This document shows positions 1-64,000 of a stretch of 64,000 bases of DNA, piece after piece (the stretch's first letter is position 1; the number at the start of each line of letters is the position of its first letter). The stretch comes from Crambe crambe. Lineage: Eukaryota; Porifera; Demospongiae; Poecilosclerida; Crambeidae. The translations under genes were made by a program, and so were the position numbers. The notes beneath the pieces were generated by a model that saw nothing but the letters and a program-made list of their open reading frames with translations, made no database searches and had not been told where the DNA came from. The stretch lies in NCBI GenBank assembly GCA_963924555.1, contig OZ004584.1, forward strand, positions 711,001 through 775,000, read 5' to 3'.

Positions 1-312
1 TCCTAGTAGGTTGGGACATGCCATTTGTGTTGGAGCTTGCAATGAACAAGGAAAACTTACTGTCTTCACTCCAGAGGGACGTGAAATTGACTGTTTGGAA
101 CTTGGAGAGAATGTTTGGGTACCAACAATTGATGGAGAGCGAAGCATTGAATCACGTCAAGGGACATCATATTCAGCACCAATAGTTGCCGCCTGCATTT
201 GCCTCATAATCTGAAGACATCAGAAATCTTGCTGATGCTTATGGCATTCCTGATCTGTTGGAGAAGTTGCATAACATTTGGTGCATGAGGGAGATCCTAA
301 AGATGATGGCAG
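1..312 (+). pseudogene. Subtilisin-like S8 protease, 3' fragment, frameshifted
   Basis: The window opens inside a copy of the subtilase found intact at 29172-30428 and 42309-43550. Reading from position 11 it matches the C-terminal half of the domain: the region after the oxyanion Asn, then the catalytic Ser in the motif RQGTSYSAPIVAAC. Intact copies read ctcataatcgaagatatc; here one extra base gives ctcataatctgaagacatc, so the frame stops at 214 while homology (NLADAYGIPDLLEKLHN) continues in another frame to about 312. Past that point the sequence departs from the intact copies, which continue gcagtaaagcaaggac. The residues around the Ser match the third copy at 46 kb better than the two intact copies. 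It is a relic unless the extra base is a sequencing error. Confidence 0.85.
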
Positions 313-837
313 TAAGTCCTTTTCAATTGCCACATGGTCTATCGCCACATGGTCTATCGCACCCACGTATTTGATTAGAATTAATTTGTGTCAAAGTCAC
401 GTGGAAAATGATTATGATGTAGTCAACATTCCGCATCTTTCACCAGACATATTTTCTCCTTCTCTTCCCCCTACTTCCGCAATACGTCTGGCTCGTGAGA
501 CTAGCTCTCTCTGATCATCATTTTGAATTTCAATCACAAATTTGCATCACAATTCTTAGAATGAAATAATGAAGATGGATTGATTTTGAGAGGTTTAGTC
601 TCTGTGAACTATAATCATCTTGCTAAATAATGTGTGCAGTGCAAGTGGAACATACATTTTCATTTTTAGTATGACCCTCGGTACTAAGTGAGAGTTGGGA
701 CATCTAGCTACTAGCATGGATCAAAATTTATATTGCAAAGTGTGCCATGAGATGAGGGAAGAGGGAAAACATTGAACTGGTAGGTACAGGTATATCCTTG
801 GAAATTATGAAATTGATGTGTTAACAAGCACAGGCTA
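313..837. other. Gene-free stretch
   Basis: AT-rich sequence following the subtilase fragment. The only open frame (278-514) is the subtilase tail read in the wrong frame and has no recognisable content. No repeat or RNA gene was recognised. Confidence 0.5.
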
Positions 838-846
838 GTGCAGTAC

Positions 847-1632
847 TAGCCTCGTTCCCAGGCTCTCAGTGAAACGGGAAATGTGGGGGCGGAAAGGAGA
901 GCCTGGTTTCTACTGCAGACCGGATCCCTCACATTCCGGGGGATTTGGATTCCCTCCGTACTTTCCCGTTTTTGATTTCATCATAATTATTATTATTTTG
1001 TCTAATCAGCGTTTTTTTGTGCAAGATGGCGAGTTCGTTTCTGAGTGTTTCTTCTAGCGTTTCTTCAAGCGATTCAAGTTCCCACTATCCGCAAGCGCTT
1101 TCTCATGCCCTGTCAATGCTTGGTTTACCTGAACTGTTGCTGAAGGAAGAGCAGAAGCTGGCTATCTGAGCTGTATTTGATGGCAAGGATATGTTCGTGT
1201 CCCTGCTCTCAAGGGATCTCCGCAAAGAAGATCTGGCCAGCTCTTTGAAGCTAGTAATGTTTGCAGTTGCCTTCTCCAAGGAAACTATTCTCCTCTTGCA
1301 AGCTTAACAGATGTGTGATGGGAAGGGGTCATCTGGAGCTAGCTCAGGGACATCCAGGAGTTTGTTGATCCTAAAAGCCCATTTCTATGATAATCCAGAA
1401 CTGCTGAACAAGGCAATGGCTGCACTCTGCTCACACAAGCGACATGCAATACGCACGTTTGTACTAATTGTGACGTTTACTTAATAATTACATCATCAAT
1501 CGTGTTATGAATATAATAATAAAAATAATAATTATGTGGTCAAAATTTACACGCCCGTGCGTGCAGTAGAAACCAGGCTCTCCTTTCCACCCCCACATTT
1601 CCCGTTTCACTGAGAGCCTGGGAACGAGGCTA
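847..1632. mobile_element. TAG-ended inverted-repeat DNA transposon, 9-bp target duplication, helicase remnant inside
   Basis: The element starts TAGCCTCGTTCCCAGG and ends with the reverse complement. The terminal inverted repeats are about 75 bp long and nearly perfect. The 9-bp direct repeat gtgcagtac flanks it at 838-846 and 1633-1641. Inside, an ATG at 1026 opens a decayed reading frame containing LLLKEEQKLAI, an in-frame stop, then AVFDGKDMFVSLL. This resembles the Q-motif and start of motif I of RecQ-like helicases (usual form: EEQ..AI.AVF.GKDVFV.LPTG.GKS), but the Walker A lysine region is gone. A second short frame at 1309-1484 may be another remnant. The TIR length and 9-bp duplication resemble Mutator-like elements; that assignment is an inference. 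No transposase is visible, so it is non-autonomous. Confidence 0.8.
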
Positions 1633-1641
1633 GTGCAGTAC

Positions 1642-2190
1642 CTAAAGGCAAATGGTCTATACAATCAGTGCAGTCACTCTGAAAGAATTGGGGCGAGAGT
1701 ATAACAGAAATTTTGAAAATGAATGCTATGAGCTCAATTTTCACTGATATCAATCGCTATATAGGCATACCTATATCCAAAATATGAAGACTCTGGTTGG
1801 TAGTTATAAAGCTTCAAAACGTTATAATTCCCATAGACTTTTGTACTGTCCTCCATATAGTTAATTAGAGCAGTAATTAAAGACACTGGTGTTTAGAGTG
1901 TGAAGTAAACAGGTGTATATGCTATATACTAGGATTGGAAACATACTAGGTTGAATTAGCTATGATTGGACACATACAAGTTGACATAGCTTCTAAAGCA
2001 ATTAATCATTAGATAAGCCTTGATCATGATTGAAGTCAACATAGCTAATGAATAAACAACTGTGTTGAAAGGCTACCTATATGTGTATATTAGCTACTTG
2101 AGCTTGCTTGTTGACCAAGTGTGCACGTGCACTGGAAGGCTATAAAAATGAGCTCTGATTGCAATTTACTCAGATGCAATTTTATCGAAC
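1642..2190. other. Gene-free stretch
   Basis: AT-rich sequence with no supported gene. A TATA-like tataaaaatg lies at about 2141, some 50 bases before the subtilase fragment that begins at 2191. Confidence 0.4.
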
Positions 2191-2566
2191 ATGCTGAAAA
2201 GACATTACATCATGCGCTTCCTACCACTGTCTTTATATCGTTTTATTCGTCCGATGTCCAGTGCAAGTTTAAAAAATGAGCCTCGCTATACATCAGATGC
2301 ACAACCTTCAAATGATAGCATTATGCTCTCTCGGTATCAATGGCAACCAGCTAAGACTTGGTTCAAGAGTACAAATCTGCTGCACCTAAACAATGAACAG
2401 GATACTGAAACACAGGTATCCACCAATGAAGAAGAAGAAAAAAGGAAGAAAATGGCAATTTCCAACAATAAAGGTCTCACTCCATTCAGCAATGTTCAAG
2501 CTAGTGGCATGAAGAAATTCAACGCAATACCACAAGGACATGGAGCCCCAAAAGCAAAATTAATGA
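2191..2566 (+). pseudogene. Subtilase N-terminal fragment with 69-codon deletion
   Basis: Encodes the N-terminal region of the local subtilase family (RFLPLSLYRFIRPMSSAS, the acidic/lysine linker, then PFSNVQASGMKKF). At IPQGHG it jumps directly to APKAKLM. Compared with the intact copy at 42309, an in-frame block of 69 codons is missing, which carries both the catalytic Asp and His. After LM the homology ends in a GTTT-rich stretch that is also found, inverted, near 32.45 kb. The product could not be an active protease. The copy at 3527 has the same deletion endpoint, so the two derive from one deleted ancestor. Confidence 0.85.
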
Positions 2567-2700
2567 TGCTTATTTGTTTGTTTGTTTGTCTGTTTATACT
2601 TTATGAGGTATATATTGAACTTGATGGATCATAATTATCTAGCAGTGCATGGATATTATAATACTGATCCATTACTAATATTTATTATTATTTATAAGGT

Positions 2701-2935
2701 ATCGTCTGCATCTGAAGATGAATCTCTCCCAACTCCTGCCAAGGAAAAGTCCTCACACACACGCAGCAAGAGACACAGGACACATTCTCCTTCAGATGAA
2801 CAATCCTCAGACTCCGAACGTGAACGGAAGAAGAAGCACAAAGAAAAAGAAACCCCAAAGAAGAAGAAGAGAAAGAGAAGAAGAAGAATGAAGAAAAGAG
2901 AAGAGAGAAAAGAGAGATTACATGCCACCAAATAA
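2701..2935 (+). CDS. Possible exon: Ser-rich then Lys/Arg-rich tail, N-RAG-associated
   Basis: Preceded by a run of T/A ending in ataag (possible acceptor), an open frame reads SSASEDESLPTPAKEKSSH, then RSKRHRTHSPSDEQ, then an almost pure Lys/Arg/Glu tail ending in a stop at 2935. Such composition suggests a nuclear, nucleic-acid-associated tail, but no domain is recognised. About 240 bp (2570-2815) is repeated on the minus strand at 32220-32470, where it lies directly downstream of a RAG1-like zinc exon. It is therefore probably the 3' exon of that gene family, stranded here behind a subtilase fragment. In the second copy two bases are missing and the frame is broken. Confidence 0.4.
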
Positions 2936-3526
2936 TTACATGTATATACATGTTAAATAAATTAATAAATAATCAAAGCGCCTTTCTTCCCTGCGTACCA
3001 CAGAACTTTGCTGCCATGCTTCACTGCCTTGTTCCAGGCCACATTCTAAGAATGGTGGAAATGCATGTGGTGTCCTAGTTTCATCTACTCTGTTGGTAAC
3101 ACACTCTCTGATTAATGATGTACTTTGCAATCCTTATGTGACACCATGACCATGTCAACTCATTGCGAAATTTCCTTTGTAATTGTTGACAGAGGGAGGG
3201 GGGAGGAGGAGGAGGAATCAGAGGGTAGCCAAACCACTCAAATTGTGATCAGGAAGCATCAAATTTGGAGAATTCCATCACTTCATTATGATATATAATG
3301 TATACACTTTTTATTGGACTGTTGGGAGAACCCTTACTTAATGATCCGTACATAATTGTCAACTCTGACACTACCAAATATCGTGCAATGTCACTGTACA
3401 AAAGTAGCTACTGTAACAGTATCTATGGTCAGATGGTAAACAAGCTACCCTAAACACCAGGCTGTATCTAGTATCACTATAATTTATAATTGGATTTTAG
3501 GCATTAATTTAATTCATGATTGCATT
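2936..3526. other. Gene-free stretch
   Basis: No supported gene. It contains a short purine run (gaggagg, about 3190-3220) and AT-rich sequence up to the subtilase/N-RAG chimera. Confidence 0.4.
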
Positions 3527-3875
3527 ATGCGCTTCCTACTGCTCTCTTTAAACATCCAATGTCCAGTGCAAGTGATAGACAAAACGAGCCTCGCTAAACA
3601 TCAGATGCACAAATTTCAAATGATATATAGCATTAGGCTTTCTCAGTATCAATGGCAACCAGCTAATATTTGGTTCAAGAGTACAAATCTGCTGCACCTA
3701 AACAATGAACAGGATACTGAAACACAGGTATCCACCAATGAAGAAGAAGAAAAAAGGAAGAAAATGGCAATTTCCAACAATAAAGGTCTCACTCCATTCA
3801 GCAATGTTCAAGCTAGTGGCATGAAGAAATTCAACGCAATACCACAAGGACATGGAGCCCCAAAAGCAGAATTAA
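3527..3875 (+). pseudogene. Subtilase N-terminal fragment, 69-codon deletion, fused to N-RAG-like sequence
   Basis: Begins MRFLLLSLNI like the intact subtilases, continues through the QYQWQPANIWFK and TETQVSTNEEEE segments, and has the same in-frame deletion as the 2191 copy (IPQGHG joined to APKAELM). The catalytic Asp and His are absent. At about 3875 the frame runs uninterrupted into sequence unlike subtilase (KEIQKERGEV...), which belongs to the RAG1-like block described next. The join lies at aattaatga, a short match shared by both parents. Confidence 0.8.
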
Positions 3876-4505
3876 TGAAAGAGATCCAAAAGGAAAGGGG
3901 TGAAGTACGATCCACCAATTTAAAATCAAAATCATGGCTTCCACATTCTGAAGATTGTGAAATTTGTTTGACTGTGTCAGGTGGTGGGAAGCCTAAAAGA
4001 AGGAAAGTAGCATTAGAAGTGAAAGGGCGACCAAGATAACATGAATAGATCGATAATGACCAGAGTAGCTGAAATCGATCCACCCCAATTTGTGAATTTC
4101 CAACTACAACCCTCCTATTTCCTTCCCAATTCCATGCTGAATGATTTGCTCTGTTTGAGCTGTTCCTGCATTCCGAATCAACCACTGGAAATAGCAACTT
4201 GCCGGCACTATAATAATATATGTGTACCTTGTATTGTCAGCAGTTGTGAAAGTGGTAGCTCTCTTCTCTGTAACTGCAATGGAAGGTCTATACTGCCTCA
4301 TCACCTGTGCATTCCATCTCCAGTTGTGATGAAAGTATTCAGTAGCCTTTTGGTGAGGTGTAAGAATGACTGTAGAGAAGTGATGCAACTTAAGGATCTG
4401 AAGCTGCATATTACATCAAACTGCACCCATGTTGAAATTCCATCTCCCTCAAAGATCACTGTCAACCATCTCTTGCACACCTCAGACATCCCTACTCAAT
4501 CTTGA
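3876..4505 (+). pseudogene. RAG1 N-terminal-like (N-RAG) block: WxPHS motif, RING finger and C2H2-like finger
   Basis: Frame 1 (to the stop at 4039) contains SWLPHSEDCEICLTVSGGGK followed by KRRK, resembling the W.PHS..C..C.T motif and basic stretch upstream of the RING in RAG1. A one-base change of frame follows. The second frame (4041-4505) then has CLSC, CRHYNNICVPC and LCNC, spaced as a C3HC4 RING. Next come VFSSLLVRCKNDC and HITSNC, like the zinc finger that follows the RING in RAG1. No RAG1 catalytic core is seen downstream. Proteins carrying only this N-terminal part are known from invertebrate mobile elements (N-RAG-TP in molluscs). The assignment is by motif order recalled from the family; the frameshift suggests a pseudogene. 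Confidence 0.65.
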
Positions 4506-5223
4506 ATGGAAAAACAAGCAATAGGCTTACTAGTTGATAAATTGATGCCCACCAATGGATTCATTAGTTGTAGGTGGAAAGGTAAGGCACTAAAATTAAT
4601 TCGTTAACCAATTCTATCTTCAAAATTACAATTTACTAGCCGATATCAGTAGTACGTGTGACCACACCCCGAATAGATTCAAGTGAAGCCTCCACACTGT
4701 TAAAAATTCAGGGTTACGATAACCCCAAAATTGGAGTTCCCACGACTGGGCAAATTAAACCCTTATCATTGGGTAACTGTTACCCCTCTGAGGTGTAATG
4801 TAAGTACACCACTGTGGAGTCATGTCAACTCTTTCAAAGTAACAAAAACTCTTTCAACAAAATTAATTTTCAAAATCCAGAGCAAATAAACAATAATAAT
4901 TAGATAAAGTTAACCATGAATACAGCTACTGCAAATTAGAACACAGAGTCAATACTGATGTAGGAATTTTACTATTGTCTTTCAATCCTATTACAAAATG
5001 TTGAAGAAATATGTACAGAGCATACATGCTCTTAGGGTATTCCATATTCAACACATAATCTATAACAGCATCCAAAAGGTTCTCACAGGAATACATGAAA
5101 ACACCTTCCACAATCAAATGATACGAATCTTCTGCAGCTAATATATATGGCTCACTCTGACCATAAGCAAGGGAAACTTCTTCGATGTTACAGCATGTCT
5201 ACAACAACAATAATAACAATAAT
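4506..5223. other. Gene-free stretch with short repeats
   Basis: AT-rich. At about 4695-4830 there are repeated ggttac/gtaacc words (gggttacgataacccc, gggtaactgttacccc) that could be a decayed foldback element. The minus-strand frame at 4926-5117 has no recognisable features. Confidence 0.4.
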
Positions 5224-7392
5224 AGTATAAGGGAAAAAGCATTTCGTGAAATGAAAAAAGATGTAGGGATGACCACTGCACAAAAAAGTAAGGAAACAAG
5301 AAGGATGGAATCTTTGTTCTGTATATCCAGCCAACAATCCCTACATATACGTCGGGTAGCTTCAGATTATAGTGTAGTAATGTACGTACATGTAGGGATT
5401 GTTGGCTGGATATACAGAACAAAGATTCCATCCTTCTTGTTTCCTTACTTTTTTGTGCAGTGGTCATCCCTACATCTTTTTTCATTTCACGAAATGCTTT
5501 TTCCCTTACTTGTTCCTGGTCTTTTTTTCCTCTCTTTTATGGTTTTAGCTATGTATAGAGTTCATTCTTCTATGTGTATGCAGGGACAGATGAAAGAAGA
5601 ATAGTTCTCCAATAGCATACCAGCCCAATCACTATCAACGAGTCAAGGTGGAGGTAGAAGATGCTGAAATAGAGTCTACCTTGTTGAATCTAAATCCCCG
5701 AGTCGATACAGTAGTCTATCATCATCATCACTATTCTAGCTACATATACCTATACCTAGCTAGCTAGCTAGAGGCAGCTGAATAATATTATAATTTCGAA
5801 TAATTGGATATCAAATACATGCGCATGCGTATTATAGAAAAGATGGCTTCCTAATTGAATTAGTCGAGTGCTGTGCTCCTTAGTGTCTCCTTTTTCATCG
5901 ACTCTTTCGAGGATCAACGAGTAGAAAAGATCGTAGTTCGTAGAATTTGGAGTGGATTTGTCCAGAAATCATAGCTGTAGCTTGAGTGGTTCGAGAGATA
6001 TGGTTGTCTAAGAAGAATAATAAGAAGAAGAATAATAATAACAAGTAAGGGAAAAAGCATTTCGTGAAATGAAAAAAAGATGTAGGGATGACCACTGCTC
6101 AAAAAAGTAAGGAAACAAGAAGGATGGAAATGGGATCAATCTTTGTTCTGTATATCCAGCCAACAATCCCTACATATACACACATTACTACACTATAATC
6201 TGAAGTTACCTGACGTATATGTAGGGATTGTTGGCTGGATATACAGAACAAAGATTGATCCCATTTCCATCCTTCTTGTTTCCTTACTTTTTTGAGCAGT
6301 GGTCATCCCTACATCTTTTTTTCATTTCACGAAATGCTTTTTCCCTTACTTGTTCCTGGTCTTTTTTCCTCTCTTTTATGGTTTTAGCTATGATTAGAGT
6401 TCATTCTTCTATGTGTATGCAGGGACAGATGAAAGAAGTTCTCCAATAGCATACCAGCCCAATCATTTATCGAGTCAAGGTGTTGTGTTGTTGAGCCGTA
6501 CTTGGAGGTCGAAGATGCTGAAATAGAGTCTACCGCGGTGAATCTAAATCCTCGAATCGATACAGTAGCCTATCATCATCATTATCCAGAGCTAGAGCTA
6601 GCTAGCTAGCTAGCTAGAGACAGCTGAGTAATATTATGATTTCGAATAATTGGATATTGAAATACATGCGCATGCGTATTATAGAAAAGATGGCTTCCTA
6701 ATTGAATTAGTCGAGTGCTGTGCTCCATAGTGTCTCCTTTTTCATCGACTCTTTCGAGGATCAACGAGTAGAAAAGATCGTAGTTGGTAGAATTTGGAGT
6801 GGATTTGTCCAGAAATCATAGCTGTAGCTTGAGTGGTTCGAGAGATATGGTTGTCTAAGAAGAATAATAATAATAAGAAGAAGAATAATAATAATAATAA
6901 TAATAATAGAGAAGAAGAAGAATACAGCGATTTACCTGCTTGCCGTATTTCTGAAACGGTAAGCTCCCTGGTCCTGAAACTTGGTCTGCACATTGTAGTA
7001 GGCTCTAGTAGGCTGGATAATCATTCACAGTAGCTTTTGTTAGGTCTAAGTGGGGGAACTGGAATTTCACTTTTGTATTAGTCTATAGGCGGCGCGCGCG
7101 GCCGTCCGAGTCATCCCTACATAGAGAGTGCTACCGCACTCTCTGATAATAATAGAGAAGAAGAAGAATATAGCGATTTACCTGCTTGCCGTATTTCTGA
7201 AACGGTAAGCTCCCTGGTCCTGAAACTTGGTCTGCACATTGTAGTAGGCTCTAGTAGGCTGGATAATCATTCACAGTAGCTTTTGTTAGGTCTAAGTGGG
7301 GGAACTGGAATTTCACTTTTGTATTAGTCTATAGGCGGCGCGCGCGGCCGTCCGAGTCATCCCTACATAGAGAGTGCTACCGCACTCTCTGA
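5224..7392 (+). mobile_element. Helitron-like non-autonomous element 1, interrupted by element 2
   Basis: The left part (about 5224-6041) and right part (7147-7392) form one element of about 1.06 kb, split by a second copy. The 5' region is a near-perfect foldback (arms about 5228-5345 and 5395-5512). The 3' end is the short hairpin AGAGAGTGCTACCGCACTCTCT followed by GA. The final bases CTGA fit the CTRR rule of Helitron 3' ends, and the next base is T (7393). There is no terminal inverted repeat in the transposase sense, no target duplication and no coding capacity. Its extreme 5' end (tagtataaggg) differs from the CAAGTAAGGG of other copies, so that boundary is uncertain by a few bases. Confidence 0.7.
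6042..7146 (+). mobile_element. Helitron-like non-autonomous element 2, nested in element 1
   Basis: A 1105-bp copy inserted into the AAT microsatellite of element 1. It starts CAAGTAAGGG right after an A (6041) and ends CTCTCTGA right before a T (7147). The host sequence resumes without duplication, giving exact ends. The 5' 320 bp fold back on themselves. A GC-rich patch (ggcggcgcgcgcggccgtccg, about 7089-7108) and the 3' hairpin close the element. The subterminal TGTAGGGATGA near the 5' end is the complement of TCATCCCTACA before the 3' hairpin. The copy at 33677-34756 is about 97 percent identical by eye. Confidence 0.8.
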
Positions 7393-9845
7393 TACTGACT
7401 TGACGTTGTATGCATAATTCATAATACGTACATGTTCATAATAGTAAAGAATGCTTTTCTTATTTTTAGAAGACCTCGGATATAAGAAATGTTCCAAGAT
7501 GACAAGAGCCCTACCAACCTCACAATAATGAGATGACTCTGAAATAAGAATATAGATGATTGTATAAATAAATAGTGTATCTGTACGATAGATCCCCTTA
7601 TGCAGGAAGGGTCTCAAGGAATGAGTCAGTACCTTAGCATCATAATGATACATCCCTAGTTATGGAGGTGTTGGGAGTCCATTGAGACCCACTGCACAAG
7701 TGGTATGCAGATATTGTGTAAAAACAGGGCTTGCTCGGTTCAAATTTCTTATGTAGCCATGTTAATTGCCATGAACTATGTATCACTTACCAGTTAGCTT
7801 TTTGGTCAAACTATTACTCGCTTTGGATTCTTTATCACCATATAACAAAATTTTCGGCACCCATACAGTATTCCAATCATTTACAAGAGTGGGAACATCG
7901 CTGACAGTAATAATCTGTTGAAATTCTCTCCTTACCTAGAAAATGTTTCTAATTAATACCCACCTTTTACTTATTGTTTTCTTAGAAGGATTATTAGTTA
8001 TGGGGGTTAGCTAAGGAATGATGCAATTTATAAATCCTTATCAGGGATCCCAGTTACGATCCAAACAGCTTGGATGGCTGCCCAAGTCAAAATCAGCAAT
8101 TAGGATTACTTTGATGATTTGAACCTAATATAGATGACAACCCCTAACCAGGAAAAAAAAAAACAAAAACAAAAAACACACACTTTCTACACCACATAAA
8201 AGATGACCTAAGAACCCCTTTTTCTGGCGTGGCATAATTGCAAGTTCAGGTATAATTGAACATTTCAATATTGTATGACGTTACATACCCATCTTTGAAA
8301 ACGTAGGCTTGGATATTCAGTTAGTACTTCCTGTACACTTGGTCCATCAGTTGTTATCCACGTTCTTCTAGTTTGTTCTGTGCCATCCACGATATTCTTA
8401 ATCGTTTTAGACTTCAGTTTTTTTCTTTTTTAGCTCCTCCTTCAATAATTTCACATTGGATTTATACTCATCCGTGTCCAGACATGGCTTCTTTCTACAC
8501 AACTGTTCATCATCCTCGTTACCACCCGAGTTATGTCCCTGTTTTTTCTTTCTTTTCCTTAGATTTTTAAATTTTTCTCTCAACCTGTTTCGCCAAGTTG
8601 TCTAAAAATCAATATCATATTATTATGAGGCATCAATACTAAAGTAGTAAAAAAGTAAATCAAGAGCATAGCTCAATGAACTGCATGTACCCATAATGGA
8701 CCCAAACCAGAATCCTAACCAATCCGATATTTTAGTGTGCATTATTTGAAATTAAGTGGCTTACTAATTTTATGAGAATCTACACTTCAAATTTATGGTT
8801 TCAAGAGAAATTTACTGAGATAATTACTTACATATCCACATCCATAATTATCCTTGAGAATTGGGTACTGGCTGATCAAACATTGTGCTAAACTTGTCAA
8901 CTGTTCGGGTGTAGGTTCGATAGTATGCACCATAACAAGGGTAGCAATACTCGAAACAATTTCACATCTCACAGCTTTAGTAATATCCATCTTGTTTTCT
9001 CCTTTCAGAGCACTCATGGTTTTAAGTGAAAATTGTGTAGGGATCTTGAAAGAACTTAACCAATCGAAAATGCTGGCCGAAGAAACCTGTACACAAGGAA
9101 CACTTATGACACCTTCTAAGTCCATGGTATAACCACAGACATCCCTAGTATACCAGGAAGTCCATGGGATCACTCCAGACATACCCAAGTGCATGGAATA
9201 ACCACAGTGTACCCAGCATATGAAATAACAGTGCATACCCAAGTACACAAGATACCCCTAATTAGACAAATGCAATGCAGGGCCTTGGCCCCCAAATCAG
9301 GAATTATTCACTGGGTTGTTCATAACTTGCACTAGGAGCGGAACAGTCAGATTTTTCAGCCAATGCCACATTAAGACCGGAACTGGGTGAAAGCTACATG
9401 TGAACATAAATATATTCCTACATTAATAAAGTAGAACCGATCTTGATATTGCTTACAGTTTGAAATGGAGCACTATTAATACAACTATCAGAATTACCAG
9501 CAACCTGCATAATAAACAACACAAACAACTTGTATTAATTACTTGGTAAATAATATTTTAGCATTAAAACAAGCAATCACAGAATGATAGCCTGACTTTG
9601 GACATGATCAAACAAGCACCTTAGCTCCAGCTTCATGAACTCTTAGATTGGAGTGACTGAAGCTCCACTATATCACCTATAGCTTCCACCATTCTTCCAA
9701 GCTGACTCTCTGATAATTTCAGAAAAGAGGATCCTGATATTTTATTCTTTTCAAAAGCATTAGCTACTTCTTGATCAAAATAGTTAGCAAGATATTCAGA
9801 AAACTCTCTGAAAGAATAGGAAGGGATTAACTTTTCCTCCATTTT
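7393..9845 (-). pseudogene. SAM-domain protein gene, transposon-associated type, several exons
   Basis: Read on the minus strand. The first exon (ATG near 9843, to about 9640) encodes a SAM-like domain: FSEYLANYFDQEVANAFEKN, then ISGSSFLKLSESQLGRM. A later exon (about 9093-8833) has CEIVSSIATLVMVHTIEPTP and SLAQCLISQYPILKDNYGCGY, then a gtaagt donor. The next exon (8599 downward) continues TWRNRLREKFKNLRKRKKK. One base in an A-run then breaks the frame; in the alternative frame it goes on WITTDGPSVQEVLTEYPSL. Further exons lie at about 7935-7796 (VRREFQQIITVSDVPTLVND) and 7560-7393. This layout matches a family repeated many times in fish, sponge and cnidarian genomes (often named 'sterile alpha motif domain-containing 3-like'), recalled as transposon-linked. 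Exon borders are approximate. Confidence 0.55.
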
Positions 9846-9932
9846 GAAGAAAAAACTGAAATATCGAGCAGCTGCTTTGTGCATGCGCATTATGCCACAC
9901 GTGAGATCTACATGATAAAGTAAGTGAAGGCT

Positions 9933-10499
9933 AGGCACAGGCGGATTATGCCAGCATAAATTTTGGCATAATAGGTACATCATGGCAAAGGGCATAATTT
10001 GGCATAAAAATGGCAATTTTTCTGGCATTACAACCCACTACTGCATGGTCTATTCTTTCTATTCAGCAGTGAATGATTCACAGAATCAACATCACTGTAA
10101 AAACAAATGTGTAAAAACAACCTAAAAATGGGTTGTCTGAGTTGCAATTTGCAACTCATGTGTAAAAACAACCCATTTTTAGGTTATCTGAGCAACTCAG
10201 ATAACCTAAAAATGGGTTGTTTTTACACATTTATTTTTACAGTGATGCATGTGAATGTGATGTAGGTGTTGCATCGTAATTCAGCATCACCACTAGCAGT
10301 GCAACAATTTGGCTGCATCAGAAAGAGTTTTTTCACTGCTTAGTGAAACTTTTGGAAAGAGACAATATGCAATATAATGTTTTGTGTTGGCATATTTGGG
10401 CATAATATTTGGCATAATAGGGCAAAAATATAGTGGCAGTGCTAAAAAGCATAATAGGGGGGGGGGGGGGGGAGGAATTGGCAGAATCCGCCTGTGTCT
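9933..10499. mobile_element. hAT-like MITE, 20-bp TIR, about 9-bp target duplication
   Basis: The left end AGGCACAGGCGGATTATGCC and the inverted right end GGCAGAATCCGCCTGTGTCT match at 18 of 20 positions. The flanks repeat agtgaaggct (9923-9932 and 10500-10509). The duplication may be 8 bp plus chance bases, as expected of hAT. The interior is rich in GGCATAAT words and holds a run of 15 or more G at about 10457-10472. It sits between two divergently transcribed transposon-type genes and is itself interrupted by the MITE at 10092-10245. Confidence 0.7.
10092..10245. mobile_element. Small foldback MITE nested in the hAT-like element
   Basis: Starts TCACTGTAAAAACAAATGTG and ends CATTTATTTTTACAGTGA. 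The body is built from inverted and direct copies of GTGTAAAAACAACC and ACCTAAAAATGGGTTGT, so almost the whole 154 bp can fold. No convincing target duplication was found. Confidence 0.65.
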
Positions 10500-10590
10500 A
10501 GTGAAGGCTGGATCTAAGTAGAATTAACAGACTATTATGTAAGAGTTAATCGAAACATTGGTGTAAAAATTAACTTGTATCACTATAGCA

Positions 10591-12660
10591 ATGTCAACAT
10601 CCGGAACTATTTTTCAATGCCCACTCTGTGCCAGAGTTTCAAGCTACCGAATTTCAATTTCTATTGCCTCACATACGCTTGGTACATTCTATAAGGCCTG
10701 GTTTCTCCCTGCAATGTTCGATAGAAAATTGTACCCGACATTTTACAAATATGAAAACATACGCTAACCACATTTATAGTGATCATGAATGCCTCCCCAA
10801 ACTGCTAGAGACTACCAATCTACTAGCACTCATTACGATCCTGGTGAAATACAGGTTTGTGAGGAGGAAGAAACCCAAGCAGATCAAGAAAATGCTAGCA
10901 TTAATTCTAGAGGCTTACCCCCTCAGTTTGAGTCCATAGCAGCATGCTGGATTTTAAAAATAAGGGAATGTTGCAAGCTAACTCAGTCCACTACTGAAGA
11001 AATTATAGAGAGAGTTACTGATTTAAATCGGTACATTTTGTCAGAAGTATTTTTGGCAGTTAAGTCAGCCTTAACTGAAGCAAGGCTAGACATGGGCAAA
11101 GTTCCAAAGCTGAAAGAAATTTTATCCAAATGGAAAATTTGGTAGGCCATTTAGAAGTGTTGAAAATTCATATATTGCAAAGAAAAGCTTGGATTTGTGG
11201 TATGTTACACACACAGTGTATGTATACCCAAAAATGTGTCATAATGCCTGAGCTGGGCACTGTGAGTAAATGGAAAGGGCATGGCAGAAAAAGAAAATAT
11301 TTGCAAACAAAGGAAGTAATGATGTATGTGCCATTATTAGAACCGATTCAATCCCTCCTACTAGATGATTCTATTTGTAAACAGGTGTGTATGTATGCCC
11401 CTCAACCTATATATATACTAACATACTCTTATTATAGCTCCAAAGGTCTCGTACCGATAGTACTGATGTAATAGCTGACTTCTGTGATGGGCAATTTATA
11501 AAACAAAGTCTTTTTTTCTTCAGCACTACAATTGAACCTGATGATGTAGAGATATGCAATCCGTTAGGTTCCAAGCGGAAGAAGCACAAATTAGGTAACC
11601 AAGCAAAAATTGATGAGATCACTAGCTTAATTACAACTATTTTAGAACAACCTGCCACCTACAATGAGATCTAAAATCAACCACATCAAATTACTTGCAA
11701 TAGTTAAACGAAAGTTCATTGACAAGTACTCTATGAATACAATCCTGAAGCCTATAATGGAGGACATAATGAAACTGGTACAATAGCTAATAGTCCTACT
11801 AAATCAAATGCCATATTTAACCCTTTCCCACAAACAGGAGAATGGAATACAGCTTTTATACAATGGACGAAAAACTATAGTACATGGAACTCTTGTTACA
11901 GTTTGTGCTGATAACCTTGGGAGTTGTGCAGTTGGAGGTTTCAAGGAAGGATCAATTGCTTATAGGTTCTTACTAAATATGAGGATATAAAACTGATTGG
12001 AAGTATCAATAAGCTGATGGTGGGTTCTAAATAGAACGGTCACATTATGTACACAACCCATATTCCCAATGTGACTACTTTTATTACATGTAATAGTGGG
12101 CTTTATTTAAAATATCAAATGTGTAGGCTCATGAAGACCAGTGTGACTTACGTACACCAGATGAACACAATAAACAGTGTACTGAAGTTGAACAGGATAC
12201 AACCAATTCTCTCTCAGTAGAATATGGAATTAATAGTACATGTATCCTAAATGGTTTGAAATATTTTCATACCTGTAATGGAGCACTCATACCAGACATA
12301 ATGCACGATGTGTTGGAAGGAGGATTGCAATACGAGGCCAAGTTGATGCTAAAAAGATTTGTGTATGAAGACAAGTGTTTTACACTGGATGAACTCAACT
12401 TTAGGCTCGAAAATTTTGATTACGGATACATGGACACCAAAAATAGACCCAGCCCAATTACTAGAGAAACACTGACAAATGATAGCAACTCACTCAAACA
12501 AAATGGTAAAATCTTCCCGACTCAATTCTGTCACATTGAAAAAATTATTATTTTTTGAAGCCTCTCAAATGTGGCTCCTCGGTCAGAGTTTACCGTTGTT
12601 GATCGGCTCTTTGGTGTCACCAGATGATGAGTACTGGAAGAATTTCTGTTTACCAACAGA
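10591..12660 (+). pseudogene. Transposon-derived protein A: C2H2 finger plus 'PDIMHDLLEG'-type domain, frameshifted
   Basis: From the ATG at 10591 the first line reads FQCPLCAR; a frame change follows and the finger continues FLLPHIRLVHSIRPGFSLQC with HFTNMKTYANHIYSDH. After another frame change come an alpha-helical segment (ESIAACWILKIRECCKLTQS) and later exons containing RPFRSVENSYIAKKSLDL, VMMYVPLLEPIQSLL, SSTTIEPDDVEICNPLGSKR and VCADNLGSCAVGGFKEGS. The last pieces are TCNGALIPDIMHDVLEGGLQ and SQMWLLGQSLPLLIGSLVS. This order matches a multi-exon protein family seen in fish, sponge and cnidarian genomes and thought to be transposon-derived; the superfamily is not certain. Several frameshifts and stops make this copy inactive. 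Homology stops near 12660, where protein B begins. Confidence 0.6.
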
Positions 12661-12679
12661 AATTGAAGATGAATTTTCA

Positions 12680-14417
12680 AATTGGAAACTGCTCAAAACC
12701 AAATGCAGTCACAAACACGTGTGTTTGTAGCCTACGAGGCATCAGACAGCAAAACTAACCTGCATCTCTCCTTGGATGCATACAAGTCACAAGTTGATGA
12801 TTTAAAAAAGCTTGTATGGAGGTACATGCATAATAATAGTACCAGAAGAAAAGGTCTACAGTATATTATAGGAACTCATCAGGTGAAAACCAAATCACAT
12901 GTGTATTCCTATCAGGGGACTACGAGTTTCTTTGTAACTTGTATGGGTTATCAGGAGCAAGTGGTAAGGATATAAGTATATAGTCCTATTCCTTTCAAAT
13001 AATTATCAAAAAATGGGTAGGTCGCCACAATTGTCTCTGGTGCCTCATTAAAAGTGAAGATTTAAAAATCCCAATAGCCGAACGTGGTACCAGCACCAAA
13101 CGAACATTGGAAGGGATCAAGAAGGACTATTCCAACTTCCTTGCTGATGGTGGCAACATCAAGAGGGCCAAAGAATTTAACAATGTTATGGCATCACATA
13201 TCTTTAATATTGAGATCGAATCGGTACCATTACCAAATAATACATAGAGTAAAATACAAATAATATACTAACCTGTCACTTAGGTCTGTCTTCCTGGCTT
13301 ACACATCACTCTTGGTATCTTCTTTCGTCTCTTCACACTATTGGAGGATGAATGTCACGAGCTGGACATACAAATGGCCCTACACTCCTCAAAAGAAGAA
13401 GACTCACCTGGATATGCCAAGTACTGTGACTTGGTAAGGAAGGAAAGGGAGTTGCTGGATATAAAAGACAGCTTTGAACAACATCTGAAGTGGCTTGATC
13501 AGACTCTGATGCTTTGTGCCCTCAATGCCAGCAGTCCATCAGATCCATCAATCGTATCCGTAACCAAAGCCATCAAAGAGCATAAAGCAATGTTGGATGC
13601 CATAGTAAGTAGTCATACACCTAATAAAATTAAATATATACTCCCTCGATCATAAAGATAACAGAATTATCAGCACTAACAAAAAAGAAGAGCTTTTCAA
13701 GAAAGGATGGCCCTTTTTGTTTGGCACTGGATACAGCATTGATCTCATTCAATGTGCATAGGCAGGCCTATTATGGTGGAACATTTATTGGTAACCACGT
13801 GCATAGAACACTCAAGGTAAACTAAGTATGCACCTTCAAGCAGGTGTTAAAGATGTGTTTGTCAGCAGGAAGTAAATATTTCCACACTCTGCAATTCTGT
13901 TGTTGAGTTGGCCCAGGACAGATGCTCACAACTTCTACCAAAGGCACAATTCATTCAAAAAAACCTTTACTAAGGCATTCAGTTATTTTGCTAGATGTCA
14001 TTCAATATATGACAGCAGTAGGGTTCTGGAAGAGAAGGAAATAGACGAGCTTGGAAAGTAGGATGCCATGAATATACATTGTACAAACCTGTTTTAATTT
14101 CAATAGACTCTAGAATCAAAGACTTCATGGATTTCTACAGGGATTCATTTCCAAATGCGACAGTTCTGCCAAAAATGCACATGCTGGAAGACCACATGGT
14201 TCCGTTCCTGAAAAAATGGAGAGTTGGTTTAGGTTTTCTTGGGGAACAGGGAGCAGAGTCTATTCATGCTCATTTTAATGCCATCAAAAGGAGCTACATC
14301 AATATGCCCAACAGTGTGCAACGTCTGGAGTGCATAATGACAGAGCACTTTAGGCAGATATGTCCTATCAACACATTTAAATTACCTCAGCCTAAACCCA
14401 AACCAAAGGATGTCTAA
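12680..14417 (+). pseudogene. Transposon-derived protein B (GxHxCLWC / GEQGAESIHA family)
   Basis: Segments in order: EASDSKTNLHLSLDAYKSQ, then (different frame, near 12915) GDYEFLCNLYGLSGASG ending at a gtaagg donor. The next exon (from about 13020) reads GRHNCLWCLIKSEDLKIPIA and GGNIKRAKEFNNVMASHIF. Then CLPGLHITLGIFFRLFTLLE runs into the coiled-coil frame 13341-13655. Later come SFNVHRQAYYGGTFIGNHVH and the last exon 14079-14417 with VLPKMHMLEDHMVPFLKKW and GFLGEQGAESIHAHFNAIKR. Proteins with this series are abundant, uncharacterised and repeated in cnidarians and sponges. Frame changes show decay. Domain B is unlike protein A, although both lie on the same strand with no clear gap. Confidence 0.55.
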
Positions 14418-14442
14418 CACTGAACCAAATAACATGCATATA

Positions 14443-14952
14443 CCGTAATCGTATAAATTTTCGATGGGGTTTTATTTTCGTTTTTTTCGTAGTCGATCAG
14501 AATCCTCGAAAATAATAAACGAAGTCTTAGTACTATGACGTCATATATGACGACGATGCGCATGCGTGTGCGATGCGATATCGATAGCAGCTGGAAAAAA
14601 ACCTGGAGCAGATAGTCCGTGAGACGAAAGTATCATGCTTCATTACCGGGATCATGGCCGTTACCTGTCTCTCTTCTACAACGAAGCGTCTCGCCTTCCG
14701 TAGCAGTCTAGATTTTAGTCTGGCGTCGCCAGCCTAGCCTTCTTTTGGGGGGACTATCTAGATTTCTCTGTAGTAGCCACGAATATAGCCATCATCACTC
14801 GGCCCCAGCAGCAGGCAATGATATAGCTATTATGCGCATGCATTATTTTCCATGTGCTTGCTACGAAAATTAGACCTGCGGAAATTTTTTATTATAGGAA
14901 CAGCTCCGGAAATCACGAAATTTTAAACCTCCGAAAATTTATACGATTACGG
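14443..14952. mobile_element. MITE with TA target site (Tc1/mariner-like)
   Basis: Inverted ends CCGTAATCGTATAAATTTTC and GAAAATTTATACGATTACGG bound 510 bp and are flanked by TA on both sides (14441-14442, 14953-14954). There is no coding frame. TA duplication and perfect TIRs fit a non-autonomous member of the IS630-Tc1-mariner group. Confidence 0.75.
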
Positions 14953-14954
14953 TA

Positions 14955-16332
14955 TACATATGGCTGTAACTCTCTGGAAAAAATTATAAGTAAAATAATA
15001 CTGATATTACCTAGAAGCAGGATGATGGGATTTTCTTTTTCACTGCTATTCTCCTGTCTACAAACTTTCTGGATGGTATAAACAAGAGTTAGACTCCTTC
15101 AAAGTTCAAGCGCGTGTAAATATTCTCACACTTGTTCTTTTTCCCCCGTTTTTTCACCAGTTTGTAGAGCTACTCTTCTTCTCTATTGCCACGTGGCTGG
15201 TAAAGTACTATGACCCCGGAAATGGTCACTAAGTGCATAGTGCTAAACCAGGAAACACCGTTGCTATGGTATTACTAGGCATAGTGAAAAAATTTCATCA
15301 TAGGTGACTTCCCACTTCCTGAAATTTGGCAGGAAGTCAGATAAAGGACTGAAGATACTGTGGAGGCAAGGAAAAAGAAGTGGATAAAAATAATTTTTTT
15401 ACCTAAGGCTAGTTTAAACGCGCATATCTCAAAAATTTATCTTGCGTGAAGTGCCCCCTTTTCCTAAATTGCTTTAAAGTAGGCAAGCGCTCGAGTTGAA
15501 GTGAGCTACCTCACCCGGAACTTATTTCACATCCTACGTGCCCAAATTTCAATCTTCAATTACGGAGGATGTATGAGCATAATGCGCGGAAATAAGGGAA
15601 ATTCCCCACACAACAATAAAAATTCATATTGATGATTTCTACTGAATACAAAGTAGCTACACAGATATTTAGCTAGCTACAGATAGGAAGAGGTTGTGGT
15701 AGGAGCCATCCAACTTCATATGTCAGAAGATCCAGATATGGAGGTGCTGGATGAATTCTATGTCTCCTTCAACCCCAAGACAGTAGTCAAACACAGCCCA
15801 GATCCTACCAGTGTCTAGATTCCAACTCAGGCTAACACCACTTCCACAGGAATCAACCAATACAGCAGAGATAGGATCATAAAACTTAAAAGTACTTTTA
15901 AAACTACTGATGTACAAACATCTATCTACCCAAACTTTACCTGATCATTATTCAGAACTTGTTCCATATCTAGCATGCCTCAGATAACCCAAGCGCTCAA
16001 AGATAACAACGTAGTAAAGCTAAGTCTACTTCTTCTCCACACAGCTGCTACACGATCGAGGTGAGAAAAATTGAATGATGTCATCGCGTTATACGGACTT
16101 ACGTAAGGATTTACGGAGCATTGGGTATTGACCGGAAGCTCAATGTTTGGACGCCGTTTATTGCAAAACGCTTATTCAATCTTTCTCTGAGGTGATTCAC
16201 TTCAAGCGCTTATAGCTGCGCGGTGGTTTAAGATTTAGCCTCAAGCGTAGTATCGGTGAAATTCTAAGGTAATGAGCTATAGCGTGGTATTAATAACTCC
16301 ATTTTAAATTTTTGCGTGAAGTGCCCCCTTTT
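14955..16332. other. Gene-free stretch with a 21-bp direct repeat
   Basis: No gene recognised. The 21-mer TGCGTGAAGTGCCCCCTTTTC occurs at 15443-15463 and again at 16313-16333, exactly where the truncated CATAG element begins. A minus-strand frame at 15723-15917 (64 codons) follows a possible donor (gatcaggtaaag in reverse complement), but nothing about it is recognisable. Confidence 0.45.
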
Positions 16333-16333
16333 C

Positions 16334-17108
16334 AAAGTTGTTGTTCTGACAAGATCCGTGAGGTAAGACTTATGCCAATGATACTATAATACACTAGGGT
16401 ATAGATTTACTGTATGAAAATAAATTTTAGCTCAGATTTTCAAGTTTATTCCTACAAATACTACTGTGGTGGTTAATGGGACTGTAATCCCTCTCACGCT
16501 TGATGGAATCAATTGCTGTTGCCCATTTTCTGATCAAAAGGCATGTAAACTTTAACTTACTAATCTTTGTCAGCTGACTGAGCCGAATTCTTGAGATGGA
16601 TGGTGTCAAAATCCAACAGCCAAAAGCTGGAAGTATTGCAATAATGCTGATGAGGGCGAACTGAGCAGAAACTGGCGGATAACTTTGGGGCAAAATTATC
16701 TAGCTATAATAATAATGAATTTATGTCTAATTTTAATACAAAAAGTCATTCTGGCCTTTCTTTCAAATCAATCACATAAAATTAATGTATAATGAGTAAT
16801 GATAGGTACTCATAGTTATAATTACAAGGAAAAAAGTTATGAATAATTAATAACTTCCTTCCTCAGACTCTCCAACTTCAACTCTCTGACTCTTCACTTC
16901 TTCAATACCTTCCCCTTAGCTTACTTGTACTATTCTGTGAGCTGTAGGGGCAGAACATCACTTTAACTGCCTTGAAAGGAGTGAATATTGATCTCCTTTC
17001 ACGGCCATTAATATAATTAATGCTGCATGCGCGTGCGCATCTGTCAACGCGCCTCGGTTGTGCAGTTCATTGGGCGTTTCCAATCCCGTAAAACCTCTTA
17101 TATCTATG
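16334..17108. mobile_element. CATAG-family element, copy 1, 5'-truncated
   Basis: Shares most of its sequence with copy 2 (17109-18217) but lacks the left terminal repeat and about 270 bp of the interior (between catgtaaactttaa and gtcagctgactgag). The right end is the family terminus ...GTTTCCAATCCCGTAAAACC then TCTTATATCTATG. It is non-coding; the minus-strand frame 16427-16693 has no known domain. Confidence 0.75.
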
Positions 17109-18217
17109 CATAGATATAAGAGGTTTACGGGATTGGAAACGGATCACGTGCTCTCGTTAGCAACTAACAACCGAGGCGCGTTGACAGCTGAATGACATAG
17201 CACTTTTGTCAAAGTTGCTGTTCTGACAAGATCCATGAGGTAAGACTTATGCCAATGATACTATAATACACTAGGGCATAGATTTACTGTATGAAATAAA
17301 TTTTAGCTCAGATTTTCAAGTTTAATCCTACAAATACTACTGTAGTGGTTAATGGGACTATAATCCCTCTCACGCTTGATAGAATCAATTGCTGTTGCCC
17401 ATTTTCTTATCAAAAGGCATGTAAACTTTAGCTACATGGAATAGTAATGTTAGTTTTTGTATTAGCTGACATATATTGTCTCTAGCATTTGCAAGTGGTG
17501 TTAAAACTGTAATCCCTCTCCCAAGAAATAGATTAACAATATTGCAACTGTATTAGTTATTTCAGGGAAAGGATAGAACAGTAAATGGAATTGGTGCATT
17601 CGTTTTCTATACAGTAGTCATCCTATGGAGATGGCAAGCTTACTATATTTTCCCCCTAATATCCATAGGGTCCACAGGACAGCTGACTGAGCCGAATTCT
17701 TGAGGTGGATGGTGTCAAAATCCAACAGCCAAAAGCTGGAAGTATTGCAATAATGCTGATGAGGGAGAACTGAGCAGAAACTGGCGGATAACTTTGGGGC
17801 AAAATTATCTAGCTATAATAATGATGAATTTATGTCTAATTTTAATACCAAAAGTCATTCTGACCTTTCTTTCAAATCAATCACATAAAATTAATGTATA
17901 ATGAGCAATGATAGGTACTCATAGTTATAATTACAAGGAAAAAAGTTATGAATAATTAATAACTTCCTTCCTCAGACTCTCCAACTTCAACTCTCTGACT
18001 CTTCACTTCTTCAATACCTTCCCCTTAGCTTACTTGTACTATTCTGTGAGCTGTAGGGGCAGAACATCACTTTAACTGCCTTGAAAGGAGTGAATATTGA
18101 TCTCCTTTCACGGCCATTAATATAATTAATGCTGCATGCGCGTGCGCATCTGTCAACGCGCCTCGGTTGTGCAGTTCATTGGGCGTTTCCAATCCCGTAA
18201 AACCTCTTATATCTATG
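17109..18217. mobile_element. CATAG-family element, copy 2, 7-bp target duplication ATCTATG
   Basis: Complete 1109-bp element from CATAGATATAAGAGGTTTAC to its inverse. The subterminal word GGATTGGAAACG and a downstream CCGAGGCGCGTTGACAG block are repeated inverted at both ends. It is flanked by ATCTATG at 17102-17108 and 18218-18224: it jumped into the very last bases of copy 1. No transposase frame. At 17650-17663 it keeps the uninterrupted sequence ctatggatattagg, which in the 33-35 kb copy holds a Helitron-like insertion. Confidence 0.85.
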
Positions 18218-18660
18218 ATCTATGATTTCATTTACAAGTTACTGTCCATGCGCATAATTATTGGGATCAAAACACCCGTGATGTAGGGATTGTTTTCATA
18301 CGAGCTAGGCTGCAGTACATTATATAGCCCAGCTAGATTTTAGGCTATCCCTACTTAACCTTTTTATTTAGAAGAAATTTTTTGTGCTCACTTGTCAGAG
18401 AGTGCGCTAGCACTCTCTAAGTAGGGATGGCGGGTCAAAGGTCATAAGACTGTATAAACTAAAAACTCTTCTTTCTCTTCTACCCTTACTCTACAGGTTC
18501 TCAGAAGTCTAGAGTGAATTATTATATCTACAAAGAAGAGAGGAGAATATTCCAAAACCAAAAATTCATTCGCTAACATAAGAAAAAAACGATGTCTAAA
18601 ATTGACTTTTGTTCTTTTTCTTTATAATAATAATAATAATAATAATCAGATCGACGTACC

Positions 18661-19102
18661 CAGTGGCGTATCTAGCGAGGTGCTCAGGGTGCTCGAGCAC
18701 CCCCCTCAGCTGCTAGCTAGCTTTTTCAGTAGGCTCGCTTCTATAGTTATCTATCCTAAAGCTGATCATCTAGCAAGCAGTTTAATATTACACTCACAGA
18801 AAGAGCAGCATTGGGTCAGAGTTCAATAATCACATCGGTGAGGCGCATGCGCCCGGCACGTTTTTACCCTAAATAATGCACATCTCGATCTAAAATTTCT
18901 GTGCTTCTTTATTCAGCCTGCACCTCACTTCTGATCCTGTACGCTGGTAAAGTAGGGTAGCTAATACTTAGGCCATCATCTGGGTATAATAAAGAGGATG
19001 TGATTAATCAAAAGTGGGCGTGGTTCGAAAAAATTTCGCGCGCGCTTACGCGCGCATTCTCTATCTAGCACCCTCCTAGCTCAAATTCTAGATACGCCAC
19101 TG
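18661..19102. mobile_element. MITE with CAGTGGCGTATCTAG ends, 5-bp target duplication
   Basis: TIRs CAGTGGCGTATCTAG / CTAGATACGCCACTG bound 442 bp. GTACC flanks it at 18656-18660 and 19103-19107. The homologous element at 61.5 kb has the unoccupied sequence (aagtcggtacgtcgatc, other orientation), confirming the boundaries. No coding frame; superfamily not assigned. Confidence 0.8.
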
Positions 19103-19451
19103 GTACCGGCTTACTGGCTATAGTCATCAAAATTCTGCTTTGGCCATCTGTTAGAGCGGCACCTAGAGGCTGATCTTTTGCTATTAGTTTTGACTAAGGC
19201 TCTACTTCACTATTCGAGCACTCGGAACACTAGCTAATCTTTCGACGCCATTTTGAAGCGCACGTTGGTAGGGGGCGGGGCTTATGGGCGGAGCCACGTA
19301 AGCTTAGCTAGTAGCTAGCTATTATTCTTATCTGATGATGTTCCAGTCACTCCTTGCTGAATTGCAGTACAGATGCTCATCTTATAGTAGTATTATAGCC
19401 AGTACTTGGCTGTAGTGTAGTCAGCTCACTTCACCATGCCATGCACATGTC

Positions 19452-19586
19452 CAGTGTTGCCAGGTTGCTCTCTTAAAAAATCCACAGACAGAAAAGGATA
19501 CCATAGACATCCATAGACATCCATAGACAATTTTCTTATCCAAAAATCCACAGATTGTGGATAAATCCATGAACCTGGCAACACTG
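19452..19586. mobile_element. Short MITE, CAGTGTTGCCAGGTT ends, 6-bp target duplication
   Basis: 135 bp with inverted ends CAGTGTTGCCAGGTT and AACCTGGCAACACTG, flanked by CATGTC (19446-19451, 19587-19592). The interior has three direct ccatagacat words. The equivalent place in the 61.1-kb copy lacks it. Confidence 0.75.
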
Positions 19587-20029
19587 CATGTCATTAAGCT
19601 ACATTGCTGTTGCTGTAAAGTTTTATATTAAATAATAGACAAAACTTAAATAGCTAAACAAATTCTTCAACCAGAGACTGTGTATGTACCTACAAAAGAA
19701 AAAGATAAGTTTTATGTAGAGCTGGCTTTGTATAGTACTGTACTGTAGACTCGTGTCAAATTAATAATCACTGCATGCATACTCTCAGTTGAAGTGACAG
19801 TCAATACTGCCACTCAATTCTTTACATACACAACTTACATTCAACTTCAAGCACTAAGAAAAAAGGATAGAAACAAGTGAATGCAAAAAATTTCTTCTAA
19901 ATAAAAAGGTTAAGTAGGGATAGCTTAAAATCTAGCTGGGCTATATAATGTACTGCAGCCTTGTATGAAAATAATCCCTACTTTTACAACTGCCATAGCT
20001 AGCTATAGGTAGTGGATATAAATGCCCAA

Positions 20030-20782
20030 TTAAAGGATTCTCACCTACACATGCCAAGTAAAAGATCAATAAAATACTGGCAAGAAACTCAGGCTCACCT
20101 GCACAAAGTGAAGCTGCAAATGCTATAGAAAACAGACCACAGTCATTACCACTGCTCTGGGTTTGGACATCAATGAAATTAACAGATTTTTTTGTCTTTG
20201 CTGCAGAGGATGGAAGTAAGTTGCTTCTTCGTATGACTGTAGAGTGCACAATTTGGCAGACTGTCATAAACATTAACTGAACCAGAAGAACAGCCATTTG
20301 CTACAGTGATCCAGTGAGAACCATATATGTTCAGAATCTGAATAAAGTTACCCCTCTGAATATCGAATGTACGTGTCATAATAGGCTCTAAACCTCCAAC
20401 ATGCTTATATTTCTCCTTTAATAAGCATTGTGCAGCAGTGACAATGGAATCAGTTAGCCACTTCCCTTTCAATAAGGTACTCTTATCTTCAAGGTATAGG
20501 TTCAGATGTTTTATCCAATACTGGATAGGCCTGTAATTTTCACATTCTTTTGTCAAATCGATAATTTCTGTATTGTCCAAAAAATATTAATATAAAAATA
20601 TCACCAACTCTAGAGTGATAACATAAGCTACCTTTCTGCTGACAATAGTGGACTTTATTTTTCTCTTCATTCTCTGTAGATGATACTTCTTCCTCGGCTA
20701 AATCTATAATGAAGCAAAAAATAGCATAGCTTGCATGAAGTGTAGCTAAAGTCCATTTGCATTCACCTTGCCCCTTAATCAT
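20030..20782 (-). pseudogene. Ulp1/C48-type cysteine protease exons, frameshifted
   Basis: The first minus-strand frame (from 20580) has the order typical of Ulp1-type SUMO/ubiquitin-like proteases: IYGSHWITVAN (His) and VNVYDSLPN (Asp). The second frame (to about 20087) has VQTQSSGNDCGLFSIAFA (oxyanion Gln and nucleophile Cys). The two frames differ by one base, and the change falls in the A-run gacaaaaaaatctg (about 20190), so one extra A is the likely cause. A gtgagc donor follows LCAG; the next exon soon runs into the Helitron-like element at 20027, so the C-terminus is damaged. Upstream small exons connect it to the integrase gene. It was presumably part of the same transposon protein. 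Confidence 0.65.
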
Positions 20783-22005
20783 TTACTATAACTGCTATAA
20801 CTTTCTAGATTCTTCAAATTTCAGATAGCAGTTATAGTGAATGACCAAGGGGCTGGGTGTGTTCATGCTGTGTATATATCATGTAGTTCACACAGTTATT
20901 AGCTATTAATAACCTGATTGTATGTGAAGTTCAGGCTCTTCTTTTCTCTTGTGCATGTGCATCAAATGCAATGCCTATTAAAATTAATTAATTATTAGCT
21001 AGCTATTATGTCTATGATAGATTATACCATACCTCATCACTTGTACATTTATAACGATGTTTTGCAATATTTTGAGATATATAACATCCATGGCAAATGA
21101 GAAATGCTAAGAAATAATGATAATCAGTGGACTAGAAACTATATACATGCCGTAACGGTTGCAAATACCTTTATATTCTTGGCACAAACTTTGGACACAA
21201 TATATTCAGTGACAACATGATACTGGTGGCTTGTGAGGCAGGTTATAGAATTGCTCAAATATTTAAGTTCATCTACAAAATAATAATAAATATAGCTAAT
21301 TTCCAGCATTGCAATAGCTATAGCTAGGTAATAACAACTCACTGCGTCTTTTACATGAATAGTTATTGTACTCCTTCTCAGAAGGCTATAAAAACATATA
21401 ACTAAATTAGCTATCTGATACTAGTGTCAACCTTCAAATTATTCATTCTGTCCAATTGCTCTGAAACTAAAGATAGCAATTCATCTTTATTAAGTTGTTG
21501 AAGCACAGGGGATACAGCTTGTTGCTTGTTGATCACCATAGCTATGAAATCAAAATATGCATGGGATACATGCATGAATGCATGGGATACACGCATGAAT
21601 GTATGGCTTTATCTTATTTACCTTGTTTCTGACACTCCATGATAGCTGAAGGTTCTTTGTCAGAAATAGGAACAAAATCTTGAGGAAATCTTTCTGTGTG
21701 TTTAGGACTACTTGTTAGGAATCCTGTTGGTCTGCTTACTTCTTTATTATCCCAAACTTGTGAACTAAGATCTGTGCAAATTTGCCATGTTAAATTTGGA
21801 ATGAAATCATGCATGTAAACTAACCATTAATATTCCTGTCATCACAGCTCCTTGATTTATTTTCAACAGCTTTAAAGAGGGGCATTGGATGTGAATATTG
21901 AGGAGTAGCTTCTGGAATAGGCATGGTATTGCTTCCTGGAGCTTTATTAAAAGTTATAAATTAGCTATGATAATTATTAGCTATATATACGTATATATTA
22001 GGTCA
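20783..22005 (-). CDS. Linker exons between integrase and C48 protease
   Basis: Minus-strand segments bounded by plausible AG/GT sites and rich in Ser/Pro/Glu: about 21940-21826 (MPIPEATPQYSHPMPLFKAV then ENKSRSCDDRNING), about 21772-21623 (DLSSQVWDNKEVSRPTGFLT), about 21545-21425 (QQLNKDELLSLVSEQLDRMN, helical) and about 21272-21139 (YLSNSITCLTSHQYHVVTEY). They would form an unstructured to helical linker in the Ginger-like protein. No catalytic domain is visible; the splicing pattern is inferred. Confidence 0.4.
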
Positions 22006-24264
22006 CCATTGGTATCATCATAGAATGAGTCATGTAATATTAACCGCTTCTTGGTAACACATGAGGGAGGATTTAGGGGAGATAGTGGAGGTGGAAGTGG
22101 AGGAATGGAGTCATCAGAGAAAGAATTAGCTGGTATCTGTGGTGTTGTCACCAGTGTATTCTCATTTGAAGAGTCGGATGAATGAAGTTGAAAAATGTCG
22201 CTATTATTTTGTAGTATTGGCTTCAATAAAGGACGTGGGTAATATAACTTCAATCTACAACAAATACAAAAACAAAATTAAGGGCTGCATGTGTCTTTTA
22301 CAGTTATATTGAAATGCATCCTTATAACATGATACCTTACCTGCATGAATTAAATGCCTTCTTTAGAATTTTACCACTGGAAGCATTTTCTAGTTGATAT
22401 ACTCCTTTCCCCATATGTTCATTAATTCTGTAGGGGCCCAGCCAACGCTTGGTGAGCTTGTCACCCTTTCGCCCATCACGTACACAATTACGCAGAAGTA
22501 CCAATGCACCTATATCAAGTTTCTGCAGGAAAAACATATCATGATGTCACTGTTATTATTTTTTATTACACACCTTCGCATGGTGGTATTTTTTATCATA
22601 ATCTCTTTTGTAGCGTCCCTGAGCATCCTTTATTTTTTTGTTTGCTTTAGAAAATAGATCTTTCCTCAGTTTCAGCATGTCATCACAGTATTTACTAATA
22701 TTTTGCTTAGCTTCATCATTGCTTGTATCAGTGTCATCGCTCTGAGTGAGTTCCCTTTCAATTGGAAGAATTGGTTTCCTATTTTATTATATGCATGAAG
22801 GTAACACAATAAAACACAAGTAGGAATAGGAAGGCCGGAGGGGCCATGCCCCCCCCCCCCAAACCAAGTCATATATTAATTTGATGATTCATTTTTTACC
22901 CAGATAGTTATTCTATAGTAATGTCCAGATAAGGACATACCTGCAATACATCAGCTCAAAGGGGGTCACGTCAGTAGATTTCTGTTTTGAAGTCCTATAA
23001 GCAAACAACACACCATCTATAAACTTGTCCCAGTCGTTCTGTTCCTTGCTGACTAGCTTCACAAGAGATCACTGGAGTGTTTGGTTGTATCTTTCAACCA
23101 AACCATTCGTTTGCAGATGATAAGCAGTAGAGATACGGTGATCTGTTTTGAATTTTCTGCAGAGAGTCTTGTTCACTTCATTTACAAACTCTCTGCCCTG
23201 GTCTGATATCAATATCTTTGTACAGCCATATCTAATGTTGGTAATTATAATTAGCACTATTAGCCCATTATAGCAATATGTACCTGCAAACCATCTGATA
23301 TAGGAATAGAGCTACACCATCAGCCTTCTTATCTGGTAGAGCTGCTGCCTCTGGCCATTTGGAAAAAAAGTCCACTAGAGTAATGATGTACTTATTCCCG
23401 GCTTTTGTTTCAGGAAGGGGTCCAATCAAGTCAATACCTACCTAAAAATTTTGGACAAGTCCACCAAAATTGATAAATATATCAAAACTAAAAAAAAACA
23501 ACTACTCAAGCTTTAGGAATGCTGTAGCTAGCTAGCTATAATATATAGCTATATGAAAAAGAGTGCAAGATTCGTCTCAAAACACAAGCTTATAAGGTAG
23601 CTGCACAGAGAGTTTTGCTACCCAATTGATCATGTGTATACAACTGTAGCTATAGCTGTGCTAAATATTTTCATACCTGTCTCCATACTTTTGGCTTGAC
23701 CGGGATAGGGTGAAGTGCTGCACCTTGTTTTACAAATTTTGCATCATTTGTTGTCTGACATACTGGACAAGTTTTGACGTGTTCATCAACATCAGCCCAC
23801 AGACTCTTCCAAAAAAAGTGCTCAGAAATTTTGTAATAAGTTTTATCCCGACCAAGATGGCCACCTACATAAAACAACCAAAAAATTTTTTTAGCTTGCA
23901 GCTGCATGTATTCATGCAACTATTAATTTTGGTTGTAGCTAGTCTATTAACAAAGATTTTTGTCCATAATTATTACAATGCTATGGCTAGTTAGCCATGG
24001 AGTTTTACCTTCAGAAAGTCCATGGCAGGTTTCTAATATCCTCCTCCTTTCCCTGTTTATTCGAGGGACTTGCTTCCAATTCTGGGTCCCACTCTTTTTA
24101 TAGAACAACTGTCCCCTATCCACTTTATAATTATCACTGGCCTTTCTTCTCAGAGCTCTCTTCTGAACTTTGCTGAAGCCCTCAGGATACACATGGTTGA
24201 AAAGAAAATTATATATAGCTTCATAATCATTTAGAATAGTAGTCATCTTAGACACTGATATCAA
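22006..24264 (-). pseudogene. Gypsy-type integrase gene without reverse transcriptase (Ginger-like), in-frame TGA
   Basis: Seven exons can be followed on the minus strand. Exon 1 (24264-24010): YPEGFSKVQKRALRRKASDN. Exon 2 (23866-23684): H2C2 zinc domain, GGHLGRDKTYYKISEHFFW then CPVCQT. Exons 3-4: integrase core with VGIDLIGPLPETKAG, ISDQGREFVNEV and NGLVERYNQT; the second Asp and the Glu are 35 residues apart (DD35E). Exon 6 (about 22523-22341): GPY/F module KRWLGPYRINEHMGKGVYQL. Exon 7: YYPRPLLKP. A TGA (23071-23069) interrupts exon 4 right after NQTLQ, probably a decayed CGA. No gag, protease or RT precedes it. This fits Ginger-type DNA transposons or a captured integrase gene; no TIR was found. 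Confidence 0.7.
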
Positions 24265-24553
24265 GTTTTCTGCATCCAGCTATTAATAAAGCTAGTGGCT
24301 ATATAGCTAGCTATGGTTTCTACACCATTCTGATCTTCCCTTTGTCTTGGCGAGGTGGGACACTTCACACTAGAAAGGAGGACATTCTACACTAGTGTAG
24401 AGTGTCCCCCGGAGGCTCTCCGCACTAGTGTAGACTGTCCGGGGGGACATTCTGCACGGGGGACATTCTACACTCCGACACCGGAACAATAGCCACTGCG
24501 TAGTAATTATCAATTTTACGCGCTGAGGTCTGTTACGCCCCTAGCTACCTGAG
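24265..24553. repeat. Short inverted/tandem words upstream of the sugar-transferase gene
   Basis: Between 24350 and 24490, variants of GGACATTCTACACTAGTGTAGA and its complement recur four or more times with GGGGGAC spacers, forming a compact, foldable cluster. The left edge of the large inverted duplication lies at about 24500. A regulatory role is possible but unproved. Confidence 0.5.
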
Positions 24554-26017
24554 ATGGAGTTGGATGGTAGTCTCGTTCAGAACAAAGGGTCTCACCAGAA
24601 GAAGGAGCCGGAAGCCAGAAGATGCCACCATGTAAACTTGAAGGTTCTCTTTCTGTTCTCGTTGTGTGTGCTTCTCTTCTATGGCATCAGTAACTGCACA
24701 CAAGGTGTGAAGAACTTCATTTTCACACACATTCCATCTGCTACAGCATCAAAAAAGGGAGGAGCTGCTTCCAACATGGACAATTACATGGATCTGAACT
24801 TTAATCTCCCATGGTTGGGTGGCTTAAGTGCTGATCACTATTCAGGCAGTGATTGGATCCAATTTCTGATCAATTTCACAGCAGTAAATTTGGATCCAAC
24901 CGAGCCGATATTCATAGTGTGTGCTGATGATAACTTCAAAGAAGCCCTTCTCAACTGGTTGATAATCTCTCTCTCATCTGCTTCACAAAATCAGCCACCG
25001 AAAAATATTTTAGCGGTGACGAATACACCCGAGATATGCTCCCTGTTGGAAGAACACAAAGTTAAAGTTTCCTGTTTACTGATGTCAGTGCATGATATCA
25101 GTATCAGTATCAACAAAAAGATCAGCATATTCAGAAGGTTACTGGTCATTCGTTTATCAGTGATGCGTGTTCTTAACCACATGGGTTACGATGTAGTTAA
25201 CATGGATTCCGATGCCATAATGCTGAGGAATTTGGTTCCAGTTCTGAAGCAGCATGGGAACAGTGATGTGGTTGGGACTTTTGGAGGAAAGCGGCCGCTT
25301 CAGTTATTTCAGAAGTGGGGGGTTGTTGTGTGCATGGGAGCAATACTAATAAGAAGTTCCTCAAGAACTGGTAAATAATTATATATAGCTATACAGTGCA
25401 CCAAGTAAAGGACACTTTGGGATCAGCCACTTTGTCCTTTGTAGAGAGGTTATCCTCTTCTTGGAGGTTAAACAAGTACCTAATTTAGTGTCCTTGTTGG
25501 GAGGTTGTCCTTTTCTTGGAGGGAAGTTCCACTGTATAATTAATTCTTCAACTGCAGAGCGTCCAGACCAAGTCCAGGAGAAGTTTGTTGATTTTTTCCC
25601 CTTTTTGCAGAGTTTCTGTGGGAGAGTATGCGCAGGATCGATGAATTCAATGATCAGATACTGTTCAACAAGGCCCTAGATGCAGCCAACATCACGTGGA
25701 AAAGATCATCCACCGAACAAACCCCAACTGACTTAAATATGACAACACACTGGGAAGGTCATTGTTCCAACGGCTTGAAAGTGACACTCCTCCCTCAGGT
25801 AGTAGCTTGTCGCTCCATTTGGTGCGTCAGGGAGATAAAGGATCGAGTGTATGTCTGGCATCATGGCCAGAACAAGCACAAGTTTAGCAACATGAACAGC
25901 AAAGCTCAGGAAGACAGAGTGTGGCTCTTGAGAAGTGATTGGTCCAGTATTGATGGCAAAGGAGTTCATCTCAAAGGACAGTTATGGTTATCAGGAATAA
26001 CTAACCATACCCTATAG
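24554..26017 (+). CDS. Nucleotide-diphospho-sugar transferase (GT77-like), gene A, left arm
   Basis: Two exons (24554-25370, 25611-26017) joined at a phase-1 GT-AG intron give 407 residues. A short cytosolic N-terminus with basic residues precedes one membrane segment (about 30-46, VLFLFSLCVLLFYGIS), as in type II Golgi enzymes. The luminal part has the pattern of the nucleotide-diphospho-sugar transferase family (Pfam PF03407): RLSVMRVLNHMGYDVVNMDSD, with the metal/sugar-nucleotide motif DSD at 218-220, followed by SDVVGTFGG. The C-terminal exon holds KVTLLPQVVACRS and VWHHGQNKHKF. The donor sugar and acceptor are unknown. The intron carries a pogo-like MITE. The mirror copy is 49611-51070. 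Confidence 0.85.
25394..25541. mobile_element. Degenerate MITE in intron of sugar-transferase A (left arm)
   Basis: Ends TACAGTGCACCAAG and GGGAAGTTCCACTGTA with internal words TCCTTTGTAGAGAGGTTATC. The same element occupies the same intron of the right-arm copy (50115-50262), where the ends read CAGTGGAACTTCC and GAGGTTCCACTG beside TA. It is therefore a TA-site element older than the duplication. Related words occur in the sugar-transferase B intron (27650-27720), in VPS45 intron 5 (about 54350-54495) and at 63000. Confidence 0.55.
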
Positions 26018-26565
26018 CTATACCTTAGAATAAAATCAATTCATCATCAGTCACACAACAATGAAAATTGCAATTGTCAAATTGAAATAGCTAGCTAGCT
26101 AGTTATATAGCTAGCTTGTTTTGTAGCTAGCTTGTTATGATATTGTAGCTAGCTTGTTATGACATTGTAGCTAGCTTGTTATGACATTGTAGCTAGCAAA
26201 TAATCAATTTTGAAATGTAGCTACAGTACATATAGCTATAAACTTCTTTAGCTATCTATCAGATATTTAAGTGGCTAGTTCCAATATCCACGGATGGTCA
26301 CATCATGCACGTCGAGCATTCTAGAGCTATTAAAAGAATATGCTATAGGGGGATATTACTATTCAGTATTATAATAATTCTCATAATAATTAATATGGTT
26401 TCGTTCAAGCAATGATTTGGCTTCAGTGTTTAATTCCTCCATTGCTATGCTAAGCTGAGTTAGCTGTGTAGCATAACAATGGAGAAGTTAGTTAGATAGA
26501 GAGACTAGACATCCCCAAGCCCAAATTTTTGAAAGACTTGCTCATTAGCAGTAATAATAGTTACA
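26018..26565. repeat. Intergenic region with 22-bp VNTR
   Basis: About 26105-26195 holds four copies of a 22-bp unit (TGTAGCTAGCTTGTTATGACAT type). The mirror position in the right arm (49395-49555) has about seven copies. The rest is AT-rich and aligns with 49000-49390. Confidence 0.75.
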
Positions 26566-28346
26566 ATGTCTAGTTTGAAAGGAGTTTGTAGTATGAGGAG
26601 ATGTCGTGGAGCTTGTCATCAATGGTACGTAATCAGCACAGTTCTGTTTGCATTCTTTCTAGTGATATACAGCATCAATCAAGGAACGGGCACTTGCTAT
26701 TTACTTCCATCTCAATCCAATTGTGGCATCACAATCGATACAAGAGACAGTAGAAATGGTCATTCTCTCACCAGCCAATCGTATAAGGAGATTCTGCACG
26801 ATGTCAACAAGCAAGAAAAAGTAAAGTCTACCATTTCCAGTAGTTTAAAGGAGAAGCAGAGTCTTATCAGAGAGCACAATGTTAAAGATCCGACTCTCAT
26901 AAACCACCAAAGAATCCCAAATGGAGTAGTTAACCGTAACCTTAACACTGAACTTAACACTAACCCTAACACTGATCTTAATACTGGTTTTGATTTCAAT
27001 TTCAGACTCCCTTGGTCTGACAGCATGGAGAAAGCATATCGCTACCAAAATACTCACTGGATTCAATTCCTGACGAAATTCACCAAAAAAGTGAATCCAA
27101 GTGAACCCATTCTGATCGCATGTGCTGATATCAAATTCAAAGAAGCTCTGCTCAATTGGCTGATTTCAGTGCTGGTCCTCCAGAAGGAACCTCCTAAGAA
27201 TATTCTCATTGTGACCAGCAGGGCTAGCATCTGTTCTCTATTGGAGCGTCATGATCTGAGCATCGACTGTTTGACACTGTCAGCTAATGACATCATCTTT
27301 AAATGGAAACACAAACTGAGAAATGGCAGGCCTGTTAAAGCCAGTGCTTTCCAAGAGTTGCTAGTTATTCGTTTGTCTGTAATGCGAGTCCTCAACCATA
27401 TGGGGTATGATGTCATCAACATGGATTCCGATGCCATAATGCTCAAGAATCCCATTCCGGTTCTGGAATCGTACAAGGACAGTGACGTAGTGGGGACCTT
27501 TGGAGGAAGCTTACCCCATGGATTGTTCAGGAGGTGGGGGGTCGTGGTTTGCATGGGAGCAATATTGATACGCAGTACTCCCAAAACAGGTACAACAGCT
27601 AGAGCTAACAAAGAGCAGATCCACAGGGAAACCTCCAAATAAGGGAAACCTCCAAATAAGGGAAATCTCCAAATAAGGGACACTATCCTTTTGTAGAGAG
27701 GTTATCCTCTTTTTGGAGGCTATTGTGTATAATATTGATCGAGTGTGGGTACTTTTAGATTTTCTGTTGTAGAGAATATTTTGAGTTGCAAATTGTGCCC
27801 AAAAAATAATAGTGTTCACTCTTCAACTTTAGGATTAATCACACACAATAAGTTCAATAATTTCAATAAAAGCTATTATAGTTAGCATGTTTTAATGAGA
27901 TAGCTAGCCTTTTCCTTCTTATTGCAGAGCTACTCTGGGAAAGGCTGAGTAACAATAATACCAACAAAATGGATGACCAAGTTCTGTTCAATAAAGCACT
28001 AGAAAAAGCAGGGATCAAGTGGAAGAAAGTCCCAGCTGCTCACACCACTTCTGTCAATGAAAACACCACTACATTCTGGCAAGGTCGTACCTCCAGTGGA
28101 TTAAAAGTGACTCTGCTTCCACAGGAAGCGGCTTGTCGTGGCATTTCATGTGTCCAAGAGATGAAGGAGAATGCTTATATCTGGCACCATGGCAGGAATA
28201 AACACAAGTTTCAAATGATGAGCAGTAAAGCAGAGGAAGATGGGGTGTGGTTCCTCAGAAAGGACTGGGCCAGCATTGATGGGAGTCAAGCAAGGTTCAA
28301 AGGACTAGAATGGTTATTAAGGATATCGCTTCAGAAAATTAACTAG
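26566..28346 (+). CDS. Nucleotide-diphospho-sugar transferase (GT77-like), gene B, left arm
   Basis: Exons 26566-27589 and 27928-28346 (phase-1 intron at the same place as gene A) encode 480 residues. There is a membrane anchor at about 21-37 (YVISTVLFAFFLVIYSI). A long stem follows, including an Asn-Thr-rich minisatellite (about 123-140, LNTELNTNPNTDLNT). The catalytic domain has RLSVMRVLNHMGYDVINMDSD with the DSD at 287-289, and the C-terminal exon has VTLLPQEAACRGISC and WHHGRNKHKF. It is a paralogue of gene A, 550 bp upstream, in the same orientation. It is probably a Golgi type II glycosyltransferase; substrate unknown. The full-length mirror copy is at 47269-48995 and a fragment at 45033-45923. 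Confidence 0.85.
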
Positions 28347-29171
28347 TTAGCTACTAGTAAAACCATTACCTTGCAGACTTTGCACTAGTCTGGCGTCGCC
28401 AGCCCAGCTTTTCTTCTTCTTTTTTTTTTTTTTTTTTTTTGGGGACGGGGAAGAAAAGTGGTCTGATAGAATAAACATCCTGTAATATCATTTAGCTACA
28501 TAGCTAGATTGGATCTAGGGGGTCTGGGAGTATGCATCCTCCGGGAAGATTTTGTCCTTTAGATTGGATCTGGAGACAAATCTGGGTTTATGTCACCAAT
28601 ATTATAAACATTGGCTTGTGCATGTGATGATGAATTTTGGGGGGAAGTTGGGAAGTTTGTGTAGAAGTTTCTACCCTGATTGAATCCTATTGATAATTAG
28701 CTAGCTATATTAATATTCTGCTTATTTTTCTCAGCTAACATGATAAAAAATTCAATAGAATTAGTTCTCATAAAATTAGATTATGAAACAAACCACCTTT
28801 CATTTTGTTTCATAAGCTAATTTTATGTGAATTTTATATCAATATTATTGTAAACATCTAGAATCTACAGAAACAAATTGTTTTGCAATTTCATTTAGGT
28901 TCAGTTCATCTGTCCTTCTGATAAATTGCTTAGCTATTAGCTAATCATGTAGCTACTTATTCTTGCACTTTACATCTGGAAGTAGGATGTTTAGGGGGGC
29001 TGTAGCCCTCCCCCCTGCCCCCTGGTTCCTATGCCTAGCCTAGTGGTAAAATTATTATTATTTTTTCATGAAAATAAATATAATAATGAAGTACAGTATT
29101 GTTTAATATGTCACACAAAATTCTTGATAAAAAGTGGCTAGTCACTCATGGATATATAATTATTATCGGAT
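28347..29171. repeat. Intergenic region, remnant of TAG-ended MITE and a foldback
   Basis: At 28389-28470 lies only the left end of the MITE that is complete at 44496-44993 (TAGTCTGGCGTCGCCAGCCC, T-run, GGGGACGGGGAAGAAAAG). The flank then resumes at gaataaacatcctg, so the left arm lost the rest. A palindrome around agaattagttctcataaaatta / taattttatgagaac lies at 28755-28830. The remainder mirrors 43551-44230. Confidence 0.65.
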
Positions 29172-30428
29172 TTAGTAATCTTGCATGCCCGACCCTTTAC
29201 AATAAATATTTTGAAGTATGCGCAGCTTTTCTTCAGGCGTCTTTTTCAAAAATAATGTAGGGTCCAGTCTCCCATACCCTCTTTCTCTGTCGTGATGTCC
29301 TTGCTTTACTGCCATCAACTTTAGGATCTCCCTCATGCACCAAACGTTGTGCAACTTCTCCAACAGATCAGGAATGTTGTAAGCATCAGCAAGATTTCTG
29401 ATATCTTCGATTATGAGGCAAATGCAGGCAGCAACTATTGGTGTTGAATATGATGTTCCATGACATAATTTGACGCTTCGCTCTCCATCAATTGTTGGTG
29501 CTAAAACATTTTCCCCAAGTTCCAAACAGTCAATTTCACGTCCCTCTGGAGTGAAGTTAGTAGGTTTTCCATTTCTATTGCAGGCTCCAACACAAATGAC
29601 ATGCCCCAACTTACTAGGATAGGCAATAGGGTTGATTATGGAAGCTCCTTGATTAGATGCAGCACTTACGACAATTATATTGTTGGTAATGGCATGCTGA
29701 ATTTTCTTTGCTAGCTCTGCATCAAATTCTGAAGAGCCAAGTGATAAAGATATGACATCAACTTTCTCTTTACCTGGTTTACTGTTATGTCGAATGATGT
29801 ATTCAATTGCTTTACAAATACTGGTGTTATATATATCCCCGTTTTTATCAGCAACTTTAAGAATCATCAATTTTGCCTTTGGGGCTGCAGACTTATATTC
29901 TTGCATTTTCTCTTGAATCTTCAATTTAAAAGGCAAACCACAAGCAATGCCAGCACACTCAGTGCCATGACCTATTTCATCTTTGCAATCATATCCATCT
30001 CTTGCAAAATTCACTGCATCAATTATCTTGCCGGGTTTTGCAAATGCTTTATGCTGTGCATTAATACCGCTGTCAATAACAGCTATTACTGTTCCACGTC
30101 CTTGTGGTATTGTGTGGAATTTCTTGTCCCTAGCTTGAACATTGCTGAATGGAGTGAGACTTTTATTACTGGAAATCACATCCTTTCTCTTCCTTTTTGC
30201 TTTTACATTTTCTTCTTCATTGGTGGATGCCTGTGTTTCAGTATCCTGTTCATCGTTTGGGTGCAGCAGAGTTGTATTCTTGAACCAAATATTAGCTGGT
30301 TGCCATTGATACTGAGAGAGCATAATGCTATCATTTGAAGTCTGTGCATCTGATGTGTAGCGAGGCTCGTCACTTGCACTGGACATTGGATGAATAAAGC
30401 GATTTAAAGACAGCAGTAGGAAGCGCAT
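29172..30428 (-). CDS. Subtilisin-like serine protease (S8), left-arm copy, intronless
   Basis: Single open frame of 418 residues. Catalytic triad and oxyanion residue are all in family motifs: Asp119 in IAVIDSGINAQHKAF, His154 in DEIGHGTECAGIACG, Asn259 in VVSAASNQGASI, Ser326 in CHGTSYSTPIVAAC. The first about 110 residues are a Ser/Glu/Lys-rich leader without a clear secretion signal (MRFLLLSLNRFIHPMSSAS is only mildly hydrophobic), so secretion, organelle import or a cytosolic site are all possible. The conserved tail ends RILQNIYCKGSGMQDY. There is no intron, unlike the neighbouring genes, which could mean retrocopy or bacterial origin. About 60 bp of leader sequence upstream of the ATG (GTTGTTTAGTAATATCTTGA) is shared with the 42309 copy. 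Confidence 0.88.
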   Translation of the reverse strand: MRFLLLSLNRFIHPMSSASDEPRYTSDAQTSNDSIMLSQYQWQPANIWFKNTTLLHPNDEQDTETQASTNEEENVKAKRKRKDVISSNKSLTPFSNVQARDKKFHTIPQGRGTVIAVIDSGINAQHKAFAKPGKIIDAVNFARDGYDCKDEIGHGTECAGIACGLPFKLKIQEKMQEYKSAAPKAKLMILKVADKNGDIYNTSICKAIEYIIRHNSKPGKEKVDVISLSLGSSEFDAELAKKIQHAITNNIIVVSAASNQGASIINPIAYPSKLGHVICVGACNRNGKPTNFTPEGREIDCLELGENVLAPTIDGERSVKLCHGTSYSTPIVAACICLIIEDIRNLADAYNIPDLLEKLHNVWCMREILKLMAVKQGHHDRERGYGRLDPTLFLKKTPEEKLRILQNIYCKGSGMQDY

Positions 30429-30537
30429 AATGATGAAAAATCAACTTTCAAGATATTACTAAACAACTGCAACTCGAAAGTCTTACCGCATAAATAAGCC
30501 CCGTTTCGCTTCGCGCGCGCGTGAACGGTGCCGGGTA

Positions 30538-30564
30538 GCCCAACCATAGATACTATGGCCCAAC
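30538..30564. repeat. 13-bp CATAG footprint between two 7-bp repeats
   Basis: GCCCAAC, then CATAGATACTATG, then GCCCAAC. The core is exactly two CATAG-family ends back to back. The flanks are a 7-bp repeat, matching the family's target duplication. Immediately after it, a second CATAG end (CATAGATATACTAGACTA) begins at 30565. Confidence 0.6.
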
Positions 30565-30589
30565 CATAGATATACTAGACTATTATGCA

Positions 30590-31012
30590 TGTGAACTGAT
30601 GAGGGAAGATGTAATTGTAGCTAGTAATTACTGGTAGCTACACTAGTAAACATGTGAACTGATGAGGGAAGATGTAATTGTAGCTAGTAATTACTGGTAG
30701 CTACACTAGTAAACATGTGAACTGATGAGGGAAGATGTAATTGTAGCTAGTAATTACTGGTAGCTACACTAGTAAACGTGAACTGATGAGGGAAGATGTA
30801 ATTGTAGTAATTACTGGTAGCTACACTAGTAAACATGTGAACTGATGAGGGAAGATGTAATTGTAGTAATTACTGGTAGCTACACTAGTAAACATGTGAA
30901 CTGATGAGGGAAGATGTAATAGTAGTAATTACTGGTAGCTACACTAGTAATTTGTTTACTAGTGTAGCTACCAGTAATTACTACAATCACATCTTCCCTC
31001 ATCAGTTCACCT
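30590..31012. repeat. Tandem array of about 61-bp units with a terminal inverted unit
   Basis: Six head-to-tail copies of GTGAACTGATGAGGGAAGAT...AATTACTGGTAGCTACACTAGTAAA (some lack an internal gtagctag), followed from 30953 by one copy in reverse orientation. The unit length, lack of spacers and eukaryotic context argue against CRISPR. Confidence 0.9.
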
Positions 31013-32215
31013 GCCTAATTGCAGTAGTTTATACATCTGAGCATGTGCAGACTATTACTGGGGAAGATGTAATATTAGAAATTGCAGTAATTACTGGTAG
31101 TTTACCACTAGAAGTGCATATCATCCTGCATACCTCTGAATGACACTTGCTGTCTTGCACAAAAAATGGTAAGGCCATACGATCTATGGCTACAAGATGA
31201 AGGTATGTTTGCTGCTTGTAAAAGCTATTCAAATTTAGTCAAATTCTACCCTCCCTTCCATTCCGCTTCCCTCCCTCTTCGTACAAAACTATCCTAGGAA
31301 GTACATACAGGTTCAAAGCTACCATACACCAGTGACACCACCTGTATTTGGGTGTCTGACTGGACCACTGGACTGGAGGGAGGGAAATGGAATGGAGGAG
31401 AGGGTATAGCTTGACAAAAAATTTCCAACTAGTAGCAAATTTATTTATTTTGTGCTACGTAGTTCTTACAAGCATATACCTTCATCTAGTAGATTGTATG
31501 GCCTTACCATTTTTTGTGCAAGACAATTGTCATTCAGAGGTAGCAGGATGGTATGCACTTCTAGTGGTAAACAAATTACTAGTGTAGCTACCAGTAATTA
31601 CTACAATTACATCTTCCCTCATCAGTTCGCATGCATAATTGCAGTAGTTTATAAAATTGCACTCCTACATCTGAGCATGTGCAGACTAATATGGATAGCT
31701 TTTACAAGCGGCAAACATACCTTCATCTAGTAGCTATAGATTGTATGGCCTTACCATTTTTGGCACAAGACAACAAGTGTCATTTAGTCTGCACATGCCC
31801 AGATGTAGGAGTGCAATTATAAACTACTGCAATTAGGCATGTGAACTGATGAGGGAAGATGTAATATTAGTAATTGCAGAAATTACTGGTAATACACTAG
31901 TGATTTTTTTTCTTTTTTTTACCACTAGAAGTGCATACCATCCTGCATACCTCTGAATGACACTTGTTGTCTTGTACAAAAAATGGTAAGGCCATAGCTA
32001 CAATCTATAGCTACAAGATGAAGGTATGTTTGCCGCTTGTAAAAGCTATTCAGATTTAGTCAAACTCTACCCTCCATTCCATTCCACTTCCCTCCCTCCC
32101 CATACAGAACTATCCTAGGAAGTACATACAGGTTCAAAGCTACCATACACCAGTGACACCACCTGTATCTGGGTGTCTGACTGCTGGGACCACTGGACTG
32201 GAGGGATGGAGGGGA
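31013..32215. repeat. Foldback cluster made of repeated direct and inverted segments
   Basis: A segment with GTCTTGCACAAAAAATGGTAAG and GATGAAGGTATGTTTGC occurs at about 31140-31250 and 31960-32070. It also occurs inverted at about 31430-31560 and 31690-31790. A 150-bp segment (GGAAGTACATACAGGTTCAAAGC to CCACTGGACTGGAGG) is repeated at 31295-31385 and 32115-32200. Ends of the 61-bp unit recur between them. No supported gene. Confidence 0.75.
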
Positions 32216-32221
32216 GGGTGC

Positions 32222-32665
32222 AGGATTCTGAGGATTGTTCATCTGAAGGAGAATGTGTCCTGTGTCTCTTGCTGCGTGTGTGTGAGGACTTCCTTGGCAG
32301 GAGTTGGGAGAGATTCATCTTCAGATGCAGACAATACCTTATAAACAATAATAAATAGCTATTAGTAATGGATCAGTATTATAATATCCATGCACTGCTA
32401 GATAATTATGATCCATCAAGTTCAATATATACCTCATAAAGTATAAACAGACAAACAAACAAACAAATAAGCATCATTCAAGTAGCAGCTGTTGCACACC
32501 ACTGGAGGGTAGATATTGTCAGATTCAGAAGAGACCTCCAGGCTGAGCACTGATAAGAGGATACCCTTACATGCAGCACTATATTTATTATGTTCATATC
32601 CTTTAGGCTTCTTTCCACACACCCTACATCTATTTTTAATGCACTTTTTATGATGCTCCATAGAC
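32222..32665 (-). pseudogene. RAG1-like N-terminal zinc exon and Ser/Lys-rich exon
   Basis: On the minus strand, after a T-rich tract ending cag (32666), an exon reads KNRCRVCGKKPKGYEHNKY, then LLSVLSLEVSSESDNIYPP and VVCNSCYL. The spacing C-x2-C ... V-x-S ... I-x-P ... C-x2-C resembles the zinc-binding part of the RAG1 N-terminal region (CRICG ... IHP..FC..C). After about 90 bp of GTTT-rich intron comes the Ser-rich exon (ASEDESLPTPAKE) also seen at 2701; here two bases are missing, so its frame breaks, and at about 32222 it stops abruptly. This copy supplies the piece that precedes the RING block at 3.9 kb. It is probably inactive. Confidence 0.6.
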
Positions 32666-33081
32666 ACTGAAAAAAAAATTATAAGTTAAATATTTTATTT
32701 ATAGTATTATAATTTAGACCTTCTTCATTTGTTTTATCAGTGCAATACCTGAATTATTATTGTTAGGTCCAGACCACAAGGAATTTCAAGACGGTGCCTT
32801 CTCCAATGAATACCGATGTTTCATAGATAGTTGCTATGGTATCGATGCGCAGTTGTGTTTAGCGTAAAAACCACTTATGCGCGTGGTTTAGACCGGGTTT
32901 TCCCTTTGTTGTTTGACCTTTTGGGGCTATCTCTAGGGCTTCACAGCAACCGAAAAGGTCACAAAGCCCCTAGCAACTACTGCCCATCGTTGTTATGCAT
33001 AATGTAATTTAATTTTGTTAGACCGGAAATGTTGAACATGGAATTTAATTAAGCGAATTGCCCAGGCAAAACACCCGTGAG
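32666..33081. other. Gene-free stretch left of the nested transposon block
   Basis: No supported gene. Two long words, cctttttggggc and gcccctag, hint at a local inverted repeat around 32920-32980. Confidence 0.35.
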
Positions 33082-33118
33082 GCACTTCCGGAACTCCAGC
33101 GCAAGGGTCTGGTAACAC

Positions 33119-35312
33119 CATAGATATAAGAGGTTTTACGGGATTGGAAACGCCCAATGAACTGCACAACCGAGGCGCGTTGACAGATGCGCACGCGCAT
33201 GCAGCATTAATCATATTAATGGCCGTGAAAGGAGATCAATATTCACTCCTTTCAAGGCAGTTAAAGTGATGTTCTGCCCCTACAGCTCACAGAATAGTAC
33301 AAGTAAGCTAAGGGGAAGGTATTGAAGAAGTGAAGAGTCAGAGAGTTGAAGTTGGAGAGTCTGAGGAAGGAAGTTATTAATTATTCATAACTTTTTCCCT
33401 TGTAATTATAACTATGAGTACCTATCATTGCTCATTATACATTAATTGTATGTGATTGATTTGAAAGAAAGGCCAGAATGACTTTTTGTATTAAAATTAG
33501 ACATAAATTCATTATTATTATAGCTAGATAATTTTGCCCCAAAGTTATCCGCCAGTTTCTGCTCAGTTCTCCCTCATCAGCATTATTGCAATACTTCCAG
33601 CTTTTGGCTGTTGGATTTTGACACCATCCATCTCAAGAATTCGGCTCAGTCAGCTGTCCTGTGGACCCTATGGATACAAGTAAGGGAAAAAGCATTTCGT
33701 GAAATGAAAAAAAGATGTAGGGATGACCACTGCTCAAAAAAGTAAGGAAACAAGAAGGATGGAAATGGGATCAATCTTTGTTCTGTATATCCAGCCAACA
33801 ATCCCTACATATACACACATTACTACACTATAATCTGAAGTTACCTGACGTATATGTAGGGATTGTTGGCTGGATATACAGAACAAAGATTGATCCCATT
33901 TCCATCCTTCTTGTTTCCTTACTTTTTTGAGCAGTGGTCATCCCTACATCTTTTTTTCATTTCACGAAATGCTTTTTCCCTTACTTGTTCCTGGTCTTTT
34001 TTCCTCTCTTTTATGGTTTTAGCTATGATTAGAGTTCATTCTTCTATGTGTATGCAGGGACAGATGAAAGAAGTTCTCCAATAGCATACCAGCCCAATCA
34101 TTTATCGAGTCAAGGTGTTGTGTTGTTGAGCCATACTTGGAGGTCGAAGATGCTGAAATAGAGTCTACCGTGGTGAATCTAAATCCCCGAATCGATACAG
34201 TAGTCTATCATCAGCTAGAGCTAGCTAGCTAGCTAGAGACAGCTGAGTAATATTATGATTTCGAATAATTGGATATTGAAATACATGCGCATGCGTATTA
34301 TAGAAAAGATGGCTTCCTAATTGAATTAGTCGAGTGCTGTGCTCCATAGTGTCTCCTTTTTCATCGACTCTTTCGAGGATCAACGAGTAGAAAAGATCGT
34401 AGTTGGTAGAATTTGGAGTGGATTTGTCCAGAAATCATAGCTGTAGCTTGAGTGGTTCGAGAGATATGGTTGTCTAAGAAGAATAATAATAAGAAGAAGA
34501 ATAATAATAATAATAATAGAGAAGAAGAAGAATATAGCGATTTACCTGCTTGCCGTATTTCTGAAACGGTAAGCTCCCTGGTCCTGAAACTTGGTCTGCA
34601 CATTGTAGTAGGCTCTAGTAGGCTGGATAATCATTCACAGTAGCTTTTGTTAGGTCTAAGTGGGGGAACTGGAATTTCACTTTTGTATTAGTCTATAGGC
34701 GGCGCGCGCGGCCGTCCGAGTCATCCCTACATAGAGAGTGCTACCGCACTCTCTGATTAGGGAGGAAATATAGTAAGCTTGCCATCTCCATAGGATGACT
34801 ATTGTATAGAAAACGAATGCACCAATTCCATTTACTGTTCTATCCTTTCCCTGAAACTACTAATACAGTTTCAATATTGTTAATCTATTTCTTGAGAGAG
34901 GGATTACAGTTTTAACACCACTTGCAAATGCTAGAGACAATATACGTCAGCTAATACAAAAACTAACATTACTATTCCATGTAGCTAAAGTTTACATGCC
35001 TTTTGATCAGAAAATGAGCAACAGCAATTGATTCCATCAAGCGTGAGAGGGATTACAGTCCCATTAACCACCACAGTAGTATTTGTAGGAATAAACTTGA
35101 AAATCTGAGCTAAAATTTATTTCATACAGTAAATCTATGCCCTAGTGTATTATAGTATCATTGGCATAAGTCTTACCTCACGGATCTTGTCAGAACAGCA
35201 ACTTTTACAAAAGTGCTGTCATTCAGCTGTCAACGCGCCTAGCGCCTCGGTTGTTAGTTGCTAACGAGAGCACGTGATCCGTTTCCAATCCCGTAAACCT
35301 CTTATATCTATG
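33119..35312. mobile_element. CATAG-family element, copy 3, target duplication GTAACAC
   Basis: Inverted relative to copies 1 and 2. The ends CATAGATATAAGAGGTTTTA and its inverse are flanked by GTAACAC (33112-33118, 35313-35319). It contains the Helitron-like element 33677-34756; without it the length is 1114 bp, close to copy 2. No coding frame. Confidence 0.85.
33677..34756 (+). mobile_element. Helitron-like non-autonomous element 3 with empty site known
   Basis: 1080 bp, starting CAAGTAAGGG after A (33676) and ending CTCTCTGA before T (34757). The related CATAG copy 2 keeps the uninterrupted sequence ctatggatattagg (17650-17663 in opposite orientation), so the insertion fell between A and T with no target duplication. 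It has the same 5' foldback and 3' hairpin as 6042-7146. Confidence 0.85.
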
Positions 35313-36772
35313 GTAACACACAATACTTCGACTTGTTCCCGTTTAGCAGAAATCCTGCTAAAACGATGAATATCACGTTTAATGACGTAAGGTAGCTATA
35401 ACAACCGAACCATAATTAAGTTTTACGGGATCGGGAGGCCATTTTTTTCTTCGCGCGAGGTGTTGCTATGACAATTAAACAAGACAACGTCATTTTACGA
35501 CACTAAAACGTCATATTACGTAAATAAAAAATTTAGGCCGGGAACAAGTCGAAGTATTGTGTGTTACCAGACCATAGATATACTAGACTACGTACACAGG
35601 ATTGGAAACAGGTCACGTGCGCCCATAACGACAATACTGACAATCCGTGTAGGCAGCTGTTCGTGCTAAATTGCCCCAAACAAACAGGGGAGGAGAAGTA
35701 GTGTGCCAAATTTCTGCTAAACTATAGCCAATTGGTAAGTTTAAAGAATGCAAAGAGTGGGCTAGTATAGTGCTAAACAAGCATAGTTCTTAAAAAGGCT
35801 GGTTTCTCAAGTGATAGAGGGTATAATTGCGAGTAACAATGGTAGTTCGACTTTGTGGACCTCTGGAGCTTGGATATTAAAAGTATAGTCTCTTTTTTTC
35901 CACCAATCTGTTAGGTAGTGATCATTCATATGTACATATGTACTTTTTAAAGGTGCCTGTAAAAAAATCATGTCAATGTTATTGTTTCTTCAGATTACCC
36001 ATGGCTGGCTGTCAAGAAAAGCTATAGTAAAGAAGGATACTATAATGTAGTAACTAATACTGTCACTTTACACATATTTCCTTTCATGTTATAATAAGAA
36101 AATGATAATAACAAGTATTGATAGTGCACTGCTGAGCATCCAATTCATCGAGCGATTTGTTGTGATATACTTGTTTTGGGGGATCAAGATGAAGAATAAA
36201 GCTGCCCCAGTGTATCCTTTCCTGCCCCTGATACAAGAAAGTATCTCATCTCCTCACATAAGAACAACAACATAGTGAAATGGCTTCTTACACCATCAAT
36301 GGCAAATGGCATGCCATCTCCAGCCCTGCATAAAATTAAAACTACTTGAGTACATATGGTCAACTAGTATCTTTCATTTTATACCAAAAGTAAGGCAGCT
36401 AGACTTCTATTTTAGTAGTAGGAGTGCCACAAAACTTTTCAGTCACCTGTTTCCATGTTTTTCTTCCATAGCAACAGTAAATAGACTAAACTGACATGAT
36501 AAACTACTACAGCTATAGGTCATTGAGCCTTTTCACTTATAATCATAATTATTGCTGCGCTAAATACCTTGCCTTTCACCCTCTTTCTTATTTTGTGTAA
36601 GATTTCTCTGTTCGCCAGGTACTGGGATTTTCGGATTCGTTGACAGTGCAAAAAAATTTTGTATACCGGGCGCATGCGCATGACCAGTAGGCGCGCGCGC
36701 AGGCCTATGTCACATGACATGTTAACTGCACGTGTCGTGTACAGTGGCTTTTGCTTACTTGCTATCCGTGAT

Positions 36773-37385
36773 TAGTCTCGCGGGCCAGACCCTTTACCAA
36801 CCGCGAGGGAAGGAAAGAGTCTGGTCAAATCCAATACACGATCTTGTTGTGCACAGTCAGCAATCTTCGGAAGGAAGGGCACGACTATGACGTTATTATA
36901 CATCACGAATTTAGGAAAAATCTGCGCTCTGGATTTCTTAGCGCTACATGGCTGAGCAGGAATATGATTACAGACTGGAGGCGGCTATTCAAGAGAGTGG
37001 GAGGAGGCTTGGAAACAGCTTTCTGGTCAGAAAGTGTCGGAAATTTTTCCAGTGCAACTCCTGCAAGTACCTGGAGCAGTTCTTTGGCTGATGCACACCC
37101 TGGACCATGCAGCCTTTTCTTTTTCCTATGATCACCAATGAGATCTCTGCATACAAGCAAGCAGCTCATTAACATGACCATAGATATATCTATGACATGA
37201 CTAAACTCTAGGACTACTCTGTAAGTGCACGCGCGAAAAAATCTGTTTGAGAGCCGTGACGTATCGTGACGTTTTGCGCATGCCCCCCACCAAATCTTTG
37301 GGCAATTGAAACAAGATCATGTATTGGATTTGACCAGACTCTTTCCTTCCCTCGCGGTTGGTAAAGGGTCGGGCCCGCGAGACTA
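36773..37385. mobile_element. TAG-ended MITE, 9-bp target duplication, directly upstream of an ATG
   Basis: TAGTCTCGCGGGCCAGACCC and its inverse with about 75-bp TIRs (the inverse has a few differences), flanked by ATCCGTGAT at 36764-36772 and 37386-37394. The start codon of the neighbouring gene is at 37396, one base past the duplication, so the MITE replaced its leader sequence. Ends and duplication length match the elements at 847-1632 and 44496-44993. Confidence 0.85.
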
Positions 37386-37395
37386 ATCCGTGATT

Positions 37396-38259
37396 ATGTC
37401 TGGGTCTGAAGGATATAATGTCAATTTTACCGTTAATAATGGCCACAGAGCAACTGTGGGACCAACTGCAGGAAGAGTACTTATCACTCCCCTCCCATCA
37501 CCTCAGATTCCTGCCCCCAAGATTATTCAAAAAATCCTTATCAAAGTAGCTTCGAAAGGTAAAAAGAACAGCAAGACGTTTACTTTAAGAAATGTCAGCA
37601 CAGCCACTGTAACATCAGTTGATGGACTTAAAGACTTAATAAAGACTCAGCTGCTTGGTGAAGTTGCAAATAAATTTGACTTGGGCTATATGCATGGGAG
37701 TAGTGTTGTCAGCTTGAGAAGCAAGGAAGATATACTAGAGGTATGGTCAAATGTGAATAAAGGAGCCAATATCATTTTGTGGTGTGATGGACTATTGAAA
37801 ACTAACAAGCGAGTTAGAGATTATACAAGTTCGGAAGAAGAGGAAGAAATAGGAAAGGCTAAAAGAAAGAAAAAAGGTGTCGAAAGAGAAGAACGTGTTG
37901 AAATGATTTTAAAAGAATTAAAACAAAGACATGGTGAGAGTGCATACACCCCAATGCAGTATAGAGTATGGGCTGAGATGAGTGTGGGTGGTGTCCATAT
38001 TAGCACAGAAACGCCTCCAACAACAACAATGTTTGTCAGAGCTGGTGGGAATTGCTCAAAAAAGAAGACTGATGCTTCATCTCTCAATAGTAAGCCTACA
38101 TCCTCTACAGGAAGTCCAGCAAAGGTCATTGACAATCGCAGTAAATGCTATAAACAGCTGTCTGATCTTAAAAACTTACATGAATCCAATATACTCTCTG
38201 AAGAAGAATACAGTGCTGAAAAAAACACAATTTTAGATATGCTTAAGAGGTTAGTGTAA
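37396..38259 (+). CDS. Accessory protein of the IS630-type transposon (unknown function)
   Basis: Open frame of 287 residues, starting MSGSEGYNVNFTVNNGHRAT. A folded N-terminal half (about 45-145) has mixed strands and helices, and contains SVVSLRSKEDILEVWSNVNKG. An acidic-basic stretch follows (YTSSEEEEEIGKAKRKKK), a likely nuclear signal. Then come a helical segment around MQYRVWAEMSVGGVHIST, a low-complexity linker, and a C-terminal helix pair (LKNLHESNILSEEEYSAEKN) like the short SHOCT-type tails. No catalytic motif is seen. It converges on the transposase gene inside the same TIRs, so a role in DNA binding, assembly or regulation of transposition is plausible but only inferred. Confidence 0.75.
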   Translation: MSGSEGYNVNFTVNNGHRATVGPTAGRVLITPLPSPQIPAPKIIQKILIKVASKGKKNSKTFTLRNVSTATVTSVDGLKDLIKTQLLGEVANKFDLGYMHGSSVVSLRSKEDILEVWSNVNKGANIILWCDGLLKTNKRVRDYTSSEEEEEIGKAKRKKKGVEREERVEMILKELKQRHGESAYTPMQYRVWAEMSVGGVHISTETPPTTTMFVRAGGNCSKKKTDASSLNSKPTSSTGSPAKVIDNRSKCYKQLSDLKNLHESNILSEEEYSAEKNTILDMLKRLV

Positions 38260-38281
38260 CATCAAAAAACTGCTATTAATG

Positions 38282-39244
38282 TTAAATGTATCCACAATTG
38301 TGTATGTGCCCTTTGCAGTCTTCAGTAGTGACTGAAGCAAATGCCATAGCTAACAGTGCTCTTGGTGCTGAAAAAACTTGGAAAAGTTTATCATTTTCTT
38401 TCATAATGGCTTTTATTTGGCTAAACACACCTTCTGCTGGATTTAGATCCGGAGAATAGGCTGGAAGGAAACATACCCTCGCTCCAATTTGATTTTCAAT
38501 CAGATCAATTGCACCATCAACATGATGAATGCTAGCATTGTCCATGATAATTACAGACCGTGGATTAACACCATTGAAAGGGAGCAAATGAGGTGATAAA
38601 ACATTTCGTATGAAGTTAATAAAACGGTCCCCATCCATTGTTCCTTCTGTTACTAATACATCAAGGATACCATCCAATGACACAATTGGTAGAGTTGTGT
38701 ACCTGATTCCTCTGATTAAAAGTCTCTGATCGCATACTGGTGTACCTCTTACACTGTACCCATACTTCCTCATTGCATGACGGCGATCACACCCACTTTC
38801 ATCAAGCCAAATGAGCATGGAAGGATCAAATACTGAGATCTCATGCATGAATTTTGCTCTCATTGTTTCAGATCTCTGCAGTGCCACTCGGTGCATAGCC
38901 TGACGAGTACAACCCATTAATCTCAAGGTTCTACAGATAGTGGGAACACTGATAGACACACCAAACCTTTGAAGTAGCAACAATTGAAGCTCATGCAAGT
39001 ATATGCCAGGATTTTCAAGGATGAATTGAAGTAAAATCATCTGCTCATAGTCTTCCATCAATGGCCTAGGGCCATATCTTCTAGCTTTCACTTTAACATC
39101 ACCTGTTTGTCGAAACAATGAAATATACCGCCAAACTGTACTCTCTGATACATTCAATAGACCAGCAACTCTAGCAGGATTTTTTGTGGAGAGATAAAGC
39201 CACACTATTCTCCACCTCAAGTCTGTAGAATATGGTCGAGGCAT
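38282..39244 (-). CDS. IS630/Tc1-type DDE transposase
   Basis: An intact 320-residue frame. Residues 1-55 form a helix-turn-helix of the IS630 type (RIVWLYLSTKNPARVAGLLN with NVSESTVWRYISLF). Linker helices follow, then the DDE_3-type catalytic core. Asp148 is in IWLDESGCDRRHA, Asp235 in VIIMDNASIHH, and Glu271 in YSPDLNPAEGVFSQIK. Thirty-five residues separate the last two (DD35E). Cutting and joining of the 36622-39381 element at TA sites is the expected reaction. The start codon is about 140 bp inside the right end. No stop or frameshift is visible, so the enzyme could be functional. Confidence 0.9.
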   Translation of the reverse strand: MPRPYSTDLRWRIVWLYLSTKNPARVAGLLNVSESTVWRYISLFRQTGDVKVKARRYGPRPLMEDYEQMILLQFILENPGIYLHELQLLLLQRFGVSISVPTICRTLRLMGCTRQAMHRVALQRSETMRAKFMHEISVFDPSMLIWLDESGCDRRHAMRKYGYSVRGTPVCDQRLLIRGIRYTTLPIVSLDGILDVLVTEGTMDGDRFINFIRNVLSPHLLPFNGVNPRSVIIMDNASIHHVDGAIDLIENQIGARVCFLPAYSPDLNPAEGVFSQIKAIMKENDKLFQVFSAPRALLAMAFASVTTEDCKGHIHNCGYI

Positions 39245-39867
39245 TTCATGATTTGAAAATTACCGCCTTTTTCAGGTATCAATCGACGCATGCGCGCACT
39301 AAACCGTCAACGAACCTGATCATGCGCATGCGCCCGGTATACAAAATTTTTTTGCACTGTCAACGAATCCGAAAATCCCAGTACCTACACGGATGGTTTA
39401 TAAATTATACGCGCGCATGCCCTGTTTCCAATCCTGTGTACGTAGTCTAGTATATCTATGACCAGACCCTTACCATAGATAGTATATTACCGCCCCGGGA
39501 TTGGAAACGGAACCAATTCCACGGGCAATCCGTGTTATGAAGTCAACGCGCGCGCGCTTAAATCTAATAATTATTACAGAACATACAGTGATAATGTGCA
39601 ATACATACAGTGCATGCTACTAGTGATGTGATGGACTCTTCTTCCTCTCCTTATTCATCAGTCGAGAAGGCTACTACACAATAATTATACTACACAATAT
39701 AATAATTACTTTCTGGCTCAGATAGATTTGCATGCACAAGTAAGTGATCACAAAAATTGATGCAGAGTTGCTAATCTATATAATAATGTGCTTGTCAGTG
39801 CGTACATACGCACTACGTCACATTATGTCACGGTATGCATCACAGTTAATAATTGAGAAAGAAAAAG

Positions 39868-39958
39868 AAAAAAACCTAATTGATTTGGGGCTCGAACCTG
39901 AGTCCTCGGACCTCGCCGGCCAACCCACTACTGCATGACTACAACGGCAATGCTATCA
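39868..39958 (-). repeat. tRNA-like SINE head (possible)
   Basis: On the minus strand the sequence reads tgcagtagtgggttggc (A-box-like), then about 25 bases later ggttcgagccc (B-box match), followed by an A/T-rich tail (aatcaattaggttttttt). The spacing suits a tRNA-derived pol III promoter. A proper cloverleaf and acceptor stem were not found, so it is not called a tRNA gene. Confidence 0.4.
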
Positions 39959-39989
39959 ATATTTGATTTTTTTAAAGGTATTGCAAATC

Positions 39990-40385
39990 AGATATGCTAT
40001 TGTTGTTTTTTTGGTATAGTTTTTTGTTTTTGACTGAATTCTGATAAGATAACACCAAAAGAGAAACAAATAAGGGACAAACAAAAAACAAAAACAGATC
40101 AGATATGCTGGGTTTTTTTTTATTTTTTGTTTTTGATTGAATTCTGATGATCATGATTGTGACCAAAAGAGGGACAAACAAAAAAACAAGTGAACAGAAA
40201 CCAAAAGAAAAACAAAATAATTTTGCAGATCAGATATGCTGTTGTTTTTTTGTTGTTTTTTTTTGATTGAATTCTGATGATATGAAACCAAAAGACAAAC
40301 AAACAAGGGACAAGCAAAAAACAAGTGAACAAAAATCAAAAGAAAGATAAAATAAAACAACAAAAACACAACAGCAGTAAAATAA
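39990..40385. repeat. Minisatellite, about 120-bp period
   Basis: Three to four degenerate units of GATCAGATATGCTG, a T-run, GATTGAATTCTGATGAT and an A-rich tract with accaaaag/gacaaacaa words. The frames found on both strands are products of this repeat. Confidence 0.75.
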
Positions 40386-42308
40386 AGACCATCCAGTTCA
40401 GGGGGCAGGGTCGCAGCCATAAACTTGCATTCCCATGCCGAAGAGCAATGGCGACATGCCCGAAAAGGTGCTTGGTGGACGAGGTGGCATCATCCTCAAC
40501 GAGGCCACCTAGAGTTTCAGCCACAAGCGGGATAAATTCAACTCCCACAGAGTAGCAAGATGAGAGATGGGAAGTCAGCTTGTGACGAATGTGCGCATAC
40601 TTAGACATGACTGCGCATGCTCAGATTTAAATACAATGGCGCGTTTCACTGAAGATGAAAGAGCAAGGGAGAGAGAGGGAGAGAAGTCGAAGAACACACT
40701 TGACAGAAGATGAAAGAGCAAGAGAAAGAGAGAGGTACAGAGTGAAGGAGAGAAGGGAGAGAGAAAGAGAGAGTATTAGGAGAAAACTAACAGGGAAGAA
40801 CAAAGACATATAGGCTAGGTGCTAATGAAACAAGCAGCACCTTGGGCCCATTGTCAAGTTTGAGGTTTGCAAGTGAAGCTCTCAACTGCTGTCACAATGG
40901 ACTAGCTACCTCTTACTGATTATCCTTCTGCACTTAAAGAACTGTTTACTGGTTAAAATGAAATTTGGGACAACTTGGAATTGATCACTAAAAGGATTTA
41001 CTCCAGTTGAGAAATGGATTGAGTAACTAGCTAGCTATGTTGCACGTGAGAAAATCAATCCTTATGCAAACACTTGCAACCCTCTATTGCAGGTTGTGGT
41101 ACTTAATACAGTCAGACTCACTACAGATTAATGCATGTGAAAAGGGAGAATAAACTCAAGCGTACAAGTTAAAATCAAAATATTTGCACAATTAAATCTC
41201 GCTTAAAGTTTGCACATTACAATTAGTGGAATCTGACATGATAATGCCCTTGCAATAGTCTCAAATAGACCTTTACTTGACATGCATAACTTGTACCCTT
41301 CATATATGTCACTGGTAGCCACTCACTGCCAGTGAGTGGACACACACACATTCCGTGTGTAGAGTTTTTGCGGACGCAGGCATGCGCAGAGTTTCTGCGG
41401 GTACTCGCTAGTAATATAATATTATACCATCAAAATTATCAATGAACTTCAATGCCAAGATGCAGTCATCAGAGTTACCAACACAATTTTGCTGGAATCA
41501 ATCCGGCACAGTTACTAGAGAGACACAGGAGCTGCAATGCTGGAACAATTTTTAGGGTCATGTTGCAATCTATAAATGATACTGACACTATTGATCATTT
41601 AATACTGGCATGAACTGTGGAGTGACTAGGATATCTGGAATGGAGTGCAGCAGTGGAGGTTACATGACTATTACTTTCTTGTACATAGCCGATGTTTCCT
41701 TCCTCCCATGAGTGCTCTAAGTAATTGGTTTATATTTTCACCATTAATGCAGTAACATGTATCTAATGCCACTCATTCTATAAAAGAAGGATGACTCTAC
41801 TCACAAAACTAGATAATAAGCACAAACCTAAGTTATGAAGACTACCATTCCCCCGACAAATTTTCTTCTAGTTTTCTATATCGCTAAAGTGTGGAATTTA
41901 GCCATTATACTAGTAGGAATAATTGAAATTGTGGATGCAAATTATAAATACTAACCGCCGCTTGCAGTTTCCCTGTGAAAGAGCAGCCACACGCCTCCTA
42001 GCGGACCGCTGCAGCCCGTTGCTACCCACGTAACTAGGTAAGTTTCTTGGTCGCAAACCATAACACGGAGTGCCCGCGGAATTTTCAATTAGCCTATGCT
42101 ACCGTTTCCAATCCCGGGGCGGTAATATACTATCTATGCCCTTACGCTGGAGTTCCGGAAGTGCTTGGGGCTGGCTGCGCCAGACTACATAAGCCGTGCA
42201 CGCACCCAACCCGCGGATTATGCGGTAAGACTTCAGTGCTGCTTCAAGTGTTCAAGGCGAGTTACAGTTGTTTAGTAATATCTTGAAAGTTGATTTTTCA
42301 CTTTCATT

Positions 42309-43550
42309 ATGCGCTTCCTACTGCTGTCTTTGAATCGCTTTATTCATCCAATGTCCAGTGCAAGTGACGAGCCTCGCTACACATCAGATGCACAGACTTC
42401 AAATGATAGCATTAGGCTCTCTCAGTATCAATGGCAACCAGCTAATATTTGGTTCAAGAATACAACTCTGCTGCACCCAAACGATGAACAGGATACTGAA
42501 ACACAGGCATCCACCAATGAAGAAGAAAATATAAAAGCAAAAAGGAAGAGAAAGATTTCCAGTAATAAAACTCCATTCAGCAATGTTCAAGCTAGTGGCA
42601 TGAACCACACAATACCGCAAGGACGTGGAACAGTATTAGCTGTTATTGACACCGGTATTAATGCACAGCATAAAGCATTTGCAAAACCCGGCAAGATAAT
42701 CGATGCAGTGAATTTTGCAAGAGATGGATATGATTGCCAAGATGAAATAGGTCATGGCACTGAGTGTGCTGGCATTGCTTGTGGTTTGCCTTTTAAATTG
42801 AGGATTCAAGGGAAAATGCATGAATATAAGTCTGCAGCCCCAAAAGCAAAATTGATGATTCTTAAAGTCGCTGATGAAAACGGGGATATATATAACACCA
42901 GTATTTGTAAAGCAATTGAGTACATCATTCAACATAACAGTAAACCAGGTAAAGAGAAAGTTGATGTCATATCTTTATCACTTGGCTCTTCAGAATTCGA
43001 TGCAGAGCTAGCAAAGAAAATTCAGCAGGCCATTACCAACAATATAATTATTGTGAGTGCTGCATCTAATGAAGGAGCTTCCATAATCAACCCTATTGCC
43101 TATCCTAGTAAGTTGGGGCATGTCATTTGTGTTGGAGCCTGCAATAGAAATGGAAAGCCTACTGACTTCACTCCAGAAGGACGTGAAATTGACTGTTTGG
43201 AACTTGGGGAAAATGTTTTAGCACCAACAATTGATGGAGAGCGAAGCGTCAAATTGTGTCATGGAACATCATATTCAACACCAATAGTTGCTGCCTGCAT
43301 TTGCCTCATAATCGAAGATATCAGAAATCTTGCTGATGCTTACAACATTCCTGATCTGTTGGAGAAGTTGCACAACGTTTGGTGCATGAGGGAGATCCTA
43401 AAGATGATGGCAGTAAAGCAAGGACATCACGACAGAGAAAGAGGCTATGGGAGACTGGACCCTACATTATTTTTGAAAAAGACGCCTGAAGAAAAGTTGC
43501 GCATACTTCAAAATATTTATTGTAAAGGGTCAGGCATGCAAGATTACTAA
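42309..43550 (+). CDS. Subtilisin-like serine protease (S8), right-arm copy, intronless
   Basis: Mirror copy of the 29172-30428 gene, 413 residues. All catalytic residues are present: Asp114 (LAVIDTGINAQ), His149 (DEIGHGTECAG), Asn254 (IVSAASNEGAS), Ser321 (CHGTSYSTPIV). The main differences are five missing linker residues before the domain (KISSNKTPFSNVQASGMNHT region) and scattered substitutions. The leader upstream (ttatgcggtaagac... tcttgaaagttgattttt) matches the left copy, but about 80 bp further up the two arms diverge. Open frame kept in both copies suggests at least recent selection. Location and substrate are unknown. Confidence 0.88.
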   Translation: MRFLLLSLNRFIHPMSSASDEPRYTSDAQTSNDSIRLSQYQWQPANIWFKNTTLLHPNDEQDTETQASTNEEENIKAKRKRKISSNKTPFSNVQASGMNHTIPQGRGTVLAVIDTGINAQHKAFAKPGKIIDAVNFARDGYDCQDEIGHGTECAGIACGLPFKLRIQGKMHEYKSAAPKAKLMILKVADENGDIYNTSICKAIEYIIQHNSKPGKEKVDVISLSLGSSEFDAELAKKIQQAITNNIIIVSAASNEGASIINPIAYPSKLGHVICVGACNRNGKPTDFTPEGREIDCLELGENVLAPTIDGERSVKLCHGTSYSTPIVAACICLIIEDIRNLADAYNIPDLLEKLHNVWCMREILKMMAVKQGHHDRERGYGRLDPTLFLKKTPEEKLRILQNIYCKGSGMQDY

Positions 43551-44486
43551 ATCCGATAATATATATCCATGAGTGACTATATATCCACTTTTTATCAAGA
43601 ATTTTGTGTGACATATTAAATAATACTGTACTTCATTATTATATTTATTTTCATGAAAAAAAAATATTACCACTAGGCTAGGCATAGGAACCAGGGGGCA
43701 GGGGGGAGGGCTACAGCCCCCCTAAACATCCTACTTTCAGATGTAAAGTGCAAGAATAAGTACATGATTAGCTAATAGCTAAGCAATTTATCAGAAGGAC
43801 AGATGAACTGAACCTAAATGAAATTGCAAAACAATTTGTTTCTGTAGATTCTAGATGTTTACAATAATATTGATATAAAGAATTAGTTCTCATAAAATTA
43901 GCTTATGAAACAAAATGAAAGGTGGTTTGTTTCATAATCTAATTTTATGAGAACTAATTCTATTGAATTTTTTATCATGTTAGCTGAGAAAAATAAGCAG
44001 AATATTAATATAGCTAGCTAATTATCAATAGGATTCAATCAGGGTAGAAACTTCTACACAAACTTCCCAACTTCCCCCCAAAATTCATCATCACATGCAC
44101 AAACCAATATTTATAATATTGGTGACATAAACCCAGATTTGTCTCCAGATGCAATCTAAAAGACAAAATCTTCCCGGAGGATGCATGCTCCCAGACCCCC
44201 TAGATCCAATCTATTGTAAATGATATTACAGGATGTTTATTCTCTGCAACGGTAGTGTTCTGGCTTGCCCTCAGTTTTAGAGTAGGAAGTGGTAGTCAAT
44301 ATGAAACTGTAGTTTTCAACTGTAGCATCTCGCAGCCGGTGCAACTACCAGCCTCATTAACTCATGAATTATTCATGAGCGAACACGCCCCCGGCCACCT
44401 TAATGGAGTGACGTCACAAGTACAATAGCTACTGTGAAAATGAAATCATTAGCTAGCGCACAAAATTAATAGGAGCATGGCAAGAT
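43551..44486. other. Intergenic mirror of 28347-29171
   Basis: Aligns in reverse with the left arm up to about 44235 (gaataaacatcctg). It includes a palindrome (43880-43960) made of agaattagttctcataaaatta and its inverse. The following 250 bp, up to the MITE, are absent from the left arm. No gene recognised. Confidence 0.6.
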
Positions 44487-44495
44487 GTGCAAAGT

Positions 44496-44939
44496 TAGTC
44501 TGGCGTCGCCAGCCCAGCTTTTCTTCTTTTTTTTTTTGGGACGGGGATTGGGAAGAAAAGTGGTCTGGGAGCTAGCTCTAGCATCAACTACTTGTGACGC
44601 CCGCGCGATCTCTCAAAAATAATTTGCGTGTTGAATATTTTCCGAAGCCAGTCGGTAGAATTGCGAACACATCGCCCTTGAAAATCACTTATACAACTTC
44701 CAGCCGTTCAGGCTTCAGGCCAGGTATTCCTAGCTCTTTAAACACAGCTCTTGGTTACTTGGTTACTTCTCCATAGCTCTAGCTCTGCCAACCTGGAATA
44801 AATCGTGGGTGTGTCTCGCCAACTACTTCACGTGACTGAATAGAGCAATCTGATTGGGACGCAGCTATAGCTGCGCGCGCGGGCGACACAAGTAGTTGAT
44901 GCATGCTAAGCTATCAGACCACTTTTCTTCCCCGTCCCC

Positions 44940-44970
<31 letters not shown>

Positions 44971-44993
44971 GCTGGGCTGGCGACGCCAGACTA
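44496..44993. mobile_element. TAG-ended MITE, complete, 9-bp target duplication GTGCAAAGT
   Basis: 498 bp with ends TAGTCTGGCGTCGCCAGCCC and inverse, T/A runs, and CGTCCC/GGGACG blocks; subterminal repeats extend to gtagttgatgc. GTGCAAAGT lies at 44487-44495 and 44994-45002. It is the intact version of the remnant at 28389. The frame at 44594-44776 is not supported as a gene. Confidence 0.85.
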
Positions 44994-45032
44994 GTGCAAA
45001 GTCTGCAAGGTAATGGTTTTACTAGTAGCTAA

Positions 45033-45923
45033 CTAGTTAATTTTCTGAAGCGATATCCTTAATAACCATTCTAGTCCTTTGAACCTTGCTTGACTCCCAT
45101 CAATGCTGGCCCAGTCCTTTCTGAGGAACCACACCCCATCTTCCTCTGCTTTACTGCTCATCATTTGAAACTTGTGTTTATTCCTGCCATGGTGCCAGAT
45201 ATAAGCATTCTCCTTCATCTCTTGGACACATGAAATGCCACGACAAGCCGCTTCCTGTGGAAGCAGAGTCACTTTTAATCCACTGGAGGTACGACCTTGC
45301 CAGAATGTAGTGGTGTTTTCATTGACAGAAGTGGTGTGAGCAGCTGGGACTTTCTTCCACTTGATCCCTGCTTTTTCTAGTGCTTTATTGAACAGAACTT
45401 GGTCATCCATTTTGTTGGTATTATTGTTACTCAGCCTTTCCCAGAGTAGCTCTGCAATAAGAAGGAAAAGGCTAGCTATCTCATTAAAACATGCTAACTA
45501 TAATAGCTTTTATTGAAATTATTGAACTTATTGTGTGTGATTATTAACCTCCAATCCTAAAGTTGAAGAGTGAACACTATTATTTTTTGGGCACAATTTG
45601 CAACTCAAAATATTCTCTACAACAGACAATCTAAAAGTACCCACACTCGATCAATATTATACACAATAGCCTCCAAAAAGAGGATAACCTCTCTACAAAA
45701 GGATAGTGTCCCTTATTTGGAGGTTTCCCTGTGGATCTGCTCTTTGTTAGCTCTACCTGTTGTACCTGTTTTGGGAGTACTGTGTATCAATATTGCTCCC
45801 ATGCAAACCACAACCCCCCACCTCCTGAACAATCCATGGAGTAAGCTTCCTCCAAAGGTCCCCACTATGTCACTGTCCTTGTATGATTCCAGAACCGGAA
45901 TGGGATTCTTGAGCATTATGGCA
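45033..45923 (-). pseudogene. Sugar-transferase B, truncated extra copy
   Basis: The second exon (45451-45033) is intact and identical in predicted protein to left-arm gene B. Of exon 1 only the 3' end remains (45923-45763), from IMLKNPIPVLESYKDSD to the donor. The DSD motif, membrane anchor and start are gone. At 45923 it joins subtilase sequence in the opposite orientation. It cannot make an enzyme. Confidence 0.85.
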
Positions 45924-45929
45924 TAATAA

Positions 45930-46930
45930 AAGTCTCACTCCATTCAGCAATGTTCAAGCTAGTGGCATGAACACAATACCACAAGGACGTGGAACAGTAT
46001 TAGCTGTTATCGACAGTGGCATTTATGCACAGCATGAAGCATTTACAAAACCTGGCAAGATAATCGATGCAGTGAATTTTGCAAGAGATGGATATGATTG
46101 CCAAGATGAAATAGGTCATGGCACTGAGTCACTGAGTGTGCTGGCATAGCTTGTGGTTTACCTTTTAAATTGAGGATTCAAGGGGAAAATGCATGCATGA
46201 ATACAAGTCTGCAGCCCCAAAAGCAAAATTGATGATTCTTAAAGTCGCTGATGAAAACGGGGATATATATAACACCAGTATTTGTAAAGCAATTGAATAC
46301 ATCATTCAACATAACAGTAAACCAGGGAAAGAGAAAGTTAATGTCATATCTTTATCACTTGGCTCTTCAAAATTTGATGCAGATCTAGCAATGAAAATTC
46401 AACATGCCATTACCAACAATATAATTGTCGTAAGTGCTGCATCTAATTATGGTGCTTCCATAATCAACCCTATCGCCTATCCTGGTAAATTGGGGCATGT
46501 CATTTGTGTTGGAGCCTGCAATGAACGAGGAAAACCTACTGACTTCACTCCAGAGGGACGTGAAATTGACTGTTTGGAAATTGGAGAGAATGTTTGGGTA
46601 CCAACAATTGATGGAGAGCGAAGCGTCAAATCACGTCAAGGGACATCATATTCAGCACCAATAGTTGCCGCCTGCATTTGCCTCGTAATCGAAGATATCA
46701 GAAATCTTGCTGATGCTTACAACATTCCTGATCTATTGGAGAAGTTGCACAACGTTTGGTACATGAGGGAGATCCTAAAGATGATGGCAGTAAAGCAAGG
46801 ACATCACGACAGAGAAAGAGGCTATGGGAGACTGGACCCTGCATTATTTTTGGAAAAGACGCCTGAAGAAAAGTTGCACATACTTCAAAATACATGCTGT
46901 CTTTTTCTCTTCACAGGGCTTTTAACATAA
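45930..46930 (+). pseudogene. Subtilase, third copy, 5'-truncated and frameshifted
   Basis: Begins within the leader (AATAAAAGTCTCACTCCATTCA), joined to the sugar-transferase fragment. Asp (LAVIDSGIYAQ) and His (DEIGHGTE) are present. An 8-bp tandem duplication (cactgagtcactgagt, about 46123-46138) then breaks the frame, and two further small insertions lie near 46180-46195. The downstream frame (46193-46930) retains Asn (VVSAASNYGAS) and Ser (RQGTSYSAPIV). The tail is replaced after LHILQNT by the end of a THAP-domain fragment read backwards. It is closer to the fragment at window position 1 than to the two intact copies. Confidence 0.85.
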
Positions 46931-47161
46931 CTAAACACAGTAGGGATGTAGTCTGGGGAGAGGGGATCATCACTCTTCTTGCCTGTAAATGAAGTGGTTG
47001 GAGCATAGCCAGCTGTATTCTGTTGGCTGCCAATTCTTCCTGTTTAGAGCTGCCACCCAACTTGAACGCCTCTCTTTATCAGCAGGAAATCGATAGAAAC
47101 TCAAGCCACAGCCTTTGCTAGATCTATTGGCACACCCCACTGCACAGCAGCTCTTGACCAT
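46930..47161 (-). pseudogene. THAP zinc-finger domain fragment
   Basis: From an ATG at 47161 the minus strand reads MVKSCCAVGCANRSSKG, LSFYRFPADKERRSSWVAAL and WLCSNHFI: a C2CH THAP domain (C-x4-C ... C-x2-H, with the conserved Pro and Trp). Right after NHFI one extra base shifts the frame; the expected continuation SDDPLSPDYIPTVFSYVKS is found in the next frame. THAP domains bind DNA and are common in P-element-like transposases and their host derivatives. There is no other part of such a protein here. It is wedged between the subtilase and sugar-transferase copies, overlapping the end of the former. Confidence 0.75.
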
Positions 47162-47268
47162 TATTGCATGTTTGCCACTCAAGATGGCGCCCACCGCGAA
47201 TTTTTTAATTATTACGCGCAATCGAATAACCTCTATACAAAGTCTGCGGTTTACATATTTACTAGGAA

Positions 47269-48995
47269 CTAGTTAATTTTCTGAAGCGATATCCTTAATA
47301 ACCATTCTAGTCCTTTGAGCTTTGCTTGACTTCCATCAATGCTGGCCCAGTCTTTTCTGAGGAACCACACCCCATCTTCCTCTGCTTTACTGCTCATCAT
47401 TTGAAACTTGTGTTTATTCCTGCCATGGTGCCATACATAAGCATTCTCCTTCATCTCTTGGACACATGAAATGCCACGACAAGCCACTTCCTGTGGAAGC
47501 AGAGTCACTTTTAATCCACTGGAGGTACGACCTTGCCAGAATGTAGTGGTGTTTTCATTAACAGAAGTGGTGTGAGCAGATGGGACTTTCCTCCATGTGA
47601 TCCCTGCCTTTTCTAGTGCTTTATTGAACAGGACTTGGTCATCCATCTTGTTGGTATTATTGTTACTCAGCCTTTCCCACAGTAGCTCTGCAATAAGAAG
47701 AAAGAGGCAGGCTATCTCTATAGAACATGCTAACTATAATAGCTTTCATTGAAATTATTGAACTTATTATGTGTGCATTAGCTATTAACCTCCAGTCCTA
47801 AAGTTGAAGAGCGAACAATTATTGTTTGGGCGCAATTTGCAACTCAAAATATTCTCTACAATGGACAATCCACACTCTATCAATATTATACAACAAAAGG
47901 ATGGTGTCCCTTATTTTGGAGGTTTCCCTGTGGATCTGCTCTGTGTTTAGCTCTAGCTATTGTACCTGTTCTGGGAGTACTGCGTATCAATATTGCTCCC
48001 ATGCAAACCACAACCCCCCACCTCCTGAACAATCCATGGGGTAAGCTTCCTCCAAAGGTCCCCACTATGTCACTGTCCTTGTACAATTCCAGAACTGGAA
48101 TGGGATTCTTGAGCATTATGGCATCGGAATCCATGTTGATGACATCATACCCCATATGATTGAGGACTCGCATTACAGACAAACGAATAACCAGCAACTC
48201 TTGGAAAGCACTGGCTTTAACAGGCCTGCCATTTCTCAGTTTGTGTTTCCATTTAAAGATGATGTCATTAGCTGACAGTGTCAAACAGTCGATGCTCAGA
48301 TCACGATGCTCCAATAGAGAACAGATGCTAGCCCTGCTGGTCACAATGAGAATATTCTTAGGAGGTTCCTTCTGAAGGACCAGCACTGAAATCAGCCAAT
48401 TGAGCAGAGCTTCTTTGAATTTGATATCAGCACATGCGATCAGAATAGGTTCACTTGGATTCACTTTTTTGGTGAATTTCGTCAGGAATTGAATCCAGTG
48501 AGTATTTTGGTAGCGATATGCTTTCTCCATGCTGTCAGACCAAGGGAGTCTGAAATTGAAATCAAAACCAGTAAGGTCAGTGTTAAGGTTAGTGTTAAGT
48601 TCAGTGTTAAGGTTATGGTTAACTTTTATTTCAACTCCATTTGGGATTCTTTGGTGGTTTACGAGAGTCGGATCTTTAACATTGTGCTCTCTGATAAGAC
48701 TCTGCTTCTCCTTTAAACTACTGGAAATGGTAGACTTTACTTTTTCTTGCTTGTTGACATCGTGCAGAATCTCCTTATACGATTGGCTGGTGAGAGAATG
48801 ACCATTTCTACTGTCTCTTGTATCGATTGTGATGCCACAATTGGATTGAGATGGAAGTAAATAGCAAGTGGCCGTTCCTTGATTGATGCTGTATATCACT
48901 AGAAAGAATGCAAACAGAACTGTGCTGATTACGTAACACTGATGACAAGCTCCACGACATCTCCTCATACTACAAATTCCTTTCAAACTAGACAT
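47269..48995 (-). CDS. Nucleotide-diphospho-sugar transferase (GT77-like), gene B, right arm
   Basis: Full-length mirror copy of the left gene B: exons 48995-47966 and 47687-47269, 482 residues, with a phase-1 intron. The membrane anchor is at about 21-37; the stem repeat differs (EIKVNHNLNTELNTNLNTDL, a changed repeat number); the DSD motif lies in YDVINMDSDAIML. The frame is intact. The downstream sequence differs from the left arm because of the inserted THAP/subtilase block. Confidence 0.85.
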
Positions 48996-49610
48996 TGTAA
49001 CTAACTAGCTATAGCTAACTGCTTCTAATAGGAACTAGCTATTGCTAATGAGTGAGGCTTTCAAAAATTTGGTCTTGGGGGTGTCTAGCTAGTCTCTCTA
49101 TCTAGCTAACTTCTTCATTGTTATGCTACACAGCTATAGCTAGCTAACTCAGCTTAGCATAGCAATGGAGGAATTAAACACTGAAGCCAAATCATTGCTT
49201 GAACGAAACCATATTAGAGAATTATTATACTACTGAATAGTGATATCCCCCTATAGCATATTCTTTATGTAGAATGGTTCAACATGCATGATGTGAGTCC
49301 ATCTATGGATATTGGAACTAGCTAGCTACTTAACTACGTAAATATCTGATAGATAGCTACAGAGGTTTATAGCTATAGCTATACCAAGCTACATTTCAAA
49401 ATGTCATAACAGCTAGCTACAATGTCATAACAGCTAGCTACAATGTCATAACAGCTAGCTACAATGTCATAACAGCTAGCTACAATGTCATAACAGCTAG
49501 CTACAATGTCATAACAGCTAGCTACAATGTTGTCATAACAGCTAGCTAGAGCTACTTCAATTTGATAATTGCAATTTTCGTTGTGTGACTGATGATGAAT
49601 TGAATTTATT
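48996..49610. repeat. Intergenic mirror with expanded 22-bp VNTR
   Basis: Mirrors 26018-26565. About seven copies of AATGTCATAACAGCTAGCTAC at 49395-49545, against four on the left. GCTAGC words dominate. Confidence 0.8.
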
Positions 49611-51070
49611 CTAAGGTAATAGGGTATGGTTAGTTATTCCTGATAACCATAACTGTCCTTTGAGATGAACTCCTTTGCCATCAATACTGGACCAATCACT
49701 TCTCAAGAACCACACTCTGTCTTCCTGAGCTTTGCTGTTCATGTTGCTAAACTTGTGCTTGTTCTGGCCATGATGCCAGACATACACTTGATCCTTTATC
49801 TCCCTGACGCACCAAATGGAGCGACAAGCTACTACCTGAGGGAGGAGTGTCACTTTCAAGCCGTTGGAACAATGACCTTCCCAGTGTGTTGTCATATTTA
49901 AATCAGTTGGGGCTTCTTCTGCAGACGATCTTTTCCACATGATGTTGGCTGCATCTAAGGCCTTATTGAGCAGTATCTGATCATTGACTTCGTCGATCCT
50001 TCGCATACTCTCCCACAAAAACTCTGCAAAAGGGGGAAAAATCAACAAATTTCTCTTGGACCTAGTCTGGACACTATCATGATGCTGCAGTTGAAGAATT
50101 AGCTAATAATTATTATACAGTGGAACTTCCCTCCAAGAAAAGGACAACCTCCCAACAAAGGACACTCTTTTGGGCCCCTTTCCCTAAATTGCCTTAGGTA
50201 CATGTTTAACTCCAAGAAGAGGACAACCTCGGATAAAGCATACTCAGAGGTTCCACTGTTATATTTACCAGTTCTTGAGGAACTTCTTATTAGTATTGCT
50301 CCCATGCACACAACAACCCCCCACTTCTGAAATAACTGAAGCGGCCGCTTTCCTCCAAAAGTCCCAACCACATCACTGTTCCCATGCTGCTTCAGAACTG
50401 GAACCAAATTCCTCAGCATTATGGCATCGGAATCCATGTTAACTACATCGTAACCCATGTGGTTAAGAACACGCATCACTGATAAACGAATGACCAGTAA
50501 CCTTCTGAATATGCTGATCTTTTTGTTAATACTGATATCATACACTGACATCAGTAAGCAGGAAACTTTAACTTCGTGTTCTTCCAACAGGGAGCATATC
50601 TCAGGTGTATTTGTCACCACTAAAATATTTTTCGGCGGCTGATTTTGTGAAGCAGATGAGAGAGAGATTATCAACCAGTTGAGAAGGGCTTCTTTGAAGT
50701 TATCATCAACACACACTATGAATATCGGCTCAGTTGGATCCAAAGTTACTGCTGTAAAATTGATCAGAAATTGGATCCAATCATAGTGATCAGCACTTAA
50801 GCCACCCAACCATGGGAGGTTAAAGTTCATATCCATGTAATTGTCCATGTTGGAAGCAGCTCCTCCCTTTTTTGATCCTGTAGCAGATGGAATGTGTGTG
50901 AAAATGAAGTTCTTCACACCTTGTGTGCAGTTACTGATGCCATAGAAGAGAAGCACACACAACAAGAACAGAAAGAGAACCTTCAAGTTTACATGGTGGC
51001 ATCTTCTGGCTTCCTGCTCCTTCTTCTGGTGAGACCCTTTGTTCTGAACGAGACTACCATCCAACTGCAT
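49611..51070 (-). CDS. Nucleotide-diphospho-sugar transferase (GT77-like), gene A, right arm
   Basis: Mirror of the left gene A: exons 51070-50269 and 50023-49611, 404 residues, same phase-1 intron and the same MITE in it. Relative to the left copy it lacks a few residues (SGS before DWIQF; one IS repeat) and ends TLLP rather than TL. Anchor (about 30-46), DSD (YDVVNMDSDAIML) and the C-terminal WHHGQNKHKF are kept. Both arm copies are open, so both may be expressed. Confidence 0.85.
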
Positions 51071-51373
51071 CTTAGGTAGGGGCGTAACGGACCTCAGTTG
51101 TTTTTAGCGCGTAATTATTAGCGATGATTTTTTTAATTTGTTTGTCTCGGCAATAGAAGGTGAAATGGCTTCCAAGCTCGAGCAGAAATATTTATATTGC
51201 AGTATTAAATTTATGTGGCTGGTTGATTGTAGCTACCTATGTCAATTTTTTTTTTTTTTTTTTTTTGATAGAGTGATAGAGAGAAAAAAATGTTGATCTC
51301 ATGATTATATGATAATTGCTACTTTTTTATTTCATGAAAATAAATAATCACCTATTGATTTGCATGAGTCTGA
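51071..51373. other. Edge of the inverted duplication; intergenic
   Basis: Similarity to the left arm (acgcgct... gttacgcccct) fades out near 51125. A T-run of 22 lies at about 51247. It holds the 3' flank of the transporter gene. Confidence 0.5.
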
Positions 51374-52876
51374 TTACATTACATCCTTGAGTTTTCTGCC
51401 TCTGGGTTCGTAATTGAGCACCAATGAGACACAGAGCTGGACAAAGTACACGATGGCAAAGATTGCCGGAAAGAGCCAGTGCTGCGAGACGTTGGCAGCT
51501 TTGTCGCTACCCAGAGCCCCCACCATGTAAGTCAGAGCTTGTATGATGAAGAAGTACGAAGTAGTGATGGATCGAATACTTGTTGGGTAACACTCTGAAA
51601 TGTAAGTGTACAGAAGACCATAAATAGGGCTGGTGGAGAAGTAGATCAGGATTAAAAAGACTGGAATTGAAGCTGTAGTTTGGATGAGTGATAGGAGAAG
51701 GAAGAAAAGAGAAGCAAGTGCAGAAAAAAGACGCAATGAATTGAGTCGACCAAATTCTGGCCAATCTACTATGATGGATAGCAACAATATGCCAGGGATT
51801 TGTGCTATTGCTGTCACTAGGAGAGTGAAGTACGTTCCAACATTGAGCTTCTTCAGAAAATCAGGTAAAAAGAGCTGCGAACTCAGGAAACCAAAACTCT
51901 GTGTTACCAAAATGATGCTCAAAGGAACAGTCCTTCTCAGGTACTTGGGGTGAAATATTTTCAACAGCTGGACAAAGATCGATTGCGGTTTTTGTTTCGT
52001 ACTTTGGTTCTCATCGGCATTGATAGTTAGACAATTGTTGAATTCACTCATGGTTATAAAATCAGTCAGTTTCTTTCTATTCATCTTTGCAATGGTGTTG
52101 AATACCTTCCATGCTTTATTGTGTTTCCCATTAGCAATGAGGTATCGCGGAGACTGGAAGTAAAAAACCAACCGAAATGCCACAACGAGAAAGCACGGCA
52201 GTGCAGATCCAGCAATATAGTACCTCCAACCCATTTCAAGTTGTGAAGGAATAAGCAGCCAGGCCAGACCATAGTTGCAGCAAAGTCCCACAGAAGCCAT
52301 CAGCATGTTCAAAACGGCTACTGGAGCTCTCCTGTTCACTGGAAGGAACTCGATTACAGTCGGAAAGCCGAATCCTGGCACTCCACCTATAGCCACACTT
52401 GTCAAACAACGCAACGCAATAAGCAAGTAGAAAGAGTTGGCAAAGGCAGAGCAAATGCTAACTGTTCCCATCCATCCAATGCAGAGAGCATACGGCCACA
52501 CACGACCAAACTTATCAGAAATGAAACTAAAGCCAAGTGCTCCAATGACGTTCGGGATGGCAGTCGCTGCCGGAAGGAAGGAGTAGTCAGATTTGGTGAT
52601 ATTCCATGTCCTGGTCACACTATCCTCGATGAATACGAAAATGGAGAGGTCAAACCCATAAGCAAAATAGGTCAATCCTGACAAGCAGAAGGCCAAAATC
52701 TGAAAGGGCCCAAATCCTATAAAGCTTAAAATGTCATCAGGAGAAAGAGATCTTGATGGCATAGATTGATCTTCATCTGTATTGATGCTGAAATTAATAG
52801 GATCATCTTTCTTACTTGGAGCTTGTATACTGTGATAAGAATAGACCCCGTTCCTCTTAATACCGACAGTCTCCAT
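51374..52876 (-). CDS. MFS transporter, SVOP/SV2-like (SLC22-related), intronless
   Basis: 500 residues in one exon. A cytosolic N-terminus (SRSLSPDDILSFIGFGPFQI) leads into about 12 hydrophobic segments. The signature loop after TM2 is SFISDKFGRVWPYALC (D-x-x-GR-x-x pattern), and TM4-TM5 has LRCLTSVAIGGVPGFGFPTV, with EFLPVNRRAP as in SV2/SVOP proteins. A long central loop (about 258-300) separates the halves. The C-terminal half has YISECYPTSIRSI (the E-x-x-PT..R signature). The protein is a plasma or vesicle membrane transporter of organic solutes; substrate unknown. It is divergent from VPS45, whose start is 345 bp away. Lack of introns suggests an old retrocopy or simple loss. Confidence 0.88.
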   Translation of the reverse strand: METVGIKRNGVYSYHSIQAPSKKDDPINFSINTDEDQSMPSRSLSPDDILSFIGFGPFQILAFCLSGLTYFAYGFDLSIFVFIEDSVTRTWNITKSDYSFLPAATAIPNVIGALGFSFISDKFGRVWPYALCIGWMGTVSICSAFANSFYLLIALRCLTSVAIGGVPGFGFPTVIEFLPVNRRAPVAVLNMLMASVGLCCNYGLAWLLIPSQLEMGWRYYIAGSALPCFLVVAFRLVFYFQSPRYLIANGKHNKAWKVFNTIAKMNRKKLTDFITMSEFNNCLTINADENQSTKQKPQSIFVQLLKIFHPKYLRRTVPLSIILVTQSFGFLSSQLFLPDFLKKLNVGTYFTLLVTAIAQIPGILLLSIIVDWPEFGRLNSLRLFSALASLFFLLLSLIQTTASIPVFLILIYFSTSPIYGLLYTYISECYPTSIRSITTSYFFIIQALTYMVGALGSDKAANVSQHWLFPAIFAIVYFVQLCVSLVLNYEPRGRKLKDVM

Positions 52877-53221
52877 CCCGGCAGCTCTCTAGCTCTGATC
52901 AAAGTGTACTGGTCTGTATCTATGACCTAGCATAGGACCCAGCTAGAAAGCTGCACACATGGCGATGATCTCAAAAGTTTAGTTACATCACATGTACAAA
53001 ACAAGATGCCAAGGGCCAAAGATCATAGCTCTATGGCTCCACCCTTGCGGAAGAGCCGGGAGTATAATAAAGAAGTTGGTTTACCTGGGCATGGGGGTTG
53101 CGGTACCGGGTGGGCCGGGCTTGTAATCGCATGCGCATGACATCATTATGGGCGTGTTTTTGTCACATGACGTCAAGGTCAACGTAAACGACCCCGGCCC
53201 CAAAGAGCGAAGTTGAAAAAG
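52877..53221. promoter_or_regulatory. Bidirectional promoter region (transporter / VPS45)
   Basis: 345 bp between two divergent start codons. It holds a perfect CRE palindrome TGACGTCA (53168-53175) and an NRF1-like CGCATGCGCATGA (53128-53140), both about 50-95 bp upstream of the VPS45 ATG, in the only CG-containing stretch nearby. No TATA box on the VPS45 side. Function is inferred from motif identity. Confidence 0.45.
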
Positions 53222-57659
<4,438 letters not shown>

Positions 57660-57708
57660 CTAGATTTCCTGGACTTTTTTTTTTTAATTATGCACTATAC
57701 TTGTTTGT

Positions 57709-57740
<32 letters not shown>

Positions 57741-57830
57741 GCTATTAGCTAACGATCTCAATGATGTGTACATGGCTCCACATACATGTACCTACAGCTA
57801 TTGTAGTAATACTGTGGAAGGATTTTGCAT

Positions 57831-58210
57831 GCCCAGGGCCACAGGATGCTTGGTTGACTTGACTGGTGAATACCTCAGATTAGCCCTGAGCTAATTATTC
57901 ATATATAGATGCTCATTATTCAAGTATTATATTCAACATTTTGCTCCCTATTATTCAAGAGACAGCCCCCTATTATTCAATAAGGATCATTAAGTACTGT
58001 ACATTGACAGGATTGACAGTCATAACTATTACACAGTTCATTAACTCATCAACCTACTGAAGCATCAAAGATGTCTCAGTTAGAGCCTATATTATTCAAT
58101 TTCTGAAAGAAGCTACCTATTATTCAAAAGATTATTCCTGAATAATTAGCTCAGGCCTACCCAGGGCCACAGGATGCTTGGTTGACTTAACTGGTGAATA
58201 CCTCAGATCA
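57831..58210. repeat. Foldback segment between 55-bp direct repeats, downstream of VPS45
   Basis: gcccagggccacaggatgct...gaatacctcagat occurs at 57831-57881 and 58158-58210 with one or two differences. Between them lies a segment with inverted ends CTGAGCTAATTATTCA / TGAATAATTAGCTCAG and repeated TATTATTCAA words. Just upstream (about 57700-57740) a GTT trinucleotide run lies in the VPS45 3' flank. Confidence 0.7.
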
Positions 58211-58290
58211 TTATAGCTAGCATAAACAAGTGGTCAATATTTCTCTGAAACTGAATGCTTAAAAGCAAAAAAAAAAATAATTTTTTTTTA

Positions 58291-60209
58291 CTAAGCTTTT
58301 GAAATTTTAATAAGCTGCTGCTTGACCCTTCGACCTTCCTCTTGCATTTCTACTGGTGCTAGTGAGACTGTGATAATAATGTACCTGGACTTAAAATTGT
58401 TGACCACAGAATGAGCCAAAAACTGTTGCACTACACAACCACCACTCCTGTCAAAAAAATGTCTGACTGATTGAACTTGAGAGTCTGCTAATGGGTCCAA
58501 GACATTCACTATGACTTCAGTATTGAGATGACGCAGTTTTGCTTTTTTATTCCAGACATTACTGATTTGCAATGTCACATAATTTTTATCGATGTCCAAT
58601 CCATGTGGGTTCAGAATAGCTTGCATTCTCCGTCCATAGTTGTCAGAGAATTCATCACTTTCAATTTTGCTGTTCAGCTCATAAATCTGAGTTTTTAGCT
58701 TTTGGACTTTGAGTTGCCATATAAAGATTCCACTGTTAAGCATTTTATCCTCTTGAATTTGGCCATGGCGTCGACTGATGGGCCTTTGAGGTGAAATAGT
58801 AAGGGAAAAAGACGGGGAACATGAAGAGGTAGACAAATTGGCTGGCAAAGACTGGTGGCGTGAATGAGAATTCAAACCTTCGAGCACTGATGAATTTTTT
58901 TTAATTTCCTCTATAATGGCAACAAGACCATTAGCAATATCCATTGTTTTCACCAATTCTGAATAATTTTCTTTACAATCTGAAATACATGATCTAACAT
59001 GATCTAACTGATGTTTTAGATCCTGGTATTTTCTCAATACAGAAGATTTTTCATTCGGATACAGAAGTTTTTCCGATGATATTTCATTTGGATGGCAATC
59101 TGGAACCACTTCATGATCATGGTCACTGGCACTATGAAGACTGGGTTCACTGTGACTTCTATATAAATCAGTTGATTTTCTTGATGATAGACTATTTAGC
59201 GAGGAATAAGCACTGTAGTAAACACTGGAACTACCTGATTTCATACTTGCATTTGAAGTATAACTCCATCTACTAATAGGTGGGGAAGAGGTTTGTTGTT
59301 TCAAGCGTTTTTGAGATAAATCTTGTGCTGATTTCATCCCTGCATTCAATCAACCACTAATGTTAGCTAGTCCTCCCTCCAAAATCGCTTACCATTTTTC
59401 ATAGCATGTGATTGATGTGGCAGCTTCAATTGTTTACTTCTTATTTCTGTATCACTTGGCATTAGGGTGACTGTCCTGAAATTGCATAAAATTTAGTGGT
59501 TTATATACAACTATAGCTAGTCTTCGTTAAAAATAATTATGTTAATGTAGCTATAATAGCTAACCTTCTTCTTTCTTCCTGTGTGAGCTCTTGGTTAGAG
59601 TGCTCTTTTAGATGCTCTTTAGTTTCGAGAACCAGTGAGATACTTTTTCCATCAGAAAGAGCTGAAACACACAGTAATGAAAATTCATAATCAGCCATTT
59701 GGGCTAATATCATGACTACATAATTATTAAGGAAGCCACATTCAATGCATCAAACTTAGTGACATTTCTCCATACCATTATCATCCGGTACATTCTCCCC
59801 ACATGGAAGATCTTGGAGTTCTTCTACGAAACAATTAATTATTCGATTTAAGTTATTTTTATAAGTAGCTATTCATGTGACATACTTTTAGCGATAGTAT
59901 CAGCAATTCCATGATTATCAATCTTCCTGAGTGCTATTACTAAGTTGTGCCAGCTGGGTTTCTTAGTGACATTATCTTGCATATTGAGCCATGCATGGAC
60001 CATCTCACCACGTAATGGGTCCATGTCCCTTAAACTACAGTAGAAGAGTCCCAATGCTCCACCCAAATCCATTAAGTGTTGCTTGCTCAGAGTTCTCAGG
60101 TATTGAGTAATTTCAAAATGGTGTTTCATTGTTAGTTCTGTTGATTAATATTTTTAAGTGACAGCCATATCAAGTGAATGAAAGACTCACCATTAGGTCC
60201 TGGATTCAT
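58291..60209 (-). CDS. Death-domain and coiled-coil protein, six exons
   Basis: Exons on the minus strand: 60209-60191, 60137-59886, 59820-59776, 59661-59565, 59475-59393, 59339-58291; total 1545 nt, 514 residues, frame preserved. Residues about 15-90 form a Death domain: SKQHLMDLGGALGLFYCSLR, MVHAWLNMQDNVTKKPSWHN, LVIALRKIDNHGIADTIA, with the usual W-L and P-S/T-W core residues. Then come a Ser-rich linker, a coiled coil (about 270-300, LRKYQDLKHQLDHVRSCISD), a second helix (WQLKVQKLKTQIYELNSKIE) and an unrecognised C-terminal domain with IDKNYVTLQISNVWNKK and VRHFFDRSGGCVVQQFLAHS. It is probably a signalling adaptor. Acceptor of exon 3 was chosen to keep the frame. Confidence 0.75.
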
Positions 60210-60626
60210 CTCCACGTTATGACTTGGTAGATGATCATAAATTAGCTATACAGTCTCCTGATTTTCTAGCTCAAAGTTGTTTTTTTTTTGCTATAGTCAG
60301 CACTGATTGGTACATGAAGCTAGTGAATTTATACTGTACTGCACACAGATACTTGAAATAATATTCATATAGTAATGATCCTTAGCTAATTTTACTAATT
60401 ATTGTGCTGTAGCACACCTACACAATTATAGTCTCACATGACCAGGCTGGTTCACGAGACTACACAAATGAGTGCATGAATATTGTTGTTAGTAATTTGA
60501 TATGGGGAACCCCACTATAATGTCACAAGCAATATGAGCTACAGGTACTAGGTAAGTTCGTTTTCTTGGTTTGTACTGCGCATGCGCAATAAGCGTTGCT
60601 TGTTTTTATGACGATCTCTACCCATA
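60210..60626. other. Gene-free upstream region
   Basis: 5' flank of the Death-domain gene. A T-run lies at about 60280. There is no other feature. Confidence 0.4.
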
Positions 60627-61785
60627 CAAGTGAGCGCAAAAAATTTCTTCTAAATAAAAAGTTAAGTAGGGATAGCCTAAAATCTAACTGGGCTGTATAA
60701 TGTACTGCAGCCTCGTATGAAAACAATCCCTACATTTACATCCACTGCCTACAGCTAGCTATGGGCCGTTGTAAAAGTAGTAGGGATTGTTTTCATACGA
60801 GGCTGCAGTACATTATACAGCCCAGTTAGATTTTAGGCTATCCCTACTTAACTTTTTATTTAGAAGAAATTTTTTGCGCTCACTTGTTTCTATCCTTTTT
60901 TTTTAGTGCTTGAAGTTGAAAGTAAGTTTGTGTAAGTAGGTGGCAGTATTGATCGTCACTTGAACTGAGAGTATACAGTGATTATTAATAATTATTTGAC
61001 ATGAGGCTACAGTACAGTACTATAGTCTATACAAAGCCAGCTCTACATTTCTTTTGTAGGCACATACACAGTCTCTGGAAGAATTTATTTAGCTATTTAA
61101 GTTTTGTCTATTATTTAATATAAAACTTTACAGCAACAGCAATGTAAATCCATGGCATGGTAAAGTGAGCTGACTACACTACAGCCAAGTACTGGCTATA
61201 ATACTACTATAGGCTGTACTGCAATGCAGAAACGAGTGTCAGGAAGATCATCAGATAAGAATAAATAGCTAGCTAAACGATTAAACTGAAGACCTAAACT
61301 GAACTGATTAGGCTGCACTGTAGCCACATGTGGACTTATACGTGGCCCCGCCCATACGCTCCGCCCCCTATTGACGTGCGCTTCAAAATGGCGTAGAAAG
61401 ATTAGCCGAGTGCTATCGATATCACTGATTTATGAAGTAGCGCTTTAGTCAAAACTAATAGCAAAAGATCAGCCTCTAGGTGCCGCTCTAACAGATGGCC
61501 AAAGCAGAATTTTGATGACTATAGCCAGTAAGTCGGTACGTCGATCTTATTATTATAAAGAAAAAGAACAAAAGTCAATTTTAGAACTCGTTTTTTTCTT
61601 ATGTTAGCGAATGAATTTTTTATTTTTGAATGTTCTCCTCTCTTCTTTGTAGATGTAATAATTCACTGTAGCCTTCTGAGAACCTGTAGAGTAAGGGTAG
61701 AAGAGAAAGAAGAGTTTGTAGTTTATACAGTCTTATGACCTTTGACCTGCCATCCCTACTTAGAGAGTGCTAGCGCACTCACTGA
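60627..61785 (+). mobile_element. Helitron-like element, second subfamily, complete
   Basis: 1159 bp from CAAGTGAGCGCAAAAAATTT (after A, 60626) to CACTCACTGA (before T, 61786). The 5' 270 bp form a foldback (arms 60627-60736 and 60778-60890, loop with ctagctatggg). Subterminal AAGTAGGGAT near the 5' end is the complement of ATCCCTACTT before the 3' hairpin AGAGAGTGCTAGCGCACTC. No coding frame. It lies 13 bp upstream of the next gene's ATG and may supply its leader or promoter. Confidence 0.8.
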
Positions 61786-61797
61786 TACCAGCTGAGT

Positions 61798-64000
61798 ATG
61801 TCTGTAAACAGTAAGTCTAATGGCGCAGCCAAGGTGAGAAGTAGCAGCGGTAGCCCATCGAGGGTTTCCCTACTGGACAACGACCTGGAAACCTCGTACG
61901 CTTCATTCACTTCATCCGTATCGAGCTATCTCCCAGAGTTCAGCTACATCAGCACGGTAATTCAGCTAACAAGCCTTCTCATTCTCAACAATAGTAGCTA
62001 ATTTACAAGTCTTGTTGTATGGGCATGGAAACGAAAGGTCACTATTATTTTTAAATAGCTGCCTGTTGTTTTGTAGCCTCAAGCATTTTAATTGGCTACA
62101 GCTGAACAAAAGGTGAACTTGTATGTGGTTTTCTTATCTAGCTTCGAGCTTATTGATCCTAAGAATCATGGCATCAAATATATTTCCTTGTTGTGACCTC
62201 AAAGCCATGCATGTACCATGCGATTGACTTACAGTAACTTAGCTGCATGTAAAGCTTACAGTAGCTAGTCCAATATTCAAACAGATTACCTTATGAAGAG
62301 GTTGTTACAGGAAAAGGATTCTTGCACTATCAGAATATTTATTTGTGGAACTCTGTTTTTTGTTTTGTTTTGTTGTTGTTTTTTTCTTCTTTCTTTTCAT
62401 TACCCACCGACTGTCTTACTTTAAGCACTGCTTCTTGATCATAGTACATTTCTATGTATAATGAATTTCTTCCCTTCCCAGGATAAGACGGCTGAAGCCA
62501 TCCAGCAGTGTGAGAAGTTCATTCTGAATCCTTACTCCAATGCTCTGAAAATGGTAAGCAAAGTAATTATGTGCATGATTGGAAGGGACATGCTCTCACA
62601 GTGCAGCATAATAATGAGGACAAGTTGCGGTTGCAGGATAAAGTGCAGTCATTCTGCAAATTATCAAGTTCTTATGAGTATCTGGTCATGTTGATTATAG
62701 CTTACTAGTAGAAGATGCTGCCACTTTTTGTAGCATTCTAGAGTATCTGCGCATGTGGAAGCAATGTGCTCACTTTAAGTGCAACCTTAGGTGTGCACAA
62801 GACAGAGTGATTTTGGTAGAGAGTTGTGTGCAGGAAAACTATCAGATGTGTGTACGTCTTATTTGAAAACCAAAAAAAGGAGCTTCCACTTGGCAAGGAA
62901 GTCCTGCATCTATTCATTTAAGTTTTTGAGCACATGATTACTCTGCCATATCATCTGTCATGTGCAGCTACTTGGTAAAACTAGGCATCTTTCAAGTGCA
63001 GTGGAACCTTTACTTCAATTAAAAATAATACATTCTCCATTAATAAGAGGGGATAATTATCCCCTTTTCAAAACTACCTTTCCAAAAGCACTTCAAGATA
63101 TCAAAAGTCTTAGTAGTGTAAGTACTGTCTAAATAATAACATAACCAAATTTGCTGTTTCCTTGCTTAGATTGGCTGGTTGGTGGGATAGGAGGGAGCAT
63201 ATGGCAAGCCATTCTAGTCTGCATTTGGACCCTGTGCATCATGGCTACCATGGTGACACAAATCCTCACCTGCTTCAAGAGAGATGCTGTGAGTTAAGAA
63301 CTGGGAAGTATTTTTTCCCCTACCATAATAGCTACTTAGAATGAATGTCCTCATTAAAGGTTATGTGAAAGTATGCTGACTGGGCAATGCAGTATCATGT
63401 GTAATGTCTTTATTCATAACCTGAGCTATGCCAATGAATATCAAATCTGCATCACTGGTTGCTTAATAGTGGAACTGATCAAGAAAAAATACTGGTTATT
63501 CTGGGGAAATACTAGACCTGTACTGTTACATTGTGTGCCTAGTTTGTGTTGGGAGATGAGACTCCAGAGCTTCCGCTTGACAATGCGTAATGCCATCTGG
63601 TGTGACCGAACCTATCACCAGGATCATCAGATGTGACGAACACATCATCTCTTCCCTCATCTTCTTTGACGTCGTTGTCTTGGTGACCTATTACTTTGGC
63701 ATCTATCTCTTTACCAGAGGAGAGACTGAATATCTCTTTGGCCTTGCTAGTCATGTAAGTAAAATTGTAGGAATTTCATCGAGATAGGTAGCCAACACCC
63801 TAGGTAGCCAACACCCTAGGTAGCCAACACCCTAGGTAGCCAACACCCTAGGTAGCCAACACCCTAAGGTAACCAGCTAGCTAATGTCTATTTGTTCACT
63901 TGATACCTTGATTAACTGCTATAGCTTTCTCAATTCGTAACTAAATTTCAAATTTCAAAAAACCAGTTCATAGAGTGGGTGATTGGCTCTCTCTCTGCTG
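61798..64000 (+). CDS. Multi-pass membrane protein gene, 5' part, runs off the window
   Basis: Visible exons: 61798-61956 (cytosolic, Ser-rich: SPSRVSLLDNDLETSYASF), 62482-62553 (DKTAEAIQQCEKFILNPYSN), 63170-63288 (GGSIWQAILVCIWTLCIMAT then MVTQILTCFKRDA, a membrane helix), about 63543-63754 and 63967 onward (FIEWVIGSLSA). Exon 4 starts FVLGDETPELPLDNA, meets TAA, and goes on in another frame (IISSLIFFDVVVLVTYYFGI, a second helix). One missing base near 63587 would explain this. The phase between exons 2 and 3 does not fit, so an exon is probably unseen. The family was not recognised. Start codon is the first ATG after a Helitron-like element. Confidence 0.55.
63783..63867. repeat. 18-bp tandem repeat in intron
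   Basis: Five copies of GGTAGCCAACACCCTA plus 2 bp, head to tail, within the intron after the 63754 donor. Confidence 0.9.

Follow-up and report, generated by a model that had tools for sequence, protein, structure and literature searches.

We analyzed a window of 64,000 nucleotides of Crambe crambe DNA (contig OZ004584.1, positions 711,001 to 775,000) in which two glycosyltransferase-like genes, A and B, and a subtilase gene, S, occur in two inverted arms. A sequence-only reading of the window had proposed such an inverted cluster and suggested comparing the window with its own reverse complement. When this self-comparison was performed, the arms were recovered as two mirror blocks, 24523–28382 with 51097–47238 and 28468–30476 with 44243–42258. 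The left arm (24523–30476, forward orientation) contains A-B-S, and the right arm (42258–51097, reverse orientation) contains, from the spacer outward, S, a truncated copy of B (B'), a broken copy of S (S'), B and A; between them lies a spacer of 11,781 bp (30477–42257). The same genes are thus found in two inverted arms, as in a gene-bearing palindrome. The inverted order is as described in the sequence-only reading, but the structure is not a simple mirror because the right arm holds a nested tandem duplication. A single-exon gene resembling MFS/sugar transporters (51374–52888) lies directly outside the right arm, and an array of about 158 CT dinucleotides followed by C/T-rich repeats is found at 56020–56401. 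The cluster is very likely located on C. crambe chromosome 4. Our genome-wide searches covered an assembly of 143,139,886 bases in 119 contigs; the genome note gives 143,197,480 bp in 124 scaffolds (PMC12166358).

The gene models for A and B each comprise two exons. In the left arm, A (exons 24554–25370 and 25611–26017, forward strand) encodes 407 amino acids and B (exons 26566–27589 and 27928–28346, forward strand) encodes 480; in the right arm, B (exons 48995–47966 and 47687–47269, reverse strand) encodes 482 and A (exons 51070–50269 and 50023–49611, reverse strand) encodes 404. The exon 1 reading frames of left A and left B matched PF03407 (Nucleotid_trans) with 26.6 and 36.8 bits respectively, compared to a curated cut-off of 22, and we take PF03407 to be a Pfam family belonging to CAZy GT77. 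On this basis A and B are predicted to be Golgi-type glycosyltransferases. The introns of A and B are at matching places in the two arms, as had been proposed; GT..AG intron ends were found in left B and in the two copies of A, and right B is open across the matching sites. A dispersed repeat within the introns was likewise confirmed: a 24-base motif occurs six times in the window and in none of 100 shuffled versions, with two copies in the intron of left A, one each in the introns of left B, right A and B', and one outside the arms (54408). The intron of right B does not contain this repeat, and short matches resembling it are scattered across the genome. An intergenic repeat with a unit of 21–22 bp is also common to both arms, with 3.5 copies at 26121–26197 and 7.0 copies at 49400–49548. 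Five of the 12 genomic matches to the B protein fall within the cluster and the other seven lie elsewhere at 32–37% identity. Further relatives of B were observed at C20:2340697-2366344, where three of four matches (34–37% identity) contain an internal stop.

Two copies of S are intact single-exon genes containing a PF00082 domain: the left copy (29172–30428, reverse strand, 418 amino acids) and the inner copy of the right arm (42309–43550, forward strand, 413 amino acids), with E-values of 2e-34 and 1e-34. The S' remnant (45924–46892, forward strand), recognized by genome similarity matches, is truncated at its 5' end and has a broken frame, and matched the same domain at 8e-23. Together with both copies of A and B, the two intact copies of S make six full-length genes with open frames, in agreement with the sequence-only reading. 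Residues D119, H154, N259 and S326, which correspond to the Asp-His-Ser triad and the oxyanion Asn, were invariant in all six aligned sponge sequences. S may be tentatively described as a cytosolic-type subtilase, with a function predicted from its family. The solved structures nearest to S are bacterial, and five of the top six are named intracellular proteases. A recent bacterial origin for the intronless S was considered and is unsupported, since the best prokaryotic relative among the 80 kept of 519 was only 34% identical and other intronless copies, 41–46% identical, are present elsewhere in the same genome. The nearest intact subtilase relatives in the rest of the genome are 42–47% identical.

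Subtilase sequences also extend upstream of the left arm. Positions 1–315 are the 3' portion of a relic with internal stops whose start lies to the left of the window, and two relics of subtilase 5' ends are found at 2172–2555 and 3506–3881 (all forward strand, from similarity matches). At least eight subtilase-derived loci occur in about 50 kb, three of which are intact: one upstream at contig position 707974, left S, and inner-right S. All of the upstream subtilase loci share the orientation of the right arm, and a 117-bp fragment of B lies among them. The common orientation of these relics suggests that the copies of the cluster already formed an array with a single orientation. Contig C7 also carries a short fragment of a subtilase 5' end, approximately 94–96% identical to the arms over 116–119 bp. 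This contig (115,406 bp) appears to be made up of a unit of approximately 39.95 kb repeated head to tail about 2.9 times, the compared stretches being 99.94–100% identical; it could represent a circular element written out repeatedly or a very young tandem array.

The organization of the right arm reveals a tandem duplication. When it is read in the same direction as the left arm, its order is A-B-S'|B'-S, with a junction at 45924 that joins the equivalents of left-arm positions 30168 and 27431. The junction has an overlap of about 1 base as judged by eye and takes the form expected of a single tandem duplication. Arm comparison indicates that B' (44911–45924, reverse strand) contains the end of exon 1, the intron and exon 2; it lacks most of exon 1, and its remaining frame is open. 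Between B' and S the right arm contains an insertion of 667 bp (44244–44910), of which positions 253–659 are mostly dispersed repeat. Between S' and B there are 345 bp (46893–47237) with no left-arm counterpart, containing an open stretch that by eye appears THAP-like.

The spacer proved to be filled with transposons, as the sequence-only reading had stated, with 10,600 of its 11,781 bp (approximately 90%) being transposon-like. This assignment was based on the presence of dispersed genomic copies, on the recurrence elsewhere in the window of the outer parts of 33119–35312, and on the inclusion of 36770–37388. The element at 36617–39386 (reverse strand) encodes a DDE_3 transposase (reading frame 38282–39259), has inverted ends of 71 nt, and is nested within 35573–39460. 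The segment 36770–37388 has inverted ends of 79 nt and is absent from two copies of its host element on contig C1; no other copy of it was present among the matches listed. A transposon-like element at 39474–42138 has inverted ends of 42 nt and a 7-bp flanking duplication, and another at 33119–35312 is interrupted by a multicopy element (33676–34757). In all, 7-bp flanking duplications were read by eye at three spacer elements. The remaining sequence, approximately 1,181 bp, sets a bound on the original spacer if nothing unique has been lost, and a length of about 1.2 kb is probable for it. An extension of the palindrome out to 18–20 kb and 60–62 kb was considered and rejected, the matches there belonging to a multicopy repeat (221 matches from 2361 first-look candidates). 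Two open frames that by eye resemble Ulp1 proteases lie within or beside a multicopy repeat at 19941–20586.

We also examined the divergence between copies, which is uneven along the arms. Substitution differences amount to 5.1% for the A-B portion, 3.0% for S and 0.7% for the 3' part of B compared with B', and introns and intergenic parts differ by 5 to 16%. Synonymous distances were determined by Nei-Gojobori counting, the ends of the exon 1 stretches taking in a small number of non-coding codons. Between the left and outer right copies, these distances were 0.046 for A exon 1, 0.113 for A exon 2, 0.040 for B exon 1 and 0.144 for B exon 2. The difference between first and second exons was significant for A and B together (p = 0.0015) and for B alone (p = 0.006), with p = 0.10 for A alone. 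For S, the distance was 0.057 between the left and inner copies and 0.159 between left S and S'. When B exon 2 was compared between the left arm and B', the synonymous distance was 0 (0 of 94 sites, compared to 15 of 274 in S; p = 0.015). The left and inner copies share a run of 731 aligned bases without a substitution, gaps left out, extending from left-arm position 27763 to approximately 28.5 kb. This run spans the site of the 667-bp insertion, contains indels of 10, 1 and 2 bases, and was reached in none of 5000 shuffles; a Poisson estimate at the substitution rate of S gives 3e-10. A run of 266 bases between the left and outer copies also exceeds all 5000 shuffles, indicating that exon constraint contributes to long runs. 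From these sequence comparisons, we read the 731-base tract as the probable product of a recent conversion or exchange event; the remaining mosaic is suggestive only. The proposal that the arms can undergo conversion is supported for one tract, which pairs exon 2 of left B with B'; elsewhere conversion is suggested by the uneven divergence, with constraint as a partial confounder.

The coding sequences exhibit signs of purifying constraint. Non-synonymous changes were fewer per site than synonymous changes for S between the left and inner copies (p = 0.005) and, between the left and outer copies, for A exon 1 (p = 0.048), A exon 2 (p = 0.006) and B exon 2 (p = 0.0003), these p values being uncorrected for multiple tests; for B exon 1 between the left and outer copies the effect was not significant (p = 0.065). 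Non-synonymous changes were also fewer between left S and the broken S' (p = 0.008). Because the broken copy shows the same signal, a low ratio of non-synonymous to synonymous changes is no proof that each copy works.

To place the copies of S in order, we rooted them with the upstream subtilases of the cluster, all comparisons being made within one species. When the intact upstream subtilase served as outgroup, left S was united with inner-right S by 28 columns of the S block, the inner copy with the outer S' by five, and the left copy with S' by three; when the outgroup was the other upstream copy, which contains stops, the corresponding numbers were 24, 4 and 5. The tree fork uniting left S and inner-right S had support of 100/99. 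These site patterns and the tree indicate that the branching of S' preceded the separation of left S from inner-right S. Dating by divergence is rough, given that the S' tip is short (0.016), the stem of the left and inner copies is long (0.043), and many of those 28 sites lie close together. We consider the most probable history, with a probability of roughly one half, to be that of a locally expanding cluster that underwent tandem duplication, inverted duplication, loss in the left arm, conversion and transposon filling. A block of A, B and S would initially have been duplicated in tandem to give A-B-S'|B'-S, and this block would then have been copied in inverted orientation across a short spacer. 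The redundant B-S' part would subsequently have disappeared from the left arm, probably when B recombined with B', an event that would leave left B with an exon 1 of the B type and an exon 2 of the B' type. Later conversion between left B and the inner B' would have removed the differences along 0.7 kb or more, and transposons would have filled the spacer, intact genes being kept in both arms.

Two other histories can be derived from the same data. One unit of a tandem duplication may later have been flipped by an ordinary local inversion, in place of a fold-back inverted duplication. The relics to the left of the left arm are all in the orientation of the right arm, so the ancestral array probably had a single orientation with only the left arm flipped, which favors this history; on the other hand, no inversion breakpoints are recognizable, the left breakpoints lying in repeats and the spacer being filled with transposons. 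The observations hardly discriminate between such an inversion and the preferred history, and we regard the inversion as possible but rather unlikely. The sisterhood of left S and inner S could also be produced by two successive inverted duplications, one of A-B-S' and a later one that placed an inverted copy of the left B(3')-S segment inside the right arm. This would account for left/inner differences (0.7% and 3.0%) that are below the left/outer differences (5.1% and 6.6%). However, the left/outer synonymous distances of the first exons of A and B are as low as the left/inner distance of S, which suits one inverted event, and the single junction at 45924 is of the kind that a plain tandem duplication would leave; we regard two inverted duplications as improbable.

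A potential concern is whether the inverted arms were created by the assembly, with two haplotypes joined head to head, as the sequence-only reading had allowed. The genome note describes an assembly made with hifiasm, purge_dups, Hi-C and 459-fold HiFi coverage that is not fully phased and whose curation eliminated 18 haplotypic duplications (PMC12166358), a setting in which such a join might arise. Against this, the window contains no N, so there is no scaffold join within it, and the outer flanks (10 kb on each side) share only four BLAST hits, all in a multicopy repeat. The arms are also unequal in structure, differing by the nested tandem duplication and the 667-bp insertion, and their divergence ranges from 0 to approximately 16%, unlike any single allele pair. 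Among the matches listed (45, with 40 of 137 candidates scored), no second copy of the cluster, such as a stray haplotig, was seen elsewhere in the assembly, and matches of at least 85% identity over at least 500 bases were found only within the cluster. Judged from the assembly sequence, a misjoin is very unlikely. The HiFi data comprise 67.94 Gb in 9.82 million reads (PMC12166358). By arithmetic the mean read is approximately 6.9 kb, so hardly any single read would span the roughly 27 kb even if the assembly is right, and the earlier suggestion that the absence of a single spanning read would point to a misjoin is too strict. Arms differing by 3–6% should be resolvable by HiFi reads. The substitution-free tract of 731 bases is shorter than the mean read.

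Within the preferred history of a locally expanding cluster, the direction of conversion can be considered. In exon 1, left B and right B are close in synonymous distance (0.040); in exon 2 they are far apart (0.144), and left B shows zero difference from B'. These values raise the prospect, which we regard as doubtful, that the truncated and probably inactive B' was the donor in a conversion between the arms that replaced exon 2 of the intact left B. If this were true, the inverted arrangement would allow a glycosyltransferase to be reshuffled from a store of pseudogene sequence.

Local tandem gene-family arrays are characterized by birth, death and conversion of copies. The sponge cluster resembles them in its subtilase loci, at least eight in about 50 kb with three intact, and differs in that one unit is flipped. 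In sex-chromosome palindromes the arms are nearly identical, at approximately 99% or more, a level that the sponge arms do not reach at substitution differences of 5.1%, 3.0% and 0.7%. The inverted duplication appears to be a real feature of an actively rearranging gene array, and the kind of event is already known; it is an ordinary but good example of how gene families grow. It provides a compact, datable sponge case in which 27 kb record a tandem duplication, an inversion, the decay of copies into pseudogenes, likely conversion and the filling of a spacer by transposons. Among the papers listed in our literature search, no title describes a sponge palindrome or this locus. Fold-back and template-switch inverted duplications form another class for comparison (PMC10622511, PMC10766186). 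Such mechanisms yield an inverted duplication with a short original spacer, such as would have existed here, but the sponge breakpoints are old and overwritten and the mechanism is not readable from them. The VCY palindromes of the human Y chromosome (PMC6790999) are similar to the sponge locus in having mirror arms that carry multicopy genes, in the spacer between the arms, and in showing signs of inter-arm conversion. The sponge arms differ from these in being approximately 93–99% alike in substitutions and unequal in length and content, in lying on a chromosome without a known sex role, and in that the apparent conversion covers a small part of them. In the papers listed by our literature search, discussion of palindromes that undergo conversion centers mostly on sex chromosomes, and a case from an ordinary sponge chromosome would help in judging the generality of the process.
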